A stretch of 64,000 bases of DNA from Marchantia polymorpha subsp. ruderalis (taxonomy: Eukaryota; Streptophyta; Marchantiopsida; Marchantiales; Marchantiaceae). Numbering within the stretch: the stretch's first letter is position 1; every line of letters begins with the position of its first letter. The notes under the pieces are model-generated. The model was not told the DNA's origin and did not search any database. It saw nothing but the letters and a program-made list of their open reading frames with translations. A program made the translations under genes and the position numbers. Shown in pieces: positions 1 through 64,000 of the stretch. The stretch is from NCBI GenBank assembly GCA_037833965.1, contig AP031352.1, positions 8,288,501-8,352,500 of the forward strand, given 5' to 3'.

Positions 1-169
1 ACGAGGTCTGTTAACTTGCTACCAGCTGTACTTGCAATAATTAAAACTACGGAAGTTTACAGTGGCAGCTTTTACAAGTGGGTAATGTCCATATCAGCAA
101 TAGCACAGAGTTGGTTTATGGCTAAGAAGAATTTTATAATGAATAAAGTCCGGATTCAAATGGCGATAA

Positions 170-1586
170 TCAATTCTTGTAAAATTCCAGAAGTGACAGA
201 TTATCTGTTTGTGCAACAAGTTCAACTCTTTTGAATCCCGCATCAGCTGCAAGCCTCTTGAACTGGGACAGTGTACGTTCCCTTCCATTTGAGTTGATTG
301 CCATCATTGAGATATCCATGCATAAGGAGATCTTAGTTACCGGGGATGGATCTGAGTTGTCTGACAACACGTAGTCGAGGTTGATGACCTTGCCATGAGG
401 AGGTAAAGCTCTCCATACGTTTTTCAGTATCTTGACACATCGTTCGTCATCCCAATCATGCAAAATCCACTGTCCCCATCCCACAAAGAAAGATGAACTT
501 AGCTCACCGACAATCACCCTGAAAAGCATTTAAAAAAATAAAATACTTTCGATATTGCAAATCCACACAATAAAGAGAGAAAAAGGTGGCAACCGATTCT
601 GTGCAATCAGAAATCCTACTCAAGAATTACATCAGATCTTATACATTTTCAAGGCAAGAGCAAGATACAGACCTTCATGAATACAGCATCGGCTTCAGGC
701 ACACTGGCAAAGAAGTCTCCACCAACGTGTTCCAAATCTGCAACACATATCGAAAGGCCAGAATGTAGAGAAAGCTGAGTTGATTCTTGTGGATATAGAG
801 CTGTATATAACAGTGCGTACTATATGTCTGCAGTATGTATTGAGGGAGGAAGGGAGTGACAACCGTACTTGGCACTTGCAGCCCTTCGGCTACAACATGT
901 GGTTGGTCGAAATTGATTCCGCGTATTTTCGGGTACTTGGACAGAATCATGGCCAAAGTAGCACCCAACCCACCTCCCACATCTACTAATGAGGTCAAGG
1001 TCTCAAAGCCTCTGTACTTCTTTAGTAATGCCGAAATTTCTATGTGTGTGTGATCATGCATGGCTTTATTAAAAAGCTTGTCAAATCTAGTATCGGTTGC
1101 AGCGTACTCGAAGGATTTCATCCCATGAACAAGAACGTGAGGCTCCACATTCTCATCCAGAACTGGCATGTGAAGGTATTGAAAGGTTGGTACGAAAACA
1201 GGATCAGTACACAGAAGAAGAAATGGAGCTATCGAAACTCCATCTTCGTTATCAGTGAAATACTTGAGAGTTGAAGTGGATCCATAACTCCTCTGAGGAC
1301 AGTCGGAGTCATTGCCATTCTTCGATACAATCTCTGTCACGATGTTGTTCGATGCCAAGACTCTCAAGATGCGATCCAAATTTGTAGCATCTGGACAGCG
1401 GTCCGAGAGCTTGGTCGCAATGTCTTCAGCTGTAAGCTCAGCTCCAGAACCTGCGTCCAGCAAAATTTTGGGTACACCTAAATTCACAGCAGCTTTCAAA
1501 CTGAACGGGAGGGCAAGCATCATAACTAACTCCAAAGCTTTCAGTCTCTCAGCTTCGTCATCTCCCAGGTTCTGCTGTTGGCTCAT
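170..1586 (-). CDS. COMT-like O-methyltransferase, gene 1 (three exons, intact)
   Basis: This gene encodes a class II SAM-dependent O-methyltransferase of the caffeic acid/flavonoid OMT type, a cytosolic enzyme that methylates phenolic hydroxyls. The exons are 1586-869, 737-673 and 469-170, giving 360 aa, close to the usual ~365. Introns of 131 and 203 bp have GT-AG ends, and the same splice sites recur in the other copies. Seen in the protein: an N-terminal dimerisation helix region, the SAM motif LVDVGGGLG near residue 200, LEHVGGDFF across the first junction, and WILHDW with the expected catalytic His265. The second COMT catalytic acid is Asp293 (context VINLD) instead of Glu, while Glu325 (context RERT) is kept. 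It is three residues shorter than genes 3 and 5 near residue 60. The start is the conserved ATG about 120 nt downstream of a TATA box. The substrate cannot be read from the sequence. Confidence 0.88.
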
Positions 1587-1703
1587 TTTTAGAACTGGTG
1601 AGCTATCGAACTCGAGTGTTGGTCGTTGCAGGTGTGATCAGGTGCACTTCTATGCAGGAAAGTGGAGCATCAAATGATCTTAGAAGGAACCCATTACAGC
1701 CGC

Positions 1704-1711
1704 CTTATATA
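1704..1711 (-). promoter_or_regulatory. TATA box of OMT gene 1
   Basis: TATATAAG on the minus strand lies 118 nt before the ATG of gene 1, inside a context (GATATATAAGGCGG) repeated at the same distance before the other OMT genes. A conserved CAAGGTGATTG block lies just upstream of it. Confidence 0.65.
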
Positions 1712-1930
1712 TCATCCGATTTCGCAATCACCTTGGGTCAGTAAGTCCCGATGTTACAGTCCACGACGTATCCAAGGCGAAGAATCAACCGAAGATGCTA
1801 TCTTCTGCAATCTTCTTCACAGCCCTCCCAGTGCTGAGATATAGTGAAGTGGACCTGGAAAGCACAATATAATATGTGCAAAAATATATTTATTTCAAGT
1901 GTAGGAGACAATCTGTATATGATATACATG

Positions 1931-1983
1931 ATCTTGAATTTCAGGATTGGATATACTGTATATCCAATCCTGAAATTCAAGAT
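1931..1983. repeat. 53 bp near-perfect palindrome
   Basis: Two 26 bp arms are perfect reverse complements around a single central T. The related sequence near 58130-58155 has only one arm, so the second arm was gained here. It lies in the upstream region of OMT gene 1 and would form a long hairpin or cruciform. Confidence 0.85.
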
Positions 1984-2829
1984 AAGGCAGTGTTTTACAA
2001 GGTTAGCCAGGCTATATTGGTACTATCGCCTTCGAGATTGTGAAGAATCTAAGCCAGCATCGATTTTGTCTGTTGATGGATTTCTCTCTAAAGCGTCCGC
2101 CACTCCTGGAAGTGACATCTGAATTTCATTGTTAAGAAGACAATTCTCTTAAAGAGCAGTCTGGAGAGAGCATTAGTGACCAATATCGTTGAAGACTGTG
2201 AAAGGATACCCGCCATTGAGCAATCCGAGTCTTCGTTATCAGATTGACTTCACTGTTCTACTTTTTCGTGTGTTCTCTGCGTCAAACTTTGCTTTTGTTT
2301 TTGTGGGAACGCGAAACACGAAGAATATAAGCCTCGGTTTGACCCGTTTCCCATGCATCAATGGCAGATCTCCGCGGACGGCAAGAGCTGAGCCGGATGG
2401 TGTCTTTACACGATCGCCAATTTTACTAGTTTGGAATGCACACCATTGATCTGCTTGGAGGTAGAGATGAGACCCAGGCCTCCATCATTGCTGAGAAGCA
2501 TAAGAATTTCCGCTCTTGCGCTGAAGTTTCTGCCTCCCAAAGACGTTATTTACAAGCATGGATTCGGTGCCTGCATCGGACCTCGCCCAAGGGGAAGCTG
2601 TGATTTATGGCGATGCAGGTCTATCCAATAATATCTCACCCATACTCTCTCTGCATCTTTTCTCCCTTGGACGTCAGCGATGCCGCCATCTGGTCCCATG
2701 CAGGTCGACGTCCTTGGTCAAACGCAGAAGTTTACTCCACTTTACTAAATCAATTGACTTTCTATAGTCCAGCGTAAGGGCATGATCTAGAGATTTTTTA
2801 TTGATGGTACCCCATTAAAACATAAATTA

Positions 2830-3351
2830 CTTGATGGGTCCCATCAAATTTCAATTTACCCGATGGAGCCTATCGAACAGTGCATGTCATCGCCAATCAG
2901 TTTCTTGTCCGTAGCAATTCATGTGTGAAGAAATCTTCATTGTGACAGTCTGATGCTGTAGATCTACCGGAGCAAAAATTTGATGGTTTGACGAAAGAAC
3001 TCACGATTACTGGAGGTGGAAGGTGTACTGTTAGTGACATTGCCATGTATCTCAGATCATTGTTTCCAGATCCAAAATGGATTTCTTCAGTGTGTTTGTG
3101 CAGATTATTTTTGGAACGCGAGTGCAACCCTTAATCTACTTCGATAAATTCGGTTGGGTCAGGAAATATTGCGGGCAAGAGCATATCCAGTTTGTTAAAA
3201 CTCCAATGGCAGGCAGTCGAAGTCATTACAAAAACACCAAATTATAACATATTCGTAGAACTCATTTGTACTCATTCTTATTAGAACTCATAGACGATGT
3301 ACTGTAGATAGGGTCCATCGGGTAAATTGAAACTTGATGGGTCCCATCAAA
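2830..3351. mobile_element. MITE-like element with ~46 bp terminal inverted repeats
   Basis: The left end (2830-2875) and right end (3304-3351) are inverted repeats with about five mismatches. Each contains the self-complementary core TTGATGGGTCCCATCAA and a shared ATTTACCCGATGG stretch. The ~430 bp interior has no coding potential, as expected for a non-autonomous DNA transposon. I could not define a clear target-site duplication. Confidence 0.55.
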
Positions 3352-5344
3352 CATCAAATAACTCGCATGATTTGTCATCGTAGGGCCTTGTGCATTGTCT
3401 GAAGGAGAGAGTGTTCTGCCTGGAAGGAATCGCAATTGTGGCCATAAGGTGTGTAGCCCATGTGAGCACCTTATCGCTTGAATTTAGAATGGTGAGTGGT
3501 CTCCACGTGCCGATTTGGGTCCAGTGAGTTGTATATAACTCAGCGGGAAGAAGTCAGCTCCCTGCGGTTTGTCCTTACCCACTTGCGGGCCGCGTCATGG
3601 CAATCGTGTATTGTGAAGACCTTGTCCAATTTGTTGACGACGTGGTTTCCCTATGGTTGTGGATTGCTCCAGAAGCATCATATATGTCTGAATCGATCTT
3701 CCTCCTCGGCACTATAAGGTTCTATCTAAACTGGTTGTTTAGAGAGGATCTAGCGATCTGTGACACATATTCCCATTCGAAACATTCCGTGACCCATGAT
3801 GTCTCTTGATCTATCGATATCCATCGTCTTTCAAAGTTCTGCAAAGAATTGAAGAATGGCTCAGTACAGATTTCCCATCAGCCAGCCGGCTGTCTTCCCT
3901 CGTACTTTAATTCCCATTGAACTTTCGGCAACTCTTCCGCTTGCAAACCCGGTTCCATGAGAACAATCTCGTCCTGCATATGCATAAAGTCCGGCCCGTA
4001 TGGTCAATTAATCTGGAATCCTGCCAGTTTAGCCTTCCTCCTGATTAGTCCAATTCTCTTCACCTTTCGTTGCCTCCTGCCCCACTCTTAGTGCCTCAGA
4101 GGTACGTCTCCTCAGCGTTTCTCCTCCTCTCCTCTTTCCTTCTGTCTCCAGGATAGTTCATCAGACGCTAAGTGACCCAACCTTAATCAACCTTACCCAA
4201 CCTGAAGGAGAAGTCAATTACGAAATGATTAGAAACGATATCTGCTTAATCGATCTCAGAGCTGGAAGAGGTCACTCGACCAAGCGGGTAAACGGCAGCA
4301 GGTCAAGCCTGCTCGGCGACGCACTGGACCTCCCCCAAGCGTAGCCTGTGATCTGGGATTAAAGTGACTGATAGTTGATTCTTTCTTCTGCTGCAGATTT
4401 GGAGTAATCTGATTTGGGCGGTTCAAGTGCCCAGACCTTTCGTTATACGCGATGATGCTTAAATCGATTTCTTAGACAATGGAATTTTCGGCAGCGTCTA
4501 CTGTTTGAGATACAGCCGTCGGAGGTCAACTAACTTCTTTCTTTATATCACTTGATCGGAGCTTGATGTTCTTCAGAAGCACGTCGTTTGGGGAGTACCA
4601 GAACGTCAGTGGGGTCCTCTGGTTTTTCTACGGTGTGAGGTGTCACGCCCTTTCCCTTGTCCCTCGCCGACGACTTTTCCCCTCTGGGTTCCCTCTGCAG
4701 TTCTCGAACGCTTATTTGGGAGCAAGATTGGCTGCTGTCTTTTGCACTCGAGGTCTGGTCTCCGAACTGAAAATCTAATCACCTTGAATTGACCTAAAAA
4801 CAAGTGCGGTTGCAATGCCCCCATTTTGTTGGAAATAGTGGTAGCGAGATAAAGACGTGCTCTTCTGGCAGAGCTCGGATCAGTGGCAGGTGAATTCCAC
4901 GTGAATTCGGGTGTATTTCCACGGAAGATTCGCATGTCAAAGCTATGGGTCTGTATAATTGGATTCCTCGCGGACCGCGTACTATAATTGCAAATATATT
5001 ATACAACACTCAGATGTTATCATTCTTAGATATCACCCAGTCCATCACCTCCTCGGGTTCGAAGATATCCTCCTCGTGCCGTTGACGTCCTCCGAAATAT
5101 CAACCCCATCAAATTCATCATAGATACCAACACAAGGGATATTTGTCAAGTTCAGGTTCATATCCGCTATCAAGTTTCGAACTTTTCCCAATTAGCATCT
5201 TTTAGCCTCTCCGTTTAAAGTAGAGACTGTTACAAATATAAAATCTTACACTTGTTGCAGGATTTTTTATGTTACAATTATTCAAGGTATGGTTTGAGAG
5301 TACTGTATAATACAGTGGTATAATACCATAATTATACATACATA
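3352..5344. other. Intergenic, no gene recognised
   Basis: There are only short overlapping open frames on both strands and no recognisable domain. A GC-richer patch at 4600-4940 is open in several frames, but the predicted peptides match nothing I know. Confidence 0.5.
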
Positions 5345-5790
5345 CGGAAAGTCAAAGCTTCCGAATCTTCGGAAGTGGCACTGTTTGACAAGGGAAGCGT
5401 TTCCCGAAGATGATGTCGGAGGCGACTCAAGACGGTGGTTACGTTACCAATGGTAACCGAGCCACCGGAGGACCCTGCGTGAATGGTGGTAACTTACCAC
5501 CATTCACGCAGCGTCCTTTGGTCCCCAAGTCTCTTTGACGCGAAGCAGAACCTTCCGCCGTCGTTTCCCGGTCTTTCAAGACGAACCCATCAGGTCAAAG
5601 ATATTAACGAGAGTATTTCTCAATATTTATACATGTCTATAATAACCTTATATGACATACCTTTATTATAATTTTTTTGGGTGTTAATCGACGAATGTCT
5701 CAGCCGGTCGCTCGCCCGCTCTTTCTGCGCATAGACGACTTCTAGGACTGAAAAAAATACCATTTTGCTCGGATCATATTCCAGACCATC
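5345..5790. mobile_element. Dispersed fold-back repeat, copy 1
   Basis: This stretch is the reverse complement of about 56868-57213 and shares its right part with 8375-8515. It carries several short palindromes (CTTCCGAATCTTCGGAAG-like, GTTACCAATGGTAAC, and the hairpin at 5475-5511). It is non-coding and repeated three times in the window, so it is probably a non-autonomous element. Confidence 0.55.
5475..5511. repeat. Perfect hairpin inside the fold-back repeat
   Basis: An 18 bp stem (CTGCGTGAATGGTGGTAA and its complement) has a one-base loop. The matching part of the copy at 57130-57155 keeps only one arm followed by a degenerate second arm. Confidence 0.8.
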
Positions 5791-5885
5791 CACACAAGTC
5801 AACATTTCGGAAGGCTTGTGTGAATTTTTGGTTTTTTTGGTCGTAAGTTTGTCCTTCAGAAGAATTTCGGGATTTCATTTTTTTT

Positions 5886-6085
5886 TCCTTGAATACTTTA
5901 AAGTATACTTCAGATTGGGAGATTTTTTTCGATTTTTTATTCCTTAGTACTGTAAATTATACTTCAGATTGGGAGATTCCTTTATATTTTTATACTTTAG
6001 TACTTTAAATTATACTTCAGATTGGAAGATTCCTTTAGATTTTGTATTCTTTAGTACTTTAAAATATACTTCAGATTAGGATACT
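5886..6085. repeat. ~54 bp AT-rich tandem repeat, about 3.7 copies
   Basis: The phrase TATACTTCAGATTGG recurs with its CAGATT at 5911, 5965, 6018 and 6072. The units are separated by T-rich spacers and diverge slightly. Confidence 0.8.
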
Positions 6086-8374
6086 CGACTTGAAACCCAT
6101 ATTTGGTCTAGAGAAGTCCAGCGAGACCCGGGCAATTCTCTGACAAATGAATTGGTTTTATTGCTTCACGTGCTTGTACAGGAATAAGATTCGAAGGTGA
6201 GGTTAGACGAATTTTTAAAATGTAAAGAATATGGAAGGGAAATCATAACAAATTGTAGGTTGACCCATGTACATAATAAAGGTAGCACGGAGTAATAGAG
6301 CAGGGACCTCGAAGTTACATTCGACATTGATCCGGGTCATTATATTCTTGCATCGTATTATTTTATTAATGGAAAATCTTTATTCTAAGAATCAGCAATT
6401 TCCGACTGGTCAATGAGTCGCCCAAGAATCATTGCCATTACTCCAGCACAATTCAGCTGTGTTCGAATTGCCGAGAACGTCGGCAATAGCGATGTTACGT
6501 GTGCAGTCACCCCTCTTCAGTTACAGTGAAAAGTCGAGTTAAGTACGTTCATGACACCATTTAGTGTTGGATTGTACCAGAATATGTAAAATAAATTTGA
6601 AGTTAAATGACACATTTGGTGTACTCCATTTGAATACGTTACAGTAAATATGACATAAAATAATGTGAAAAAAGCTTTGTTCATTAATTTCCTTGTGTCA
6701 ATGAACTATTGCAGTTTGGATCGATCATAAGTTGACTCATGTTTGATAGATTTAGGTATTCAATATCAACACCTGTATTTAGTATAAGATTTGACAGCCA
6801 TCGTAAATAAATATCTCAAATGTACTCCGTTTTCAGACTCCTTAAAGCTGAATTATAATCAGCCAGCGATGTTCGATTTGTTTATAAAAAATCGTATATG
6901 AATATCTTTGCTCGAGCATTACCTTTATTCTTGGTTGTTCAAACCTTATATTCTCATGGCCAATATGGCTGAATAACTTTCACTATTGATTCAAAAGCTT
7001 TGCCAAAAATAAATATTCAAACAAAAGTTTCATCTCTCTCACGGTCAAGGCGGACCGATTCGCTAAACTGACCCCCGCTGGTAGGCAAACGTATGACTCG
7101 TGTTCTTTCGGATAGCAGTTAGATTCTCAAAGGATTTGCCTGGCCCACTAGCACAAACACTTTACAGTGAACTGTGATGTGCATGCAGAACTTGTGTAAG
7201 ATTTGTTTACGCTGGTCAATATAGAGAGTTTGCTATATTTAATCCGTTCAAGAAAATATATACTTGTATTCTAAATATGATATGTTCAATATCGAATCAA
7301 TTTGAAAATATTCTGTTGCCAAATATGAATAAAACTTATTATAAAAAAACATCCTCATGTGTAAATATATTCCTTGTTATTAATATATAATTATATTATA
7401 TTCTTGGATTTTGAAAAAACAGTAGAACTGCATGCAAGATATGATTAGAAATAATTTTGCTAGAAAGAAGAAATTGACGTAAAATTATCACACCCAAATG
7501 CGACTAGAGGTAGAATTAATGGCTAAATGCTCTCTGTTGAGGACAAAACTCGAATAAAAGCCAACACGTTCGAGTACTTAAAGCAGGAATAGCACTCTGT
7601 AATACTTGCAGATCTTAGAGCTTCCGGGACGGTGAATTTGTCTGTAACGTGTTGGATCTACTGTAACTTGTTGGATTGATGTTGCTTAACTGTCACAGTA
7701 TGTGATCACAAACCGAAACAAGCTCGGCTGCAGATTGATTTCTTGCAATTTCATGAGGGAAAGTTAAGCTGGCAATCACGTGGTAGCCCAACGTGCTTGC
7801 TCTACGCGATGATGACAATCAGAAACAGCAGGCTCCGACGAACGTGTGAGACCTCATGCGAATATTTAAATTCATCATCGACATTGGATGCTGTAGACAG
7901 AAGTTGATTCAGGAATCAAGTAATGAACCTTTTGTTTTCAATCACTCTTCGGTCTCGTGGGATCTATATATGCTTACAGAACCAGATCTATACTCCTCTA
8001 AGGAGCTAAACTATTGTGCATGACAGTAGGTAAATTGGCCTTCGCCAGGAACCTAGGCACTCTTAGAGCACTATGGATTAGTATATTCCTAAAATTCTAT
8101 AAATTGCACTTCTTCCACGAATCTAGAAGTGGCTGCGTGTGTTTGTATTTAGTCAGTTGTACAGCTAACTTCATTTGGCTGATCTACTTCGAGTTCTGCA
8201 GACCCGGCGGAGTAGAGCTCTCACTCCATTCTCTCATTGTAATAAATCGAGCCAAGTGGTATCAGGTGAAACCCGAACGTTCTTTGAAGTGTCCATGGAA
8301 GGTAAGTGCTCAGATTAATAAATGTGAAGAATAGTGAATAATAAGTTAAATCAGTCAGCGAGGAGAGAGTGAAA
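6086..8374. other. AT-rich intergenic region, no gene recognised
   Basis: No open frame over about 110 codons and no domain were found. The sequence is AT-rich and shows no match to the OMT flanks or to the retrotransposons. Confidence 0.5.
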
Positions 8375-8515
8375 GTTATCTCTCTGGAATATAATCCGAG
8401 CAAAAATGATATTTTGTCAATTCGCATAAAGAGCCCGCGAGCGACCTTCTGAAATCATTCGTTGATTAACACCCAAAATATTCTATTAAAGGTATATTAT
8501 ATTAGGTAAGAATAG
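8375..8515. mobile_element. Dispersed fold-back repeat, truncated copy 2
   Basis: It matches the first ~140 bp of the copy at 56868-57213 (CTGGAATATAATCCGAG through CACCCAAAATATT and TATTATATTAGGTAA) and ends at a run of 11 G at 8522-8532. Confidence 0.6.
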
Positions 8516-8532
8516 ATAATAGGGGGGGGGGG

Positions 8533-8895
8533 ATCTACTTTACTGCGAGTGAACAAATGACATTCTACATCTGTGCGTCACACTTAACAATAAAGAACCT
8601 AAAATCAGAATAATGAAATCAATCTGGTAACTAAGGCTCGGATTGCTCAAGGGCGGTTATCCTTTCACAGTCTTCAACGGTATCGGCCACTAAAGTTCTC
8701 TTCAGAATGCTCTTTTGAAATTCATCGTCTATAAAATTCGATTTGAGATATTAGTTGGAAATATCACTTGTAGGAGTGGCAGACGCTTTAGAGAATATTC
8801 AATCAACAGACAAAATCCCTGCTTGCTTAGCTTCTTCACAATCTCGAAGGCGATTGTACCAATACAGCCCGGCTAACCTTGTGAATTACTGCCTT
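8533..8895 (+). repeat. Duplicated OMT 5' flank
   Basis: This is about 90% like 57770-58132, the far-upstream flank of OMT gene 4, and the same block occurs inverted upstream of gene 1 (about 1985-2250). Here it is joined almost directly to a last-exon fragment: about 360 bp of proximal flank, exons 1 and 2 and both introns are missing. Confidence 0.7.
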
Positions 8896-8912
8896 ACCTT
8901 TATCTTTATTAT

Positions 8913-9153
8913 GAGCTTTACCTCCTCATGGCAAGGTCATCAACCTCGACTATGTGTTGTCAGACAACTCGGATCCATCCCCTGCAACCAAGATCTCCTT
9001 ATGCACAGATATTTCAATGATGGCAATCAACTCAAATGGAAGGGAACGTACACTGGCCCAGTTCAAGACGCTTACCGCTGATGCAGATTCAAAAGAATTG
9101 TATGTGTTGCACGAATAGATGATCTGTCGCTTCTGGAGTTTTACAAGAATTGA
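8913..9153 (+). pseudogene. OMT last-exon relic
   Basis: The fragment starts at the codons for ALPPHGKV of exon 3 and runs to the normal stop codon. Compared with gene 4 it lacks one G near 9084-9086 (GATGCA-GATTC), which shifts the frame and stops translation early. Exons 1 and 2 and the first ~20 codons of exon 3, including the catalytic His, are absent. The 3' flank is the normal OMT flank, so this is a deletion derivative of a gene-4-like copy. Confidence 0.85.
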
Positions 9154-10778
9154 TTATCGCTATTTGAATCCGGACTTTATTCATTACCATAAATTTCTTA
9201 CCCATAGACCAACTTTGTGCTATTCCTGATATGGAATAGCACAAAGCTGACACTGTAAATTTCCTTAGTTCTAATTATTGCAAGTACAGCTGGTAGCAAG
9301 TTAAGAGACCTCGTATTGAGGTCTCGGGTAGCTACTCTGATCTTTAGTCAGATAGGTACTCATCCCCCTAGCGATGTGGCTGTTGTCATCAGTTTAGCTA
9401 TCAATAACTTACAACTTAGACTCCTGGAGTTGTCTCTTACGTTCCTGCACATCTTATGTAGATAGCCTTGGTTTCAAATCTGACACAATAACCAACTTTC
9501 AAAGAACGCTTCCACGGTCTGAAACCAAGAGAACTCTTTTCGATGAGACGACAGGAAGAGAGAAGATTGCTAGCAAAATCAACATCAAATCATCATCCAG
9601 CGATATCATCCAAAATACGAAGACAAGAGTTACTTGGATTCTGTTGATTCGAGCGTTGACTAAGAGCAATCATTAAACATTTTGAAGTCCGATCAAGAAA
9701 GACAGCACAAGGTCTAGGTTGTCTTCAATGTTGACAGCCCAGAATAATAGTTTTGGCTGCACTGAGCTAAGATGAAGTGAATGGTTTGGTACACGAGGGA
9801 AAAAAATATGGTACCCTTTCTTGGCTGTCAGAGTTGCAGTCCTTCAGAACAAGTCAAGAATTTCATGGCGTGAAACGACGTATGTGATCGGATGAAGTAA
9901 AATTCGAACTATAATAACCCAAATGAACCTTCGTTGCCAATTAACTACTACGGCAGTGTCACGAACTCGTGCTAAGTGGTCCGAAATGTGAACGAATCAT
10001 GTCTCTGGTGTTACAACTACAAGCTACAAGATTTGTCATGCACGTGAAACTAGTGAACAAGTCATGACGTTCATGAGATCGATGCTCCAAAAACTACTAT
10101 GTTCCTTGCACGAGGGCTCAACCTTACACCTCTTCCCACAATTGGTAACGGAATTGTTCCAAGAAGATAGATAATCTCATGCAATGTAGTGTACAGGAAG
10201 ACTTTAAAGGGTTAGCAGTAGCCTCTGGATTAATAACCCTCAACAATAACCGAGGGCCCGCACGTTTTTCCCTTTGCAACCTTTACCTCTTTGGAAAAAA
10301 GATCAGCTTTATATTAACAGAAAAGAAGCTGCAAAGCAACTCTGTCCGCCTCTTGTCGTAAACCATCGAAGAAATTCAAGTCAAAGTGAGCACTGTGTGT
10401 GAAGCTTTCCTCGCGAAAGTCTAACTGCAGCTTCTATGTGTGGCGCACGCCTAATTCTTGAATGCAAATAAGATATATATGACAAAAGCATGGGGAGACG
10501 ACATCAATATATGTATCCAATACAGTACCGGCACTACACATCATATCTCTCAGGATAGAACTATTTCAGCAACTACCGATTCCTCTCATGGACTCGATGC
10601 AACTTGACAATTATACGAACATAAACATTTCATGATCACGCTAACAACGGAATGCTTCACAATTTGGGAAGACGTATTACACTTCTTAAACTCCAAACAA
10701 GCCTCTTGTCTGAGAGCTTCGCTAAAGCGGCTGGGCTCACCTTAGCTAACAAGCGGCTGGTCCGAGATCCTTCCGGGG
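9154..10778. repeat. Duplicated OMT intergenic block
   Basis: It is collinear with 59948-61579, between OMT genes 4 and 5, with scattered substitutions and small indels. No gene is seen in it. The shared GGTCTCGGGTAG and GAGGGCCCGCACGTTTTT stretches make the match unambiguous. Confidence 0.75.
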
Positions 10779-12449
10779 GGAGATCGACGTGCGCACCAAC
10801 CCGTCATAGTGGCAGGACTCCAAACTTCTGCGTTTCACCGAGGACGTCGACCTGCATGGGACCAGATGGCGGCATCGATGCCGTCCAAGGAGAAAAAGAA
10901 CGATGTATGGGTGGGAGAATATAGGATAGAGCTGCAATGCTCACTTTAAGGCAAAGATCTGCGATGGTGAGTAGAATTGATTTGCAGCTTCTTTTATGTA
11001 GAAGTAACGCCGTCATGCTAAAAATGGACAGTTGAATTTAGGAAACAAATAAAATTAAACATGTTACACTATTGTGGATAGTTGCGAGGCGCACTGCACA
11101 AAATGCTGATTCATACTAATTGCAAGTAGCGCCGATTGGTAGTGTAATTTAACTTTTAGGATCACCATTTTTTTCCTGGAGAAGACGATGTTAAATGATG
11201 AAGCACATGCTGTAAGGGATCCTTGAACGAATTTTCGAGTCCTAAGCTCAAGTCTTATGGATCACTCAATTCGTCAAAACCAGAGAACAAAGGGATGATC
11301 CCTTTCAAAGGTTTGGCAGAGCGTAATGAGAGGGAAAAGGAAGTACTTGGAGAAAGCAAAACCTTCACAACAACGCCACTTTCCACAAGATTAGGACATG
11401 TCCGTTGTACCGCTGAAGACTGGAACAGCGTGGATAATGAAGATCACAAGACTTGGATTCCACATACAAGGCCTCTCTACTCCGTAATAACAGCGCTTTG
11501 AAGACCAAAGTGCGAGTGAATGCACCGTGCCAAATCATGTTAAAAAGTCCACCATGTTAAAAAATATTGACAAGGAGAGAGCTTGAGCTCTTGCAAGCAA
11601 ACACACGATATCCACCACCTTGCAGTTTTAATCACAAAAAAAAACATACACACTCTATGTACAAGCTCTCTGTTCGAACCCTGTGTTCGAGCCTTCTCTG
11701 CCTAGGTCAGGTCGATCCGCTAATTTGGACTTTGGACTATGTTGTCCCTGATTTTCCCTCGTCACACTCATCTCTCCTCGCCTTGCCTCGTTGTCAGCTG
11801 CACTCCCGCTCTGCTGATGCTGCCTAATTTCTTCTAGGTCGGTAAATCATCGCAACCACACATTGAGAGGGCTCTGCTTCTTCTGCTGTCTGGGCATACT
11901 TAGCCGGCTCTGTTCTTGCTCCTGCTTGTGCCGTGGTGGGGCTGCTGCTGTCGTCGCTGGCACGTGGAGAGCTTGAACTCTCAACACACCATCTCCACAT
12001 TATCAGCCCTCTTGTGCTGTTGGTGGACCTGCTGCTGACTCATCCACACCATTTGACAAAGCCTCAGGTTCATTCATGCGCAGACCAAATGAGCAACGAC
12101 TACCGTAACATTACGTGAGGTGAAGTTAAGTAATGCGATGGAAGTGGCTGTGGCTTACGAATTTTACACCAGTGGAACATCTGCCATTCATCTCCTCCGT
12201 CCGTCAAATTCCTTACAAGTGGATTACATTACAATGTCTGTGCAATGTGCAACGTCGGGGCTGCTAAGGAAAACACATTTGGGCCCTCAGTTAATGTTGA
12301 GGCTTCTTGACAAAAATTCCTGTGGACAGCAGCGAGCGTAGTTATCCTGAGACTGATGCTAACCCAGTGGAAAATTCTTCCTATACACTGCATTCCGTGA
12401 GACACTCTTCTGGGCGCAATTCCGTTACCAAATGTGCGAAGTCGTGCTA
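10779..12449. other. Intergenic insertion in the duplicated block, no gene recognised
   Basis: This stretch has no counterpart between genes 4 and 5. About 10820-10930 is an inverted match to about 2600-2720 (CGTCGACCTGCATGGGACCAGATGGCGGCAT). The remainder holds only short open frames without known domains. Confidence 0.45.
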
Positions 12450-12820
12450 AGTTGAACCCTCATCAAAGGCAACCAATATAATTGGGAGCATCGATCTCAC
12501 GAACGTCATGACTTGTTCTCTAGTTTCATGATCATGCCAAGTCCTGTAGCTCATTAATGTCACACAATCAATGACATGTCGGAAGACTGCGCATGTTGGT
12601 GACATTATCGTAGTTGCTAATTGGCAACGAAAGTGCATTTGTGTGATTACGGTCTGAAATTTACTTCATTTAATCACATGCCTATTTTCACGTCATGACA
12701 TTCTTGAAATGTTGTGACAGACTGCAATTCTGACAGCCAAGAAAGGCGACCGTACTCTTTTTCCCCCGGGTACCAAAACATTCACTTCATCTTCGGTCAG
12801 TGCAGCCAACACTATTATGG
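12450..12820. repeat. Inverted copy of ~9745-10110
   Basis: The reverse complement matches the duplicated intergenic block (GATCGATGCTCC, CAAGTCATGACGTTC, CCTTTCTTGGCTGTCAGA), diverged by roughly 15-20%. It places an inverted repeat about 2.4 kb apart in the same locus. Confidence 0.65.
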
Positions 12821-12961
12821 TGGGTTTATAAATGGTAATGTAAGTGGTAACCATTGACAACCACCTAGACCTTGTGATTTTTCTAAGAGCTATACATATC
12901 TACCTGCAATAATTGAAGGTGCGGTTGTGGTTTGCAGTGTCAGCTTCTATACGTGGATAAT

Positions 12962-14283
12962 TGTGGTACCCCACTTTTGGTAATTTTGAGGAAATTAAAA
13001 CATTTTTGGAAAAAACTGTACCCTGGCAGCATTGTAAATAGCCTTCGGTACATCAAAACAGAGTGAATCCGGAAGATCGCGGGGATTCTCGAGGGATCTT
13101 GTAGAATCTAGGATTTGGGGTGCAGCAGTAAGGATGGGCACCACCCTCCCTGCGAGCTCTGTAGTTAGGATCCCTGCGACGCAAGGCGCAAAACCCGCCT
13201 TCGGAGGTTGCGTCCGCGGCGGTAGGGAAATCCTTCATAATTAGGTCAACCCTCGGGCGCCTTGACCGAGTTAGGGTCTCGTTGGAAAGAGCTCGACGCA
13301 CTGATTCCAACGAGTCCAAGAACGCTTGGAACGGATGAGGACTTAGGGAGTTATCACTATTGGAAGATACGTAGACGTTCGCCTTCGGCGGAAGGAGTTC
13401 GACACCGGCGGGAATTTCGCCTACGCGGAAGGGGGAATCAAGTTTTGTCCTATGCGCGGACGAAGGAAGTTCGCCTGTGCACAGGCGAAGTAGGGTTTGG
13501 GGAGGCGCGAAGTCCGCCTACGCACAGTCGTTCGCCTGTGCACAGGCGCTTCGGCGTCGGCGGAAAATCCGCCTTGGGCCCTAGAAATGCGCCTTGTGAG
13601 GTAGAAAGTGTACGGCGCCTTCTGCGCCAGCGCGGCGCCGCGGACGAGCAAGGAGCCGCCAGAGTAATCAAATCCGTACGGACCATGCGGACGGGACGGG
13701 TGGATGCGCTCTTGGACGGACGGAGTGCGGCGGCGGAAGCGCCGACGAAGAGACAAGGAACGGACAGACTGGACGGAGACGGCTGACCACGGTCAACGCC
13801 TTCCGCGCCAGCGCGACGCCGCGCACGGAATTCGCCTGCGCACAGGCGAGCGCCTGTGCACAGGAGGATGAAGTTCCGCGCCGGCGGAGAATCCGCCGAG
13901 GAGTCTGCCTGCGCACAGGCAGGAGTTGAACTTTTGTCCGACATGCGGACACACGCGTCGAGGCAGAAGGGGATTGGCCGAGGGGCGGTACGAACAAGTG
14001 TACTGCGCAAGGCGGAAAACTCGCCTTCGGCGCTGCGCTCCCATGTCCGCGGGGTAATACGCTCGCGGAGTTCAAATCCGCCAATTCGAGCGTGAGAGTT
14101 TAATCGGCGACGGCGGAGCGTGAAGCCGCGCGTGAGAGCGGAGACCGTTCCAGCGTAGAGCCGGCGCGGCCATCAAGTGAGACGTCCTCCACGAGCAAGA
14201 GCCGACCATGACCTTCGACCGGGCGGCGGAGAGCGTCCCATTCTTGAATTCGCGATTCCAATCTCTTGTGCGCGCTGCGCGCG
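12962..14283 (+). repeat. Partial family-A gypsy LTR
   Basis: It begins TGTGGTACCCCAC and is collinear with the first ~1.27-1.32 kb of the LTRs at 17297 and 28437. It breaks off inside the LTR-encoded frame, where a family-B LTR begins. The five bases before it, ATAAT at 12957-12961, are repeated at 33826-33830 after the far end of the complex. This is therefore the original left end of a family-A insertion in the 3' flank of OMT gene 3. Confidence 0.85.
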
Positions 14284-17200
14284 TGTAATAACCCACCAAA
14301 GGCTAAAACTGCAGTATGGTGGTAAAAAGATCGAACCCACAGGGACAGAGGCAACACACAGAGTAAAAGTGTCACGTTTAACAGACTTTTGTAGAGTTTG
14401 AATTCTAGGCGACTGTCACTCCCAGAAATACTGCAGTGCTCGACTCGGAGGCTCGACTCGGAGGAGGATCTCAACTCGGAGGATGCTCGGAGGATGCACG
14501 GTACAGCGTGGTCACTCAACACACACACACACACACACACCTGAAACTGGCAAAAAGCACAACTCGGAGGTCGGTCAGGACCTCCACTTCGGATTTCAGG
14601 AGGAAGGTGTCTCACAAGTTCACTCAGAGGTTCTGCAGGTAGTGCCTCCCACTCCGGCTTTTACTGCCCTTCCGCCAGGAACTAGCGGGGGTACCCGGAC
14701 TGGACTTCCCACTTCGGAACGAAGCCTCTACATACGCCGTGGACGTCACCCTCGACTATCACACCAAACGCAAGGAGTGCAGACCCGACTGAGAACTTAC
14801 TGAAAACACGATCCAGTAACACACACACAACCTGAATTACAAACCAAGGTTTACACGAAGTAATGAAACTTCACATTGGCATTCAGGGGAAACTTCCCGT
14901 AGGAGTACAATCAGGATATGTCACTCGAAGGAGTAAGGGGGAACTGTTCAAGTATCTAACTCGTAGCCGGCTCTGAGCATCAGAAATCACCCGCAGGTGC
15001 AGATCCGCACTACTCAAGTCTCTAACCGGGTACTAGCTCTGAACATTCAGCCGAAGGCCTTCAACTACATCATACGGTAACTTCGCTATGCTGCAGCTTC
15101 TCTACGTGGTGCCAGGACCAAATGCACAAACACGCCAAGAAAGTGAGTTCCTGATCTGCACTTCCGAAACTGGAAGAGTCCCAAGGCAAAACGCCTTGAT
15201 CTACTTTATACTCTCAAAAGATCCTAACTAGCACTACACTATCCTATCTACCACTCGCAGAATCTGCGCGAAACCAAACTACTCTACTGCACTCAGCAGA
15301 TCCGGTGCTGCGCCTCCTGCGCGCCGGACTGCTCCGCTTACTATCTCTACCTTGCCAGTCTTCCGACCGGCTGCGTAACCCCAGGCGTCGGAGCGCTGTG
15401 GTGACTTCCGACTGTAAGTGCGCCATAGTGTCGCGCGCACCCGACAAGAAGGTTTCTAATTTTCTTGCCACTCGCCGCCGACTCCGACTGTCACCTTCCG
15501 TCAATGCCGCCGCCCGAAGCTCGAACTCCCGGAGTGTAATCCTCTCTTGAGCGGCCACCTCCCAATGGGCGTATCCTTTTAGACAACGAGTCACCCGTGC
15601 CGCCAACTCTCCTCGCGCCTTGCAGCTGCTCTCCACCTCGGCCAGCTGCATTTCTAATCCCGCACGTTGTGCCCTCAATTCCGAGCACTCAGATTGCAAG
15701 TTGCACAACAACTCCTCATCCTCCTTGCGGGCTCTTTGACTTTCTTCTAAGGCGCGCGTCTGACGCGCAAGCTCGGCTGCTAGGACTTTGTTCTGTCTCC
15801 GCTCCTCCTGCAATTCCGACTCGATCTTTGCCCGTATTAGTTCGGCATCCGCCTGACTCTTCGTCGCCGCATCCTCCTTCTGCTGCTGCAAGGCTTGGTA
15901 AAGCTTCTGGGTGACCGCCAGGTGTTGTCGGAGGGCGGTGTTCCTATCCACATATACTTGGCACCTAGAGGCCCACCTTGCCACCTTGCTCCTCGTCCTT
16001 CGCCTGATTGTCTCCACATAAGACTGCGGTTTTAAGGCACTTGCGTATTTGGATGTCTTGCGATCCAGATATCGCAGGAGTGGAACTATCTGTTCGCACA
16101 GCACCCCTGTTGGCGTTTTCTGCACCGAATCCGCTTCCTGCTCTTCCGAGCTCGTATCATCCTCAGTCTCGAGGATTTCAGTCGCCACCGAATCCCTTGG
16201 CGACTCCCTGGAACTGTGGCGCGCAGCAGCTTCCGCTGCGACTGCTGCTCCACTGCCTGCTAAAATATCCAGGGCAGTGGGAGATCCCACTGCTTGAGCC
16301 CCTGTTCCGGCTCGATCTTCGGTTTGTGAAGGGGTCGACGCCGCAGTGACTTTTGTCACTCTTGCACCGCCCGCTTCTGCTGCCTGTCCTTCCGGCGCAA
16401 TCTGCGCGGAAGGTGTCCTTGCTGAAGGTGCGTCCGCCGAAGGCGTCCGCACACTGGTCGTTGGCCCCATCCGTCTCGCAGTCGGCGAATCCGGCTGACT
16501 CTCTGTTGTCCGACTCGCAGTCGGCCGACCAGCAGTTGTCCGACTGGGAGTCGGATACACCTTGCGCGTCTTGACTCCACTTGGCCTGCTTGCTGGTGGC
16601 GTTCTTCCGGAAGTGCCTTCCGCCGAAGACGACCCTCTGAGGATTGTTGGCTCGTCAGCCAAACTCTCTTCTGCTTCCGGCCTGCTGTCCGGTTCAACGC
16701 GACGTTCAGTTGGCCTTCCTTCCGCTTGTCGACCTTCAGTCATCCGACTCGCAGTCGGCCGACTGTCAGTCCGTCCATCTCCTCCCGAAGGCCGTGGTGC
16801 CTTCTGAGTAGAGGTATCTGCCGTCTTCCCTAGGATCTACGCTATTATCTCTTCCTGTGTGGGATTCCGCCGGGTCGGAGTTCGCCTGGTCTCCTCAGTA
16901 ACAGTTGGCATTTTGCGTGCCCTCTGTTTTGGTCGACTGTGAGGCTCGGGGGTGGGCCGACCACGAGTCGGCGCAGCTGGCACTTCCGGCTGCCTGTCCT
17001 CAGGTCTCTCATCCCACTTCCGCTTTCGCGGAATGCGCTCACTTCGACGTTCTTCTGCTGCTCTTGCTGGAGCCGGAGCCGGAGGCGTACTGGCAGGTTC
17101 CTCGTCCGGATCCGTGTCTACTTCGGCCTCCCTCGAATATCTACCTGGATAAGTCCGGGTCAGCTGCGGAAACCGAGTTTTCTCAGCATTCGTCAAACAT

Positions 17201-17296
17201 CCCATCGCCCGGTAAAACACGATTAAGTAAGGCGATAGATGATTGAGGGTTCCTCCCTTCTCTTCTTGCGCATGTTGGCGCGTCACCTTCCACAGG
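14284..17296 (-). mobile_element. Truncated family-B LTR inside family-A LTR
   Basis: Read on the plus strand it starts TGTAATAACCCACC and follows the family-B LTR (34545 onward) for about 3.0 kb. It stops at the point matching 37553, where a new family-A LTR begins at 17297. The rest of this element, including its other LTR and internal region, is gone. Confidence 0.85.
15244..17286 (-). pseudogene. Decayed LTR-encoded protein gene (family B)
   Basis: This relic matches the 851 aa frame of the intact family-B LTR from about residue 175 (VTRQHAQEE) to the C terminus. The N-terminal domain was cut off by the family-A insertion at 17297. A TAG near 16837 replaces a CAG glutamine codon after EEIIA and splits it into stretches of about 149 and 499 codons. 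The coiled-coil C terminus is still open. The nonsense change is a C-to-T transition. Confidence 0.8.
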
Positions 17297-18488
17297 TGTG
17301 GTACCCCACTTTTGGCAATTTTGAGGAAATTAAAACATTTTTGGAAAACTGTACCTTGGCAGCATTGTAAATAGCCTTCGGTACATCAAAACGGAGTGAA
17401 TCCGGAAGATCGCGGGGATTCTCGAGGGATCTTGTAGAATCTAGGATTTGGGGTGCAGCAGTAAGGACAGGCACCACCCTCCCTGCGAGCTCTGCAGTTA
17501 GGATCCCTGCGACGCAAGGCGCAAAACCCGCCTTTGGAGGTGTCCGCGGCGGTAGGGAAATCCTCCATAATTAGGTCAACCCTCGGGCGCCTTGACCGAG
17601 TTAGGGTCTCGTTGGAAAGAGCTCAACGCACTGATTCCAACGAGTCCAAGAACGCTTGGAACGGATGAGGACTTAGGGAGTTATCACTATTGGAACATAC
17701 GGAGACGGTCGCCTTCGGCGGAAGGAGTTCGCCACCGGCGGGAATTACGCCTACGCGGAAGGGGGAATCAGGTTTTGTCCTATGCGCGGACGAAGGCGTT
17801 CGCCTGTGCACAGGCGAAGTAGGGTTTGGGGAGGCGCGAAGTCCGCCTACGCACAGGCGTTCGCCTGTGCGCCTTGTGAGGTAGAAAGTGTACGGCGCCT
17901 TCTGCGCCAGCGCGGCGCCGCGGACGAGCAAGGAGCCGCCAGAGGAATCAAATCCGTACGGACAATGCGGACGGGACGGGTGGATGCGCTCTTGGACGGA
18001 CGGAGTTGCGGCGGCGGAAGCGCCGACGAAGAGACAAGGAACGGACAGACTGGACGGAGACGGCTGACCACGGTCAACGCCTTCCGCGCCAGCGCGACGC
18101 CGCGCACGGAGTTCGCCTGCGCACAGGTGAGCGCCTGTGCACAGGAGAATGAAGTTCCGCGCCGGCGGAGAATCCGCCGAGGAGTCCGCCTGCGCACAGG
18201 CAGGGGTTGAACTTTTGTCCGACATGCGGACACACGCGTCAAGGCAGAAGGGGATTGGCCGAGGGGCGGTACGAACAAGTGTACCGCGCAAGGCGGAAAA
18301 CTCGCCTTCGGCGCTGCGCTCCCATGTCCGCGGGGTAATACGCTCGCGGAGTTCAAATCCGCCAATTCGAGCGTGAGAGTTTAATCGGCGACGGCGGAGC
18401 GTGAAGCCGCGCGTGAGAGCGGAGACCGTTCCAGCGTAGAGCCGGCGCGGCCATCAAGTGAGACGTTCTCCACGAGCAAGAGCCGACC

Positions 18489-21400
18489 ATGACCTTCGAC
18501 CGGACGGCGGAGAACGTCCCATTCTTGAATTCGCGATTCCAATCTCTTGTGCGCGCTGCGCGCATCCATCTGCTAGCTGCTAAACATTCTCGACGTCGCC
18601 GCACAGGGGATTTCTTGGTGATTGAGGGAGAAGTGAGTGCGCGGGATTTGGAATTGAGGGCGATTAGAGTTTGCCGAGAGAGAAAGGAGCTCGGGCGGTG
18701 CGGAAGTAGAATGAGCGGGCGAGCGAACTCCAGGAACGCAATGACGAGACCGGGCAGATTGCGGATGGTGCCACTTCGCCTACCACAGAACGGGCTGCGC
18801 GCTTTCGAGGAGCGCTTAATAGCAAGAAAGCTCGATTTCTTGCTATGGGGATGGAACTACATCTGTGCGAATATGGTGCGCGAGTGGCTAGAGCCACAGG
18901 GACCACCCTCGCGCGGATTGCGTCCGCATGTTGATCGGTGGACAGTCCAAGATTGGGCGCAGGCATTGGGAAGATGTGCCGGCATGCCAGGGCATCTCCT
19001 TTTCGACAGTGAGAGCATCAAGGTGACCAAGCAGGAAGAGGCGCAATTTGTGGAGCTGTTCAAGACCGGGAGGTCTACCAAGAATGGGTACAGGACCCGT
19101 GATTACAAGGATCGATTTCGCCGGACTTTGTCCGCGGCGCTGATGCAATTACTGCAGCCACACCGCGCCTGCTACATCACATTGTGGCAGGTCTCTTTTG
19201 TGGAGTGCGTCATCGAGGGAACTCCAATTCACTGGGCGAGCATCCTGCACAGGGTGATGCGACAGCACGCTTTTGAGGAGAAGGGGGGAACTCTAAACCA
19301 TCTCTCTCCTTTCCTCATCAATTTTTATCGACAGCGGAATTGTTTGACAGCGGCGGAGCTTGAGCATTTTCCGCCGTTGTCCGTCGACCATCCCGGGAAG
19401 TATGTACGGGAGAATGAGGTCGACACTGATGCAGAGGAGTCACCGACTTCTACCCCATCAAGGCGGAGGGACGAAGGGAGAAACACTCCTGCAGCACGAG
19501 TGCCGCGGAAACGGCGATGGAGAGAAGAGTCCGAAGAGGAACAGCATCAAGAACCCTCTGCTCCCATTCGACCGCGGCCGTTGTACGAGTCATACAGCCG
19601 GCCGAAGCAGAAGGCACGCAGACTGGTGTTACCAGCCAACAGTGCGGACACGGCGACGATTGCGACGGAGAAAGGAAGTGCGTCGCCAGAGAAGCATGAG
19701 GAAGCGCGGACGACCGCAGGAGCAACGGACCACGCTGCAGCCTCGACGGGCGAGAGGCCGCCTACGGGCCAAGGGCCTCCGGAGTTACCACGTGCGTTGC
19801 GGACAGATGTTCCGTTTGCGCACAGACGAGACTCCGCGGACGGACGAGCCTCCGCGGACAGGCGATCACAAGCGGACGTAGATCTACGCTTACGCGTGGG
19901 AAGGAGCAGTCCGCCTGTGCACAGGCGCTCGCCTGTGCACAGGTCACCTGTGCACAGGTCACCTCCACACGTGCCGCCTGTGCACAGGCAGGAATCACCC
20001 CCGTTCCAACGAAGGAAGGGGAAGGAGCCGGCGGAAGAGCCGCCTACGAGACACCGGCCCTCGAGGCCAGACCCTCCGGCGCACCACGCGCCGCAATTTG
20101 CGCCTTCGGCGCCAGGGCCTTCGAGCCGCGGAGATACGAGCAGGGAGTGTACGGAGACCACACTATCGGCGGGTAATCCGCCGGTAGATGCGCCTTCGGC
20201 GGTAGGGCCTCAGGGCCAAGGGACATCGGGCGAGCGGCCCCCGGCCATGTCGCCTTTGGCGGTGGACGTCCGCGGCGCTACGCCTGCGGCGGACAAGGCG
20301 CCGGCATTTGCGCCTGCGCAGAGGCCAAGCACAGCCCCCACGGACCGATCAAGGGAGCAGCAACAGACGGAGGAGAGAAGTGACTGTCCGCGGGATGAAA
20401 TTTCGATGCGCGATGCGCAATCAAACCCAGCGCAGCCACCCTCCGCTCGATCGCCTTCGGCGGCGGGCGTCGGCGGCAGAGAGGACACGGTAGACGACCA
20501 ACAAGCGAGCGGCGGGGATGCCGCACGGGCACATTCGCCTACCGCCTTAGACATTTTGGCGAAGAGCAGCGAGGCTGCAGCCGTTCCTTCGCAGGCAGCA
20601 CACGTCGACGACGTGCAGCCCCACTCGGGTCAGTCGCCGACGCAATCAATGGCGACTAAAATTCTCCACTCGGATAATGACGACGGAGGCTACACCGAAG
20701 AAATGTCAGGAGCAGAGGACACTGAGGCGGAGGAGGAGGAAATTGTTGGAGCGCCGGCGGCGGCGCTCTCTGAGCAGGTGATTCCGTTGCTGAGGTACTT
20801 GGATCGCAAGATCGATAAATACGCCGACCCACTTCAGCCGGGATCTTACATCGAGTTAGTGCGCAGGCGGACTCGCACTAAAGTCCACACCAGCAAGCTA
20901 TTAGCTAGAGTGGACCAGGAGTTGAGGGAATTGAAGGAGAAGCATGCATGCTTGTGGGGTCAGTATAAACTTAATCAGAAATTCTACAAGTACTCCGAGA
21001 AGGTGAGGGATGAGAAACTGGACGAGCTCACCAAGGAGCAGGTGAAGGTCAAGGAAGCACTAATTTCTGAGCAGGCCCAGAATCGGATTTTGTCAGAGGA
21101 GCTCGTGCGACAGACGCGGTTGTTGGAACAATGTCAGCTCGCACGGCAGGCGGATGAGGAGTTAATCCGCAGGTTACAGTCAGAGTGTGGCGAATTGAGA
21201 GCGCAACGTGCTGAGGCCGAATCGCAATTAGTGATAATTGAAGAGGATCGCAGGAAGGAGGCAGATCGCACGAAGGTGGAGACGGCGAGGCGTGTCGCCC
21301 ACTGTCTCAAGGGCTACGCCCACTGGGAAGTGAAGGCACAGGAGAAACTCACACTGCGTGAGTTTGAACTTCGCGCAGCCGGGTTGTTGTCAGGCGACAG

Positions 21401-21629
21401 TAGGAGTAGGCGGAAGGTAGCAAAGAAGCTCGATGCTTTTCTGTCCAAGGCGCAGGATACCATGTCCGCCCTCGAAGTGGAGGTGTCCGCGGCGTTGCAA
21501 CGATTGGGACTGCGCAGTCGAGCGGAAGATTGGCAGGGTAGGGGGTTAGTGCGCGGCAGTCCGCCGCGCAGGAGACGTAGCACAGGTTCCGCGGAGTGTA
21601 GTGTAGCGTGGTTCCGTGCAGGCGTGTAG
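18489..21629 (+). CDS. LTR (U3)-encoded protein of unknown function, family A, 5' LTR copy
   Basis: This is a 1046-codon frame inside U3, sense to gag-pol. I do not recognise the protein. Residues ~85-290 form a conserved domain (LDFLLWGWN, GRCAG, RTRDYKDR, GGTLNHLSP). Residues ~300-700 are a low-complexity Pro/Arg/Ser-rich linker with PVHRR repeats. Residues ~770-1000 are predicted coiled coil, ending in a conserved basic tail (RRRRSTGSAECS). The N-terminal and C-terminal parts match the family-B LTR protein while the linker does not. Homology with family B begins at the ATG at 18741 (context AACGCAATG in both), so the real start may be there, giving 962 aa. The genomic RNA would carry this frame downstream of pol, the position of env-like genes in Athila elements. 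A distant relation to that class is only a guess. Confidence 0.7.
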   Translation: MTFDRTAENVPFLNSRFQSLVRAARIHLLAAKHSRRRRTGDFLVIEGEVSARDLELRAIRVCRERKELGRCGSRMSGRANSRNAMTRPGRLRMVPLRLPQNGLRAFEERLIARKLDFLLWGWNYICANMVREWLEPQGPPSRGLRPHVDRWTVQDWAQALGRCAGMPGHLLFDSESIKVTKQEEAQFVELFKTGRSTKNGYRTRDYKDRFRRTLSAALMQLLQPHRACYITLWQVSFVECVIEGTPIHWASILHRVMRQHAFEEKGGTLNHLSPFLINFYRQRNCLTAAELEHFPPLSVDHPGKYVRENEVDTDAEESPTSTPSRRRDEGRNTPAARVPRKRRWREESEEEQHQEPSAPIRPRPLYESYSRPKQKARRLVLPANSADTATIATEKGSASPEKHEEARTTAGATDHAAASTGERPPTGQGPPELPRALRTDVPFAHRRDSADGRASADRRSQADVDLRLRVGRSSPPVHRRSPVHRSPVHRSPPHVPPVHRQESPPFQRRKGKEPAEEPPTRHRPSRPDPPAHHAPQFAPSAPGPSSRGDTSRECTETTLSAGNPPVDAPSAVGPQGQGTSGERPPAMSPLAVDVRGATPAADKAPAFAPAQRPSTAPTDRSREQQQTEERSDCPRDEISMRDAQSNPAQPPSARSPSAAGVGGREDTVDDQQASGGDAARAHSPTALDILAKSSEAAAVPSQAAHVDDVQPHSGQSPTQSMATKILHSDNDDGGYTEEMSGAEDTEAEEEEIVGAPAAALSEQVIPLLRYLDRKIDKYADPLQPGSYIELVRRRTRTKVHTSKLLARVDQELRELKEKHACLWGQYKLNQKFYKYSEKVRDEKLDELTKEQVKVKEALISEQAQNRILSEELVRQTRLLEQCQLARQADEELIRRLQSECGELRAQRAEAESQLVIIEEDRRKEADRTKVETARRVAHCLKGYAHWEVKAQEKLTLREFELRAAGLLSGDSRSRRKVAKKLDAFLSKAQDTMSALEVEVSAALQRLGLRSRAEDWQGRGLVRGSPPRRRRSTGSAECSVAWFRAGV

Positions 21630-21665
21630 CGTAGTGCAGTGTAGTGCTAGTTAGGACTTAGAAGG

Positions 21666-21674
21666 TATAAAATA
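21666..21674 (+). promoter_or_regulatory. LTR TATA box, family A 5' LTR
   Basis: TATAAAATA lies 37 nt after the stop of the LTR-encoded frame. Family B has TATAAAGTA at the equivalent place. It should define the U3/R boundary, which puts the LTR frame in U3. Confidence 0.65.
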
Positions 21675-21677
21675 GTT

Positions 21678-21694
21678 CCAGGCGTTTTGCCTGG
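21678..21694 (+). other. Conserved hairpin next to the LTR TATA box
   Basis: CCAGGC-GTTTT-GCCTGG forms a 6 bp stem with a 5 nt loop. Family B has CAAGGC-GTTTT-GCCTTG at the same spot, a compensatory C-G to A-T change. The copy in the 3' LTR is at 32867-32883. Confidence 0.55.
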
Positions 21695-22659
21695 GGTTCT
21701 TTCCCAATTTCAGAAGTGCAGATCAGGAACCCATTTCCTTTGCGTGTTTGTGTCCTTGAGTTCTTTCACCACGCACGAGGAGTTACAACTTAGCGTTCCG
21801 CATTTTGTAGCTGAAGGCCTGCGGCCGAATGTTCAGAGCTAGAACATTGGTTAGAGACTTGAGTAGTTCGGAATTGCACCTGCGGGTGACTGCCGATGCT
21901 CAGAGCCAGTGACTAGTTAGATACTTGAACAGTTTCGCCCCTACACCTTCGAGTGTTCCTTTCTGATTGTACTCCCTTGGGATTTTTCCCCTGAATGCCA
22001 AAGTGAAGTTTTGTTACTTCGTGTAAGCCTTGGTTGTAAATTCAGGTTACGCTGCAGCAGGTGCCTTGAGGGTAACCTCTGTAGTATTTCTGGGAATGAC
22101 AAGTGCCTGAGAATTCAAACTCTTCAATAGACTGTTGTTGTGTTACTGGAATGTTTCTCAGTGAGTCTTTCAGTGCGGACCTGTGTTCTCTGCGCGTTTT
22201 GTGAGTTGAGAGTGTTGTTCACCGCGTAGGAGTGACTTCGATCCGAAGTAGGCAGTCCAAACCGGGTTTCCTACACTAGCAGCAAGCTAGTGGAAGTGTT
22301 GTAAAAGCCGGAGTTGGAAGTCACTGCCCGCAGCTTTGCCGAGTGTGCTCGCGAGAGACTTCCCCCCTGAAATCTTGAGTAGAGGTCCTAACGGATCTCT
22401 GGGTTGTGTTTCTGTAGTTTCAGGTGTGTGTGTGTGTGTTACGCTGCACTGTGCGACCTCCGAGTGCGCTCCGAGTGGACACTTGCAGTATTTCTGGGAG
22501 TGACAGTTGCCTGAGAATTCAAACTCCTCAATAGTCTGTTAAAACGTGACACCTTGTACCCTGTGTGTTCCTCTGTCCCTGTGGGTTCGACCTTTCTACC
22601 ACTATATTGCAGTTTTAGCCTTTAGTGGGTTATTACATAAGAAGCCGACAACTTCTTTT

Positions 22660-22679
22660 TGGCGCCGCTGCCGGGGACA
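22660..22679 (+). other. Primer binding site (tRNA-Asp type), family A
   Basis: TGGCGCCGCTGCCGGGGACA closely complements the 3' end of plant tRNA-Asp (usual PBS TGGCGCCGTTGCCGGGGAT). It begins 22 nt after the LTR end, further than the usual few bases, and the same spacing is found in family B. Confidence 0.75.
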
Positions 22680-22723
22680 GTTGCGTCAACACCGGGGTTT
22701 TTATGAGCAGCCATGCTCGGTGA

Positions 22724-25558
22724 ATGTCGACTGGAGCTAGCGGGAGCAACCTAAGTGCAAGAGCTGTCCGTAGGTTCCGACGAGATTCAGAGAAGGCCGT
22801 GGAAGAGACACGGCGTCAAAACAAGAAAACACCAAAAAGAGTACCTAAGCCTAGTTCGGCCGACATCCTTGGGGAACCTACCCCCGGCGGCTCGGAACCA
22901 AACTTGGTGCTTACAGTTCTACTAGATATTCCTTGCACGGACCCTCCTCGTGATTTAGAAACGACCGCCCGAGAACCGTCGACAGACACACTGATGGCGG
23001 ACGGACAAGCCAATGTGCGGCTACCTCAGCCGATTACTAAACATTCCTACCCAAAGTATAAAGGGAGTGGGGATGACGACGATGCAGATTCATACATTAA
23101 GTTGTTCGAATCGGTGTCTATTGCCAATCGCGAGATCGCAGACAACGACCGACTAAGGATCTTTCCAAGCCTTCTGCGGAAGAAAGCGAGGAGTTGGTAC
23201 AATCACGAGAGCATCGATCCGACTGGGTTGACAACATGGGCCCAGCTGAAGGAGAAGTTCCTTCGCCGCTTCCGTGAGCTCGGCTACGACAGTCGGGTAT
23301 TGACAAAGTTACGTAATTTGCAGCGAGAGAAGAAGGAGAGTCTGCGTGACTACACTGAGAGATTTCTGGACCTCCTTGACAGAATACCGAAAACAGGACC
23401 AGGGTCCCCTTTCTCGGTACAACAAGCTGTGGATTGGTACGTGACCGGTTTAACTCGGGAGATGGAGACTTTTTGCCGACGCAGCAAGTGCGACACTATT
23501 GAGGATGTGATTGCATCGGCAGAAGCCTTCGAAACTTCCACTCTCAACCGAAGAGGGAGAGAGAGACGGGAGTCAAAGGAGCGAAAACCGAAGGGAGGGC
23601 GAAGACGACGTAGAGGTATAACTCCGTCATCGGAGGAATCGTCTTCGGACGAGAACCGTTCCTCATCCGAAGAAGAGGAAACCTCATCGTCGGAGGAGGA
23701 GAAGAAGAGGAAGAAGCATGGGGCAGCGAAGAAGAAGGGCACCCGACGAGTGACTACGGACAGAGCGCCGGGAGACATAGCCTCGAAGATGGAGACCCTC
23801 GTGAAGGACTTCGCCGACCTCAAGGTTCAAGTGGTAGGCGGGCATGATCGCCGAAAATCACCCGGGAGAGTGCGAGCGAACTTATGGTGTACAACGTGCG
23901 GAGCGGTGGGACATGCAAACACCGAGTGCCTTACCACCCGTCCGTCATATCCAGTCAACGCAGTAGAGTGGGCACAACCGTACTATGGAGAGCACCCCCA
24001 GTACTATGGAGAGGCTAGCGAAGAGACAGCCTACGCCGTCCAGTCGGTTCCCACCCCCACTGCAGTTTCAGCAATGCAAGTCCCACGATATCATCCGGTG
24101 GATCGGGCCACTACAGTACCCGTGAGGCGGAGAGCACCTCCAGGGACGTTTGACCCACCGCCACCGCGAGCTTGTTATAATTGCGGGGAAGTTGGACACT
24201 TCTCACCGCAGTGTCCCCATCCAAAAAGGCGAAACGATTATGTTCCGACATGTAGTAATTGCAAGAAGACCGGACATACTGCGCCAGAGTGTGATCAGCC
24301 ACCAGTTCCTCGGCCAGCGGTACGATTTGTGAACCCTCCTGCCAAGGAGGACGTCCAAGTTAACCAGGTCGAAGTAGGTTCAGACGGGGATGACGAAGAC
24401 GAAGAATGGCCGGCGGAAGAGGTTATGTGCGCACGGGTCGAAACTCGTAGTTCCAAGAAATCGAAGGAGCAAGAGCGGGACACCCGCAAGCACGAACGGA
24501 GAACCGACGACCGGACGGGAAAAGGGAAGGAGAAGACACCCAGCAAGTCCGACTTGCGACCTGCACGGAAGTCTTCGGTTACGCGAGAGGCACCAGCAGT
24601 GCGCCCCCAGACAGCAGTCGAGGATGAGCCAGTACGCTTGCTGAAACGGGACTATGCTCCGGATATCCGCAACGAGGTAACCAACCTGTTGAAGGAAGCG
24701 ATCCGCACTCAAAAGGACCCACAGCGGCCAGACTTGCCATCCTTCCTTGGGGCGAAGTTGGCAGCCACCGTGGAACCTCGCAGAGCGTCGCCGCCGACCC
24801 CGGCGACCCAACGCGCCCACTATGACTTGGTCGAAGATCTCGGGAGTCGGAAAGTGAACATCACGTTCAAGCAGCTCCTGGAGGACAACAAGACGTATCG
24901 AAGAATGTTGATGCTTTCGCTACGACGTCCGCGGAAGCCGCGCGCATCCACATCCTCTCAAGTATATCAAGTGGAGAGCGAAGACCTAGGGCCACCAGAG
25001 ATCGATGTGGAAATAGCAGGGTGTTGTGTACGCAGGGTACCAATCGACTCTGGGTCAGGAGTCAACATAATGACGGAGGATACCGCGAGAGCCTTGGGGT
25101 TCAGTCAATACGAACCCTCGAAGCGTGTGTTGAGATTAGCGGATCAGACGCGGAGAATGCCTGCAGGTATGTTGCGCAATGTCAAAACAATCATCGGTGG
25201 TGCGGACTTTCGGTTGACGTATATCATCCTTCAACCGATGATGAAGCAGGGCTATGACGTTCTGCTCGGGCGACCATGGCTAAATGGCGCACAAGTCAGA
25301 TGTGATTGGCGAAGGCATCGCCTTAAGTTTCCCCATCCTTCGGAACCGACCAAGACCATTACGGTGCCCTGGAATAGGGTCAGACACGAAGGAGAGACCC
25401 CATCGACAAGTGCAGGTTACACATCGGGCGGGGACAGTGAGTCGACCGCGCGATCGGATTCCAGTGGTACCGAATCCGATTATTTCGTGGGATTCGTTGC
25501 CTGCTGTTCGGTAGGAGAAGAAGGAGAGCCGGAAGCTATTCCGCCGGAAGACGAATAG
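22724..25558 (+). CDS. gag: Gag-protease polyprotein, family A
   Basis: This 944 aa product packages the element RNA and carries the protease. The retrotransposon gag domain lies at about residues 100-270 (RSWYNHES, WAQLKEKFLRRF, AVDWYVTGL). A Ser/Glu/Lys-rich linker follows, then three CX2CX4HX4C zinc knuckles near residues 388 (CTTCGAVGHANTEC), 484 (CYNCGEVGHFSPQC) and 510 (CSNCKKTGHTAPEC). The aspartic protease active site is DSGSG at about residue 775. The ATG is the first good start after the primer site. The frame ends in TAG at 25556-25558 in a readthrough context, with pol continuing in the same frame. Confidence 0.92.
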   Translation: MSTGASGSNLSARAVRRFRRDSEKAVEETRRQNKKTPKRVPKPSSADILGEPTPGGSEPNLVLTVLLDIPCTDPPRDLETTAREPSTDTLMADGQANVRLPQPITKHSYPKYKGSGDDDDADSYIKLFESVSIANREIADNDRLRIFPSLLRKKARSWYNHESIDPTGLTTWAQLKEKFLRRFRELGYDSRVLTKLRNLQREKKESLRDYTERFLDLLDRIPKTGPGSPFSVQQAVDWYVTGLTREMETFCRRSKCDTIEDVIASAEAFETSTLNRRGRERRESKERKPKGGRRRRRGITPSSEESSSDENRSSSEEEETSSSEEEKKRKKHGAAKKKGTRRVTTDRAPGDIASKMETLVKDFADLKVQVVGGHDRRKSPGRVRANLWCTTCGAVGHANTECLTTRPSYPVNAVEWAQPYYGEHPQYYGEASEETAYAVQSVPTPTAVSAMQVPRYHPVDRATTVPVRRRAPPGTFDPPPPRACYNCGEVGHFSPQCPHPKRRNDYVPTCSNCKKTGHTAPECDQPPVPRPAVRFVNPPAKEDVQVNQVEVGSDGDDEDEEWPAEEVMCARVETRSSKKSKEQERDTRKHERRTDDRTGKGKEKTPSKSDLRPARKSSVTREAPAVRPQTAVEDEPVRLLKRDYAPDIRNEVTNLLKEAIRTQKDPQRPDLPSFLGAKLAATVEPRRASPPTPATQRAHYDLVEDLGSRKVNITFKQLLEDNKTYRRMLMLSLRRPRKPRASTSSQVYQVESEDLGPPEIDVEIAGCCVRRVPIDSGSGVNIMTEDTARALGFSQYEPSKRVLRLADQTRRMPAGMLRNVKTIIGGADFRLTYIILQPMMKQGYDVLLGRPWLNGAQVRCDWRRHRLKFPHPSEPTKTITVPWNRVRHEGETPSTSAGYTSGGDSESTARSDSSGTESDYFVGFVACCSVGEEGEPEAIPPEDE

Positions 25559-25564
25559 CAATTA
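25556..25564 (+). promoter_or_regulatory. Leaky stop signal UAG-CAA-UUA between gag-PR and pol
   Basis: The gag stop TAG is followed by CAATTA, matching the UAG-CAR-YYA context that promotes translational readthrough in tobamoviruses and in the soybean retroelement SIRE1. Downstream codons stay in frame into pol with no stop until the mutation at 25982. Confidence 0.75.
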
Positions 25565-28399
25565 ACGGTGGGACTGGGAAGGAGTGAGACGAGTCACACC
25601 GAGGGCATTGTCGACCCTAATGACTGTCATGAAGTACAACTCAGTCCCGACAAGTGCTTGAAGGTATCAAGCACAGTGAGAGGAGACGAGCTAAGGAAAG
25701 TACAGGCATTCCTTAGCCATTATGTCGACGTCTTCGCCTGGAAGATCGAAGACATGAAGGGGATACCTGCACGGTATGGGGAACACCGTATCGATTTACT
25801 GGACGACTCAGTACCCATACGACAGCGCCAGTATCGCCTCAACCCAAAATACTCCTTGCTAGTTAAGGAGAAGATAGATAAGTACTTGAGTGCTGGTATT
25901 ATTTACCCAGTGCTCAGCAGTGAATGGGTGTCGCCGATTGTTATCGTACCCAAGAAGTTGACGGGTAAGATACGAGTGTGTTAGGATTTCCGAAAGTTGA
26001 ATGCAGCAACACGCAAGGATCATCACCCGTTGCCGTTCACGGATGCCATTCTAGACCATGTCGCAGGACATGAATGCTATAGCTTCCTGGACGGGTTCTC
26101 AGGTTACAATCAGGTGTCTATCCGGGAACAGGACAAGGATAAAACTACGTTCACAACCGACTGGGGAACTTACGCATACCACAAGATGCCCTTCGGTCTG
26201 TGCAACGCGCCTGCCACCTTTCAACGGATGATGACCAATATCTTCCAGGAGCAACTGAGGAAGTTCCTGGAAATATTCATAGATGACTTCTGTGTCTTTG
26301 GGAAGCGGTCTGAACACCTAAGTCACTTGAAGCAGACCTTCGATAAATGTAGAGAGAGCAGTTTATCGCTGCATCCCGAGAAGTGCTTTTTCTTTATGAC
26401 TAGTGGGATCTTGTTGGGTCATCGGGTCTCGGCAGACGGCATTGCGGTGGACATCGAGAAGGTCAAGGTTATACTCGAGCTTGAGCCACCCACGAATCTA
26501 AGAGAGCTGCGAGCATTCCTGGGTCATGTGGGCTACTACCGAAGATTCATACACCTGTATGCAATACTGGCGGCGGACCTGACCAAGTTGTTGAAGAAGG
26601 ACGAGCCTTATGCCTGGGGTGCGAACCAGCAGTCAACATTTGAGGCTCTTAAAGCGAAACTCACGACTGCTCCCGTGCTAAGGAGTCCAGACTGGAATCG
26701 ACCATTCCATGTTTACGTTGACACATCTGCATTCGCCATCGGTGTAGTACTGAGTCAAAAGGATGACAACAAAAAGGACTACCCGATCTATTTCGCGAGC
26801 CGACAGCTGTCTCTAGCAGAGCGGAAGTACACCACAACGGAGAGAGAAGCGTTGGGGATGGTGTACTCCTGTAAAAAGTTCCGTCACTACCTAATCTGCT
26901 ACGAGTTTGTGTTCCATGTGGACCACTACGCATTGCAACACCTAGTCAAGAAAGCCGACCTATCCGGTCGGATCGCCAGGTGGGTGTTGTTGCTACAAGA
27001 GTTCACCTACACAGTCCAGACCAGGAAAGGGGTGCACCACGAAAATGCGGATTACTTGTCCCGATTATGGACCCAGCCGACAGAGGAGGAATTGGTGGAC
27101 GATTTTCCAGATGAAGAGTTATTTCAGTTGTCTGCGGGGCATGAGTCCCGCTATGCCGACCTGTATCGATATCTGCTAACCCTCCAGTGTCCCGTAGGCA
27201 TGGATTTGGAACAGCGAACTGTCTTTATTCATAAGGCAGGCCCGTACCAACTCCAGCAGGGGGTTTTGTTCAAGAAGATGGCAGATGAGCGCTTATGCAG
27301 ATGCCTGGAGGAATCAGAGGTACCAAGAATAGTGAGTGCGATGCATACAGAGGAGGCGGGTGGACACTATGCCACGAGGAACACGGTCACAAAGATTCTA
27401 AATGCGGGGTATTGGTGGCCGACCATGTTTAAGGATGTTCTCGATTACATCCGCAAGTGCGACAGTTGCCAGAGGACGGGGAGACCAACGCCTACAACAC
27501 GCTGGCCCCTGACTCCCATCATGCCTCTAGCACCTTTCGAAAAGTGGGGCATTGACTTTGTAGGGCCGATACAACCAGTGACTAGAAGCACACGAAGGCG
27601 CTACATTCTGGTAGCAACGGACTACGCCACCAAAATGGTGGAGGCCAGGGCCACCAAAAGGGATGATGCTGCCACAGTGGCAGCCTTCTTGTTTGAGTCG
27701 ATTATCACACGCTACGGATGTCCCTTAGAGCTAGTCAGCGACCGGGGCACGCATTTTCTGAATCAGATCATCGAAGATCTGACACGGTATTTCCACATCC
27801 AGCACCGGAAGACTACTCCATACAATCCCAAGGCGAATGGACTGACGGAGAAGTCCAATGGTCTGCTGTGTAAAATACTACTCAAGGTCACGGTGAATCA
27901 CGCTCACGACTGGGATACGAAGCTAGCAGCCGCACTATGGGCGTACCGGACAGCTGAGAAGATCACGACCAAACAGACACCATACTTTCTGGTGTATGGG
28001 CAACACCCGATCCTCCCGATCGAATTTGAAGTACCCACCCAACGAACGTTGGATTTGCAGAGGATGGGCGCAGAGGAGAGTCAGCTCTACAGGTTACAGG
28101 AGGTCACGCTGCTAGATGAGAGGAGACGAGACGCCGAAGATCGCACCAGGAAAATCCAGCTCCGCCGGAAGGAGAGATACGATAAAAAGATCAAACCTGT
28201 ACTCCTGCAGGCGGGTGATTTGGCATTGCTCTACGACAGCAGGCATGCCAGATTCCCAGGCAAACTGCACCTAAGATGGATGGGACCTTACAGGGTTGTC
28301 GAAGTCTTCTCGAATGGATCCATCCAACTTGCGGACCTGGCCGGCGATTTGTTAGGCACCTGAGTGAACGGGTGGCGGTTGAAGAAATACCACATGTGA
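25559..28399 (+). pseudogene. pol: Pol (RT-RNase H-integrase), family A, two nonsense codons
   Basis: This frame follows gag in the same frame after the leaky UAG. Seen: reverse transcriptase (FIDDFCVFG active site), RNase H (HVYVDTSAFA, TEREALGMVY), integrase zinc region ending CDSCQRTGR, catalytic stretches GIDFVGP, SDRGTHFLN and NGLTEKSNG, and the C-terminal WMGPYRVVEVF module. A TAG at 25982-25984 replaces the CAG of RVCQDFR in RT. A TGA at 28361-28363 replaces the CGA of GTRVNGW twelve codons before the natural stop. Both are C-to-T changes relative to family B. The reading frame is otherwise uninterrupted, so inactivation is recent. Confidence 0.9.
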
Positions 28400-28423
28400 G
28401 TGTTCGCGTGGGCGCTCACAATT

Positions 28424-28436
28424 GAGGAGGGGAGCA
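28424..28436 (+). other. Polypurine tract, family A
   Basis: GAGGAGGGGAGCA lies directly before the 3' LTR start TGTGGTACC and should prime plus-strand DNA synthesis. Family B has GAGGAGGGGGGCA at the same position. Confidence 0.8.
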
Positions 28437-29677
28437 TGTGGTACCCCACTTTTGGCAATTTTGAGGAAATTAAAACATTTTTGGAAAACTGTACCCTGGC
28501 AACATTGTAAATAGCCTTCGGTACATCAAAACGGAGTGAATCCGGAAGATCGCGGGGATTCTCGAGGGATCTTGTAGAATCTAGGATTTGGGGTGCAGCA
28601 GTAAGGACAGGCACCACCCTCCCTGCGAGCTCTGCAGTTAGGATCCCTGCGACGCAAGGCGCAAAACCCGCCTTTGGAGGTGTCCGCGGCGGTAGGGAAA
28701 TCCTCCATAATTAGGTCAACCCTCGGGCGCCTTGACCGAGTTAGGGTCTCGTTGGAAAGAGCTCGACGCACTGATTCCAACGAGTCCAAGAACGCTTGGA
28801 ACGGATGAGGACTTAGGGAGTTATCACTATTGGAACATACGGAGACGGTCGCCTTCGGCGGAAGGAGTTCGCCACCGGCGGGAATTCCGCCTACGCGGAA
28901 GGGGGAATCAAGTTTTGTCCTATGCGCGGACGAAGGCGTTCGCCTGTGCACAGGCGAAGTAGGGTTTGGGGAGGCGCGAAGTCCGCCTACGCACAGGCGT
29001 TCGCCTGTGCACAGGCGCTTCGGCGTCGGCGGAAAATCCGCCTTGGGCTCTAGAAATGCGCCTTGTGAGGTAGAAAGTGTACGGCGCCTTCTGCGCCAGC
29101 GCGGCGCCGCGGACGAGCAAGGAGCCGCCAGAGGAATCAAATCCGTACGGACCATGCGGACGGGACGGGTGGATGCGCTCTTGGACGGACGGAGTTGCGG
29201 CGGCGGAAGCGCCGACGAAGAGACAAGGAACGGACAGACTGGACGGAGACGGCTGACCACGGTCAACGCCTTCCGCGCCAGCGCGACGCCGCGCACGGAG
29301 TTCGCCTGCGCACAGGTGAGCACCTGTGCACAGGAGAATGAAGTTCCGCGCCGGCGGAGAATCCGCCGAGGAGTCCGCCTGCGCACAGGCAGGGGTTGAA
29401 CTTTTGTCCGACATGCGGACACACGCGTCAAGGCAGAAGGGGATTGGCCGAGGGGCGGTACGAACAAGTGTACCGCGCAAGGCGGAAAACTCGCCTTCGG
29501 CGCTGCGCTCCCATGTCCGCAGGGTAATACGCTCACGGAGTTCAAATCCGCCAATTCGAGCGTGAGAGTTTAATCGGCGACGGCGGAGCGTGAAGCCGCG
29601 CGTGAGAGCGGAGACCGTTCCAGCGTAGAGCCAGCGCGGCCATCAAGTGAGACGTTCTCCACGAGCAAGAGCCGACC

Positions 29678-32600
29678 ATGACCTTCGACCGGACGGCGGA
29701 GAACGTCCCATTCTTGAATTCGCGATTCCAATCTCTTGTGCGCGCTGCGCGCATCCATCTGCTGGCTGCTAAACATTCTCGACGTCGCCGCACAGGGGAT
29801 TTCTTGGTGATTGAGGGAGAAGTGAGTGCGCGGGATTTGGAATTGAGGGCGATTAGAGTTTGCCGAGAGAGAAAGGAGCTCGGACGGTGCGGAAGTAGAA
29901 TGAGCGGGCGAGCGAACTCCAGGAACGCAATGACGAGACCGGGCAGATTGCGGATGGTGCCACTTCGCCTACCACAGAACGGGCTGCGCGCTTTCGAGGA
30001 GCGCTTAATAGCAAGAAAGCTCGATTTCTTGCTATGGGGATGGAACTACATCTGTGCGAATATGGTGCGCGAGTGGCTAGAGCCACAGGGACCACCCTCG
30101 CGCGGATTGCGTCCGCATGTTGATCGGTGGACAGTCCAAGATTGGGCGCAGGCATTGGGAAGATGTGCCGGCATGCCAGGGCATCTCCTTTTCGACAGTG
30201 AGAGCATCAAGGTGACCAAGCAGGAAGAGGCGCAATTTGTGGAGCTGTTCAAGACCGGGAGGTCTACCAAGAATGGGTACAGGACCCGTGATTACAAGGA
30301 TCGATTTCGCCGGACTTTGTCCGCGGCGCTGATGCAATTACTGCAGCCACACCGCGCCTGCTACATCACATTGTGGCAGGTCTCTTTTGTGGAGTGCGTC
30401 ATCGAGGGAACTCCAATTCACTGGGCGAGCATCCTGCACAGGGTGATGCGACAGCACGCTTTTGAGGAGAAGGGGGGAACTCTAAACCATCTCTCTCCTT
30501 TCCTCATCAATTTTTATCGACAGCGGAATTGTTTGACAGCGGCGGAGCTTGAGCATTTTCCGCCGTTGTCCGTCGACCATCCCGGGAAGTATGTACGGGA
30601 GAATGAGGTCGACACTGATGCAGAGGAGTCACCGACTTCTACCCCATCAAGGCGGAGGGACGAAGGGAGAAACACTCCTGCAGCACGAGTGCCGCGGAAA
30701 CGGCGATGGAGAGAAGAGTCCGAAGAGGAACAGCATCAAGAACCCTCTGCTCCCATTCGACCGCGGCCGTTGTACGAGTCATACAGCCGGCCGAAGCAGA
30801 AGGCACGCAGACTGGTGTTACCAGCCAACAGTGCGGACACGGCGACGATTGCGACGGAGAAAGGAAGTGCGTCGCCAGAGAAGCATGAGGAAGCGCGGAC
30901 GACCGCAGGAGCAACGGACCACGCTGCAGCCTCGACGGGCGAGAGGCCGCCTACGGGCCAAGGGCCTCCGGAGTTACCACGTGCGTTGCGGACAGATGTT
31001 CCGTTTGCGCACAGACGAGACTCCGCAGACGGACGAGCCTCCGCGGACAGGCGATCACAAGCGGACGTAGATCTACGCTTACGCGTGGGAAGGAGCAGTC
31101 CGCCTGTGCACAGGCGCTCGCCTGTGCACAGGTCACCTGTGCACAGGTCACCTCCACACGTGCCGCCTGTGCACAGGCAGGAATCACCCCCGTTCCAACG
31201 AAGGAAGGGGAAGGAGCCGGCGGAAGAGCCGCCTACGAGACACCGGCCCTCGGGGCCAGACCCTCCGGCGCACCACGCGCCGCAATTTGCGCCTTCGGCG
31301 CCAAGGCCTTCGAGCCGAGGAGATACGAGCAGGGAGTGTGGGGAGGCCACACTATCGGCGGGTAATCCGCCGGTAGATGCGCCTTCGGCGGTAGGGCCTC
31401 AGGGCCAAGGGACATCGGGCGAGCGGCCCCCGGCCATGTCGCCTTTTGTGATGGACGTCCGCGGCGCTACGCCTGCGGCGGACAAGGCGCCGGCATTTGC
31501 GCCTGCGCACAAGCCAAGCACAGCCCCCGCGGACCGATCAAGGGAGCAGCAACAGACGGAGGAGCGGAGTGACTGTCCGCGGGATGAAATTTCGATGCGC
31601 GATGCGCAATCAAACCCAGCGCAGCCACCCTCCGCTCGATCGCCTTCGGCGGCGGGCGTCGGCGGCAGAGAGGACACGGTAGACGACCAACAAGCGAGCG
31701 GCGGGGATGCCGCACGGGCACATTCGCCTACCGCCTTAGACATTTTGGCGAAGAGCAGCGCGGCTGCAGCCGTGCCTTCGCAGGCAGCACACGTCGACGA
31801 CGTGCAGCCCCACTCGGGTCAGTCGCCGACGCAATCAATGGCGACTGAAATTCTCCACTCGGATGATGACGACGGAGGCTCCACCAAAGAAATGTCAGGA
31901 GCAGAGGACACCGAGGAGGAGGAGGAGGAAATTGTTGGAGCGCCGGCGGCGGCGCTCTCTGAGCAGGTGATTCCGTTGCTGAGGTACTTGGATCGCAAAG
32001 TCGATAAATACGCCGACCCACTTCAGCCGGGATCTTACATCGAGTTAGTGCGCAGGCGGACTCGCACTAAAGTCCACACCAGCAAGCTATTAGCTAGAGT
32101 GGACCAGGAGTTGAGGGAATTGAAGGAGAAGCATGAATGCTTGTGGGGTCAGTATAAACTTAATCAGAAATTCTACAAGTACTCCGAGAAGGTGAGGGAT
32201 GGGAAACTGGAAGAGCTCACCAAGGAGCAGGTGAAGGTCACGGAAGCACTAATTTCTGAGCAGGCCCAGAATCGGATTTTGTCAGAGGAGCTCGTGCGAC
32301 AGACGCGGTTGTTGGAACAGTGTCAGCTCGCACGGCAGGCGGATGAGGGGGTAATCCGCAGGCTACAGTCAGAGTGTGGCGAATTGAGAGCGCAACGTGC
32401 TGAGGCCGAATCGCAATTAGTGATAGTTGAAGAGGATCGCAGGAAGGAGGCAGATCGCACAAAGGTGGAGACGGCGAGGCGTGTCGCCCACTGTCTCAAG
32501 GGCTACGCCCACTGGGAAGTGAAGGCGCAGGAGAAACTCACACTGCGTGAGTTTGAACTTCGCGCAGCCGGGTTGTTGTTAGGCGACAGTAGGAGTCGGC

Positions 32601-32818
32601 GGAAGGTAGCAAAGAAGCTCGATGCTTTTCTGTCGAAGGCGCAGGATACCATGTCCGCCCTCGAAGTGGAGGTGTCCGCGGCGTTGCAGCGATTGGGACT
32701 GCGCAGTCGAGCGGAAGATTGGCAGGGTAGGGAATTAGTGCGCGGCAGTCCGCCGCGCAGGAGACGTAGCACAGGTTCCGCGGAGTGTAGTGTAGCGTGG
32801 TTCCGCGCAGGCGTGTAG
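29678..32818 (+). CDS. LTR (U3)-encoded protein of unknown function, family A, 3' LTR copy
   Basis: This second copy of the 1046-codon frame is intact and the same length as the copy at 18489. It differs by a few dozen residues, mostly in the Pro/Arg-rich linker and the acidic stretch before the coiled coil. The family-B-aligned start is the ATG at 29930. It lies directly downstream of pol, so it would form a third frame on the genomic RNA. It has no stop codons although the neighbouring pol frame has two. Part of that may reflect the high GC content, which makes chance stops rare. Confidence 0.7.
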   Translation: MTFDRTAENVPFLNSRFQSLVRAARIHLLAAKHSRRRRTGDFLVIEGEVSARDLELRAIRVCRERKELGRCGSRMSGRANSRNAMTRPGRLRMVPLRLPQNGLRAFEERLIARKLDFLLWGWNYICANMVREWLEPQGPPSRGLRPHVDRWTVQDWAQALGRCAGMPGHLLFDSESIKVTKQEEAQFVELFKTGRSTKNGYRTRDYKDRFRRTLSAALMQLLQPHRACYITLWQVSFVECVIEGTPIHWASILHRVMRQHAFEEKGGTLNHLSPFLINFYRQRNCLTAAELEHFPPLSVDHPGKYVRENEVDTDAEESPTSTPSRRRDEGRNTPAARVPRKRRWREESEEEQHQEPSAPIRPRPLYESYSRPKQKARRLVLPANSADTATIATEKGSASPEKHEEARTTAGATDHAAASTGERPPTGQGPPELPRALRTDVPFAHRRDSADGRASADRRSQADVDLRLRVGRSSPPVHRRSPVHRSPVHRSPPHVPPVHRQESPPFQRRKGKEPAEEPPTRHRPSGPDPPAHHAPQFAPSAPRPSSRGDTSRECGEATLSAGNPPVDAPSAVGPQGQGTSGERPPAMSPFVMDVRGATPAADKAPAFAPAHKPSTAPADRSREQQQTEERSDCPRDEISMRDAQSNPAQPPSARSPSAAGVGGREDTVDDQQASGGDAARAHSPTALDILAKSSAAAAVPSQAAHVDDVQPHSGQSPTQSMATEILHSDDDDGGSTKEMSGAEDTEEEEEEIVGAPAAALSEQVIPLLRYLDRKVDKYADPLQPGSYIELVRRRTRTKVHTSKLLARVDQELRELKEKHECLWGQYKLNQKFYKYSEKVRDGKLEELTKEQVKVTEALISEQAQNRILSEELVRQTRLLEQCQLARQADEGVIRRLQSECGELRAQRAEAESQLVIVEEDRRKEADRTKVETARRVAHCLKGYAHWEVKAQEKLTLREFELRAAGLLLGDSRSRRKVAKKLDAFLSKAQDTMSALEVEVSAALQRLGLRSRAEDWQGRELVRGSPPRRRRSTGSAECSVAWFRAGV

Positions 32819-32854
32819 CGTAGTGCAGTGTAGTGCTAGTTAGGACTTAGAAGG

Positions 32855-32863
32855 TATAAAATA
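32855..32863 (+). promoter_or_regulatory. LTR TATA box, family A 3' LTR
   Basis: TATAAAATA is identical to the 5' LTR copy and is followed by the same CCAGGC-GTTTT-GCCTGG hairpin at 32867-32883. It could drive transcription outward toward OMT gene 3, antisense to that gene. Confidence 0.55.
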
Positions 32864-33917
32864 GTTCCAGGCGTTTTGCCTGGGGTTCTTTCCCATCAGA
32901 AGTGCAGATCAGGAACCCATTTCCTTTGCGTGTTTGTGTCCTTGAGTTCTGTCACCACGCACGAGGAGTTACAACTTAGCGTTCCGCATTTTGTAACTGA
33001 AGGCCTTCGGCCGAATGTTCAGAGCTAGTCCATTGGTTAGAGACTTGAGTAGTTCGGAATTGCACCTGCGGGTGACTGCCGATGCTCAGAGCCAGTGACT
33101 AGTTAGATACTTGAACAGTTTCGCCCCTACACCTTCGAGTGTTTCTTTCTGATTGTACTCCCTTGGGATTTTTCCCCTGAATGCCAAAGTGAAGTTTTGT
33201 TACTTCGTGTAAGCCTTGGTTGTAAATTCAGGCTACGCTGCAGCAGGTGCCTTGAGGGTAACCCCTGTAGTATTTCTGGGAATGACAAGTGCCTGAGAAT
33301 TCAAACTCTTCAATAGACTGTTGTTGTGTTACTGGAATGTTTCACAGTGAGTCCTTCAGTGCGGACCTGTGTTCTCTGCGCGTTTTGTGAGTTGAGAGTG
33401 TTGTTCACCGCGTAGGAGTGACTTCGATCCGAAGTAGGCAGTCCAAACCGGGTTTCCTACACTAGCAGCAAGCTAGTGGAAGTGTTGTAAAAGCCGGAGT
33501 TGGAAGTCACTGCCCGCAGCTTTGCCGAGTGTGCTCGCGAGAGACTTTCCCCCTGAAATCTTGAAGTAGAGGTCCTAACGGATCTCTGGGTTGTATTTCT
33601 GTAGTTTCAGGTGTGTGTGTGTGTGTGTTACGCTGCACTGTGCGACCTCCGAGTGCGCTCCGAGTGGACACTTGCAGTATTTCTGGGAGTGACAGTCGCC
33701 TGAGAATTCAAACTCATCAATAGTCTGTTAAATGTGACACTTTGTACCCTGTGTGTTCCTCTGTCCCTGTGGGTTCGACCTTTCTACCACTATATTGCAG
33801 TTTTAGCCTTTAGTGGGTTATTACAATAATGTCTGGATCAGAATTAGCACAACGTTGGTTTTATGGCCAAGAAAAGCTCTTCTTTTTTCAATAAAGTTCG
33901 GATCCAATTAGCGATAA

Positions 33918-36900
33918 TTAATTCTTGTAAAACTCCAGGAGTGACATATTACTTGTTTTTGCAACAAGTTCAACTCTTTTAAATCCCGCATCAGCTGCAA
34001 GTTTCTTGAACTGGGACAGTGTACGTTCCCTTCCACTTGGACTGAATGCCATCATGATCATATCCATGTACAAGGAGATCTTTGTTGCAGGGGATGGATC
34101 TGAGATGTCTGACATCAGTGCGTCGAGGTTGATGACCTTGCCATGAGGAGGTAAGGCTCTCCAGACGTTTTTCAGTATCTTGACACATCGTTCGTCATCC
34201 CAATCATGCAAAATCCACTATCCCCATCCCACAAACAAAGATGGAATTAGATCGCCGACCATGCAATCCAGAATCTCCCTGAGAACCAATTTCCTCTAAA
34301 AATACTTCTTTTCGAGGGTTTGCAAATCCACACAAAAATAGAGAGAGAAAAACGTGACAACCCATTCTGTGCAATCAGAACTTCTACCCGGGAAACAATA
34401 AATTTTCTTGGCAAAAGCAAGATACAGACCTTCATGAATACAGCATCAGCTTCAGGCACACTGGCAAAGAAGTCTCCACCAACGTGTTCCAAATCTGCAA
34501 CACATATCGAAAGGCCAGAATGTAGAGAAAGCTGAGTTGATTCCTGTAATAACCCACCAAAGGCTAAAACTGCAGTATGGTGGTAAAAAGATCGAACCCA
34601 CAGGGACAGAGGCAACACACAGAGTAAAAGTGTCACATTTAACAGACTTTTGGTAGAGTTTGAATTCTAGGCGACTGTCACTCCCAGAAATACTGCAGTG
34701 CTCGACTCGGAGGCTCGACTCGGAGGAGGATCTCAACTCGGAGGATGCTCGGAGGATGCACGGTACAGCTTGGTCACTCAACACACACACACACACCTGA
34801 AACTGGCAAAAAGCACAACTCGGAGGTCGGTCAGGACCTCTGCTTCGGATTTCAGGAGGAAAGTGTCTCGCAAGTTCACTCAGAGGTTCTGCAGGAAGTG
34901 CCTCCCACTCCGGCTTTTACTGCCCTTCCGCCAGGAACTAGCGGGGGTACCCGGACTGGACTTCTCACTTCGGAACGAAGCCTCTACGTACGCCGTGGAC
35001 GTCACCCTCGACTATCACACAAAACGCAGGGAGTGCAGACCCGACTGAGAACTTACTGAAAACACGATCCAGTAACACACACACAACCTGAATTACAAAC
35101 CAAGGTTTACACGAAGTAATGAAACTTCACATTGGCATTCAGGGGAAACTTCCCGTAGGAGTACAATCAGGATATGTCACTCGAAGGAGTAAGGGGGAAC
35201 TGTTCAAGTATCTAACTCGCAGCCGGCTCTGAGTATCAGAAATCACCCGCAGGTGCAGATCCGCACTACTCAAGTCTCTAACCGGGTACTAGCTCTGAAC
35301 ATTCAGCCGAAGGCCTTCAACTACAACATACGGTAACTTCGCTATGCTGCAGCTTCTCTACGTGGTGCCAGGACCAAAATGCACAAACACGCCAAGAAAG
35401 TGAGTTCCTGATCTGCACTTCCGAAACTGGAAGAGTCCCAAGGCAAAACGCCTTGATCTACTTTATACTCTCAAAAGATCCTAACTAGCACTACGCTATC
35501 CTATCTACCACTCGCAGCATCTGCGCGAAACCAAACTACTCTACTGCACTCAGCAGATCCGGTGCTGCGCCTCCTGCGCGCCGGACTGCTCCGCGTACTA
35601 TCTCTACCTTGCCAGTCTTCCGACCGGCTGCGTAACCCCAGGCGTCGGAGTGCTGCAGTGACTTCCGACTGCAAGTGCGCCATAGTGTCGCGCGCACCCG
35701 ACAAGAAAGTTTCTAATTTTCTTGCCACTCGCCGCCGACTCCGACTGTCACCTTCCGTCAATGCCGCCGCCCGAAGCTCGAACTCCCGGAGTGTAACCCT
35801 CTCTTGAGCTGCCACCTCCCAATGGGTGTATCCGTTTAGACAACGAGTCACCCGTGCCGCCAACTCTCCTCGTGCCCTGCAGCTGCTCTCCACCTCTGCC
35901 AGCTGCATTTCTAAATCCGCACGTTGTGTCCTCAAATCCGAGCACTCGGTTTGCAAGTTGCACAACAACTCCTCATCCTCCTTCCGGGCTCTTTGACTTT
36001 CCTCTAAGGCGCGCGTCTGGCGCGCAAGCTCGGCTGCTAGGACTTCGTTCTGTCTCCGCTCCTCCTGCAGTTCCGACTCGATCTTTGCCCGTATTAGTTC
36101 GGCCTCCGCCTGACTCTTCGTCGCCGCATCCTCCTTCTGCTGCTGCAAGGCTTGGTACAGCTTCTGGGTGACCGCCAGGTGTTGTCGGAGGGCGGTGTTC
36201 CTATCCACATATACTCCGCATCTAGAGGCCCACCTTGCCACCTTGCTCCTCGTCCTTCGCCTGATTGTCTCCACATAAGACTGCGGTTTTAAGGCACTTG
36301 CGTATTTGGATGTCTTGCGATCCAGATATCGCAGGAGTGGAACTATCTGTTCGCACAGCACCCCTGTTGGCGTTTTCTGCACCGAATCCTCTTCTTGCTC
36401 TTCCGAGCTCGTCTCATCCTCAGTCTCGAGGATCTCAGTCGCCACCGAATCCCTTGGCGACTCCCTGGAACTGTGGCGCGCAGCAGCTTCTGCTGCGACT
36501 GCTGCTCCACTGCCTGCTAAAATATCCAGGGCAGTGGGAGATCCCACTGCTTGAGCCCCTGTTCCGGCTCGATCTTCGGTTTGTGAAGGGGTCGACGCCG
36601 CAGTGACTTTTGTCACTCTTGCACCGCCCGCTTCTGCTGCCTGTCCTTCCGGCGCAATCTGCGCGGAAGGTGTCCTTGCTGAAGGTGCGTCCGCCGAAGG
36701 CGTCCGCACACTGGTCGTTGGCCCCATCCGTCTCGCAGTCGGCGAATCCGGCTGACTCTCTGTTGTCCGACTCGCAGTCGGCCGACCAGCAGTTGTCCGA
36801 CTGGGAGTCGGATACACCCTGCGCGTCTTGACTCCACTTGGCCTGCTTGTTGGGGGCGTTCTTCCAGAAGTGCCTTCCGCCGAAGACGACCCTCTGAGGA

Positions 36901-39900
36901 TTGTTGGCTCGTCAGCCAAACTCTCTTCCGTTTCCGGCCTGCTGTCCGGTTCAACGCGCCGTTCAGTTGGCCTTCCTTCCGTCTGTCGACCTTCAGTCAT
37001 CCGACTCGCAGTCGGCCGGCTGTCAGTCCGTCCATCTCCTCCCGAAGGCCGTGGTGCCTTCTGTGCAGAGGTTTCTGCCGTCTTCCCTAGAACCTGAGCG
37101 ATTATCTCTTCCTGTGTGAGATTCCGCCGGGTCGGAGTTCGCCTGGTCTCCTCAGTAACAGTTGGCATCCTGCGTGCCCTCTGTTTTGGTCGACTATGAG
37201 GCTCGGGGGTGGGCCGACCACGAGTCGGCGCAGCTGGTACTTCCGGCTGCCTGTCCTCAGGTCTCTCATCCCACTTCCGCTTGCGCGGAATGCGCTCACT
37301 TCGACGTTCTTCTGCTGCTCTGGCTGGAGCCGGAGCCGGAGGCGTACTGGCAGGTTCCTCGTCCGGATCCGTGTCTACTTCGGCCTCCCTCGAATATCTA
37401 CCTGGATAAGACCGGCTCAGCTGCGGAAACCGAGTTTTCTCAGCATTCGTCAAACATCCCATCGCCCGGTAAAACACGATTAAGTAAGGCGATAGATGAT
37501 TGAGCGTTCCTCCCCTCTCTTCTTGCGCATGTTGGCGCGTCACCTTCCACAGGAGCCGTGCCCAATGCACCGGAGCTCCTGACAACACTAGCTCCACGAA
37601 CTCTACCTGCCAACCATGCATGTAAGCGGTCTTGGTCGGCTGCAATATCTGCAGCAATGCTGTCGCGACATTTCTCCGCAATCGATCCTTGTAATCCCGA
37701 GTCCGGAAACCGTTCTTGGGATGTCTGGCCACTTTGAAGAGCTCATTGTAAGAGACTTCTTCCTCCTGGGACACCTTCACGCTATCGGCCTCGAAGAGGA
37801 GATCCCCTTCCTCGCCGGCACACCTGCCCAACACCTGCGCCCAATTGCAAATTTCCCATCTCTCTGGGTGTGGGCGAAATCCGCGAGAAGGCTTGTGTCT
37901 CTCTTGCAGATACTCGCGCACCATCTCCGGACACGTCCAATTCCACCCCCAGAGGAGAAAATCGAGCTTCAGCCTCGTCAGCACATCTTGAAATGCGCGT
38001 AGACCGATCTGCGGCACCCTGAGTGGAGACACTCGCAGTTGGGGAACCTTCGACATTGCGTTGCCTGCACACACAAACGTTCTCCCTTTCGCTCACTCTC
38101 TCACAATCGCCACTGCGCGTCGGCCACTCAAGCACTGACTGCTCACTCTCTCTGCGCTCGTTCAAGATCGCTACTCCCAATTCTTTCGAGGTCCGCCAAG
38201 ATCCTTGTGCAACTCGTCTCCGCACTCTCTACTCTCACTGCAGGTCGCTCCGCCCTTGCGCGTAATCTTGGAACTGGAAATTGCAAAGTCAAGAATGAGA
38301 GAATGAGACTGGAGCGCAGTCTTTTCTTCTCCGATTTCAAGAACGTCCAACGTTCTTACTGGTTGCAACGTACGCAGCCGGCTATACGGCTTAACGGTTC
38401 GCCCTTTGCATGCGCGAATTCACGTCTCCACCTTGCGCGCATTCGCATGCTTAAACGTTGAATTCTCCCGCCGCCGCCACCTTCCGGACTCGAGTCCGCT
38501 GCAGGGTATACGTCGGCCCTGTTGTCTTTTCCTAACCCGCCCTTCTCCGGAGGCGTGTCGCCGCTGGTGCGTTCATTATCCGTCGGCGCCTTGCTGGAGG
38601 CGCACATCCAGCCGGAGCGAATTACGCCGGCGCGCAGTCGTACCGCCTATTTTGTCCTTTATGCCTCGTCCGTTGCTGCCAGCGCATATCCGTCAGCGCA
38701 ACTCGTGCCAGCGCATCCGGCCGTCAGCGCCACGTCGGAGGCGTACATCCGACCGGCGCTTTCCTTCCATGAACAGCCGCCAAAGGCGCTTCCGACTCTG
38801 AGTTGGTTTCCTCCTGTGAGCGCGTGATTCCGCCGAAGGCGCATCGCCGAGGGCGTACGGGAATCCTTTCCGGCTGTGAACCCTAGCGCGAACGGCGCAT
38901 GTCCGGCTACGAGTTTTCCGACGCTCATAACTTCTCCATTCCTGATCCATCTCCGGCGCTCTTGGGCTCGTTAGAACGAGCGTCCCGAGCTCTTTCTAAT
39001 GCAACTTCAACCAACTGGATCTACCGTGTATCCCGATTGTTATGAAGGTTTTCCCTTTCCGCGCTAGCGGCGCTTCGCCGAAGGCGCACTCATGGTCGGA
39101 TGCCTTTAGAGGTCCGGGCCCTTCTCCTGACGTCTTTAGCAAAACCTCCTCCTGAGGTGTCTGCGCCGGAAGCGTAGCTTCCTTGTACGCTAGAGGCGCG
39201 TGAGTAGAGACACCTCAAAAAGAAGCCTTTGCCGAAGGCGCCGAAGACGTTGGCGTTGGTACATCCGACTACGTGATTCTTTGTGCCCTCGTGACGATCT
39301 CATCAATCCACTCTATTTAGCGTACCCTTCTCTAGCTACAAACACTGCTTTGGTACTAGTTTTCTAAAATTGTTTAAATTCTGCAAAAAAACAAAAAGTG
39401 TGTTACCACATGCCCCCCTCCTCAATTGTGAGCGCCCACGCGAACATTTACACGTGGTATTTCTTCAGACGCCATCCGTTCACGCGGGTGCCTAACCATT
39501 CTCCCGTCAGTTCTGCGAGTTGGATGGATCCATTTGGAAAAACTTCTATCACCTTGTAAGGTCCCATCCACCTCAAGTGGAGCTTGCCTGGAAATCTAGC
39601 ATGTCTGCTATCGTATAGCAGAGCCAAATCGCCCTTCTCCAGCAGTACTGGTTTGAGCCTTCGATCGTACTTCTCCTTCCGCCTGAGTTGTAATTGCTTT
39701 GTCCGATCTTCGGCCTCTTGACGTCTTTCCTCCAGTGCCATTACCTCTTGCAGTCGATATGCCTGACTTTCTTCCGCGTCCAGCCTTCTCTGATCTAAGG
39801 TCCTCTTGGTAGGTATCTCGAATTCGATGGGTAAGATCGGATGCTGCCCATAAACTAGGAAGTAAGGTGTTTGCCTGGTGGTGACTTTTTCTGCCGTTCT

Positions 39901-42900
39901 ATATGCCCATAAGGCGGCCGGTAGCTTGGTATCCCAGTCATGAGCATGGTTTACAGTCACTTTGAGGAGTATCTTACAGAGTAATCCATTGGACTTCTCT
40001 GTCAGACCATTTGCCTTGGGGTTGTATGGAGTAGTCTTCCGATGCTTAATCTGGAAGTGCCGTGTCAAACTTTCTATCACCTGATTCAGAAAGTGCGTTC
40101 CTCTGTCACTGACTATTTCTAGTGGGCACCCGTAGCGGGTGATGATGGATTCGAATAGGAACCGTGCTACTGCGGCTGCGTCGTCGTGCCTTGTGGCTTC
40201 TGCCTCCACCATCTTGGTCGCATAGTCTGTTGCTACCAATATGTAGCGCCTGCGCGTGCCTTTAGTGACAGGTTGTATTGGTCCCACGAAGTCGATCCCC
40301 CACTTTTCAAATGGTGCCAATGGCATTATTGGTGTAAGAGGCCATCTCGTGGTCGGAGTCGGCCTTCCCGTCCTCTGGCAGCTGTCGCATTTGCGAACGT
40401 AGTCGTGTACATCTTTGAACATCGTCGGCCACCAGTATCCTGCATTCACAATTTTGGTCACTGTGTTTCTGGTGGCGTAGTGACCACCAGCGTCTTCTGT
40501 GTGCATGGCTTTGACAACTCGCGGTACTTCAGACTCCTCTAGACATCTGCACAACCTCTCGTCTGCCATTTTCTTGAACAAGACCCCTTGTTGGAGCTGG
40601 TAAGGTCCCGCTTTATGAACGAAGACTGTGCGCTGCTCCGCATCCAATCCTTCCGGACATTGGAGTGTGAGCAGAAACCTGTATAAGTCCGCGTACCTGG
40701 ACTCGTGGCTGGCGGACAACTGAAAAAGTTGTTCGTCGGGAAAATCATCCACTACTTCCTCCTCTATGGGTTCGGTCCATAGTCGGGAGAGGTAGTCCGC
40801 GTTCTCATGGTGAACGCCTTTCCGTGTCTGTACAGTGTAGGTGAATTCCTGCAGCAGTAGTACCCACCTGGCAATTCGTCCGGACAGATCCGCCTTCTTC
40901 ACTAGGTGCTGTAAGGCGTAATGATCTACATGAAACACGAACTCATAGCAGATCAAATAATGTCGGAACTTCTTACAGGAGTACACCATTCCCAACGCCT
41001 CCCTCTCAGTTGTCGTGTACTTCTTCTCTGCTGCTGACAACTGACGACTCGCGAAGTAAATCGGGTAGTCTTTCTTGTTGTCGTCCTTCTGACTGAGAAC
41101 CACCCCGATTGCAAACGCCGACGTGTCTACATAGACATGGAAAGGTCTGTTCCAATCCGGACTTCTCAGAACCGGAGCAGTCGTCAGTTTGGCTTTGAGC
41201 GTTTCAAAGGCCAGCTGTTGCTCCTTGCCCCACACATAGGGTTCATCCTTCTTAAGCAGCTTCGTCAGATCGGCTGCCAAGATGGCATACATATTTATGA
41301 ACCTTCTGTAATAACCTACATGGCCAAGGAAGGCCCTCAACTCACGCAGATTCGTTGGCGGCTGCAGTTCGAGAATAATCTTCACCTTCTCTACATCCAC
41401 TGCAATGCCATCGGACGAAACTCGGTGCCCCAGCAGGATTCCGCTGGTCATGAAGAAAAAACATTTCTCAGGGTGTAAGGACAAGCTGCTTTCCCTACAC
41501 CTGTCGAACGTTTGCCGAAGATGGTTAAGGTGCTCCGACCTCTTACCGAAGACACAAAAGTCGTCGATGAAAATTTCTAGGAACTTCCTCAGGTGCTCTT
41601 GGAAGATGTTTGTCATCATCCGCTGGAACGTCGCTGGCGCGTTGCACAGACCGAACGGCATCTTGTGATAAGCATAGGTTCCCCAGTCGGTTGTGAAGGT
41701 TGTTTTGTCCTTGTCCTGTTCCCTGATGGACACCTGGTTGTAGCCGGAAAATCCGTCTAGGAAACTGTAGCATTCATGCCCTGCTACATGGTCTAAAATA
41801 GAGTCCGTGAAAGGAAGAGGGTGATGGTCCTTCCTCGTTGCTGCGTTCAGCTTTCGAAAGTCCTGGCACACCCGGATCTTACCCGTCAGTTTCTTGGGCA
41901 CGATCACGATAGGCGACACCCACTCGCTACTAAGTACCGGGTAGATGATTCCTGCGCTCAGGTACTTATCGATTTCGTCCTTCACCAATAATGAATATTT
42001 TGGGTTGAGCCTGTATTGGCGTTGGCGAACCGGAACTGCCTCGTCCAACAAGTCGATCCTGTGCTCTCCATACCTTGCAGGTATGCCTTTCATGTCTTCA
42101 ATCTTCCATGCGAAGACATCCTCATACTGGCGAAGAAACGCCTGTATCCTGTTCAACTCTTCTCCTTGTACCTGGCTTGACACCTTCAAGCCTTTACCTG
42201 GACTGAGCTGCAGTTCGCAGCAATCACTCGGGTCAACAATCCCCTCTGTGTGACTGATTTCGCTTCTGCCCAGTCCGGCTGCTAGTTGCTATTCCTCATC
42301 CGGATACACCTCGTCTCTTTCCTCCTCAATGGAGCAGCAAGTGACGTAGCCCACAAAGTCTTCCGACGTTTCGGTCTCTGAAGTGCATGTTGAGCTGGTC
42401 TCCCCTCCGGTTGTGTAACCGGAGGTGGTGGAAGGTGTTTCGCCCTCATGGGGTACCTTGGTCCACGGTACGGTAATGACAGTCGGAGGGTCCGCAGGGC
42501 TACGGAACTGTAATCTCTTCCTACTCCAGTCACACCTTGCTTTGGCTTCGTATAGCCACGGTCTGCCAAGCAGCACATCATAACCTTTCTTCATCAGAGG
42601 TTGCAGTATTATGTAGGACAGTTGAAAGTCCACTCCTCCAATGTTGGTTCTCACATTGCTCAACATTCCTAGTGGCATTCTGCGTGTTTGATCGGCCAGT
42701 CGCAATACTCGGGATGTAGGCTCGAAGGTCTGGAACCCCAAGGAGTTCGCTGTCTCCTCGGTCATGATATTCACGCCCGAGCCGGAGTCCACTGGTACCT
42801 TCTGAATGACGCAGCCTCCGATCTCTACTTCGATCTCTGGAGGTCCCAGGTCTCCTCCTTCCACTCTGTACACAGCCGGAAGTTTCTCTTTTCGGGGTTT

Positions 42901-45900
42901 GCGTGGTCGGCGCAACGAAAGCATCAGCATCCTCCTGTACGTCTTATTGTCTTCCAACAACTGGTGGAAGGAAATATTTGCCCTCTGGCTCCCCATGTCT
43001 TTCACTATGTCGTAGGGAGTGCTGGAAGTCACGGCCGGAAGTTTCCCTGTACTCGCGGTCGGAAGGGGTGTAGGGGGCCTAACTGCCTTCCGGTCGTCGG
43101 ATGTCATTCCGGCGCCCAGTGCTTCCTTGATGAGGTGACTCACCTCATCTTTGATGTCCGGAAGGTAATCTCGAGTCCGGAACTCTTCTGAATACCTGTC
43201 CGCCTTTTCTGAGTTCTGCTCCGGCTGGGTGTTTCTCATAGCCGGAGGTGTACTTGGCGTTCTCCTTTGGCCTTCTCTAACTTCTTTAGACTTCCTCCTC
43301 TCTTCCCTACGCTCGAGGCGGCGAGTGTCCTCATGGCCTTCTCCTCTCCTCTTCGAACTTCGGGTTTCTACCCGGCCGCACATTACTTCTTCCTCTGGCC
43401 ATACTTCGTCTCCTTCAGCTGGGTCCAGACTCAGTTCTACCTGGTTGACCTGCACCTCTTCCTTGCCAGGTGTTGATACGAAACGCACGGCTGGCCTAGG
43501 GATTTGGGGCTGGTCACATTCAGCTGCTGTATGTCCGGACTTCTTGCAATTGCTGCACAATGGTGCATACCCCATTGGCTTCCTCGGGTGGGGACAACTT
43601 GGCGCGTAATGCCCCATGTCTCCGCAGTTGTAGCAACCATCGAATTGTGGTCGAGGTCGGTGATTTCCTGTGTGATTTCCTGGAGGTGCCATGCGTCTTG
43701 GTGGGAGTGTACCCGCCATTTCCCTCGGAACAAAGCGCGGTATATGCACCGGTGGGTTCGGAGTTGTAGCTGGAGCTGTCTGTACCGAGTAGGCGGTGTC
43801 CTCCACCTGCTCAGCATAATACATAGGCGGCTCAGCATAATACATGGGGTTCTCCCACTGTGGTGCCCATTCGACCGCATTCACTGGGTAAGATGGCCTC
43901 GCGGACATGCACTCCGTGTTGGCATGTCCCACCTGTCCGCACGTAGTACACCAGAGATTCGCTCGTTGTCTTGCAGGTGATTTACGTCGGTCTTGGCCTC
44001 CCACTACATGAACTTTCAGGTCCGCAAAATTCTTCACCAGGTTGTCTACCTTGGCTGCGATGTCCCCTTGAGTCTTCACTGGGATTCCCTTACCTCGATC
44101 CTTCTTCTTGATCGCACTGCGTTTCTTCTTCCGTCTTTCTTCTTCTGAAGATGACGAGTCCTCTTCCTCTTCCGAGGAAGAACTTGATTCGGAGGAGCTT
44201 GATTCTTCTGTCGAGGAAGGCGAGTTCCTTCTCTTCCGACGTCCGCCTTGCGACTTCTTCTTCGTCGACCGTCGGTCGCGTCTTCGAGTGTCAAGGGTTG
44301 ACGTCTCAAAGGTCTCCGCGGAAGCTATCACATCTTGGATTGTGTCAGTCTTGCCTCTCCTACAGAAGGTCTCCATTTCTCTTGGGAGCCCTGTCACATA
44401 CCAATCCACTGCCTGTTGTACCGAATACGGTTCTCCCGGGCCTGTCTTCGGAATTCGATCTAGGAGGTCTTGGAATCTCTCAGTGTAGTCTCGAAGATTC
44501 TCCTTCCGCTCGCGTCGAAGATTTCGAAGCCGGGTCAGAACTCGACTGTCATATCCGAGTTCGCGGAACCGCTTCAGAAACTTTTCCTTGAGCTGAGCCC
44601 AGGTCCGGATGCCAGTGGGGTCGGTGCTCTCATGGTTGTACCAGCTACGCGCTCGTTTGCGTAGCAGGCTAGGAAAGATTCGTAATCTGTCTTCATCACT
44701 GGTCTCACGATTGGCGATGGAGACAGACTCGAAGAGCTTTATGTATGAATCTGCATCATCGTCGTCGCCCGTTCCCGTGTATCTTGGATACGAATGTTTG
44801 GTGGTAGGTTGGGAAAACACCTGGCGGAGATTGGCTTGATGTTCTGCCATCGGTGATCCTGTCGACGGACTGATCCTAGGTTGGCCAAACTCAGGAAGAG
44901 TTCCTGTCGGAGGGATGTCCAATAGAATCGTTAGCTCAATGCTCTCGGTAGGTGAACTGGAACACCTTTGTCTTCCAGTAGTCGGTGATGGCGATCTTTC
45001 TGCAGAGTCCTCACCGGGAGTCTTCTTTTTAGTTCGCCGTTTTGTTTCCACGGCTTTTTCTGAATCTCGACGGAGTTTCCGTGTGGCTCTCGCACTCAGG
45101 TTTCCCACACTATCGCTCGTCGACATTCACCGAGCATTGCTGCTCAAGGTTTCTGGTGTTGACGCACTGTCCCCGGCAGCGGCGCCAAAAAGAAGTTGTC
45201 GGCTCCTTATGTAATAACCCACCAAAGGCTAAAACTGCAGTATGGTGGTAAAAAGATCGAACCCACAGGGACAGAGGCAACACACAGAGTAAAAGTGTCA
45301 CATTTAACAGACTTTTGGTAGAGTTTGAATTCTAGGCGACTGTCACTCCCAGAAATACTGCAGTGCTCGACTCGGAGGCTCGACTCGGAGGAGGATCTCA
45401 ACTCGGAGGATGCTCGGAGGATGCACGGTACAGCTTGGTCACTCAACACACACACACACACCTGAAACTGGCAAAAAGCACAACTCGGAGGTCGGTCAGG
45501 ACCTCCGCTTCGGATTTCAGGAGGAAAGTGTCTCGCAAGTTCACTCAGAGGTTCTGCAGGAAGTGCCTCCCACTCCGGCTTTTACTGCCCTTCCGCCAGG
45601 AACTAGCGGGGGTACCCGGACTGGACTTCTCACTTCGGAACGAAGCCTCTACGTACGCCGTGGACGTCACCCTCGACTATCACACAAAACGCAGGGAGTG
45701 CAGACCCGACTGAGAACTTACTGAAAACACGATCCAGTAACACACACACAACCTGAATTACAAACCAAGGTTTACACGAAGTAATGAAACTTCACATTGG
45801 CATTCAGGGGAAACTTCCCGTAGGAGTACAATCAGGATATGTCACTCGAAGGAGTAAGGGGGAACTGTTCAAGTATCTAACTCGCAGCCGGCTCTGAGTA

Positions 45901-48900
45901 TCAGAAATCACCCGCAGGTGCAGATCCGCACTACTCAAGTCTCTAACCGGGTACTAGCTCTGAACATTCAGCCGAAGGCCTTCAACTACAACATACGGTA
46001 ACTTCGCTATGCTGCAGCTTCTCTACGTGGTGCCAGGACCAAAATGCACAAACACGCCAAGAAAGTGAGTTCCTGATCTGCACTTCCGAAACTGGAAGAG
46101 TCCCAAGGCAAAACGCCTTGATCTACTTTATACTCTCAAAAGATCCTAACTAGCACTACGCTATCCTATCTACCACTCGCAGCATCTGCGCGAAACCAAA
46201 CTACTCTACTGCACTCAGCAGATCCGGTGCTGCGCCTCCTGCGCGCCGGACTGCTCCGCGTACTATCTCTACCTTGCCAGTCTTCCGACCGGCTGCGTAA
46301 CCCCAGGCGTCGGAGTGCTGCAGTGACTTCCGACTGCAAGTGCGCCATAGTGTCGCGCGCACCCGACAAGAAAGTTTCTAATTTTCTTGCCACTCGCCGC
46401 CGACTCCGACTGTCACCTTCCGTCAATGCCGCCGCCCGAAGCTCGAACTCCCGGAGTGTAACCCTCTCTTGAGCTGCCACCTCCCAATGGGTGTATCCGT
46501 TTAGACAACGAGTCACCCGTGCCGCCAACTCTCCTCGTGCCCTGCAGCTGCTCTCCACCTCTGCCAGCTGCATTTCTAAATCCGCACGTTGTGTCCTCAA
46601 ATCCGAGCACTCGGTTTGCAAGTTGCACAACAACTCCTCATCCTCCTTCCGGGCTCTTTGACTTTCCTCTAAGGCGCGCGTCTGGCGCGCAAGCTCGGCT
46701 GCTAGGACTTCGTTCTGTCTCCGCTCCTCCTGCAGTTCCGACTCGATCTTTGCCCGTATTAGTTCGGCCTCCGCCTGACTCTTCGTCGCCGCATCCTCCT
46801 TCTGCTGCTGCAAGGCTTGGTACAGCTTCTGGGTGACCGCCAGGTGTTGTCGGAGGGCGGTGTTCCTATCCACATATACTCCGCATCTAGAGGCCCACCT
46901 TGCCACCTTGCTCCTCGTCCTTCGCCTGATTGTCTCCACATAAGACTGCGGTTTTAAGGCACTTGCGTATTTGGATGTCTTGCGATCCAGATATCGCAGG
47001 AGTGGAACTATCTGTTCGCACAGCACCCCTGTTGGCGTTTTCTGCACCGAATCCTCTTCTTGCTCTTCCGAGCTCGTCTCATCCTCAGTCTCGAGGATCT
47101 CAGTCGCCACCGAATCCCTTGGCGACTCCCTGGAACTGTGGCGCGCAGCAGCTTCTGCTGCGACTGCTGCTCCACTGCCTGCTAAAATATCCAGGGCAGT
47201 GGGAGATCCCACTGCTTGAGCCCCTGTTCCGGCTCGATCTTCGGTTTGTGAAGGGGTCGACGCCGCAGTGACTTTTGTCACTCTTGCACCGCCCGCTTCT
47301 GCTGCCTGTCCTTCCGGCGCAATCTGCGCGGAAGGTGTCCTTGCTGAAGGTGCGTCCGCCGAAGGCGTCCGCACACTGGTCGTTGGCCCCATCCGTCTCG
47401 CAGTCGGCGAATCCGGCTGACTCTCTGTTGTCCGACTCGCAGTCGGCCGACCAGCAGTTGTCCGACTGGGAGTCGGATACACCCTGCGCGTCTTGACTCC
47501 ACTTGGCCTGCTTGTTGGGGGCGTTCTTCCAGAAGTGCCTTCCGCCGAAGACGACCCTCTGAGGATTGTTGGCTCGTCAGCCAAACTCTCTTCCGTTTCC
47601 GGCCTGCTGTCCGGTTCAACGCGCCGTTCAGTTGGCCTTCCTTCCGTCTGTCGACCTTCAGTCATCCGACTCGCAGTCGGCCGGCTGTCAGTCCGTCCAT
47701 CTCCTCCCGAAGGCCGTGGTGCCTTCTGTGCAGAGGTTTCTGCCGTCTTCCCTAGAACCTGAGCGATTATCTCTTCCTGTGTGAGATTCCGCCGGGTCGG
47801 AGTTCGCCTGGTCTCCTCAGTAACAGTTGGCATCCTGCGTGCCCTCTGTTTTGGTCGACTATGAGGCTCGGGGGTGGGCCGACCACGAGTCGGCGCAGCT
47901 GGTACTTCCGGCTGCCTGTCCTCAGGTCTCTCATCCCACTTCCGCTTGCGCGGAATGCGCTCACTTCGACGTTCTTCTGCTGCTCTGGCTGGAGCCGGAG
48001 CCGGAGGCGTACTGGCAGGTTCCTCGTCCGGATCCGTGTCTACTTCGGCCTCCCTCGAATATCTACCTGGATAAGACCGGCTCAGCTGCGGAAACCGAGT
48101 TTTCTCAGCATTCGTCAAACATCCCATCGCCCGGTAAAACACGATTAAGTAAGGCGATAGATGATTGAGCGTTCCTCCCCTCTCTTCTTGCGCATGTTGG
48201 CGCGTCACCTTCCACAGGAGCCGTGCCCAATGCACCGGAGCTCCTGACAACACTAGCTCCACGAACTCTACCTGCCAACCATGCATGTAAGCGGTCTTGG
48301 TCGGCTGCAATATCTGCAGCAATGCTGTCGCGACATTTCTCCGCAATCGATCCTTGTAATCCCGAGTCCGGAAACCGTTCTTGGGATGTCTGGCCACTTT
48401 GAAGAGCTCATTGTAAGAGACTTCTTCCTCCTGGGACACCTTCACGCTATCGGCCTCGAAGAGGAGATCCCCTTCCTCGCCGGCACACCTGCCCAACACC
48501 TGCGCCCAATTGCAAATTTCCCATCTCTCTGGGTGTGGGCGAAATCCGCGAGAAGGCTTGTGTCTCTCTTGCAGATACTCGCGCACCATCTCCGGACACG
48601 TCCAATTCCACCCCCAGAGGAGAAAATCGAGCTTCAGCCTCGTCAGCACATCTTGAAATGCGCGTAGACCGATCTGCGGCACCCTGAGTGGAGACACTCG
48701 CAGTTGGGGAACCTTCGACATTGCGTTGCCTGCACACACAAACGTTCTCCCTTTCGCTCACTCTCTCACAATCGCCACTGCGCGTCGGCCACTCAAGCAC
48801 TGACTGCTCACTCTCTCTGCGCTCGTTCAAGATCGCTACTCCCAATTCTTTCGAGGTCCGCCAAGATCCTTGTGCAACTCGTCTCCGCACTCTCTACTCT

Positions 48901-50888
48901 CACTGCAGGTCGCTCCGCCCTTGCGCGTAATCTTGGAACTGGAAATTGCAAAGTCAAGAATGAGAGAATGAGACTGGAGCGCAGTCTTTTCTTCTCCGAT
49001 TTCAAGAACGTCCAACGTTCTTACTGGTTGCAACGTACGCAGCCGGCTATACGGCTTAACGGTTCGCCCTTTGCATGCGCGAATTCACGTCTCCACCTTG
49101 CGCGCATTCGCATGCTTAAACGTTGAATTCTCCCGCCGCCGCCACCTTCCGGACTCGAGTCCGCTGCAGGGTATACGTCGGCCCTGTTGTCTTTTCCTAA
49201 CCCGCCCTTCTCCGGAGGCGTGTCGCCGCTGGTGCGTTCATTATCCGTCGGCGCCTTGCTGGAGGCGCACATCCAGCCGGAGCGAATTACGCCGGCGCGC
49301 AGTCGTACCGCCTATTTTGTCCTTTATGCCTCGTCCGTTGCTGCCAGCGCATATCCGTCAGCGCAACTCGTGCCAGCGCATCCGGCCGTCAGCGCCACGT
49401 CGGAGGCGTACATCCGACCGGCGCTTTCCTTCCATGAACAGCCGCCAAAGGCGCTTCCGACTCTGAGTTGGTTTCCTCCTGTGAGCGCGTGATTCCGCCG
49501 AAGGCGCATCGCCGAGGGCGTACGGGAATCCTTTCCGGCTGTGAACCCTAGCGCGAACGGCGCATGTCCGGCTACGAGTTTTCCGACGCTCATAACTTCT
49601 CCATTCCTGATCCATCTCCGGCGCTCTTGGGCTCGTTAGAACGAGCGTCCCGAGCTCTTTCTAATGCAACTTCAACCAACTGGATCTACCGTGTATCCCG
49701 ATTGTTATGAAGGTTTTCCCTTTCCGCGCTAGCGGCGCTTCGCCGAAGGCGCACTCATGGTCGGATGCCTTTAGAGGTCCGGGCCCTTCTCCTGACGTCT
49801 TTAGCAAAACCTCCTCCTGAGGTGTCTGCGCCGGAAGCGTAGCTTCCTTGTACGCTAGAGGCGCGTGAGTAGAGACACCTCAAAAAGAAGCCTTTGCCGA
49901 AGGCGCCGAAGACGTTGGCGTTGGTACATCCGACTACGTGATTCTTTGTGCCCTCGTGACGATCTCATCAATCCACTCTATTTAGCGTACCCTTCTCTAG
50001 CTACAAACACTGCTTTGGTACTAGTTTTCTAAAATTGTTTAAATTCTGCAAAAAAACAAAAAGTGTGTTACCACAATTCCTGTGGAAATAGAGCTGTAGA
50101 TAACAGTGCATACTATATGTCTGCAGTATGTAATGAGCGAGGAAGGGAGAGACAACCGTACTTGGCACTTGCAGCCCGTCGGCTACTACATGTGGTTGGT
50201 CGAAATTGATTCCGCGTAAATTCGGGTACTTGGGCAGGATCATGGCCAAAGTTGCACCCAACCCACCGCCCACATCTACTAATGAGGTCAAGGTCTCAAA
50301 GCCTCTGTAATTCTTCAGTAACGCCGAGATCTTTATGTTGGAATGATCATGCATGGCTTTGTTAAACAGCTTGTCAAGCTTAGCATCTGTTGCAATATAC
50401 TCAAACAAGTTCATCCCATGATCAAGCGTATGAGGCTCCGCATTCACATCCAGAACTGGCAAGTGAAGGTTTTGAAAGGTTGGTACGAAAACAGGATCAG
50501 TAGACAGAAGAAGAAATGGAGCTAGCGAAACTCCATCTTCGTTATCAGTGAAATACTTGAGAGTTGAAGTGGGTCCATAACTCCTCTGAGTACAGTCGGA
50601 GTCATTGCCATTCTTCGATACAATCTCTGTCACGATGTTGTTCGATGCCAAGACTCTCAAGATGCGATCCAAATTTTTGGGATCTGCACAGCAGTTCGAG
50701 ACCTTGGCAATGGACGTCGCAATCTCTTCAGCTGTGAGCTCAGCTCCAGGACCTGCGTCCACCAAGATTTTTGGTACACCTAAATTTATGGCAGCTTTCA
50801 AAGTGAATGGGAGGGTAACCATCACAGACATCTGCAAAGCTTGCAGCATCCCAGCTTCGTCATCTCCAAAGTTTTGCTGTGGACTCAT
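33918..50888 (-). CDS. COMT-like O-methyltransferase, gene 3 (intron 1 holds a 15.5 kb retrotransposon)
   Basis: The exons are 50888-50162, 34494-34430 and 34217-33918, encoding 363 aa with no stop or frameshift. Without the element and one ATTCC copy, intron 1 would be exactly 131 bp, as in genes 1, 4 and 5. Splice sites are kept (CCAA|GTACGG donor, GTTGCAG|AT acceptor, and ATAG acceptor for exon 3 where siblings have ACAG). Motifs are LVDVGGGLG near residue 202, WILHDW with His268, Asp296 in place of the usual catalytic Glu (context VINLD), and Glu328 (context RERT). It is most like gene 5. The element lies in the same orientation as the gene, so its terminators or silencing could truncate the transcript. 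Whether full-length mRNA is made cannot be told from sequence. Confidence 0.85.
34545..39410 (-). repeat. Family-B 3' LTR (4866 bp)
   Basis: Read on the minus strand it runs from TGTGGTAACACAC to GGTGGGTTATTACA. It is offset by exactly 10665 from the 5' LTR. A TATA box (TATAAAGTA) is at 35459-35467 and a hairpin at 35439-35455. Confidence 0.92.
35501..38056 (-). CDS. LTR (U3)-encoded protein of unknown function, family B, 3' LTR copy
   Basis: This 851 aa frame lies in U3, sense to gag-pol, from the first ATG (38056, context AACGCAATG as in family A). An upstream in-frame TGA excludes a longer ATG start. The N-terminal ~200 residues contain GLRAF, LDFLLWGWNW, QVLGRCAG, FRTRDYKDR, VHWARLLW and GGTLNHLSPYLI, closely matching family A. 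The middle is rich in Thr, Pro, Arg and Ser (RPTASRTTE repeats). From about residue 600 a long coiled coil (QEERRQNEVLAAELARQTRA) is followed by the conserved THWEVAAQE, LREFELRAA and LRSRSEDWQGR segments and a basic tail. No enzyme or membrane motif is seen. The function is unknown. Confidence 0.72.
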   Translation of the reverse strand: MSKVPQLRVSPLRVPQIGLRAFQDVLTRLKLDFLLWGWNWTCPEMVREYLQERHKPSRGFRPHPERWEICNWAQVLGRCAGEEGDLLFEADSVKVSQEEEVSYNELFKVARHPKNGFRTRDYKDRLRRNVATALLQILQPTKTAYMHGWQVEFVELVLSGAPVHWARLLWKVTRQHAQEERGGTLNHLSPYLIVFYRAMGCLTNAEKTRFPQLSRSYPGRYSREAEVDTDPDEEPASTPPAPAPARAAEERRSERIPRKRKWDERPEDRQPEVPAAPTRGRPTPEPHSRPKQRARRMPTVTEETRRTPTRRNLTQEEIIAQVLGKTAETSAQKAPRPSGGDGRTDSRPTASRMTEGRQTEGRPTERRVEPDSRPETEESLADEPTILRGSSSAEGTSGRTPPTSRPSGVKTRRVYPTPSRTTAGRPTASRTTESQPDSPTARRMGPTTSVRTPSADAPSARTPSAQIAPEGQAAEAGGARVTKVTAASTPSQTEDRAGTGAQAVGSPTALDILAGSGAAVAAEAAARHSSRESPRDSVATEILETEDETSSEEQEEDSVQKTPTGVLCEQIVPLLRYLDRKTSKYASALKPQSYVETIRRRTRSKVARWASRCGVYVDRNTALRQHLAVTQKLYQALQQQKEDAATKSQAEAELIRAKIESELQEERRQNEVLAAELARQTRALEESQRARKEDEELLCNLQTECSDLRTQRADLEMQLAEVESSCRARGELAARVTRCLNGYTHWEVAAQERVTLREFELRAAALTEGDSRSRRRVARKLETFLSGARDTMAHLQSEVTAALRRLGLRSRSEDWQGRDSTRSSPARRRRSTGSAECSRVVWFRADAASGR
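39411..39428 (-). other. Polypurine tract, family B
   Basis: CAATTGAGGAGGGGGGCA on the minus strand directly precedes the 3' LTR. It corresponds to the tract at 28424-28436 of family A. Confidence 0.8.
39448..42288 (-). CDS. pol: Pol: reverse transcriptase-RNase H-integrase, family B
   Basis: This intact frame continues directly after the gag UAG (946 codons without a stop), so it needs readthrough rather than its own start. Numbering from the TTG codon at 42189, the RT active site is FIDD near residue 206. RNase H (HVYVDTSAFA) is near 353, the integrase zinc finger cysteines (CDSCQRTG) near 603, and the catalytic D, D and E lie in GIDFVGP (~635), SDRGTHFLN (~697) and NGLTEKSNG (~728). The GPY/F-like module WMGPYKVIEVF is near 874. 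The protein ends LKKYHV and has no chromodomain. It copies the RNA to DNA and inserts it. It is about 85-90% identical to family A without its nonsense codons. Confidence 0.92.
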   Translation of the reverse strand, partial: QLAAGLGRSEISHTEGIVDPSDCCELQLSPGKGLKVSSQVQGEELNRIQAFLRQYEDVFAWKIEDMKGIPARYGEHRIDLLDEAVPVRQRQYRLNPKYSLLVKDEIDKYLSAGIIYPVLSSEWVSPIVIVPKKLTGKIRVCQDFRKLNAATRKDHHPLPFTDSILDHVAGHECYSFLDGFSGYNQVSIREQDKDKTTFTTDWGTYAYHKMPFGLCNAPATFQRMMTNIFQEHLRKFLEIFIDDFCVFGKRSEHLNHLRQTFDRCRESSLSLHPEKCFFFMTSGILLGHRVSSDGIAVDVEKVKIILELQPPTNLRELRAFLGHVGYYRRFINMYAILAADLTKLLKKDEPYVWGKEQQLAFETLKAKLTTAPVLRSPDWNRPFHVYVDTSAFAIGVVLSQKDDNKKDYPIYFASRQLSAAEKKYTTTEREALGMVYSCKKFRHYLICYEFVFHVDHYALQHLVKKADLSGRIARWVLLLQEFTYTVQTRKGVHHENADYLSRLWTEPIEEEVVDDFPDEQLFQLSASHESRYADLYRFLLTLQCPEGLDAEQRTVFVHKAGPYQLQQGVLFKKMADERLCRCLEESEVPRVVKAMHTEDAGGHYATRNTVTKIVNAGYWWPTMFKDVHDYVRKCDSCQRTGRPTPTTRWPLTPIMPLAPFEKWGIDFVGPIQPVTKGTRRRYILVATDYATKMVEAEATRHDDAAAVARFLFESIITRYGCPLEIVSDRGTHFLNQVIESLTRHFQIKHRKTTPYNPKANGLTEKSNGLLCKILLKVTVNHAHDWDTKLPAALWAYRTAEKVTTRQTPYFLVYGQHPILPIEFEIPTKRTLDQRRLDAEESQAYRLQEVMALEERRQEAEDRTKQLQLRRKEKYDRRLKPVLLEKGDLALLYDSRHARFPGKLHLRWMGPYKVIEVFPNGSIQLAELTGEWLGTRVNGWRLKKYHV
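42283..42291 (-). promoter_or_regulatory. Leaky stop signal UAG-CAA-CUA between gag-PR and pol
   Basis: The gag TAG is followed by CAACTA, which fits UAG-CAR-YYA although the last codon differs from family A (CAATTA). The 33 codons up to the first TTG in pol are open and match family A (GLGRSE, SHTEGIVDP). Confidence 0.78.
42289..45126 (-). CDS. gag: Gag-protease polyprotein, family B
   Basis: This 945 aa protein is intact from the ATG at 45126. The gag domain includes SWYNHESTDP, WAQLKEKFLKRF and AVDWYVTGLPREME. A long Ser/Glu/Lys-rich segment follows. Three zinc knuckles follow: CTTCGQVGHANTEC, CYNCGDMGHYAPSC and CSNCKKSGHTAAEC. The protease active site is DSGSG near residue 780, with the flap and C-terminal region (YDVLLGRPWL) downstream. 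It aligns along its length with the family-A protein. It ends in a UAG with readthrough context, so Gag-PR should be the major product and Gag-PR-Pol the minor one. Confidence 0.92.
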   Translation of the reverse strand: MSTSDSVGNLSARATRKLRRDSEKAVETKRRTKKKTPGEDSAERSPSPTTGRQRCSSSPTESIELTILLDIPPTGTLPEFGQPRISPSTGSPMAEHQANLRQVFSQPTTKHSYPRYTGTGDDDDADSYIKLFESVSIANRETSDEDRLRIFPSLLRKRARSWYNHESTDPTGIRTWAQLKEKFLKRFRELGYDSRVLTRLRNLRRERKENLRDYTERFQDLLDRIPKTGPGEPYSVQQAVDWYVTGLPREMETFCRRGKTDTIQDVIASAETFETSTLDTRRRDRRSTKKKSQGGRRKRRNSPSSTEESSSSESSSSSEEEEDSSSSEEERRKKKRSAIKKKDRGKGIPVKTQGDIAAKVDNLVKNFADLKVHVVGGQDRRKSPARQRANLWCTTCGQVGHANTECMSARPSYPVNAVEWAPQWENPMYYAEPPMYYAEQVEDTAYSVQTAPATTPNPPVHIPRFVPREMAGTLPPRRMAPPGNHTGNHRPRPQFDGCYNCGDMGHYAPSCPHPRKPMGYAPLCSNCKKSGHTAAECDQPQIPRPAVRFVSTPGKEEVQVNQVELSLDPAEGDEVWPEEEVMCGRVETRSSKRRGEGHEDTRRLERREERRKSKEVREGQRRTPSTPPAMRNTQPEQNSEKADRYSEEFRTRDYLPDIKDEVSHLIKEALGAGMTSDDRKAVRPPTPLPTASTGKLPAVTSSTPYDIVKDMGSQRANISFHQLLEDNKTYRRMLMLSLRRPRKPRKEKLPAVYRVEGGDLGPPEIEVEIGGCVIQKVPVDSGSGVNIMTEETANSLGFQTFEPTSRVLRLADQTRRMPLGMLSNVRTNIGGVDFQLSYIILQPLMKKGYDVLLGRPWLYEAKARCDWSRKRLQFRSPADPPTVITVPWTKVPHEGETPSTTSGYTTGGETSSTCTSETETSEDFVGYVTCCSIEEERDEVYPDEE
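45168..45187 (-). other. Primer binding site (tRNA-Asp type), family B
   Basis: TGGCGCCGCTGCCGGGGACA on the minus strand is identical to that of family A. It also starts 22 nt past the 5' LTR. Confidence 0.75.
46124..46132 (-). promoter_or_regulatory. LTR TATA box, family B 5' LTR
   Basis: TATAAAGTA on the minus strand lies 34 nt after the stop of the LTR-encoded frame and 4 nt before the CAAGGC-GTTTT-GCCTTG hairpin (46104-46120). It is the presumed promoter for the genomic RNA. Confidence 0.6.
46166..48721 (-). CDS. LTR (U3)-encoded protein of unknown function, family B, 5' LTR copy
   Basis: It is identical in protein sequence to the copy at 35501-38056, as expected for a recently inserted element. 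In this 5' copy the frame lies upstream of the LTR TATA box. It would be transcribed only by a promoter further upstream, or by OMT gene 3 transcription running through its intron. See the 3' copy for domains. Confidence 0.72.
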   Translation of the reverse strand: MSKVPQLRVSPLRVPQIGLRAFQDVLTRLKLDFLLWGWNWTCPEMVREYLQERHKPSRGFRPHPERWEICNWAQVLGRCAGEEGDLLFEADSVKVSQEEEVSYNELFKVARHPKNGFRTRDYKDRLRRNVATALLQILQPTKTAYMHGWQVEFVELVLSGAPVHWARLLWKVTRQHAQEERGGTLNHLSPYLIVFYRAMGCLTNAEKTRFPQLSRSYPGRYSREAEVDTDPDEEPASTPPAPAPARAAEERRSERIPRKRKWDERPEDRQPEVPAAPTRGRPTPEPHSRPKQRARRMPTVTEETRRTPTRRNLTQEEIIAQVLGKTAETSAQKAPRPSGGDGRTDSRPTASRMTEGRQTEGRPTERRVEPDSRPETEESLADEPTILRGSSSAEGTSGRTPPTSRPSGVKTRRVYPTPSRTTAGRPTASRTTESQPDSPTARRMGPTTSVRTPSADAPSARTPSAQIAPEGQAAEAGGARVTKVTAASTPSQTEDRAGTGAQAVGSPTALDILAGSGAAVAAEAAARHSSRESPRDSVATEILETEDETSSEEQEEDSVQKTPTGVLCEQIVPLLRYLDRKTSKYASALKPQSYVETIRRRTRSKVARWASRCGVYVDRNTALRQHLAVTQKLYQALQQQKEDAATKSQAEAELIRAKIESELQEERRQNEVLAAELARQTRALEESQRARKEDEELLCNLQTECSDLRTQRADLEMQLAEVESSCRARGELAARVTRCLNGYTHWEVAAQERVTLREFELRAAALTEGDSRSRRRVARKLETFLSGARDTMAHLQSEVTAALRRLGLRSRSEDWQGRDSTRSSPARRRRSTGSAECSRVVWFRADAASGR

Positions 50889-51010
50889 TTTAGAACTGGT
50901 GAGCTATCTATATCTAACACGAGTGTTTGTCGTTGAAGTCCTCGTGAGGTGCACTTCTATGCAGGAAAGCGGAGCATGAAAGGATCTGAGAATGATCCCA
51001 TCTAAGCCGC

Positions 51011-51018
51011 CTTATATA
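51011..51018 (-). promoter_or_regulatory. TATA box of OMT gene 3
   Basis: TATATAAG lies 123 nt before the ATG, in GGTATATAAGGCGG, with the conserved CAAGGTGATTG block upstream. The promoter is unaffected by the retrotransposon insertions. Confidence 0.65.
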
Positions 51019-51664
51019 CCATCGAATTTTCCAATCACCTTGTCTCAGTGCTCCCGAGTTCACGTTCACGACATGTCGAAAGCAAGGTTCAACCGATTCC
51101 AACAGCCTTCCAAGACCCGAAGAAACCCGAAGAGACGTAGTCAACGGCACATGCACGACAATATAATAAATTAATGAAAGGCAGTGCTCTATTGAGTACA
51201 CTAACATGTGTATTTAACATCACTGCATTCATCAACTGGCGCCATACTTTCGATAATCATTACTTCTTACGGTAGGGCCTAGGGCCCGCTATCCATATTC
51301 TAAGGAAATACTGATCATCCCATCCACCGCTTAACCAACATGGGAGGCTGCTTACGTATCTTTTGAACGGACTAGACATGCACGTACTACAGTGGGTAAA
51401 TTAAACTTGTCGAGATTTACTGATAAAATACTCGTAAAGAGAAATATATGCGATAACAAAGAGAAATATCTGGATAATATGAATCAGACTATTACCTCTG
51501 GCAAAAAGGTTTTTGTCATAATAATCAATCTAGATAAATATTTTGACATATTGTAGATATGAATATTATTGTTAGATTTTAAATTTCGTATATGAACTTT
51601 CTACTACTCAAATGAATCTAGTAATTTAATATTACGTTATTGGTACTTTGATTTGTTACTCTTC

Positions 51665-54600
51665 TTAAATGAATAGTAACTTGCATGCAACTAAAAAAAC
51701 TAATTTTTTGTTATTTTTCATGCGCATTCAATTTATGATTCAAATGAAGATGTAAAGTAGAACTTTGTATACAACTCTTGTGCTACAAAATTGCATCAAT
51801 TGTAATCACGTTGTTAGTGCAATCTTGCATGCTATAGATCTCAAATTTATTTACAAAAGCTTGCTCAAAATAATATCTAATTTAGTTAAACTTTGAATGT
51901 CAATGCGTGTTGATATGAAATGTGAAGTCAATTGTTACGTTTTGTATAGAAAATTGTGCATATACATCAAGTTTAAAAATTTTAACATTCTGAAAAACTC
52001 GTTGAACATAGCAAAAGTGCTCAAAGCAATTCTTTATAGAATTTGACTAAAAATTAATCTGACTCCCGCTGAAAGCCCTGTAGGCTTTTGAATAAATGCT
52101 TACTGAGCATCCTCCGGAGTTGGTACTTCAAGATCTTTTTTCTACTTTTCGCACTCAAACTCTCCTTTATCCAGCTCATACTTTTTCTCATTATGGACAA
52201 GCTCTTCATCTTTTTGGTCCAGAGCTAGATACTTTAAAAAACGCTCATTGTCATATATTTAAATACAGCAAATCCCTGCCCCACCTACAATGACAGCAAT
52301 AGACGCCAGGATTCCCCAAAAATTTTACTACCCTCAATCAGCTGCCCACTGCACCGCAGAATTACCGGCTCTAGCGGCAGATCCACCACCGGGTGCTTCC
52401 CTTGCATCTGACTGAAAATGAGTGGCCAATTGTTTATGAAATTTGGCTGAAACTAATCATTCAATTAGTGGATATTATACACTTTGCGAGGTGGATTTTT
52501 TAAAATTTAGAACAACTCAATGGAGCACAATGAGAGAAAAAAATAAATAGTCATTCACACAAGAAACTCATAAAAATACTTTATACTTAAATCCTGAGAC
52601 ATAATAAAAGCAAAATGGTCTCCATGGAAAACTATATGGATTTTCATAGATAAAAATGAGTGCTATGAATATATAAAACTATCCACACACAAAATTTTCA
52701 CTCTACCTCTACATATAAAATACAGTCAATTGTATTTTTGTTAGTCATATATTAGTTTGCACAAAGGGCAAAATCTTGTTGTTTACTTTTGCCAGTCTAA
52801 CACCTTGAAATTAATTTTAGCCTCAGTGGTATTTCCAGCCGCAGCCGCAGTAGTCTAACACCTTTAACATTTTTCAAACAATGACATTTGTAATCATTGT
52901 CAAAAAAAATACAGAAAGAAATATAATAATTATTCTTAAGAAAAAATCTTGGAAAAATATATTTTTTTGGACCAAAATCGGAAGATTATCAAATGAAGTT
53001 AAATCTTTGAATTATCATTTTATAAAAAATTTCTCATATATCTTACAAAAAAATACTTAGAATTGTCAAAAATCTATATGTGGTATTTATCACCGTTTAT
53101 ACATTGGATGGTTTGGTGTATATTATATATTAAATCAAACAATTTCTATGTTGTACTAGATTATTTTTCAAGACTTATTTTGGAAAATAACTAGATATAT
53201 ATCTACATAATCTATCCTAAAAATTTTGTTTATAATTTCGTCAGTACATTTTTTTAATTGCTGCTAATTTTCAAAAACAAAAAGTTATAATTCTACAATA
53301 ATTTATAGTAGTCTGAGAGATAATTTCATTATGTGATCAACAAATCTAAATTGATAAAGATATTACATCTTTTCAAACAATCAAAATTAGAATTATATAA
53401 AATTGTGCAGAACAATTTAAGCTAGAATTTTCTAAATACATCCCATATCTACAACTTTATATGAGCACACATTACATAAAAAGAAATTTATTTTCATATA
53501 ATATCTGTCCAATGTAGTCAAATCAAGTACATTTTATCACAATACATATGAGATCGTAATGCAGTATAATATAAGACAGAGCAACACTCTCTCCTTCACT
53601 TTGTTCGCGTGCGACATGTCTGACACTTCAAATTCTGATCATCACTCTACGATGTGTACTCTCAGCTTTGGCACATGAAAATCTTTTCGTCTGCCGTCAT
53701 GTTCAAGAAATCCAAAGAACCAAGATGATAGAAATATCACGCTCTGATATCAATTCTTACGATTTTTCACAAGAAACAGATATAAACACATCAAATGATT
53801 TTGTCCGATGCCATATTGAAGAAAACTAAAGAATCCATCGATTAAAATTGTCACATTTTAACATCAATTGTTACAATCTTTCATGAATAAACACCAAAAA
53901 CACAAGTGCATCCCTCTACCCGCAAACAATAAAGTATGTGGTTGGTTATTATGGACACATAAAGCTTTTACTGATGAAAATCTTAAAATATCATTGAAAA
54001 ATTTCGCTATTTATCTTTGTTAGTGACAATACAATCTAAAATTTAACTAGATTTAAACTAACCTAGGTTAAAGGAGAAATGAGGTAGTAATTACAACTTA
54101 TGTATGTGAAGAATAATTTTCAAATCTGACAACATTATTCTTATATATAAAGATTTTACACATATGTTATGGTTTGAATACATAAAATAATATATGATTT
54201 TAAAAAAACAAATCTTGTAATGTATGTCCACGGTCAAGAGTAAAATCTTCACTTGAGTACAAGTGTATAGAGAGCCTCCATAGTCAAGCTCTCATCCTTA
54301 CTATTCACTCCCAAAGTGCAACTCTAAACTGTAGGTATTGCACGGTTGCTTCTCTCTTCTATACAAGAAGAAATAAGGTGCACATTTTAGTTAATTTAAC
54401 AACAATTAAGTTTCCTAACCATAGTTATCACTAAAGAAGATTGTAAGGCTCAAGATTGATAAGAGAATGATCGAGTCTCGTTGGACTTCTCTTGACAAGA
54501 TATAGGTTTCCAGTCGAGCTAAAAAGAATCTCCCTATCTGAACTATAATTTTAAGTACTAAAACACAAATAAACAAAAATTATCAAGTCTCTTAAAGAAC

Positions 54601-55120
54601 AAACTTACAACCAGAAAAAATAAAATTTGTCAAGAACTTGTCTGGGAGGTAAAAACCACTTACGCTCTACTTGGTGTTTATTACGTCGTCATGTAACCGG
54701 TTCTACTAGAAGGATACTCCTTGAGATAAAAAAAAAAAAAGCTTATCCATGCTAGAAAACTCTTTTATATTGTAACTTACAATCGATAGATTTGATTTCG
54801 TCATCAAAAAGCCAAGTTTAACTTAGAAATGCCGTCACTTCCTAAGCATTCACTCCATTCCATTGTGGAATTATTCTTTCTTTGTGTCTTCTTCCTTGCA
54901 GAACGAGTACTTCTCGATGATTTCATCCCTTGGTCACTTGACATTTTCCTCAATTTTCATAGAGCCTCAGAGCAATCTATTTCCTTGAGAGTCAGGTTCA
55001 CTTGCAAGAGCCTCGTCAGTTACCTCAACTCCTCCTTGATTTCTTAGTGATTCTTAGACTATTCCGAGATAAAGACAAAGACAAGCTATTGATACTTGTG
55101 TTCCACTCAAGCATCAGAGC
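51665..55120. other. AT-rich intergenic region, no gene recognised
   Basis: It is very AT-rich with only short open frames and no recognisable domain. Two diverged ~110 bp units at about 53690-53910 contain a sequence (minus strand, 53738-53752, TGATATCAGAGC) resembling the tRNA-iMet primer site of plant copia elements (TGGTATCAGAGC). This may be a decayed LTR end. Confidence 0.4.
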
Positions 55121-55220
55121 AATTGCTTCCATATTTCATTAAAAAACCTTTTCAATCTAAATATAAATGTAATTGCTTCCATATTTCTTTAACAAACCTT
55201 CGCAATCTAAATATAAATGC
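55121..55220. repeat. 50 bp direct tandem duplication
   Basis: Two adjacent 50 bp units begin AATTGCTTCCATATTTC and end CAATCTAAATATAAATG, with about six differences. Confidence 0.8.
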
Positions 55221-56239
55221 AGTCTATTTAAAACCGAAGTTTCTTAAGATATTCCATTCATCGAAAAACTACCTTCCATATTTCTTCGGTTGCCATGAGA
55301 GCTTTGAATCATGGGCTAGAATGACTCCCGCTGCTGCATGGTTGGAATTATGTCTAGTGAAAGCATATGGATTCTGATGAGAGTGTTGAACATTGCGACA
55401 GTTTGATCACCCGTATTCCCATCCGGTATGTGGACGATGTAGGATTCAATTACCAAAAAATCTTGAGTTCCATTGACTTAGGTCCTGTCAGTTGAGCAAT
55501 CTATACTCTCCTCCACGCATGCGGAAACTAAGAATTTTGTTCTCCTTGTCAAGAAGTTTGAGTTGCTCGATGCTATCAGTACCGGGCAATCTGATATTTG
55601 ATAATCTATCAAAATTCTTCCATTCGTGATCAAAACTTGCTTCAATTTCCTTGTAGAGAGAACCGCTTGCTTGGTGGGAAACACTTTTGGAGGTGTATAA
55701 TTCTCTGGTTTTTTTATTCTGCGGTGTTTAGACTTGCGATGTAGAACATTGGCTCTTCTATGCTCTTGAACTTCCTCTCCATCCTCACTCTCATGTTCTC
55801 CCTTCTGTGTCTATTTTCTGTTCAGTAAACATCAAGCACAAGGTGTCTATCTCTGAATTTACCACATAACATCTGCAAGTATATGTCAAATCAAAATTCA
55901 AAATTTTAAAAATTAACTCCAGCTCTAAACCCAAGCTCTCCATTTTCGCTTAGGAACTCCATGTTAGTTTGCCAATTCTCATCTGTAGTAGAACGCTGCT
56001 GGAACTGAAATCTCTCAAAACTATCTCCCACTCATACTAGTGAACCTGGACATATGATGCAATAAATATCTTATATGTCTAGCGTTTCCAAGCTGCTGCA
56101 GCTGCTAATTGATTCCATCACTTGAAGACGCACTTGGCTGCGCCACCCTGTGTTTGTCGACAACGATCATCCTAGGGGAAGAAAACCTAAACTGCTGTCC
56201 AACTTAATATGCAACATAGTCTGGAGGCCAAAATTGAAT
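55221..56239. other. Intergenic, no gene recognised
   Basis: Only short open frames without known domains are present, and nothing matches the OMT flanks or the retrotransposons. Confidence 0.4.
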
Positions 56240-56810
56240 CAACGATACAAACCTGGCTTTTCCTACCATTAATATAATCTGAGTTATTCTAATAGTTATT
56301 TTTTCAAAATAAATTATACAAATCTGCCTTTCTCTACCATTAACTTAATTTATGTTATTTCAATAGTTATTTATTTGAAAAAAAAATTAAAAATTTGGCT
56401 TTCCCTATCATTAATCTAATTTATGTTATTTTAAAAGTTATTTTTTGAAAAAAAAATATACAAATCAAGTTTTTTCTATCATTAATCTATTATATGTCAT
56501 TCTAATAGTTATATTTTTAAAAAAACATACAAATTAAGTTTTTTCTACCATTAATCTAATATATGTCATTCTAATAGCTATTCTTTGAAAAAATTAGACA
56601 AATCAAGTTTTCCTTACCATTAATCTAATATATATCGTTCTGATAAAAATCTTTGAAAAAAATTTAAACAATTCTTGTTTTTTTCACCATTTATTTATTC
56701 TATGTCATTCTAATAGTTATTATTTGAAACGAAAATTACAAATTTAATGTTCAATACCATTAATCTGATCTAAATCATTCTAATAATTATTATTAGAAAA
56801 TTCTATTATG
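56240..56810. repeat. ~70 bp AT-rich minisatellite, about 8 copies
   Basis: The unit contains ACCATTAATCTAATNTATGTCATTCTAATAGTTATT and a poly-A stretch. Its ACCATT/ATCATT anchors fall at about 56265, 56335, 56406, 56477, 56546, 56615, 56685 and 56755, a steady spacing of 69-72 bp. The copies have diverged. Confidence 0.85.
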
Positions 56811-56867
56811 TTATCTAAAAATACCCGCTCACAAGATCCACAAAAGCTTCCGAAATGTTAAAGCGTG

Positions 56868-57213
56868 TGTTGGGATGGTCTGGAATATAATCCGAGAAAA
56901 ATGATATTTTGCTCAGTTCGCATATATAGAGCCTGCGAGCGACCGTCTGAGATCATTCGTTCATTAACACCCAAAATATTTTTTTAAAGGTATATAATAT
57001 AAGGTAATTATAGATATGTATAAATATTTAGAATTCTTCTCGTTCGAACTTTTGACATGATGGTTTCGTCTTCCAGGACCGGGAAGTTACCGCTTCTTGT
57101 CAAAGAGACTTCGGGACGAAAGTACTTTGCGTGAATGGTGGTGACCGAACCACCGTCGGAAACGCTTCCTTTGACAAAAAGTGCCACTTCCGAAGACTTG
57201 GAAGCTTTGACAT
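56868..57213. mobile_element. Dispersed fold-back repeat, copy 3
   Basis: It is the reverse complement of 5345-5790 (shared GTTGGGATGGTCTGGAATAT-like end, GCGAGCGACCG, GCGTGAATGGTGGT, and TTCCGAAGACTTGGAAGCTT end). It is about 100 bp shorter because part of the palindromic centre is missing. Confidence 0.55.
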
Positions 57214-57254
57214 GCGACCCTTCCGAATCATAATCATCATAATCCTGGATGCTC

Positions 57255-58372
57255 GTACGTGCATGCTTCTCAGCAATGACGAGGCCTGGGCCTAATCTCT
57301 ACCTCCAACCACATCAAAGGGTTTGCATTCCCGACAAGTTAAATTGGCGATCGTGTCAAGACACCATCCGGCTGAGCTCTTGCCGTTCGCGGAGGTCTGC
57401 CATTGATGAATTGGAAACGAATCAAACCGAGGCTTCCAAGTTCCCACAAAAACGAAGAGCAAAAACGGACCAACTCCGTGAGCTTTTCTTTGTTCTCTCA
57501 CAGACCCAGATTTAAGTCTGTAGGAGTCTGTCACCCGTCAAGTCTCGACATTAAGTACTTCAATATCGGATCCGTTCCAAAGGTAGATCCACGGTCGCAC
57601 CTATCCTCCCCTGCCCTGGTGTGACCCGTGTTTGTACCCACAGTGTAAACCTCCAGCTGGCACCCTCGACTCCACCATTTCAGCTTGTACAGGAACATGC
57701 AACAAGAACAAAAGCACGTGAAGCTGTAAATGTTGCAAACTGCGATTGACTTCCATGCCTTAGTGGGGGATAGACTTTACTGCGAGTGAACACATGACAT
57801 TCTACTTCTGTGCGTCGCACTTCTCAATAAAGAACCTAAAAGTAGAATAGTGAAATCAATCTGATAACGAAGGCTCGGATTGCTCAATGGCGGGTATACT
57901 TTCACAGTCTTCAACGGTATCGGCCACTAAAGCTCTCTCCAGAATGCTCTTGAAATTCGTCGTCTGTAAAATTCGATTTGAGATATTAGTTGGAAATATC
58001 ACTTGTAGGAGTGGCAGACGCTTTAGAGAATTTTCAATTAAGAGACAAAATCCCTGCTTGCTTAGCTTCTTCACAATCTCGAAGGCGATTCTACCAATAC
58101 AGCCCGGCTAACCTTCTGAATCACTGCCTTATCTTGAAATTCAGGATTGGAAATACATGATTTCGCCTAAACTTTATAGTAAACAGATATAATATTGCAC
58201 ATATTATATTGTGCTTTCCAGGTCCCCTTCACTGTATCTCATCCGGGACCCGGAGTGCTGTGAAGAACATTGCAGAACATAGCATCTTCGGTTGATCCTT
58301 TGCCTTGGATACGTCATGGCCTGTAAGTAAGCTCGAGATTTACTGATACAAGGTGATTGCGAATTCGGATGA
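57255..58372 (+). repeat. Duplicated OMT 5' region upstream of gene 4
   Basis: This is the direct counterpart of 8533-8895 and the inverted counterpart of about 1700-2505. No separate gene is seen; short open frames at 57249-57624 are not conserved in the inverted copy. Confidence 0.65.
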
Positions 58373-58378
58373 TATAAG
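58373..58378 (+). promoter_or_regulatory. TATA-like box of OMT gene 4
   Basis: TATAAG lies in GATGATATAAGGCGG, 118 nt before the conserved ATG. It is two bases shorter than the TATATAAG of its siblings. Confidence 0.5.
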
Positions 58379-58495
58379 GCGGTTTGAGTGGGCTCCTTCT
58401 CAGATCACTTGAAGCTCCGATTTACTGCATAGAAGTGCACCTGACCACAACTGCAACGACCAACACTCGAGTTCGATATGTCACCAGTTCTAAAA

Positions 58496-59947
58496 ATGAG
58501 TCCACAGCAGAACCTGGGAGATGACGAAGCTGGGAGGCTGAAAGCTTTGCAGATAGCTATGATGCTTGCCCTCCCATTCAGTTTGAAAGCTGCTGTGAAT
58601 TTAGGTGTACCCAAAATTTTGGTGGACGCAGGTTCTGGAGCTGACCTTACAGCTGAAGACATTGCGACGTCCATTGCCAAGCTCTTGGACCGCTGTGCAG
58701 ATGCCACAAATTTGGACCGCATCTTGAGAGTTTTGGCATCGCACAACGTCTTGACAGAGATTGTATCGAAGAATGGCAATGACTCCGACTGTCCTCAGAG
58801 GAGTTATGGACCCACTTCAACTCTCAAGTATTTCACTGATAACGAAGATGGAGTTTCGCTAGCTCCATTTCTTCTTATGGCCACTGATACTGTTATCCTA
58901 CCAACCTTTCAATACCTTCACTTGCCAGTTCTGGATGTGAATATGGAACCTCACGTTCTTGTTCATGGGATGAATCCTTCGAGTACGCTGCAACCGATGC
59001 TAGATTTGACAAGCTGTTTAATAAAGCCATGCATGATCACACACACATAGAAATGTCGGCATTACTGAAGAAGTACAGAGGCTTTGAGACCTTGACCTCA
59101 TTAGTCGATGTCGGCGGTGGGTTGGGTGCTACATTGGCCATGATTCTGTCCAAGTATCCGAAAATACGCGGAATCAATTTCGACCAACCACATGTTGTAG
59201 CCGACGGGCTGCAAGTGCCAAGTACGGTTGTCTCTCCCTTCCTCGCTCATTACATACTGCAGACATATAGTATGCACTGTTATCTACAGCTCTATTTCCA
59301 CAGGAATGAACTCAGCTTTCTCTACATTCTGGCCTTTCGATATGTGTTGTAGATTTGGAACTCGTTGGTGGAGACTTCTTTGCCAGTGTGCCTGAAGCCG
59401 ATGCTGTATTCATGAAGGTCTGTATCTTGCTCTTGCTTTGAAGATGTATTAGATCTGCAATAAAATTGTTTCTTTAGTAGGAACAATGATTGCACAGAAG
59501 GGGTTGCCACGTTTTTCTCTCTCTATTGTGTGAATTTGCAATTGTCGAAAGCAAGAAGAATTCTTTTTTTTTTAAATGCTTCTGAAGGTGATTCTGGATT
59601 GCATGGTCGGTGATCTAAGTTCATCTTTCTTTGTGGGACGGGGACAGTGGATTTTGCATGATTGGGATGACGAACAATGTGTCAAGATACTGAAAAACGT
59701 CTGGAGAGCTTTACCTCCTCATGGCAAGGTCATCAACCTCGACTACGTGTTGTCAGACAACTCAGATCCATCCCCTGCAACCAAGATCTCCTTATGCACA
59801 GATATTTCAATGATGGCAGTCAACTCAAATGGAAGGGAACGTACTCTTGCCCAGTTCAAGAGGCTTGCAGCTGATGCAGGATTCAGAAGAATTGAATGTG
59901 TTGCACAAATAGATGATCTGTCACTTCTTGAGTTTTACAAGAATTGA
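58496..59947 (+). pseudogene. COMT-like O-methyltransferase, gene 4 (one-base frameshift in exon 1)
   Basis: The exons would be 58496-59221, 59353-59417 and 59648-59947, with normal splice sites and the typical 131 bp first intron. Exon 1 is 726 nt instead of 727: one A is missing in GGGATGAA(A)TCC near 58973, compared with gene 1. The frame is lost about 160 codons in, before the SAM-binding site. All later motifs ([24 protein letters not shown]) remain open in their frame. Exon 2 also has Leu for the usual His in LEHVGGD. An upstream in-frame ATG at 58478 is private to this copy. It is either a young pseudogene or a base missing from the assembly. Confidence 0.85.
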
Positions 59948-61579
59948 TTATCGCTAATTGAACCGGACTTTATTCATTATAAAAATTTTCTTCCCCATAG
60001 ATCAAATTTTTGCTATTCCTTATATGGACTTTACCCACTTGTAAAAGCTGACACTGTAAACTTCCTTAGTTCTAATTATTGCAAGTACAGCTGGTAGCAA
60101 TTTAAGAGACCTCGTATTGAGGTCTCGGGTAGCGACTCTGATCTCTAGTCAGAAATTACTCATCCCCTTAGCAATGTGGCTGTTGTCATCAGTTAAGCTA
60201 TCAATAAAATACAACTTAGACTCCTGGAGTTGTCTCATACGTTCCTGCACATCATATGTAGATAGCCTTGGTTTCAAATCTGACACAATAACCAACTTTT
60301 AAAGAACGCTTCCATGGTCTGAAACAAAGAGGACTCTTTTCGATGAGACGACAGGAAGAGAGAAGATTGCTAGCAAAATCAACATCAAATCATCATCCCG
60401 CGATATCATCCGAAATACGAAGACAAGAGTTACTTGGATTCTGTTGATTCGAGCGTAGACTAAGAGCAATCATTAAACATTTTGAAGTCCGATCAAGAAA
60501 GACAGCACAAGGTCTAGGTTGTCGTCAATGGTGCCAGCCCACGATAATAGTTTTGGCTGCACTGACCTAAGATGAAGTGAATGGTTTGGTAACCGAGTGA
60601 AAACAATATGGTCTCCTTTCTTGGCCGTCAGAATTGCAGTCCTTCAGAACAAGTCAAGAATTTCATTACGTGAAACGACGTATGTGATCGGATGAAGTAA
60701 AATTCGAACTATAATAACCCAAATGAACCTTCGTTGCCAATTAGCGACTACGGCAGTGTCACGAACTCATGCTAAGTGGTCCGAAATGTGAACGAATCAT
60801 GTCACTGGTGTTACAACTACAAGCTACAGGACTTGTCATGCACGTGAAACTAGTGAACAAGTCATGACGTTCATGAGATCGATGCTCCAAATACTACTAT
60901 ATTCCTTGCACGAGGGCTCAACCTTACACCTCTTCCCACAATTGGTTTAGCAATTGTTCCATGAAGATAGATAATCTCATGCAATGTAGTCTACAGGAAG
61001 AATTTAAAAGGGTTAGCAGTAGCCTCTGGATTAATAACCCTCAACAATAACCGAGGGCCCGCACGTTTTTTCCCTTTGCAACCTTGACCTTTTGGAAAAA
61101 ATATCAGCTTTCTTTCTAGCAGAAAAGAAGCTGCAAAGCAACTCTGTCCGCCTCGTCGTAAACCACGGAAGAAATTCAAGCTAAAAGCGAGCACTGTGTG
61201 TGAAGCTTTCCTTGCAAAATTCTTACTGCAGCTTCTATGTGTGGTGCACGCCTAATTCTTGAATGCAAATAAGAGATATATGACAAAATCATGGGGATAC
61301 GCCATCAATACATGTATCCAACACAGTACCAGCACTACACATCATATCTCTCAGGATAGAACTAGTTCAACAACTACCGATTCCTGTCATGGACTCGATG
61401 CAACTTGACAATTATACCAGCATAAACACTTCATGATCACGGTAACAACGGAATGCTTACCAATTTGGGAAGACGTATTACACTTCTTAAACTCCAAACA
61501 AGTCTCTTGTCTGAGAGCTTCGCTAAAGCGGCTGGGCTAACGCTAGCTAACAAGCGGCTGGTCCGAGATCCTTCCGGGG
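59948..61579. repeat. Duplicated OMT intergenic block
   Basis: It is collinear with 9154-10778 and holds no gene. It separates the converging 3' ends of genes 4 and 5. Confidence 0.7.
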
Positions 61580-61825
61580 TGGGTTTGTATTATGGTGGGT
61601 TTGTACATGGTAATGTAAATGGTAACCATTGATAACAACCTGGACCTTGTGATTTTTCTAAGAACTATACATATGTACCTGCAATAATTGAAGGTACGGT
61701 TGTGGTTTTCAGTGGCAGCTTCTATAAGTGGATAATGTCTGGATCAGAATTAGCACAACGTTGGTTTTATCGCTAAGAAAAGCTTCTTCTTTTTTTTAAT
61801 AAAGTTCGGATCCAAATAAAAATAA

Positions 61826-63263
61826 TTAATTTTTGTAAAACTCCAGGATTGACATATGACTTGTTTTTGCAACAAGTTCAACTCTTTTAAATCCCGCATC
61901 AGCTGCAAGTTTCTTGAACTGGGACAGTGTACGTTCCCTTCCACTTGGAGTGCATGCCATCATGATCATATCCATGTACAAGGAGATCTTTGTTGCAGGG
62001 GATGGATCTGAGATGTCTGACATCAGTGCGTCCAGGTTGATGACCTTGCCATGAGGAGGTAAGGCTCTCCAGACGTTTTTCAGTATCTTCACACATCGTT
62101 CGTCATCCCAATCATGCAAAATCCACTGTCCCCATCCCACAAACAAAGATGGACTTAGATCGCCGACCATGCAATCCAGAATCACCCTGAGAACCAATTT
62201 CCTCTAAAAATACTTCTTGCATTCGAGGGTTTGCAATTCCACACAAAATTAGAGAGAGAAAAACGTGAAAACTCATTCTGTGCAATCACAACTTCTACTC
62301 GAGAAACAATACATCTTCAAGGCAAGAGCAAGATACAGACCTTCATGAATACAGCATCGGCTTCAGGCACACTGGCAAAGAAGTCTCCACCAACGTGTTC
62401 CAAATCTGCAACACATATTGAAAGTCCGTAATGTACAGTGAGCTGAGTCGACTTTTGTGGATATAGAGCTGTAGATAATGGTGTATATTATATGTCTACA
62501 ATATGGAGCGAGAAAGGGACTCAGAGAGAACCGTACTTGGCACTTGCAGCCCATTGGCTACAACATGTGGCTGGTCGAAATTGATTCCGCGTAAATTGGG
62601 GTACTTGGACAGGATCATGGCCAAAGTAGAACCCAACCCACCGCCCACATCTACTAATGAGGTCAAGGTCTCAAAGCCTCTGTAAGTCTTCAGTAACGCT
62701 GACATCTTTATGTTGGAATGATCATGCATGGCTTTGTTAAACAGCTTGTCAAGCTTAGCATCTGTTGCAATATACTCAAACAAGTTCATCCCATGATCAA
62801 GCGTATGAGGCTCCACATTCACATCCAGAACTGGCAAGTGAAGGTTTTGATAGGATGCTAGAAAAACAGGATCAATGTGCATAAAAACGAATGGAACTAG
62901 GGAAACTCCATCTTCGTTATCAGTGAAGTACTTGAGTGTGGAAGTGGGTCCACAACTTCTTTGAGCAGAGTCAGAGTCATTGGCATCCTTCGATACAATC
63001 TCCGTCACGACGTTGTGAGATGCCAAAATTCTCAAGATGCGATCCAAATTTTTGGAATCTGCACGGCAGTCCGAGACCTTGGCAATGGACGTCGCAATCT
63101 CTTCAGCAGTGAGCTCAGCTCCAGGACCTGCGTCCATCAAGATTTTTGGTACACCTAAATTTATAGCAGCTTTCAAAGTGAATGGGAGGGTAACCATCAC
63201 AGACATCTGCAAAGCTTGCAGCATCCCAGCTTCGTCATCTCCAAAGTTTTGCTGTGGACTCAT
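61826..63263 (-). CDS. COMT-like O-methyltransferase, gene 5 (three exons, intact)
   Basis: The exons are 63263-62537, 62405-62341 and 62125-61826, giving 363 aa, with introns of 131 and 215 bp and GT-AG ends. Seen: the N-terminal dimerisation region, [16 protein letters not shown] near residue 202, LEHVGGDFF, WILHDW with catalytic His268, Asp296 where most COMTs have Glu, and Glu328 in RERT. It is the closest relative of gene 3 and has the same orientation, so the pair arose by direct duplication. It differs from the other copies at residues ~120-140 (PFVFMHIDPVFLASYQ against PFLLLSTDPVFVPTFQ), a region lining the phenolic pocket in related enzymes, so its substrate may differ. That last point is inference. 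Confidence 0.88.
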
Positions 63264-63380
63264 TTTAGAACTGGTGAGCTATCTAACTCGAGTGTTTGTC
63301 GTTGCAGTCCTGGTGAGGTGCACTTCTATGCAGGAAAGCGGAGCATGAAACGATCTGAGAATGAGCCCATCTAAGCCGCG

Positions 63381-63387
63381 TTATATA
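63381..63387 (-). promoter_or_regulatory. TATA box of OMT gene 5
   Basis: TATATAA lies in GATGGTATATAACGCGG, 118 nt before the ATG, matching the position in genes 1, 3 and 4. Confidence 0.6.
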
Positions 63388-64000
63388 CCATCAAGTTTTC
63401 CAATCACCCTGTCTCGGTCAGTCCCGAGTTGACGTTCACGACATGTCCAGAGCGAAGTATCACCCGATTCCAACAGCTTTCCGAGTCCCGAAGAGACATA
63501 GTCAACGGCACGACACATATATTATAAATAAATGAGAGGCAGTGCTCTGTTGAGTACACTAACATGTGTATTTAACAGCACTGCATTCATCAGCTGGCGC
63601 CATAATTAGGATACTCATTACTTCTTACGGTAGGGCATCGGGCCCGCTATCCATACTCTTCAGGATAGTTGATCTCCCATCCACCAGTCCACCAACATGG
63701 GCGGCTGCGTTCGTACCTTTTGAACGGACTATTTATGAACGTACTACAGTGGTCAATATAAACGTGTCGAGATTTTCTGATAAGATATTCGTAAAGAGAA
63801 GTATATGCGATAATAAAGAGAATATATCTGCGATATTATGAATCAAATTATTACTTCTGGCGAAAACCTTTTTGTCATAATATTCAATCTAGATGTATGT
63901 TGTTAGATTTTACATTTTAGATTTTCACTCTTTACTACGTCAAGTAAATCTAACAATTTACTACTACATTATTTGTACTTTAATTTCTTACTCTAGTTAA
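63388..64000. repeat. Duplicated 5' flank of OMT genes 3 and 5
   Basis: It is collinear with about 51019-51665 (ACTAACATGTGTATTTAACA, TTACTTCTTACGGTAGGGC). No gene is seen, and the homology continues to the window edge. Confidence 0.7.

What the first reader, a model, noticed from the sequence alone, without database searches (positions are those of the whole stretch)
17297..50075. Gypsy elements whose long LTRs encode a conserved large protein in U3
All four full LTRs (two of family A, two of family B) contain an uninterrupted 851-1046 codon frame in U3, sense to gag-pol and upstream of the LTR TATA box. The N-terminal ~200 residues and the C-terminal coiled coil plus basic tail are clearly alike between families, whereas the repeat-rich middle is not. 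That pattern fits selection on the protein rather than chance openness in GC-rich DNA. On the genomic RNA the frame lies after pol, as env-like frames do in Athila and sag does in MMTV. One possible origin is a polypurine tract shift that pulled a downstream gene into the LTR. I know of no named family for it.
Basis: partly seen in the sequence, partly recalled or inferred. Interest (0 to 1): 0.92.

Follow-up and report, generated by a model that had tools for sequence, protein, structure and literature searches.

The report
Jumping gene with extra LTR-encoded protein
In the liverwort Marchantia, large copy-and-paste mobile elements carry a big, conserved protein gene inside the repeated ends (LTRs) that normally hold only control signals, so that even the lone ends left behind after an element is lost can keep the gene.

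Summary
Two long-LTR Ty3/Gypsy families (A on +, B on -) carry a sense frame of 1046 or 857 codons in U3 of all four LTRs, ending 33-36 nt before the TATA box. It is a protein gene under purifying selection. Simulated DNA reached at most 405-476 codons. Between A and B the N- and C-domains are 57-59% identical, pN/pS 0.36-0.40 with synonymous sites saturated. Among A copies of the same genome pN/pS is 0.04-0.06 in the N-domain (sample biased downward), 0.27 at the start of the C-domain and 0.50 in the middle (unbiased parts). The assembly (241 Mb; Marchantia polymorpha or close kin, inferred) gave 119 scored A-type copies, 54 of them open over 1000 or more residues.

No Pfam (PF20167 included) or PDB relative was found, and no transmembrane-grade segment. 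Homologues with a named source are all M. polymorpha. An intracellular regulatory role is most likely, but unproven; env and superantigen parallels hold for position only. New variant of a known kind.

The parts
17297..22637 (+). 5' LTR of element A
   Evidence: self-BLAST, TG...CA ends
18489..21629 (+). U3 frame of A 5' LTR, 1046 codons; shared ATG at 18741
21666..21675 (+). TATA box of A 5' LTR (U3 end)
22660..22680 (+). primer-binding site of A, tRNA-Asp-like by recall
   Evidence: sequence; tRNA identity recalled
22724..25558 (+). gag-pro of A, ends in TAG followed by CAATTA
25559..28363 (+). pol of A in the frame of gag; in-frame TAG at 25982-25984 (this copy broken)
28424..28436 (+). polypurine tract of A
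28437..33825 (+). 3' LTR of element A
29678..32818 (+). U3 frame of A 3' LTR, 1046 codons; shared ATG at 29930
34545..39410 (-). 3' LTR of element B
35501..38074 (-). U3 frame of B 3' LTR, 857 codons (GTG), 851 from the ATG at 38056
39411..39423 (-). polypurine tract of B
39448..42288 (-). pol of B, open, in the frame of gag
42289..45126 (-). gag-pro of B, ends in TAG followed by CAACTA
45168..45187 (-). primer-binding site of B, tRNA-Asp-like by recall
   Evidence: sequence; tRNA identity recalled
45210..50075 (-). 5' LTR of element B; target duplication GGAAT on both sides of B
46123..46132 (-). TATA box of B 5' LTR
46166..48739 (-). U3 frame of B 5' LTR, identical to that of the 3' LTR
12962..14282 (+). 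truncated A-type LTR piece with the target duplication ATAAT that recurs after 33825
14284..17296 (-). truncated B-type LTR piece; its U3 frame is cut and has a stop (499 aa left at 15244-16743)

Best explanation
The window holds two families of a Ty3/Gypsy retrotransposon group (no chromodomain found) of Marchantia whose LTRs are 4.9-5.4 kb long because U3 contains a complete protein gene. SHOWN here: the gene is in every full LTR of both families, in the sense of gag-pol, between the polypurine tract and the TATA box. It is under purifying selection: strongest in a ~225-residue N-terminal domain, clear in the C-terminal part (coiled coil and basic tail as read from the sequence), weakest in a Pro/Ser/Arg-rich middle. 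It has many open copies, and many copies are solo LTRs flanked by target duplications. It has no transmembrane-grade segment. INFERRED from LTR biology: on genomic RNA it lies after pol, and reverse transcription copies it into both LTRs, so LTR-LTR recombination deletes gag-pol but leaves the gene. PROPOSED: an intracellular accessory protein that acts in trans on the element's own nucleic acid (transcription, silencing or RNA handling), self-assembling through the coiled coil and binding through its basic parts. Expression could come from a spliced or subgenomic RNA of the full element, or from a promoter in the first 1.2-1.4 kb of U3; neither was shown. I put about 0.95 on 'real selected protein gene in the LTR' and about 0.45 on 'regulatory or nucleic-acid-binding accessory protein'; the confidence given is for the whole.
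For: Frame length against simulation; pN/pS A-B 0.36-0.40 in the two end domains, other frames worse; 0 of 8 indels in the frame in the two LTR comparisons of the window, p=4e-4; variable sites 15/11/62 by codon position in 30 copies; C-domain of 19 copies, not used as query: 30 of 58 singletons and 28 of 47 shared changes synonymous against ~30% expected; pN/pS 0.50, 0.37, 0.27 in three unqueried stretches of 13 open copies; 54 of 119 scored copies open over 1000 aa or more; 15 solo among 20 resolvable LTR copies of 30 tried; no membrane segment, net charge +22 and +25; divergent homologues with both ends of the protein.
Against: No expression, protein or localisation data. N-domain values come from copies picked by protein score, which lowers pN. 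Over 25 copies not filtered for decay, the 2400 nt from the frame start show more divergence (0.073) and more indels per pair (6.7) than the non-coding U3 before it (0.025; 2.4); the gaps begin after the queried 337 codons, and 65 of 119 copies lack a full frame. In the window's LTR comparisons substitutions are not rarer in the frame than outside (A 45 in 3141 against 26 in 2200; B 64 in 2053 against 15 in 956), and omega of A 5'-3' (0.48) has an interval that reaches 1.0. The models of the N-domain are too poor to read. The regulatory role rests on what is absent and on composition.
Confidence: 0.5

Rival explanations
1. Structural or spread protein: the U3 protein is a particle component or an env- or movement-like factor, as proposed for post-pol sense frames of Athila and SIRE elements.
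For: Position after pol on genomic RNA; a coiled coil could serve assembly; N-terminal domain strongly conserved.
Against: No transmembrane-grade stretch; no match to Pfam gag, env or movement families; gag is encoded separately.
Confidence: 0.2
2. Captured or domesticated gene: the frame is a host gene taken into U3, or solo LTR copies now serve the host, and selection is partly a host matter.
For: Many solo LTRs keep an open frame.
Against: No homologue that looks like a single-copy host gene was recognised among the proteins found; many near-identical copies and several divergent families argue for an element gene.
Confidence: 0.12
3. Selected DNA or RNA rather than protein: the open frame is a by-product of cis-acting U3 sequence (packaging, promoter, silencing escape) in GC-rich DNA.
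For: GC content of the LTRs 0.56-0.58; LTRs carry cis signals; substitutions are as dense in the frame as outside.
Against: Simulation maximum 405-476 against 863-1055; third codon positions carry 62 of 88 variable sites in 30 copies; excess of synonymous change in the unqueried C-domain.
Confidence: 0.03

Closest known systems
Plant OTA/Athila-type Ty3/Gypsy elements with a sense extra ORF after pol (eORF-3'F, 'env-like')
   Same: gag-pro-RT-RNase H-integrase order, no chromodomain found, extra sense frame after pol on the RNA, large element (passages of PMC6317226 and PMC7264820).
   Different: The frame lies inside U3, not in the internal region; no transmembrane-grade segment; no PF03078 hit; lineage not tested by phylogeny.
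Retand elements with antisense TRP28 (PF04195) frames between pol and 3' LTR
   Same: A conserved extra protein beyond pol, suggested to be regulatory (passages of PMC11963269).
   Different: Sense, not antisense; in the LTR; no PF04195 hit; Retand LTRs there are 315-1194 bp.
MMTV sag (and nef) in retroviral U3
   Same: A protein gene in U3, doubled by reverse transcription (recalled; one search lists an MMTV paper with the words 'LTR contains an ORF', listing only).
   Different: Vertebrate retrovirus; no sequence relation was found or sought directly; the frame here is about three times as long (recalled length of sag).
Retrosat2/RIRE3/RIRE8 ORF0 (rice)
   Same: Long LTRs (over 3 kb) and a fast-evolving extra protein of unknown role (passages of PMC3485330).
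   Different: ORF0 lies upstream of the gag-pol frame; PMC6317226 lists Retrosat-2 under the chromovirus clade Tekay; no similarity tested.

Membership tests
Plant non-chromovirus Ty3/Gypsy (OTA superclade) | gag-pro, RT, RNase H, integrase in this order | tested here: met
   Pfam
Plant non-chromovirus Ty3/Gypsy (OTA superclade) | no chromodomain | tested here: met
   none listed at E up to 1 for B pol (913 aa) and A pol part; LTR starts right after pol
Plant non-chromovirus Ty3/Gypsy (OTA superclade) | position in RT/RH/INT tree | not tested
   no reference sequences at hand
Tat (Ogre, Retand) | second (archaeal-type) RNase H | tested here: not met
   only RT_RNaseH families listed at E up to 1
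Athila env-like extra ORF | sense frame between pol and 3' LTR, in the internal region | tested here: not met
   frame lies inside U3 of all four full LTRs
Athila env-like extra ORF | transmembrane segment | tested here: not met
   best Kyte-Doolittle 19-mean 1.14 (A), 1.22 (B); no dedicated predictor run
PF20167 putative plant transposon protein | profile match | tested here: not met
   none; a faint likeness of helix pattern is recalled only
Transposase_28 PF04195, plant mobile domain PF10536, Athila ORF-1 PF03078 | profile match | tested here: not met
   none
U3-encoded retroviral accessory genes (sag type) | protein gene inside U3, present in both LTRs | tested here: met
U3-encoded retroviral accessory genes (sag type) | expression from U3-containing RNA and demonstrated function | not testable with these tools
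   no RNA or protein data held

The most novel reading that the evidence does not exclude
The LTR itself is the unit that carries and spreads a gene: the element keeps its trans-acting regulator in U3, so every insertion delivers it twice and every solo LTR can stay a working source of it after gag-pol is gone. The genome then holds a dispersed, self-renewing pool of regulator genes that act on the whole element group: gene-bearing solo LTRs, which no plant paper listed by the searches made here describes.
Probability: 0.25. Interest if true: 0.88.

Novelty: new variant of a known kind. Interest (0 to 1): 0.72.

Why it matters
PMC6317226 found the extra ORFs of plant LTR retrotransposons so divergent that it asks whether they have any function (passage). 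Here one is shared by divergent families, shows measurable purifying selection, and sits in the LTR, so it is copied twice and outlives the rest of the element in solo LTRs. That gives a tractable system, in a model liverwort, for asking what an accessory retrotransposon protein does. It also means that liverwort gene lists may hold LTR-borne frames as 'hypothetical proteins': the homologues found with a named source carry such names.

Tried and rejected
PF20167, Transposase_28, plant mobile domain and Athila models: no hit. PHROGs: nothing for the N-domain, only weak coiled-coil-type matches for the C-domain (best E 0.008). PDB by sequence: 0 matches at E up to 1 for the A protein. AlphaFold2 on the N-domain, twice (mean pLDDT 52.5 and 55.2): too poor to read, mostly helical; Foldseek gave nothing better than E 3.2 in the PDB and 3.9 in BFVD and was discarded. 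Splice-site scan for a subgenomic RNA: a donor-like CAGGTGTGT sits at like places in the leaders of A and B but in a GT repeat; B has a strong acceptor-like site near the U3 start that A lacks; no conclusion. Chance openness and cis-DNA constraint: rejected, with the adverse counts told in the Against line. Homologues outside Marchantia: none with another named source in three searches (11 proteins; 36, of which 5 unnamed 'lgn'; 68 at E up to 10, of which 7 unnamed 'lgn'); the first two searches scored only the 7994 candidates sharing most words, many of them probably drawn by the low-complexity middle. Whether any relative keeps the frame in the internal region could not be tested: the genome query with the divergent member P0011 did not complete.

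Full report
WHERE IT IS. Homologues of its U3 protein with a named source are all Marchantia polymorpha, a liverwort, so the host is M. polymorpha or very close kin (inference).

ANATOMY. Self-BLAST gives element A on the + strand (LTRs 17297-22637 and 28437-33825) and element B on the - strand (LTRs 45210-50075 and 34545-39410; 1 difference in 4866 bases, so very young). LTRs begin TGTGG and end TTACA; a purine-rich tract abuts each 3' LTR; a primer-binding site that I recall as tRNA-Asp-like starts 22 nt after each 5' LTR. gag-pro and RT-RNase H-integrase are recognisable; no chromodomain and no second RNase H family were listed. The lineage was not tested by phylogeny.

THE U3 FRAME. Each of the four LTRs has one long frame in the sense of gag-pol: 1046 codons in A, 857 in B. 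It ends 33-36 nt before the TATA box, hence inside U3. Family members share an ATG at A residue 85 and B residue 7, where several gene models begin, so the likely proteins have 962 and 851 aa. Simulated DNA of the same dinucleotide make-up reached at most 471 (A LTR), 405 (B LTR), 416 (A frame) and 476 (B frame) codons in 1000 trials each.

SELECTION BETWEEN FAMILIES. Synonymous sites are near or beyond saturation, so I report proportions. N-domain (A 89-314, 226 codons): 59% amino-acid identity, pN 0.29, pS 0.73. C-domain (A 759-1046, 274 codons): 57%, pN 0.29, pS 0.83. Middle (261 codons): 36%, pN 0.47, pS 0.79. Controls: gag pN 0.23, pS 0.81; pol 0.06, 0.83. In the five other frames of the same aligned DNA identity is 0.26-0.47 with 10-25 stops. 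The non-coding U3 upstream of the gene is 48% identical (one shuffled control 40%), the DNA after the frame (R-U5) 78%.

SELECTION WITHIN FAMILIES. A 5' against A 3' LTR: omega 0.48 (bootstrap 0.31-1.00); B against the truncated B piece 0.31 (0.17-0.53). In these two comparisons 0 of 8 indels fall in the frame, which is 62% of the DNA, p=4e-4. A third comparison (A 3' LTR against the A piece, 75 nt of frame only) had 4 indels, none in the frame, and was not counted. Substitutions are not rarer in the frame than outside: A 45 in 3141 against 26 in 2200, B 64 in 2053 against 15 in 956.

A genome query with A residues 1-337 scored 119 copies (8395 candidates in the first look; a lower bound), all listed at 98-100% identity. 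Seven have a stop in the query span, and 54 are open over 1000 or more residues with none. In the 30 best, residues 85-337 have pN/pS 0.042, residues 1-84 0.36, and variable sites fall 15/11/62 on codon positions 1/2/3 (p=1e-12); 3 of the 30 have a stop there. These copies were picked by protein score, which lowers pN; the head, under the same bias, is a partial control. Stretches not used as query give 0.50 (residues 338-682), 0.37 (683-758) and 0.27 (759-836) in the 13 of 30 copies open over at least 800 codons within the locus, where the N-domain (85-314) gives 0.063. The C-domain of 19 copies (17 of 20 fetched, plus the two of the window; two of the 17 are frameshifted and two have stops) shows 30 synonymous, 25 nonsynonymous and 3 stop changes among singletons, and 28, 19 and 0 among shared changes, against about 30% synonymous expected (p=8e-4 and 4e-5). 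Against the reading: in 25 copies not filtered for decay, the 2400 nt from the frame start differ more (0.073 per site, 6.7 indels per pair) than the non-coding U3 before them (0.025, 2.4). The gaps begin after the queried 337 codons, so I read this as decay in the many copies without a full frame (65 of 119), but it was not separated further.

SOLO LTRs. Ends were sought for 30 copies: the next 20 best after the two of the window, and 10 chosen for open frames. Of the first 20, 6 had truncated or rearranged ends and were not tested; of 14 tested, 10 are solo LTRs with identical 5-bp flanks, 1 is a 5' LTR (leader follows), 1 a 3' LTR (polypurine tract precedes), 2 undetermined. Of the 10 open-frame copies, 5 are solo, 2 are 5', 1 is 3', 2 undetermined. 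So 15 of 20 resolvable copies are solo LTRs. The sample is not random.

WIDER FAMILY. Homologues: 11 proteins, 36, 68 with the N-domain at E up to 10. Twenty sequences that cover at least 150 residues of a 171-residue core have pairwise identity 0.53 or more (mean 0.70) and 25 invariant positions. Long models such as P0060 and P0067 carry parts of both ends of the protein. Predicted protein P0010 (MARPO_0006s0274) joins residues like B 473-612 to gag, that is, the same LTR-then-gag order at another place. No Pfam, PDB or fold relative was found.

MECHANISM. What is shown is a selected protein gene in U3. On genomic RNA (R-U5-gag-pol-U3-R) it follows pol, and reverse transcription doubles it; this follows from LTR biology. 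Between the end of pol and the shared ATG lie 12 (A) and 19 (B) ATGs, so translation would need splicing, a subgenomic RNA or a promoter of its own; none was shown, and the only other TATAAA in A lies inside the frame. Lack of a membrane segment, net charge +22 to +25, a C-terminus that reads as coiled coil with a basic tail (no predictor run), and survival in solo LTRs make an intracellular trans-acting regulator the likeliest role (about 0.45), ahead of a structural or spread role (0.2) and a host role (0.12). A polypurine-tract shift remains possible as origin, but the 33-36 nt between frame and TATA leave hardly any old U3.

COMPARISON. Literature seen as passages: PMC6317226, PMC11963269, PMC3485330, PMC7264820, PMC9985172, PMC12885004, PMC10714607, PMC5009743. 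None of these passages describes a conserved gene inside the LTR of a plant retrotransposon. Searches for such wording listed no title or abstract on one; one search listed only an MMTV paper (PMC9412291, listing only). The library lacks most subscription papers and preprints, so this is no proof of absence in print.

Noticed in passing
25556-25564 (+) and 42283-42291 (-): gag-pro and pol lie in one frame, parted by a single TAG followed by CAATTA (A) or CAACTA (B), the UAG-CAR-YYA context that I recall as the leaky stop of tobamoviruses; conserved in both families, so gag-pol is probably made by stop-codon readthrough. One paper listed for readthrough in plant gypsy elements gave no such case in the passages seen.
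   Followed up: partly
12957-12961, 17297, 33826-33830: Element A is a composite: the target duplication ATAAT lies before the truncated A piece at 12962 and after the 3' LTR, while the 5' LTR at 17297 abuts a cut B-type LTR; the 3' LTR is closer to the 12962 piece (97.1%) than the 5' LTR is (93.6%). Nested insertion followed by recombination between two A copies would explain it.
   Followed up: partly
25982-25984 (+): In-frame TAG in the reverse transcriptase of this A copy, absent from B; this copy is broken.
   Followed up: no
13474-31177 (16 sites): The palindrome CCTGTGCACAGG occurs 16 times, in the A-type LTR sequences only (none in B), in non-coding U3 and in the repeat-rich middle of the frame.
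   Followed up: no
1-2265, 8913-10778, 33826-34544 with 50076-51668, 57838-64000: Repeated copies of an O-methyltransferase gene region (PF00891 and PF08100 in the frame at 675-1586; repeats); element B sits in one copy with target duplication GGAAT.
   Followed up: partly
56258-56800: AT-rich tandem array, 71-bp unit, 7.8 copies.
   Followed up: no
P0010 (MARPO_0006s0274): A public gene model joins the end of the U3 frame to gag of the same element; it may be a prediction artefact or hint at a read-through or spliced transcript from a promoter in U3.
   Followed up: partly
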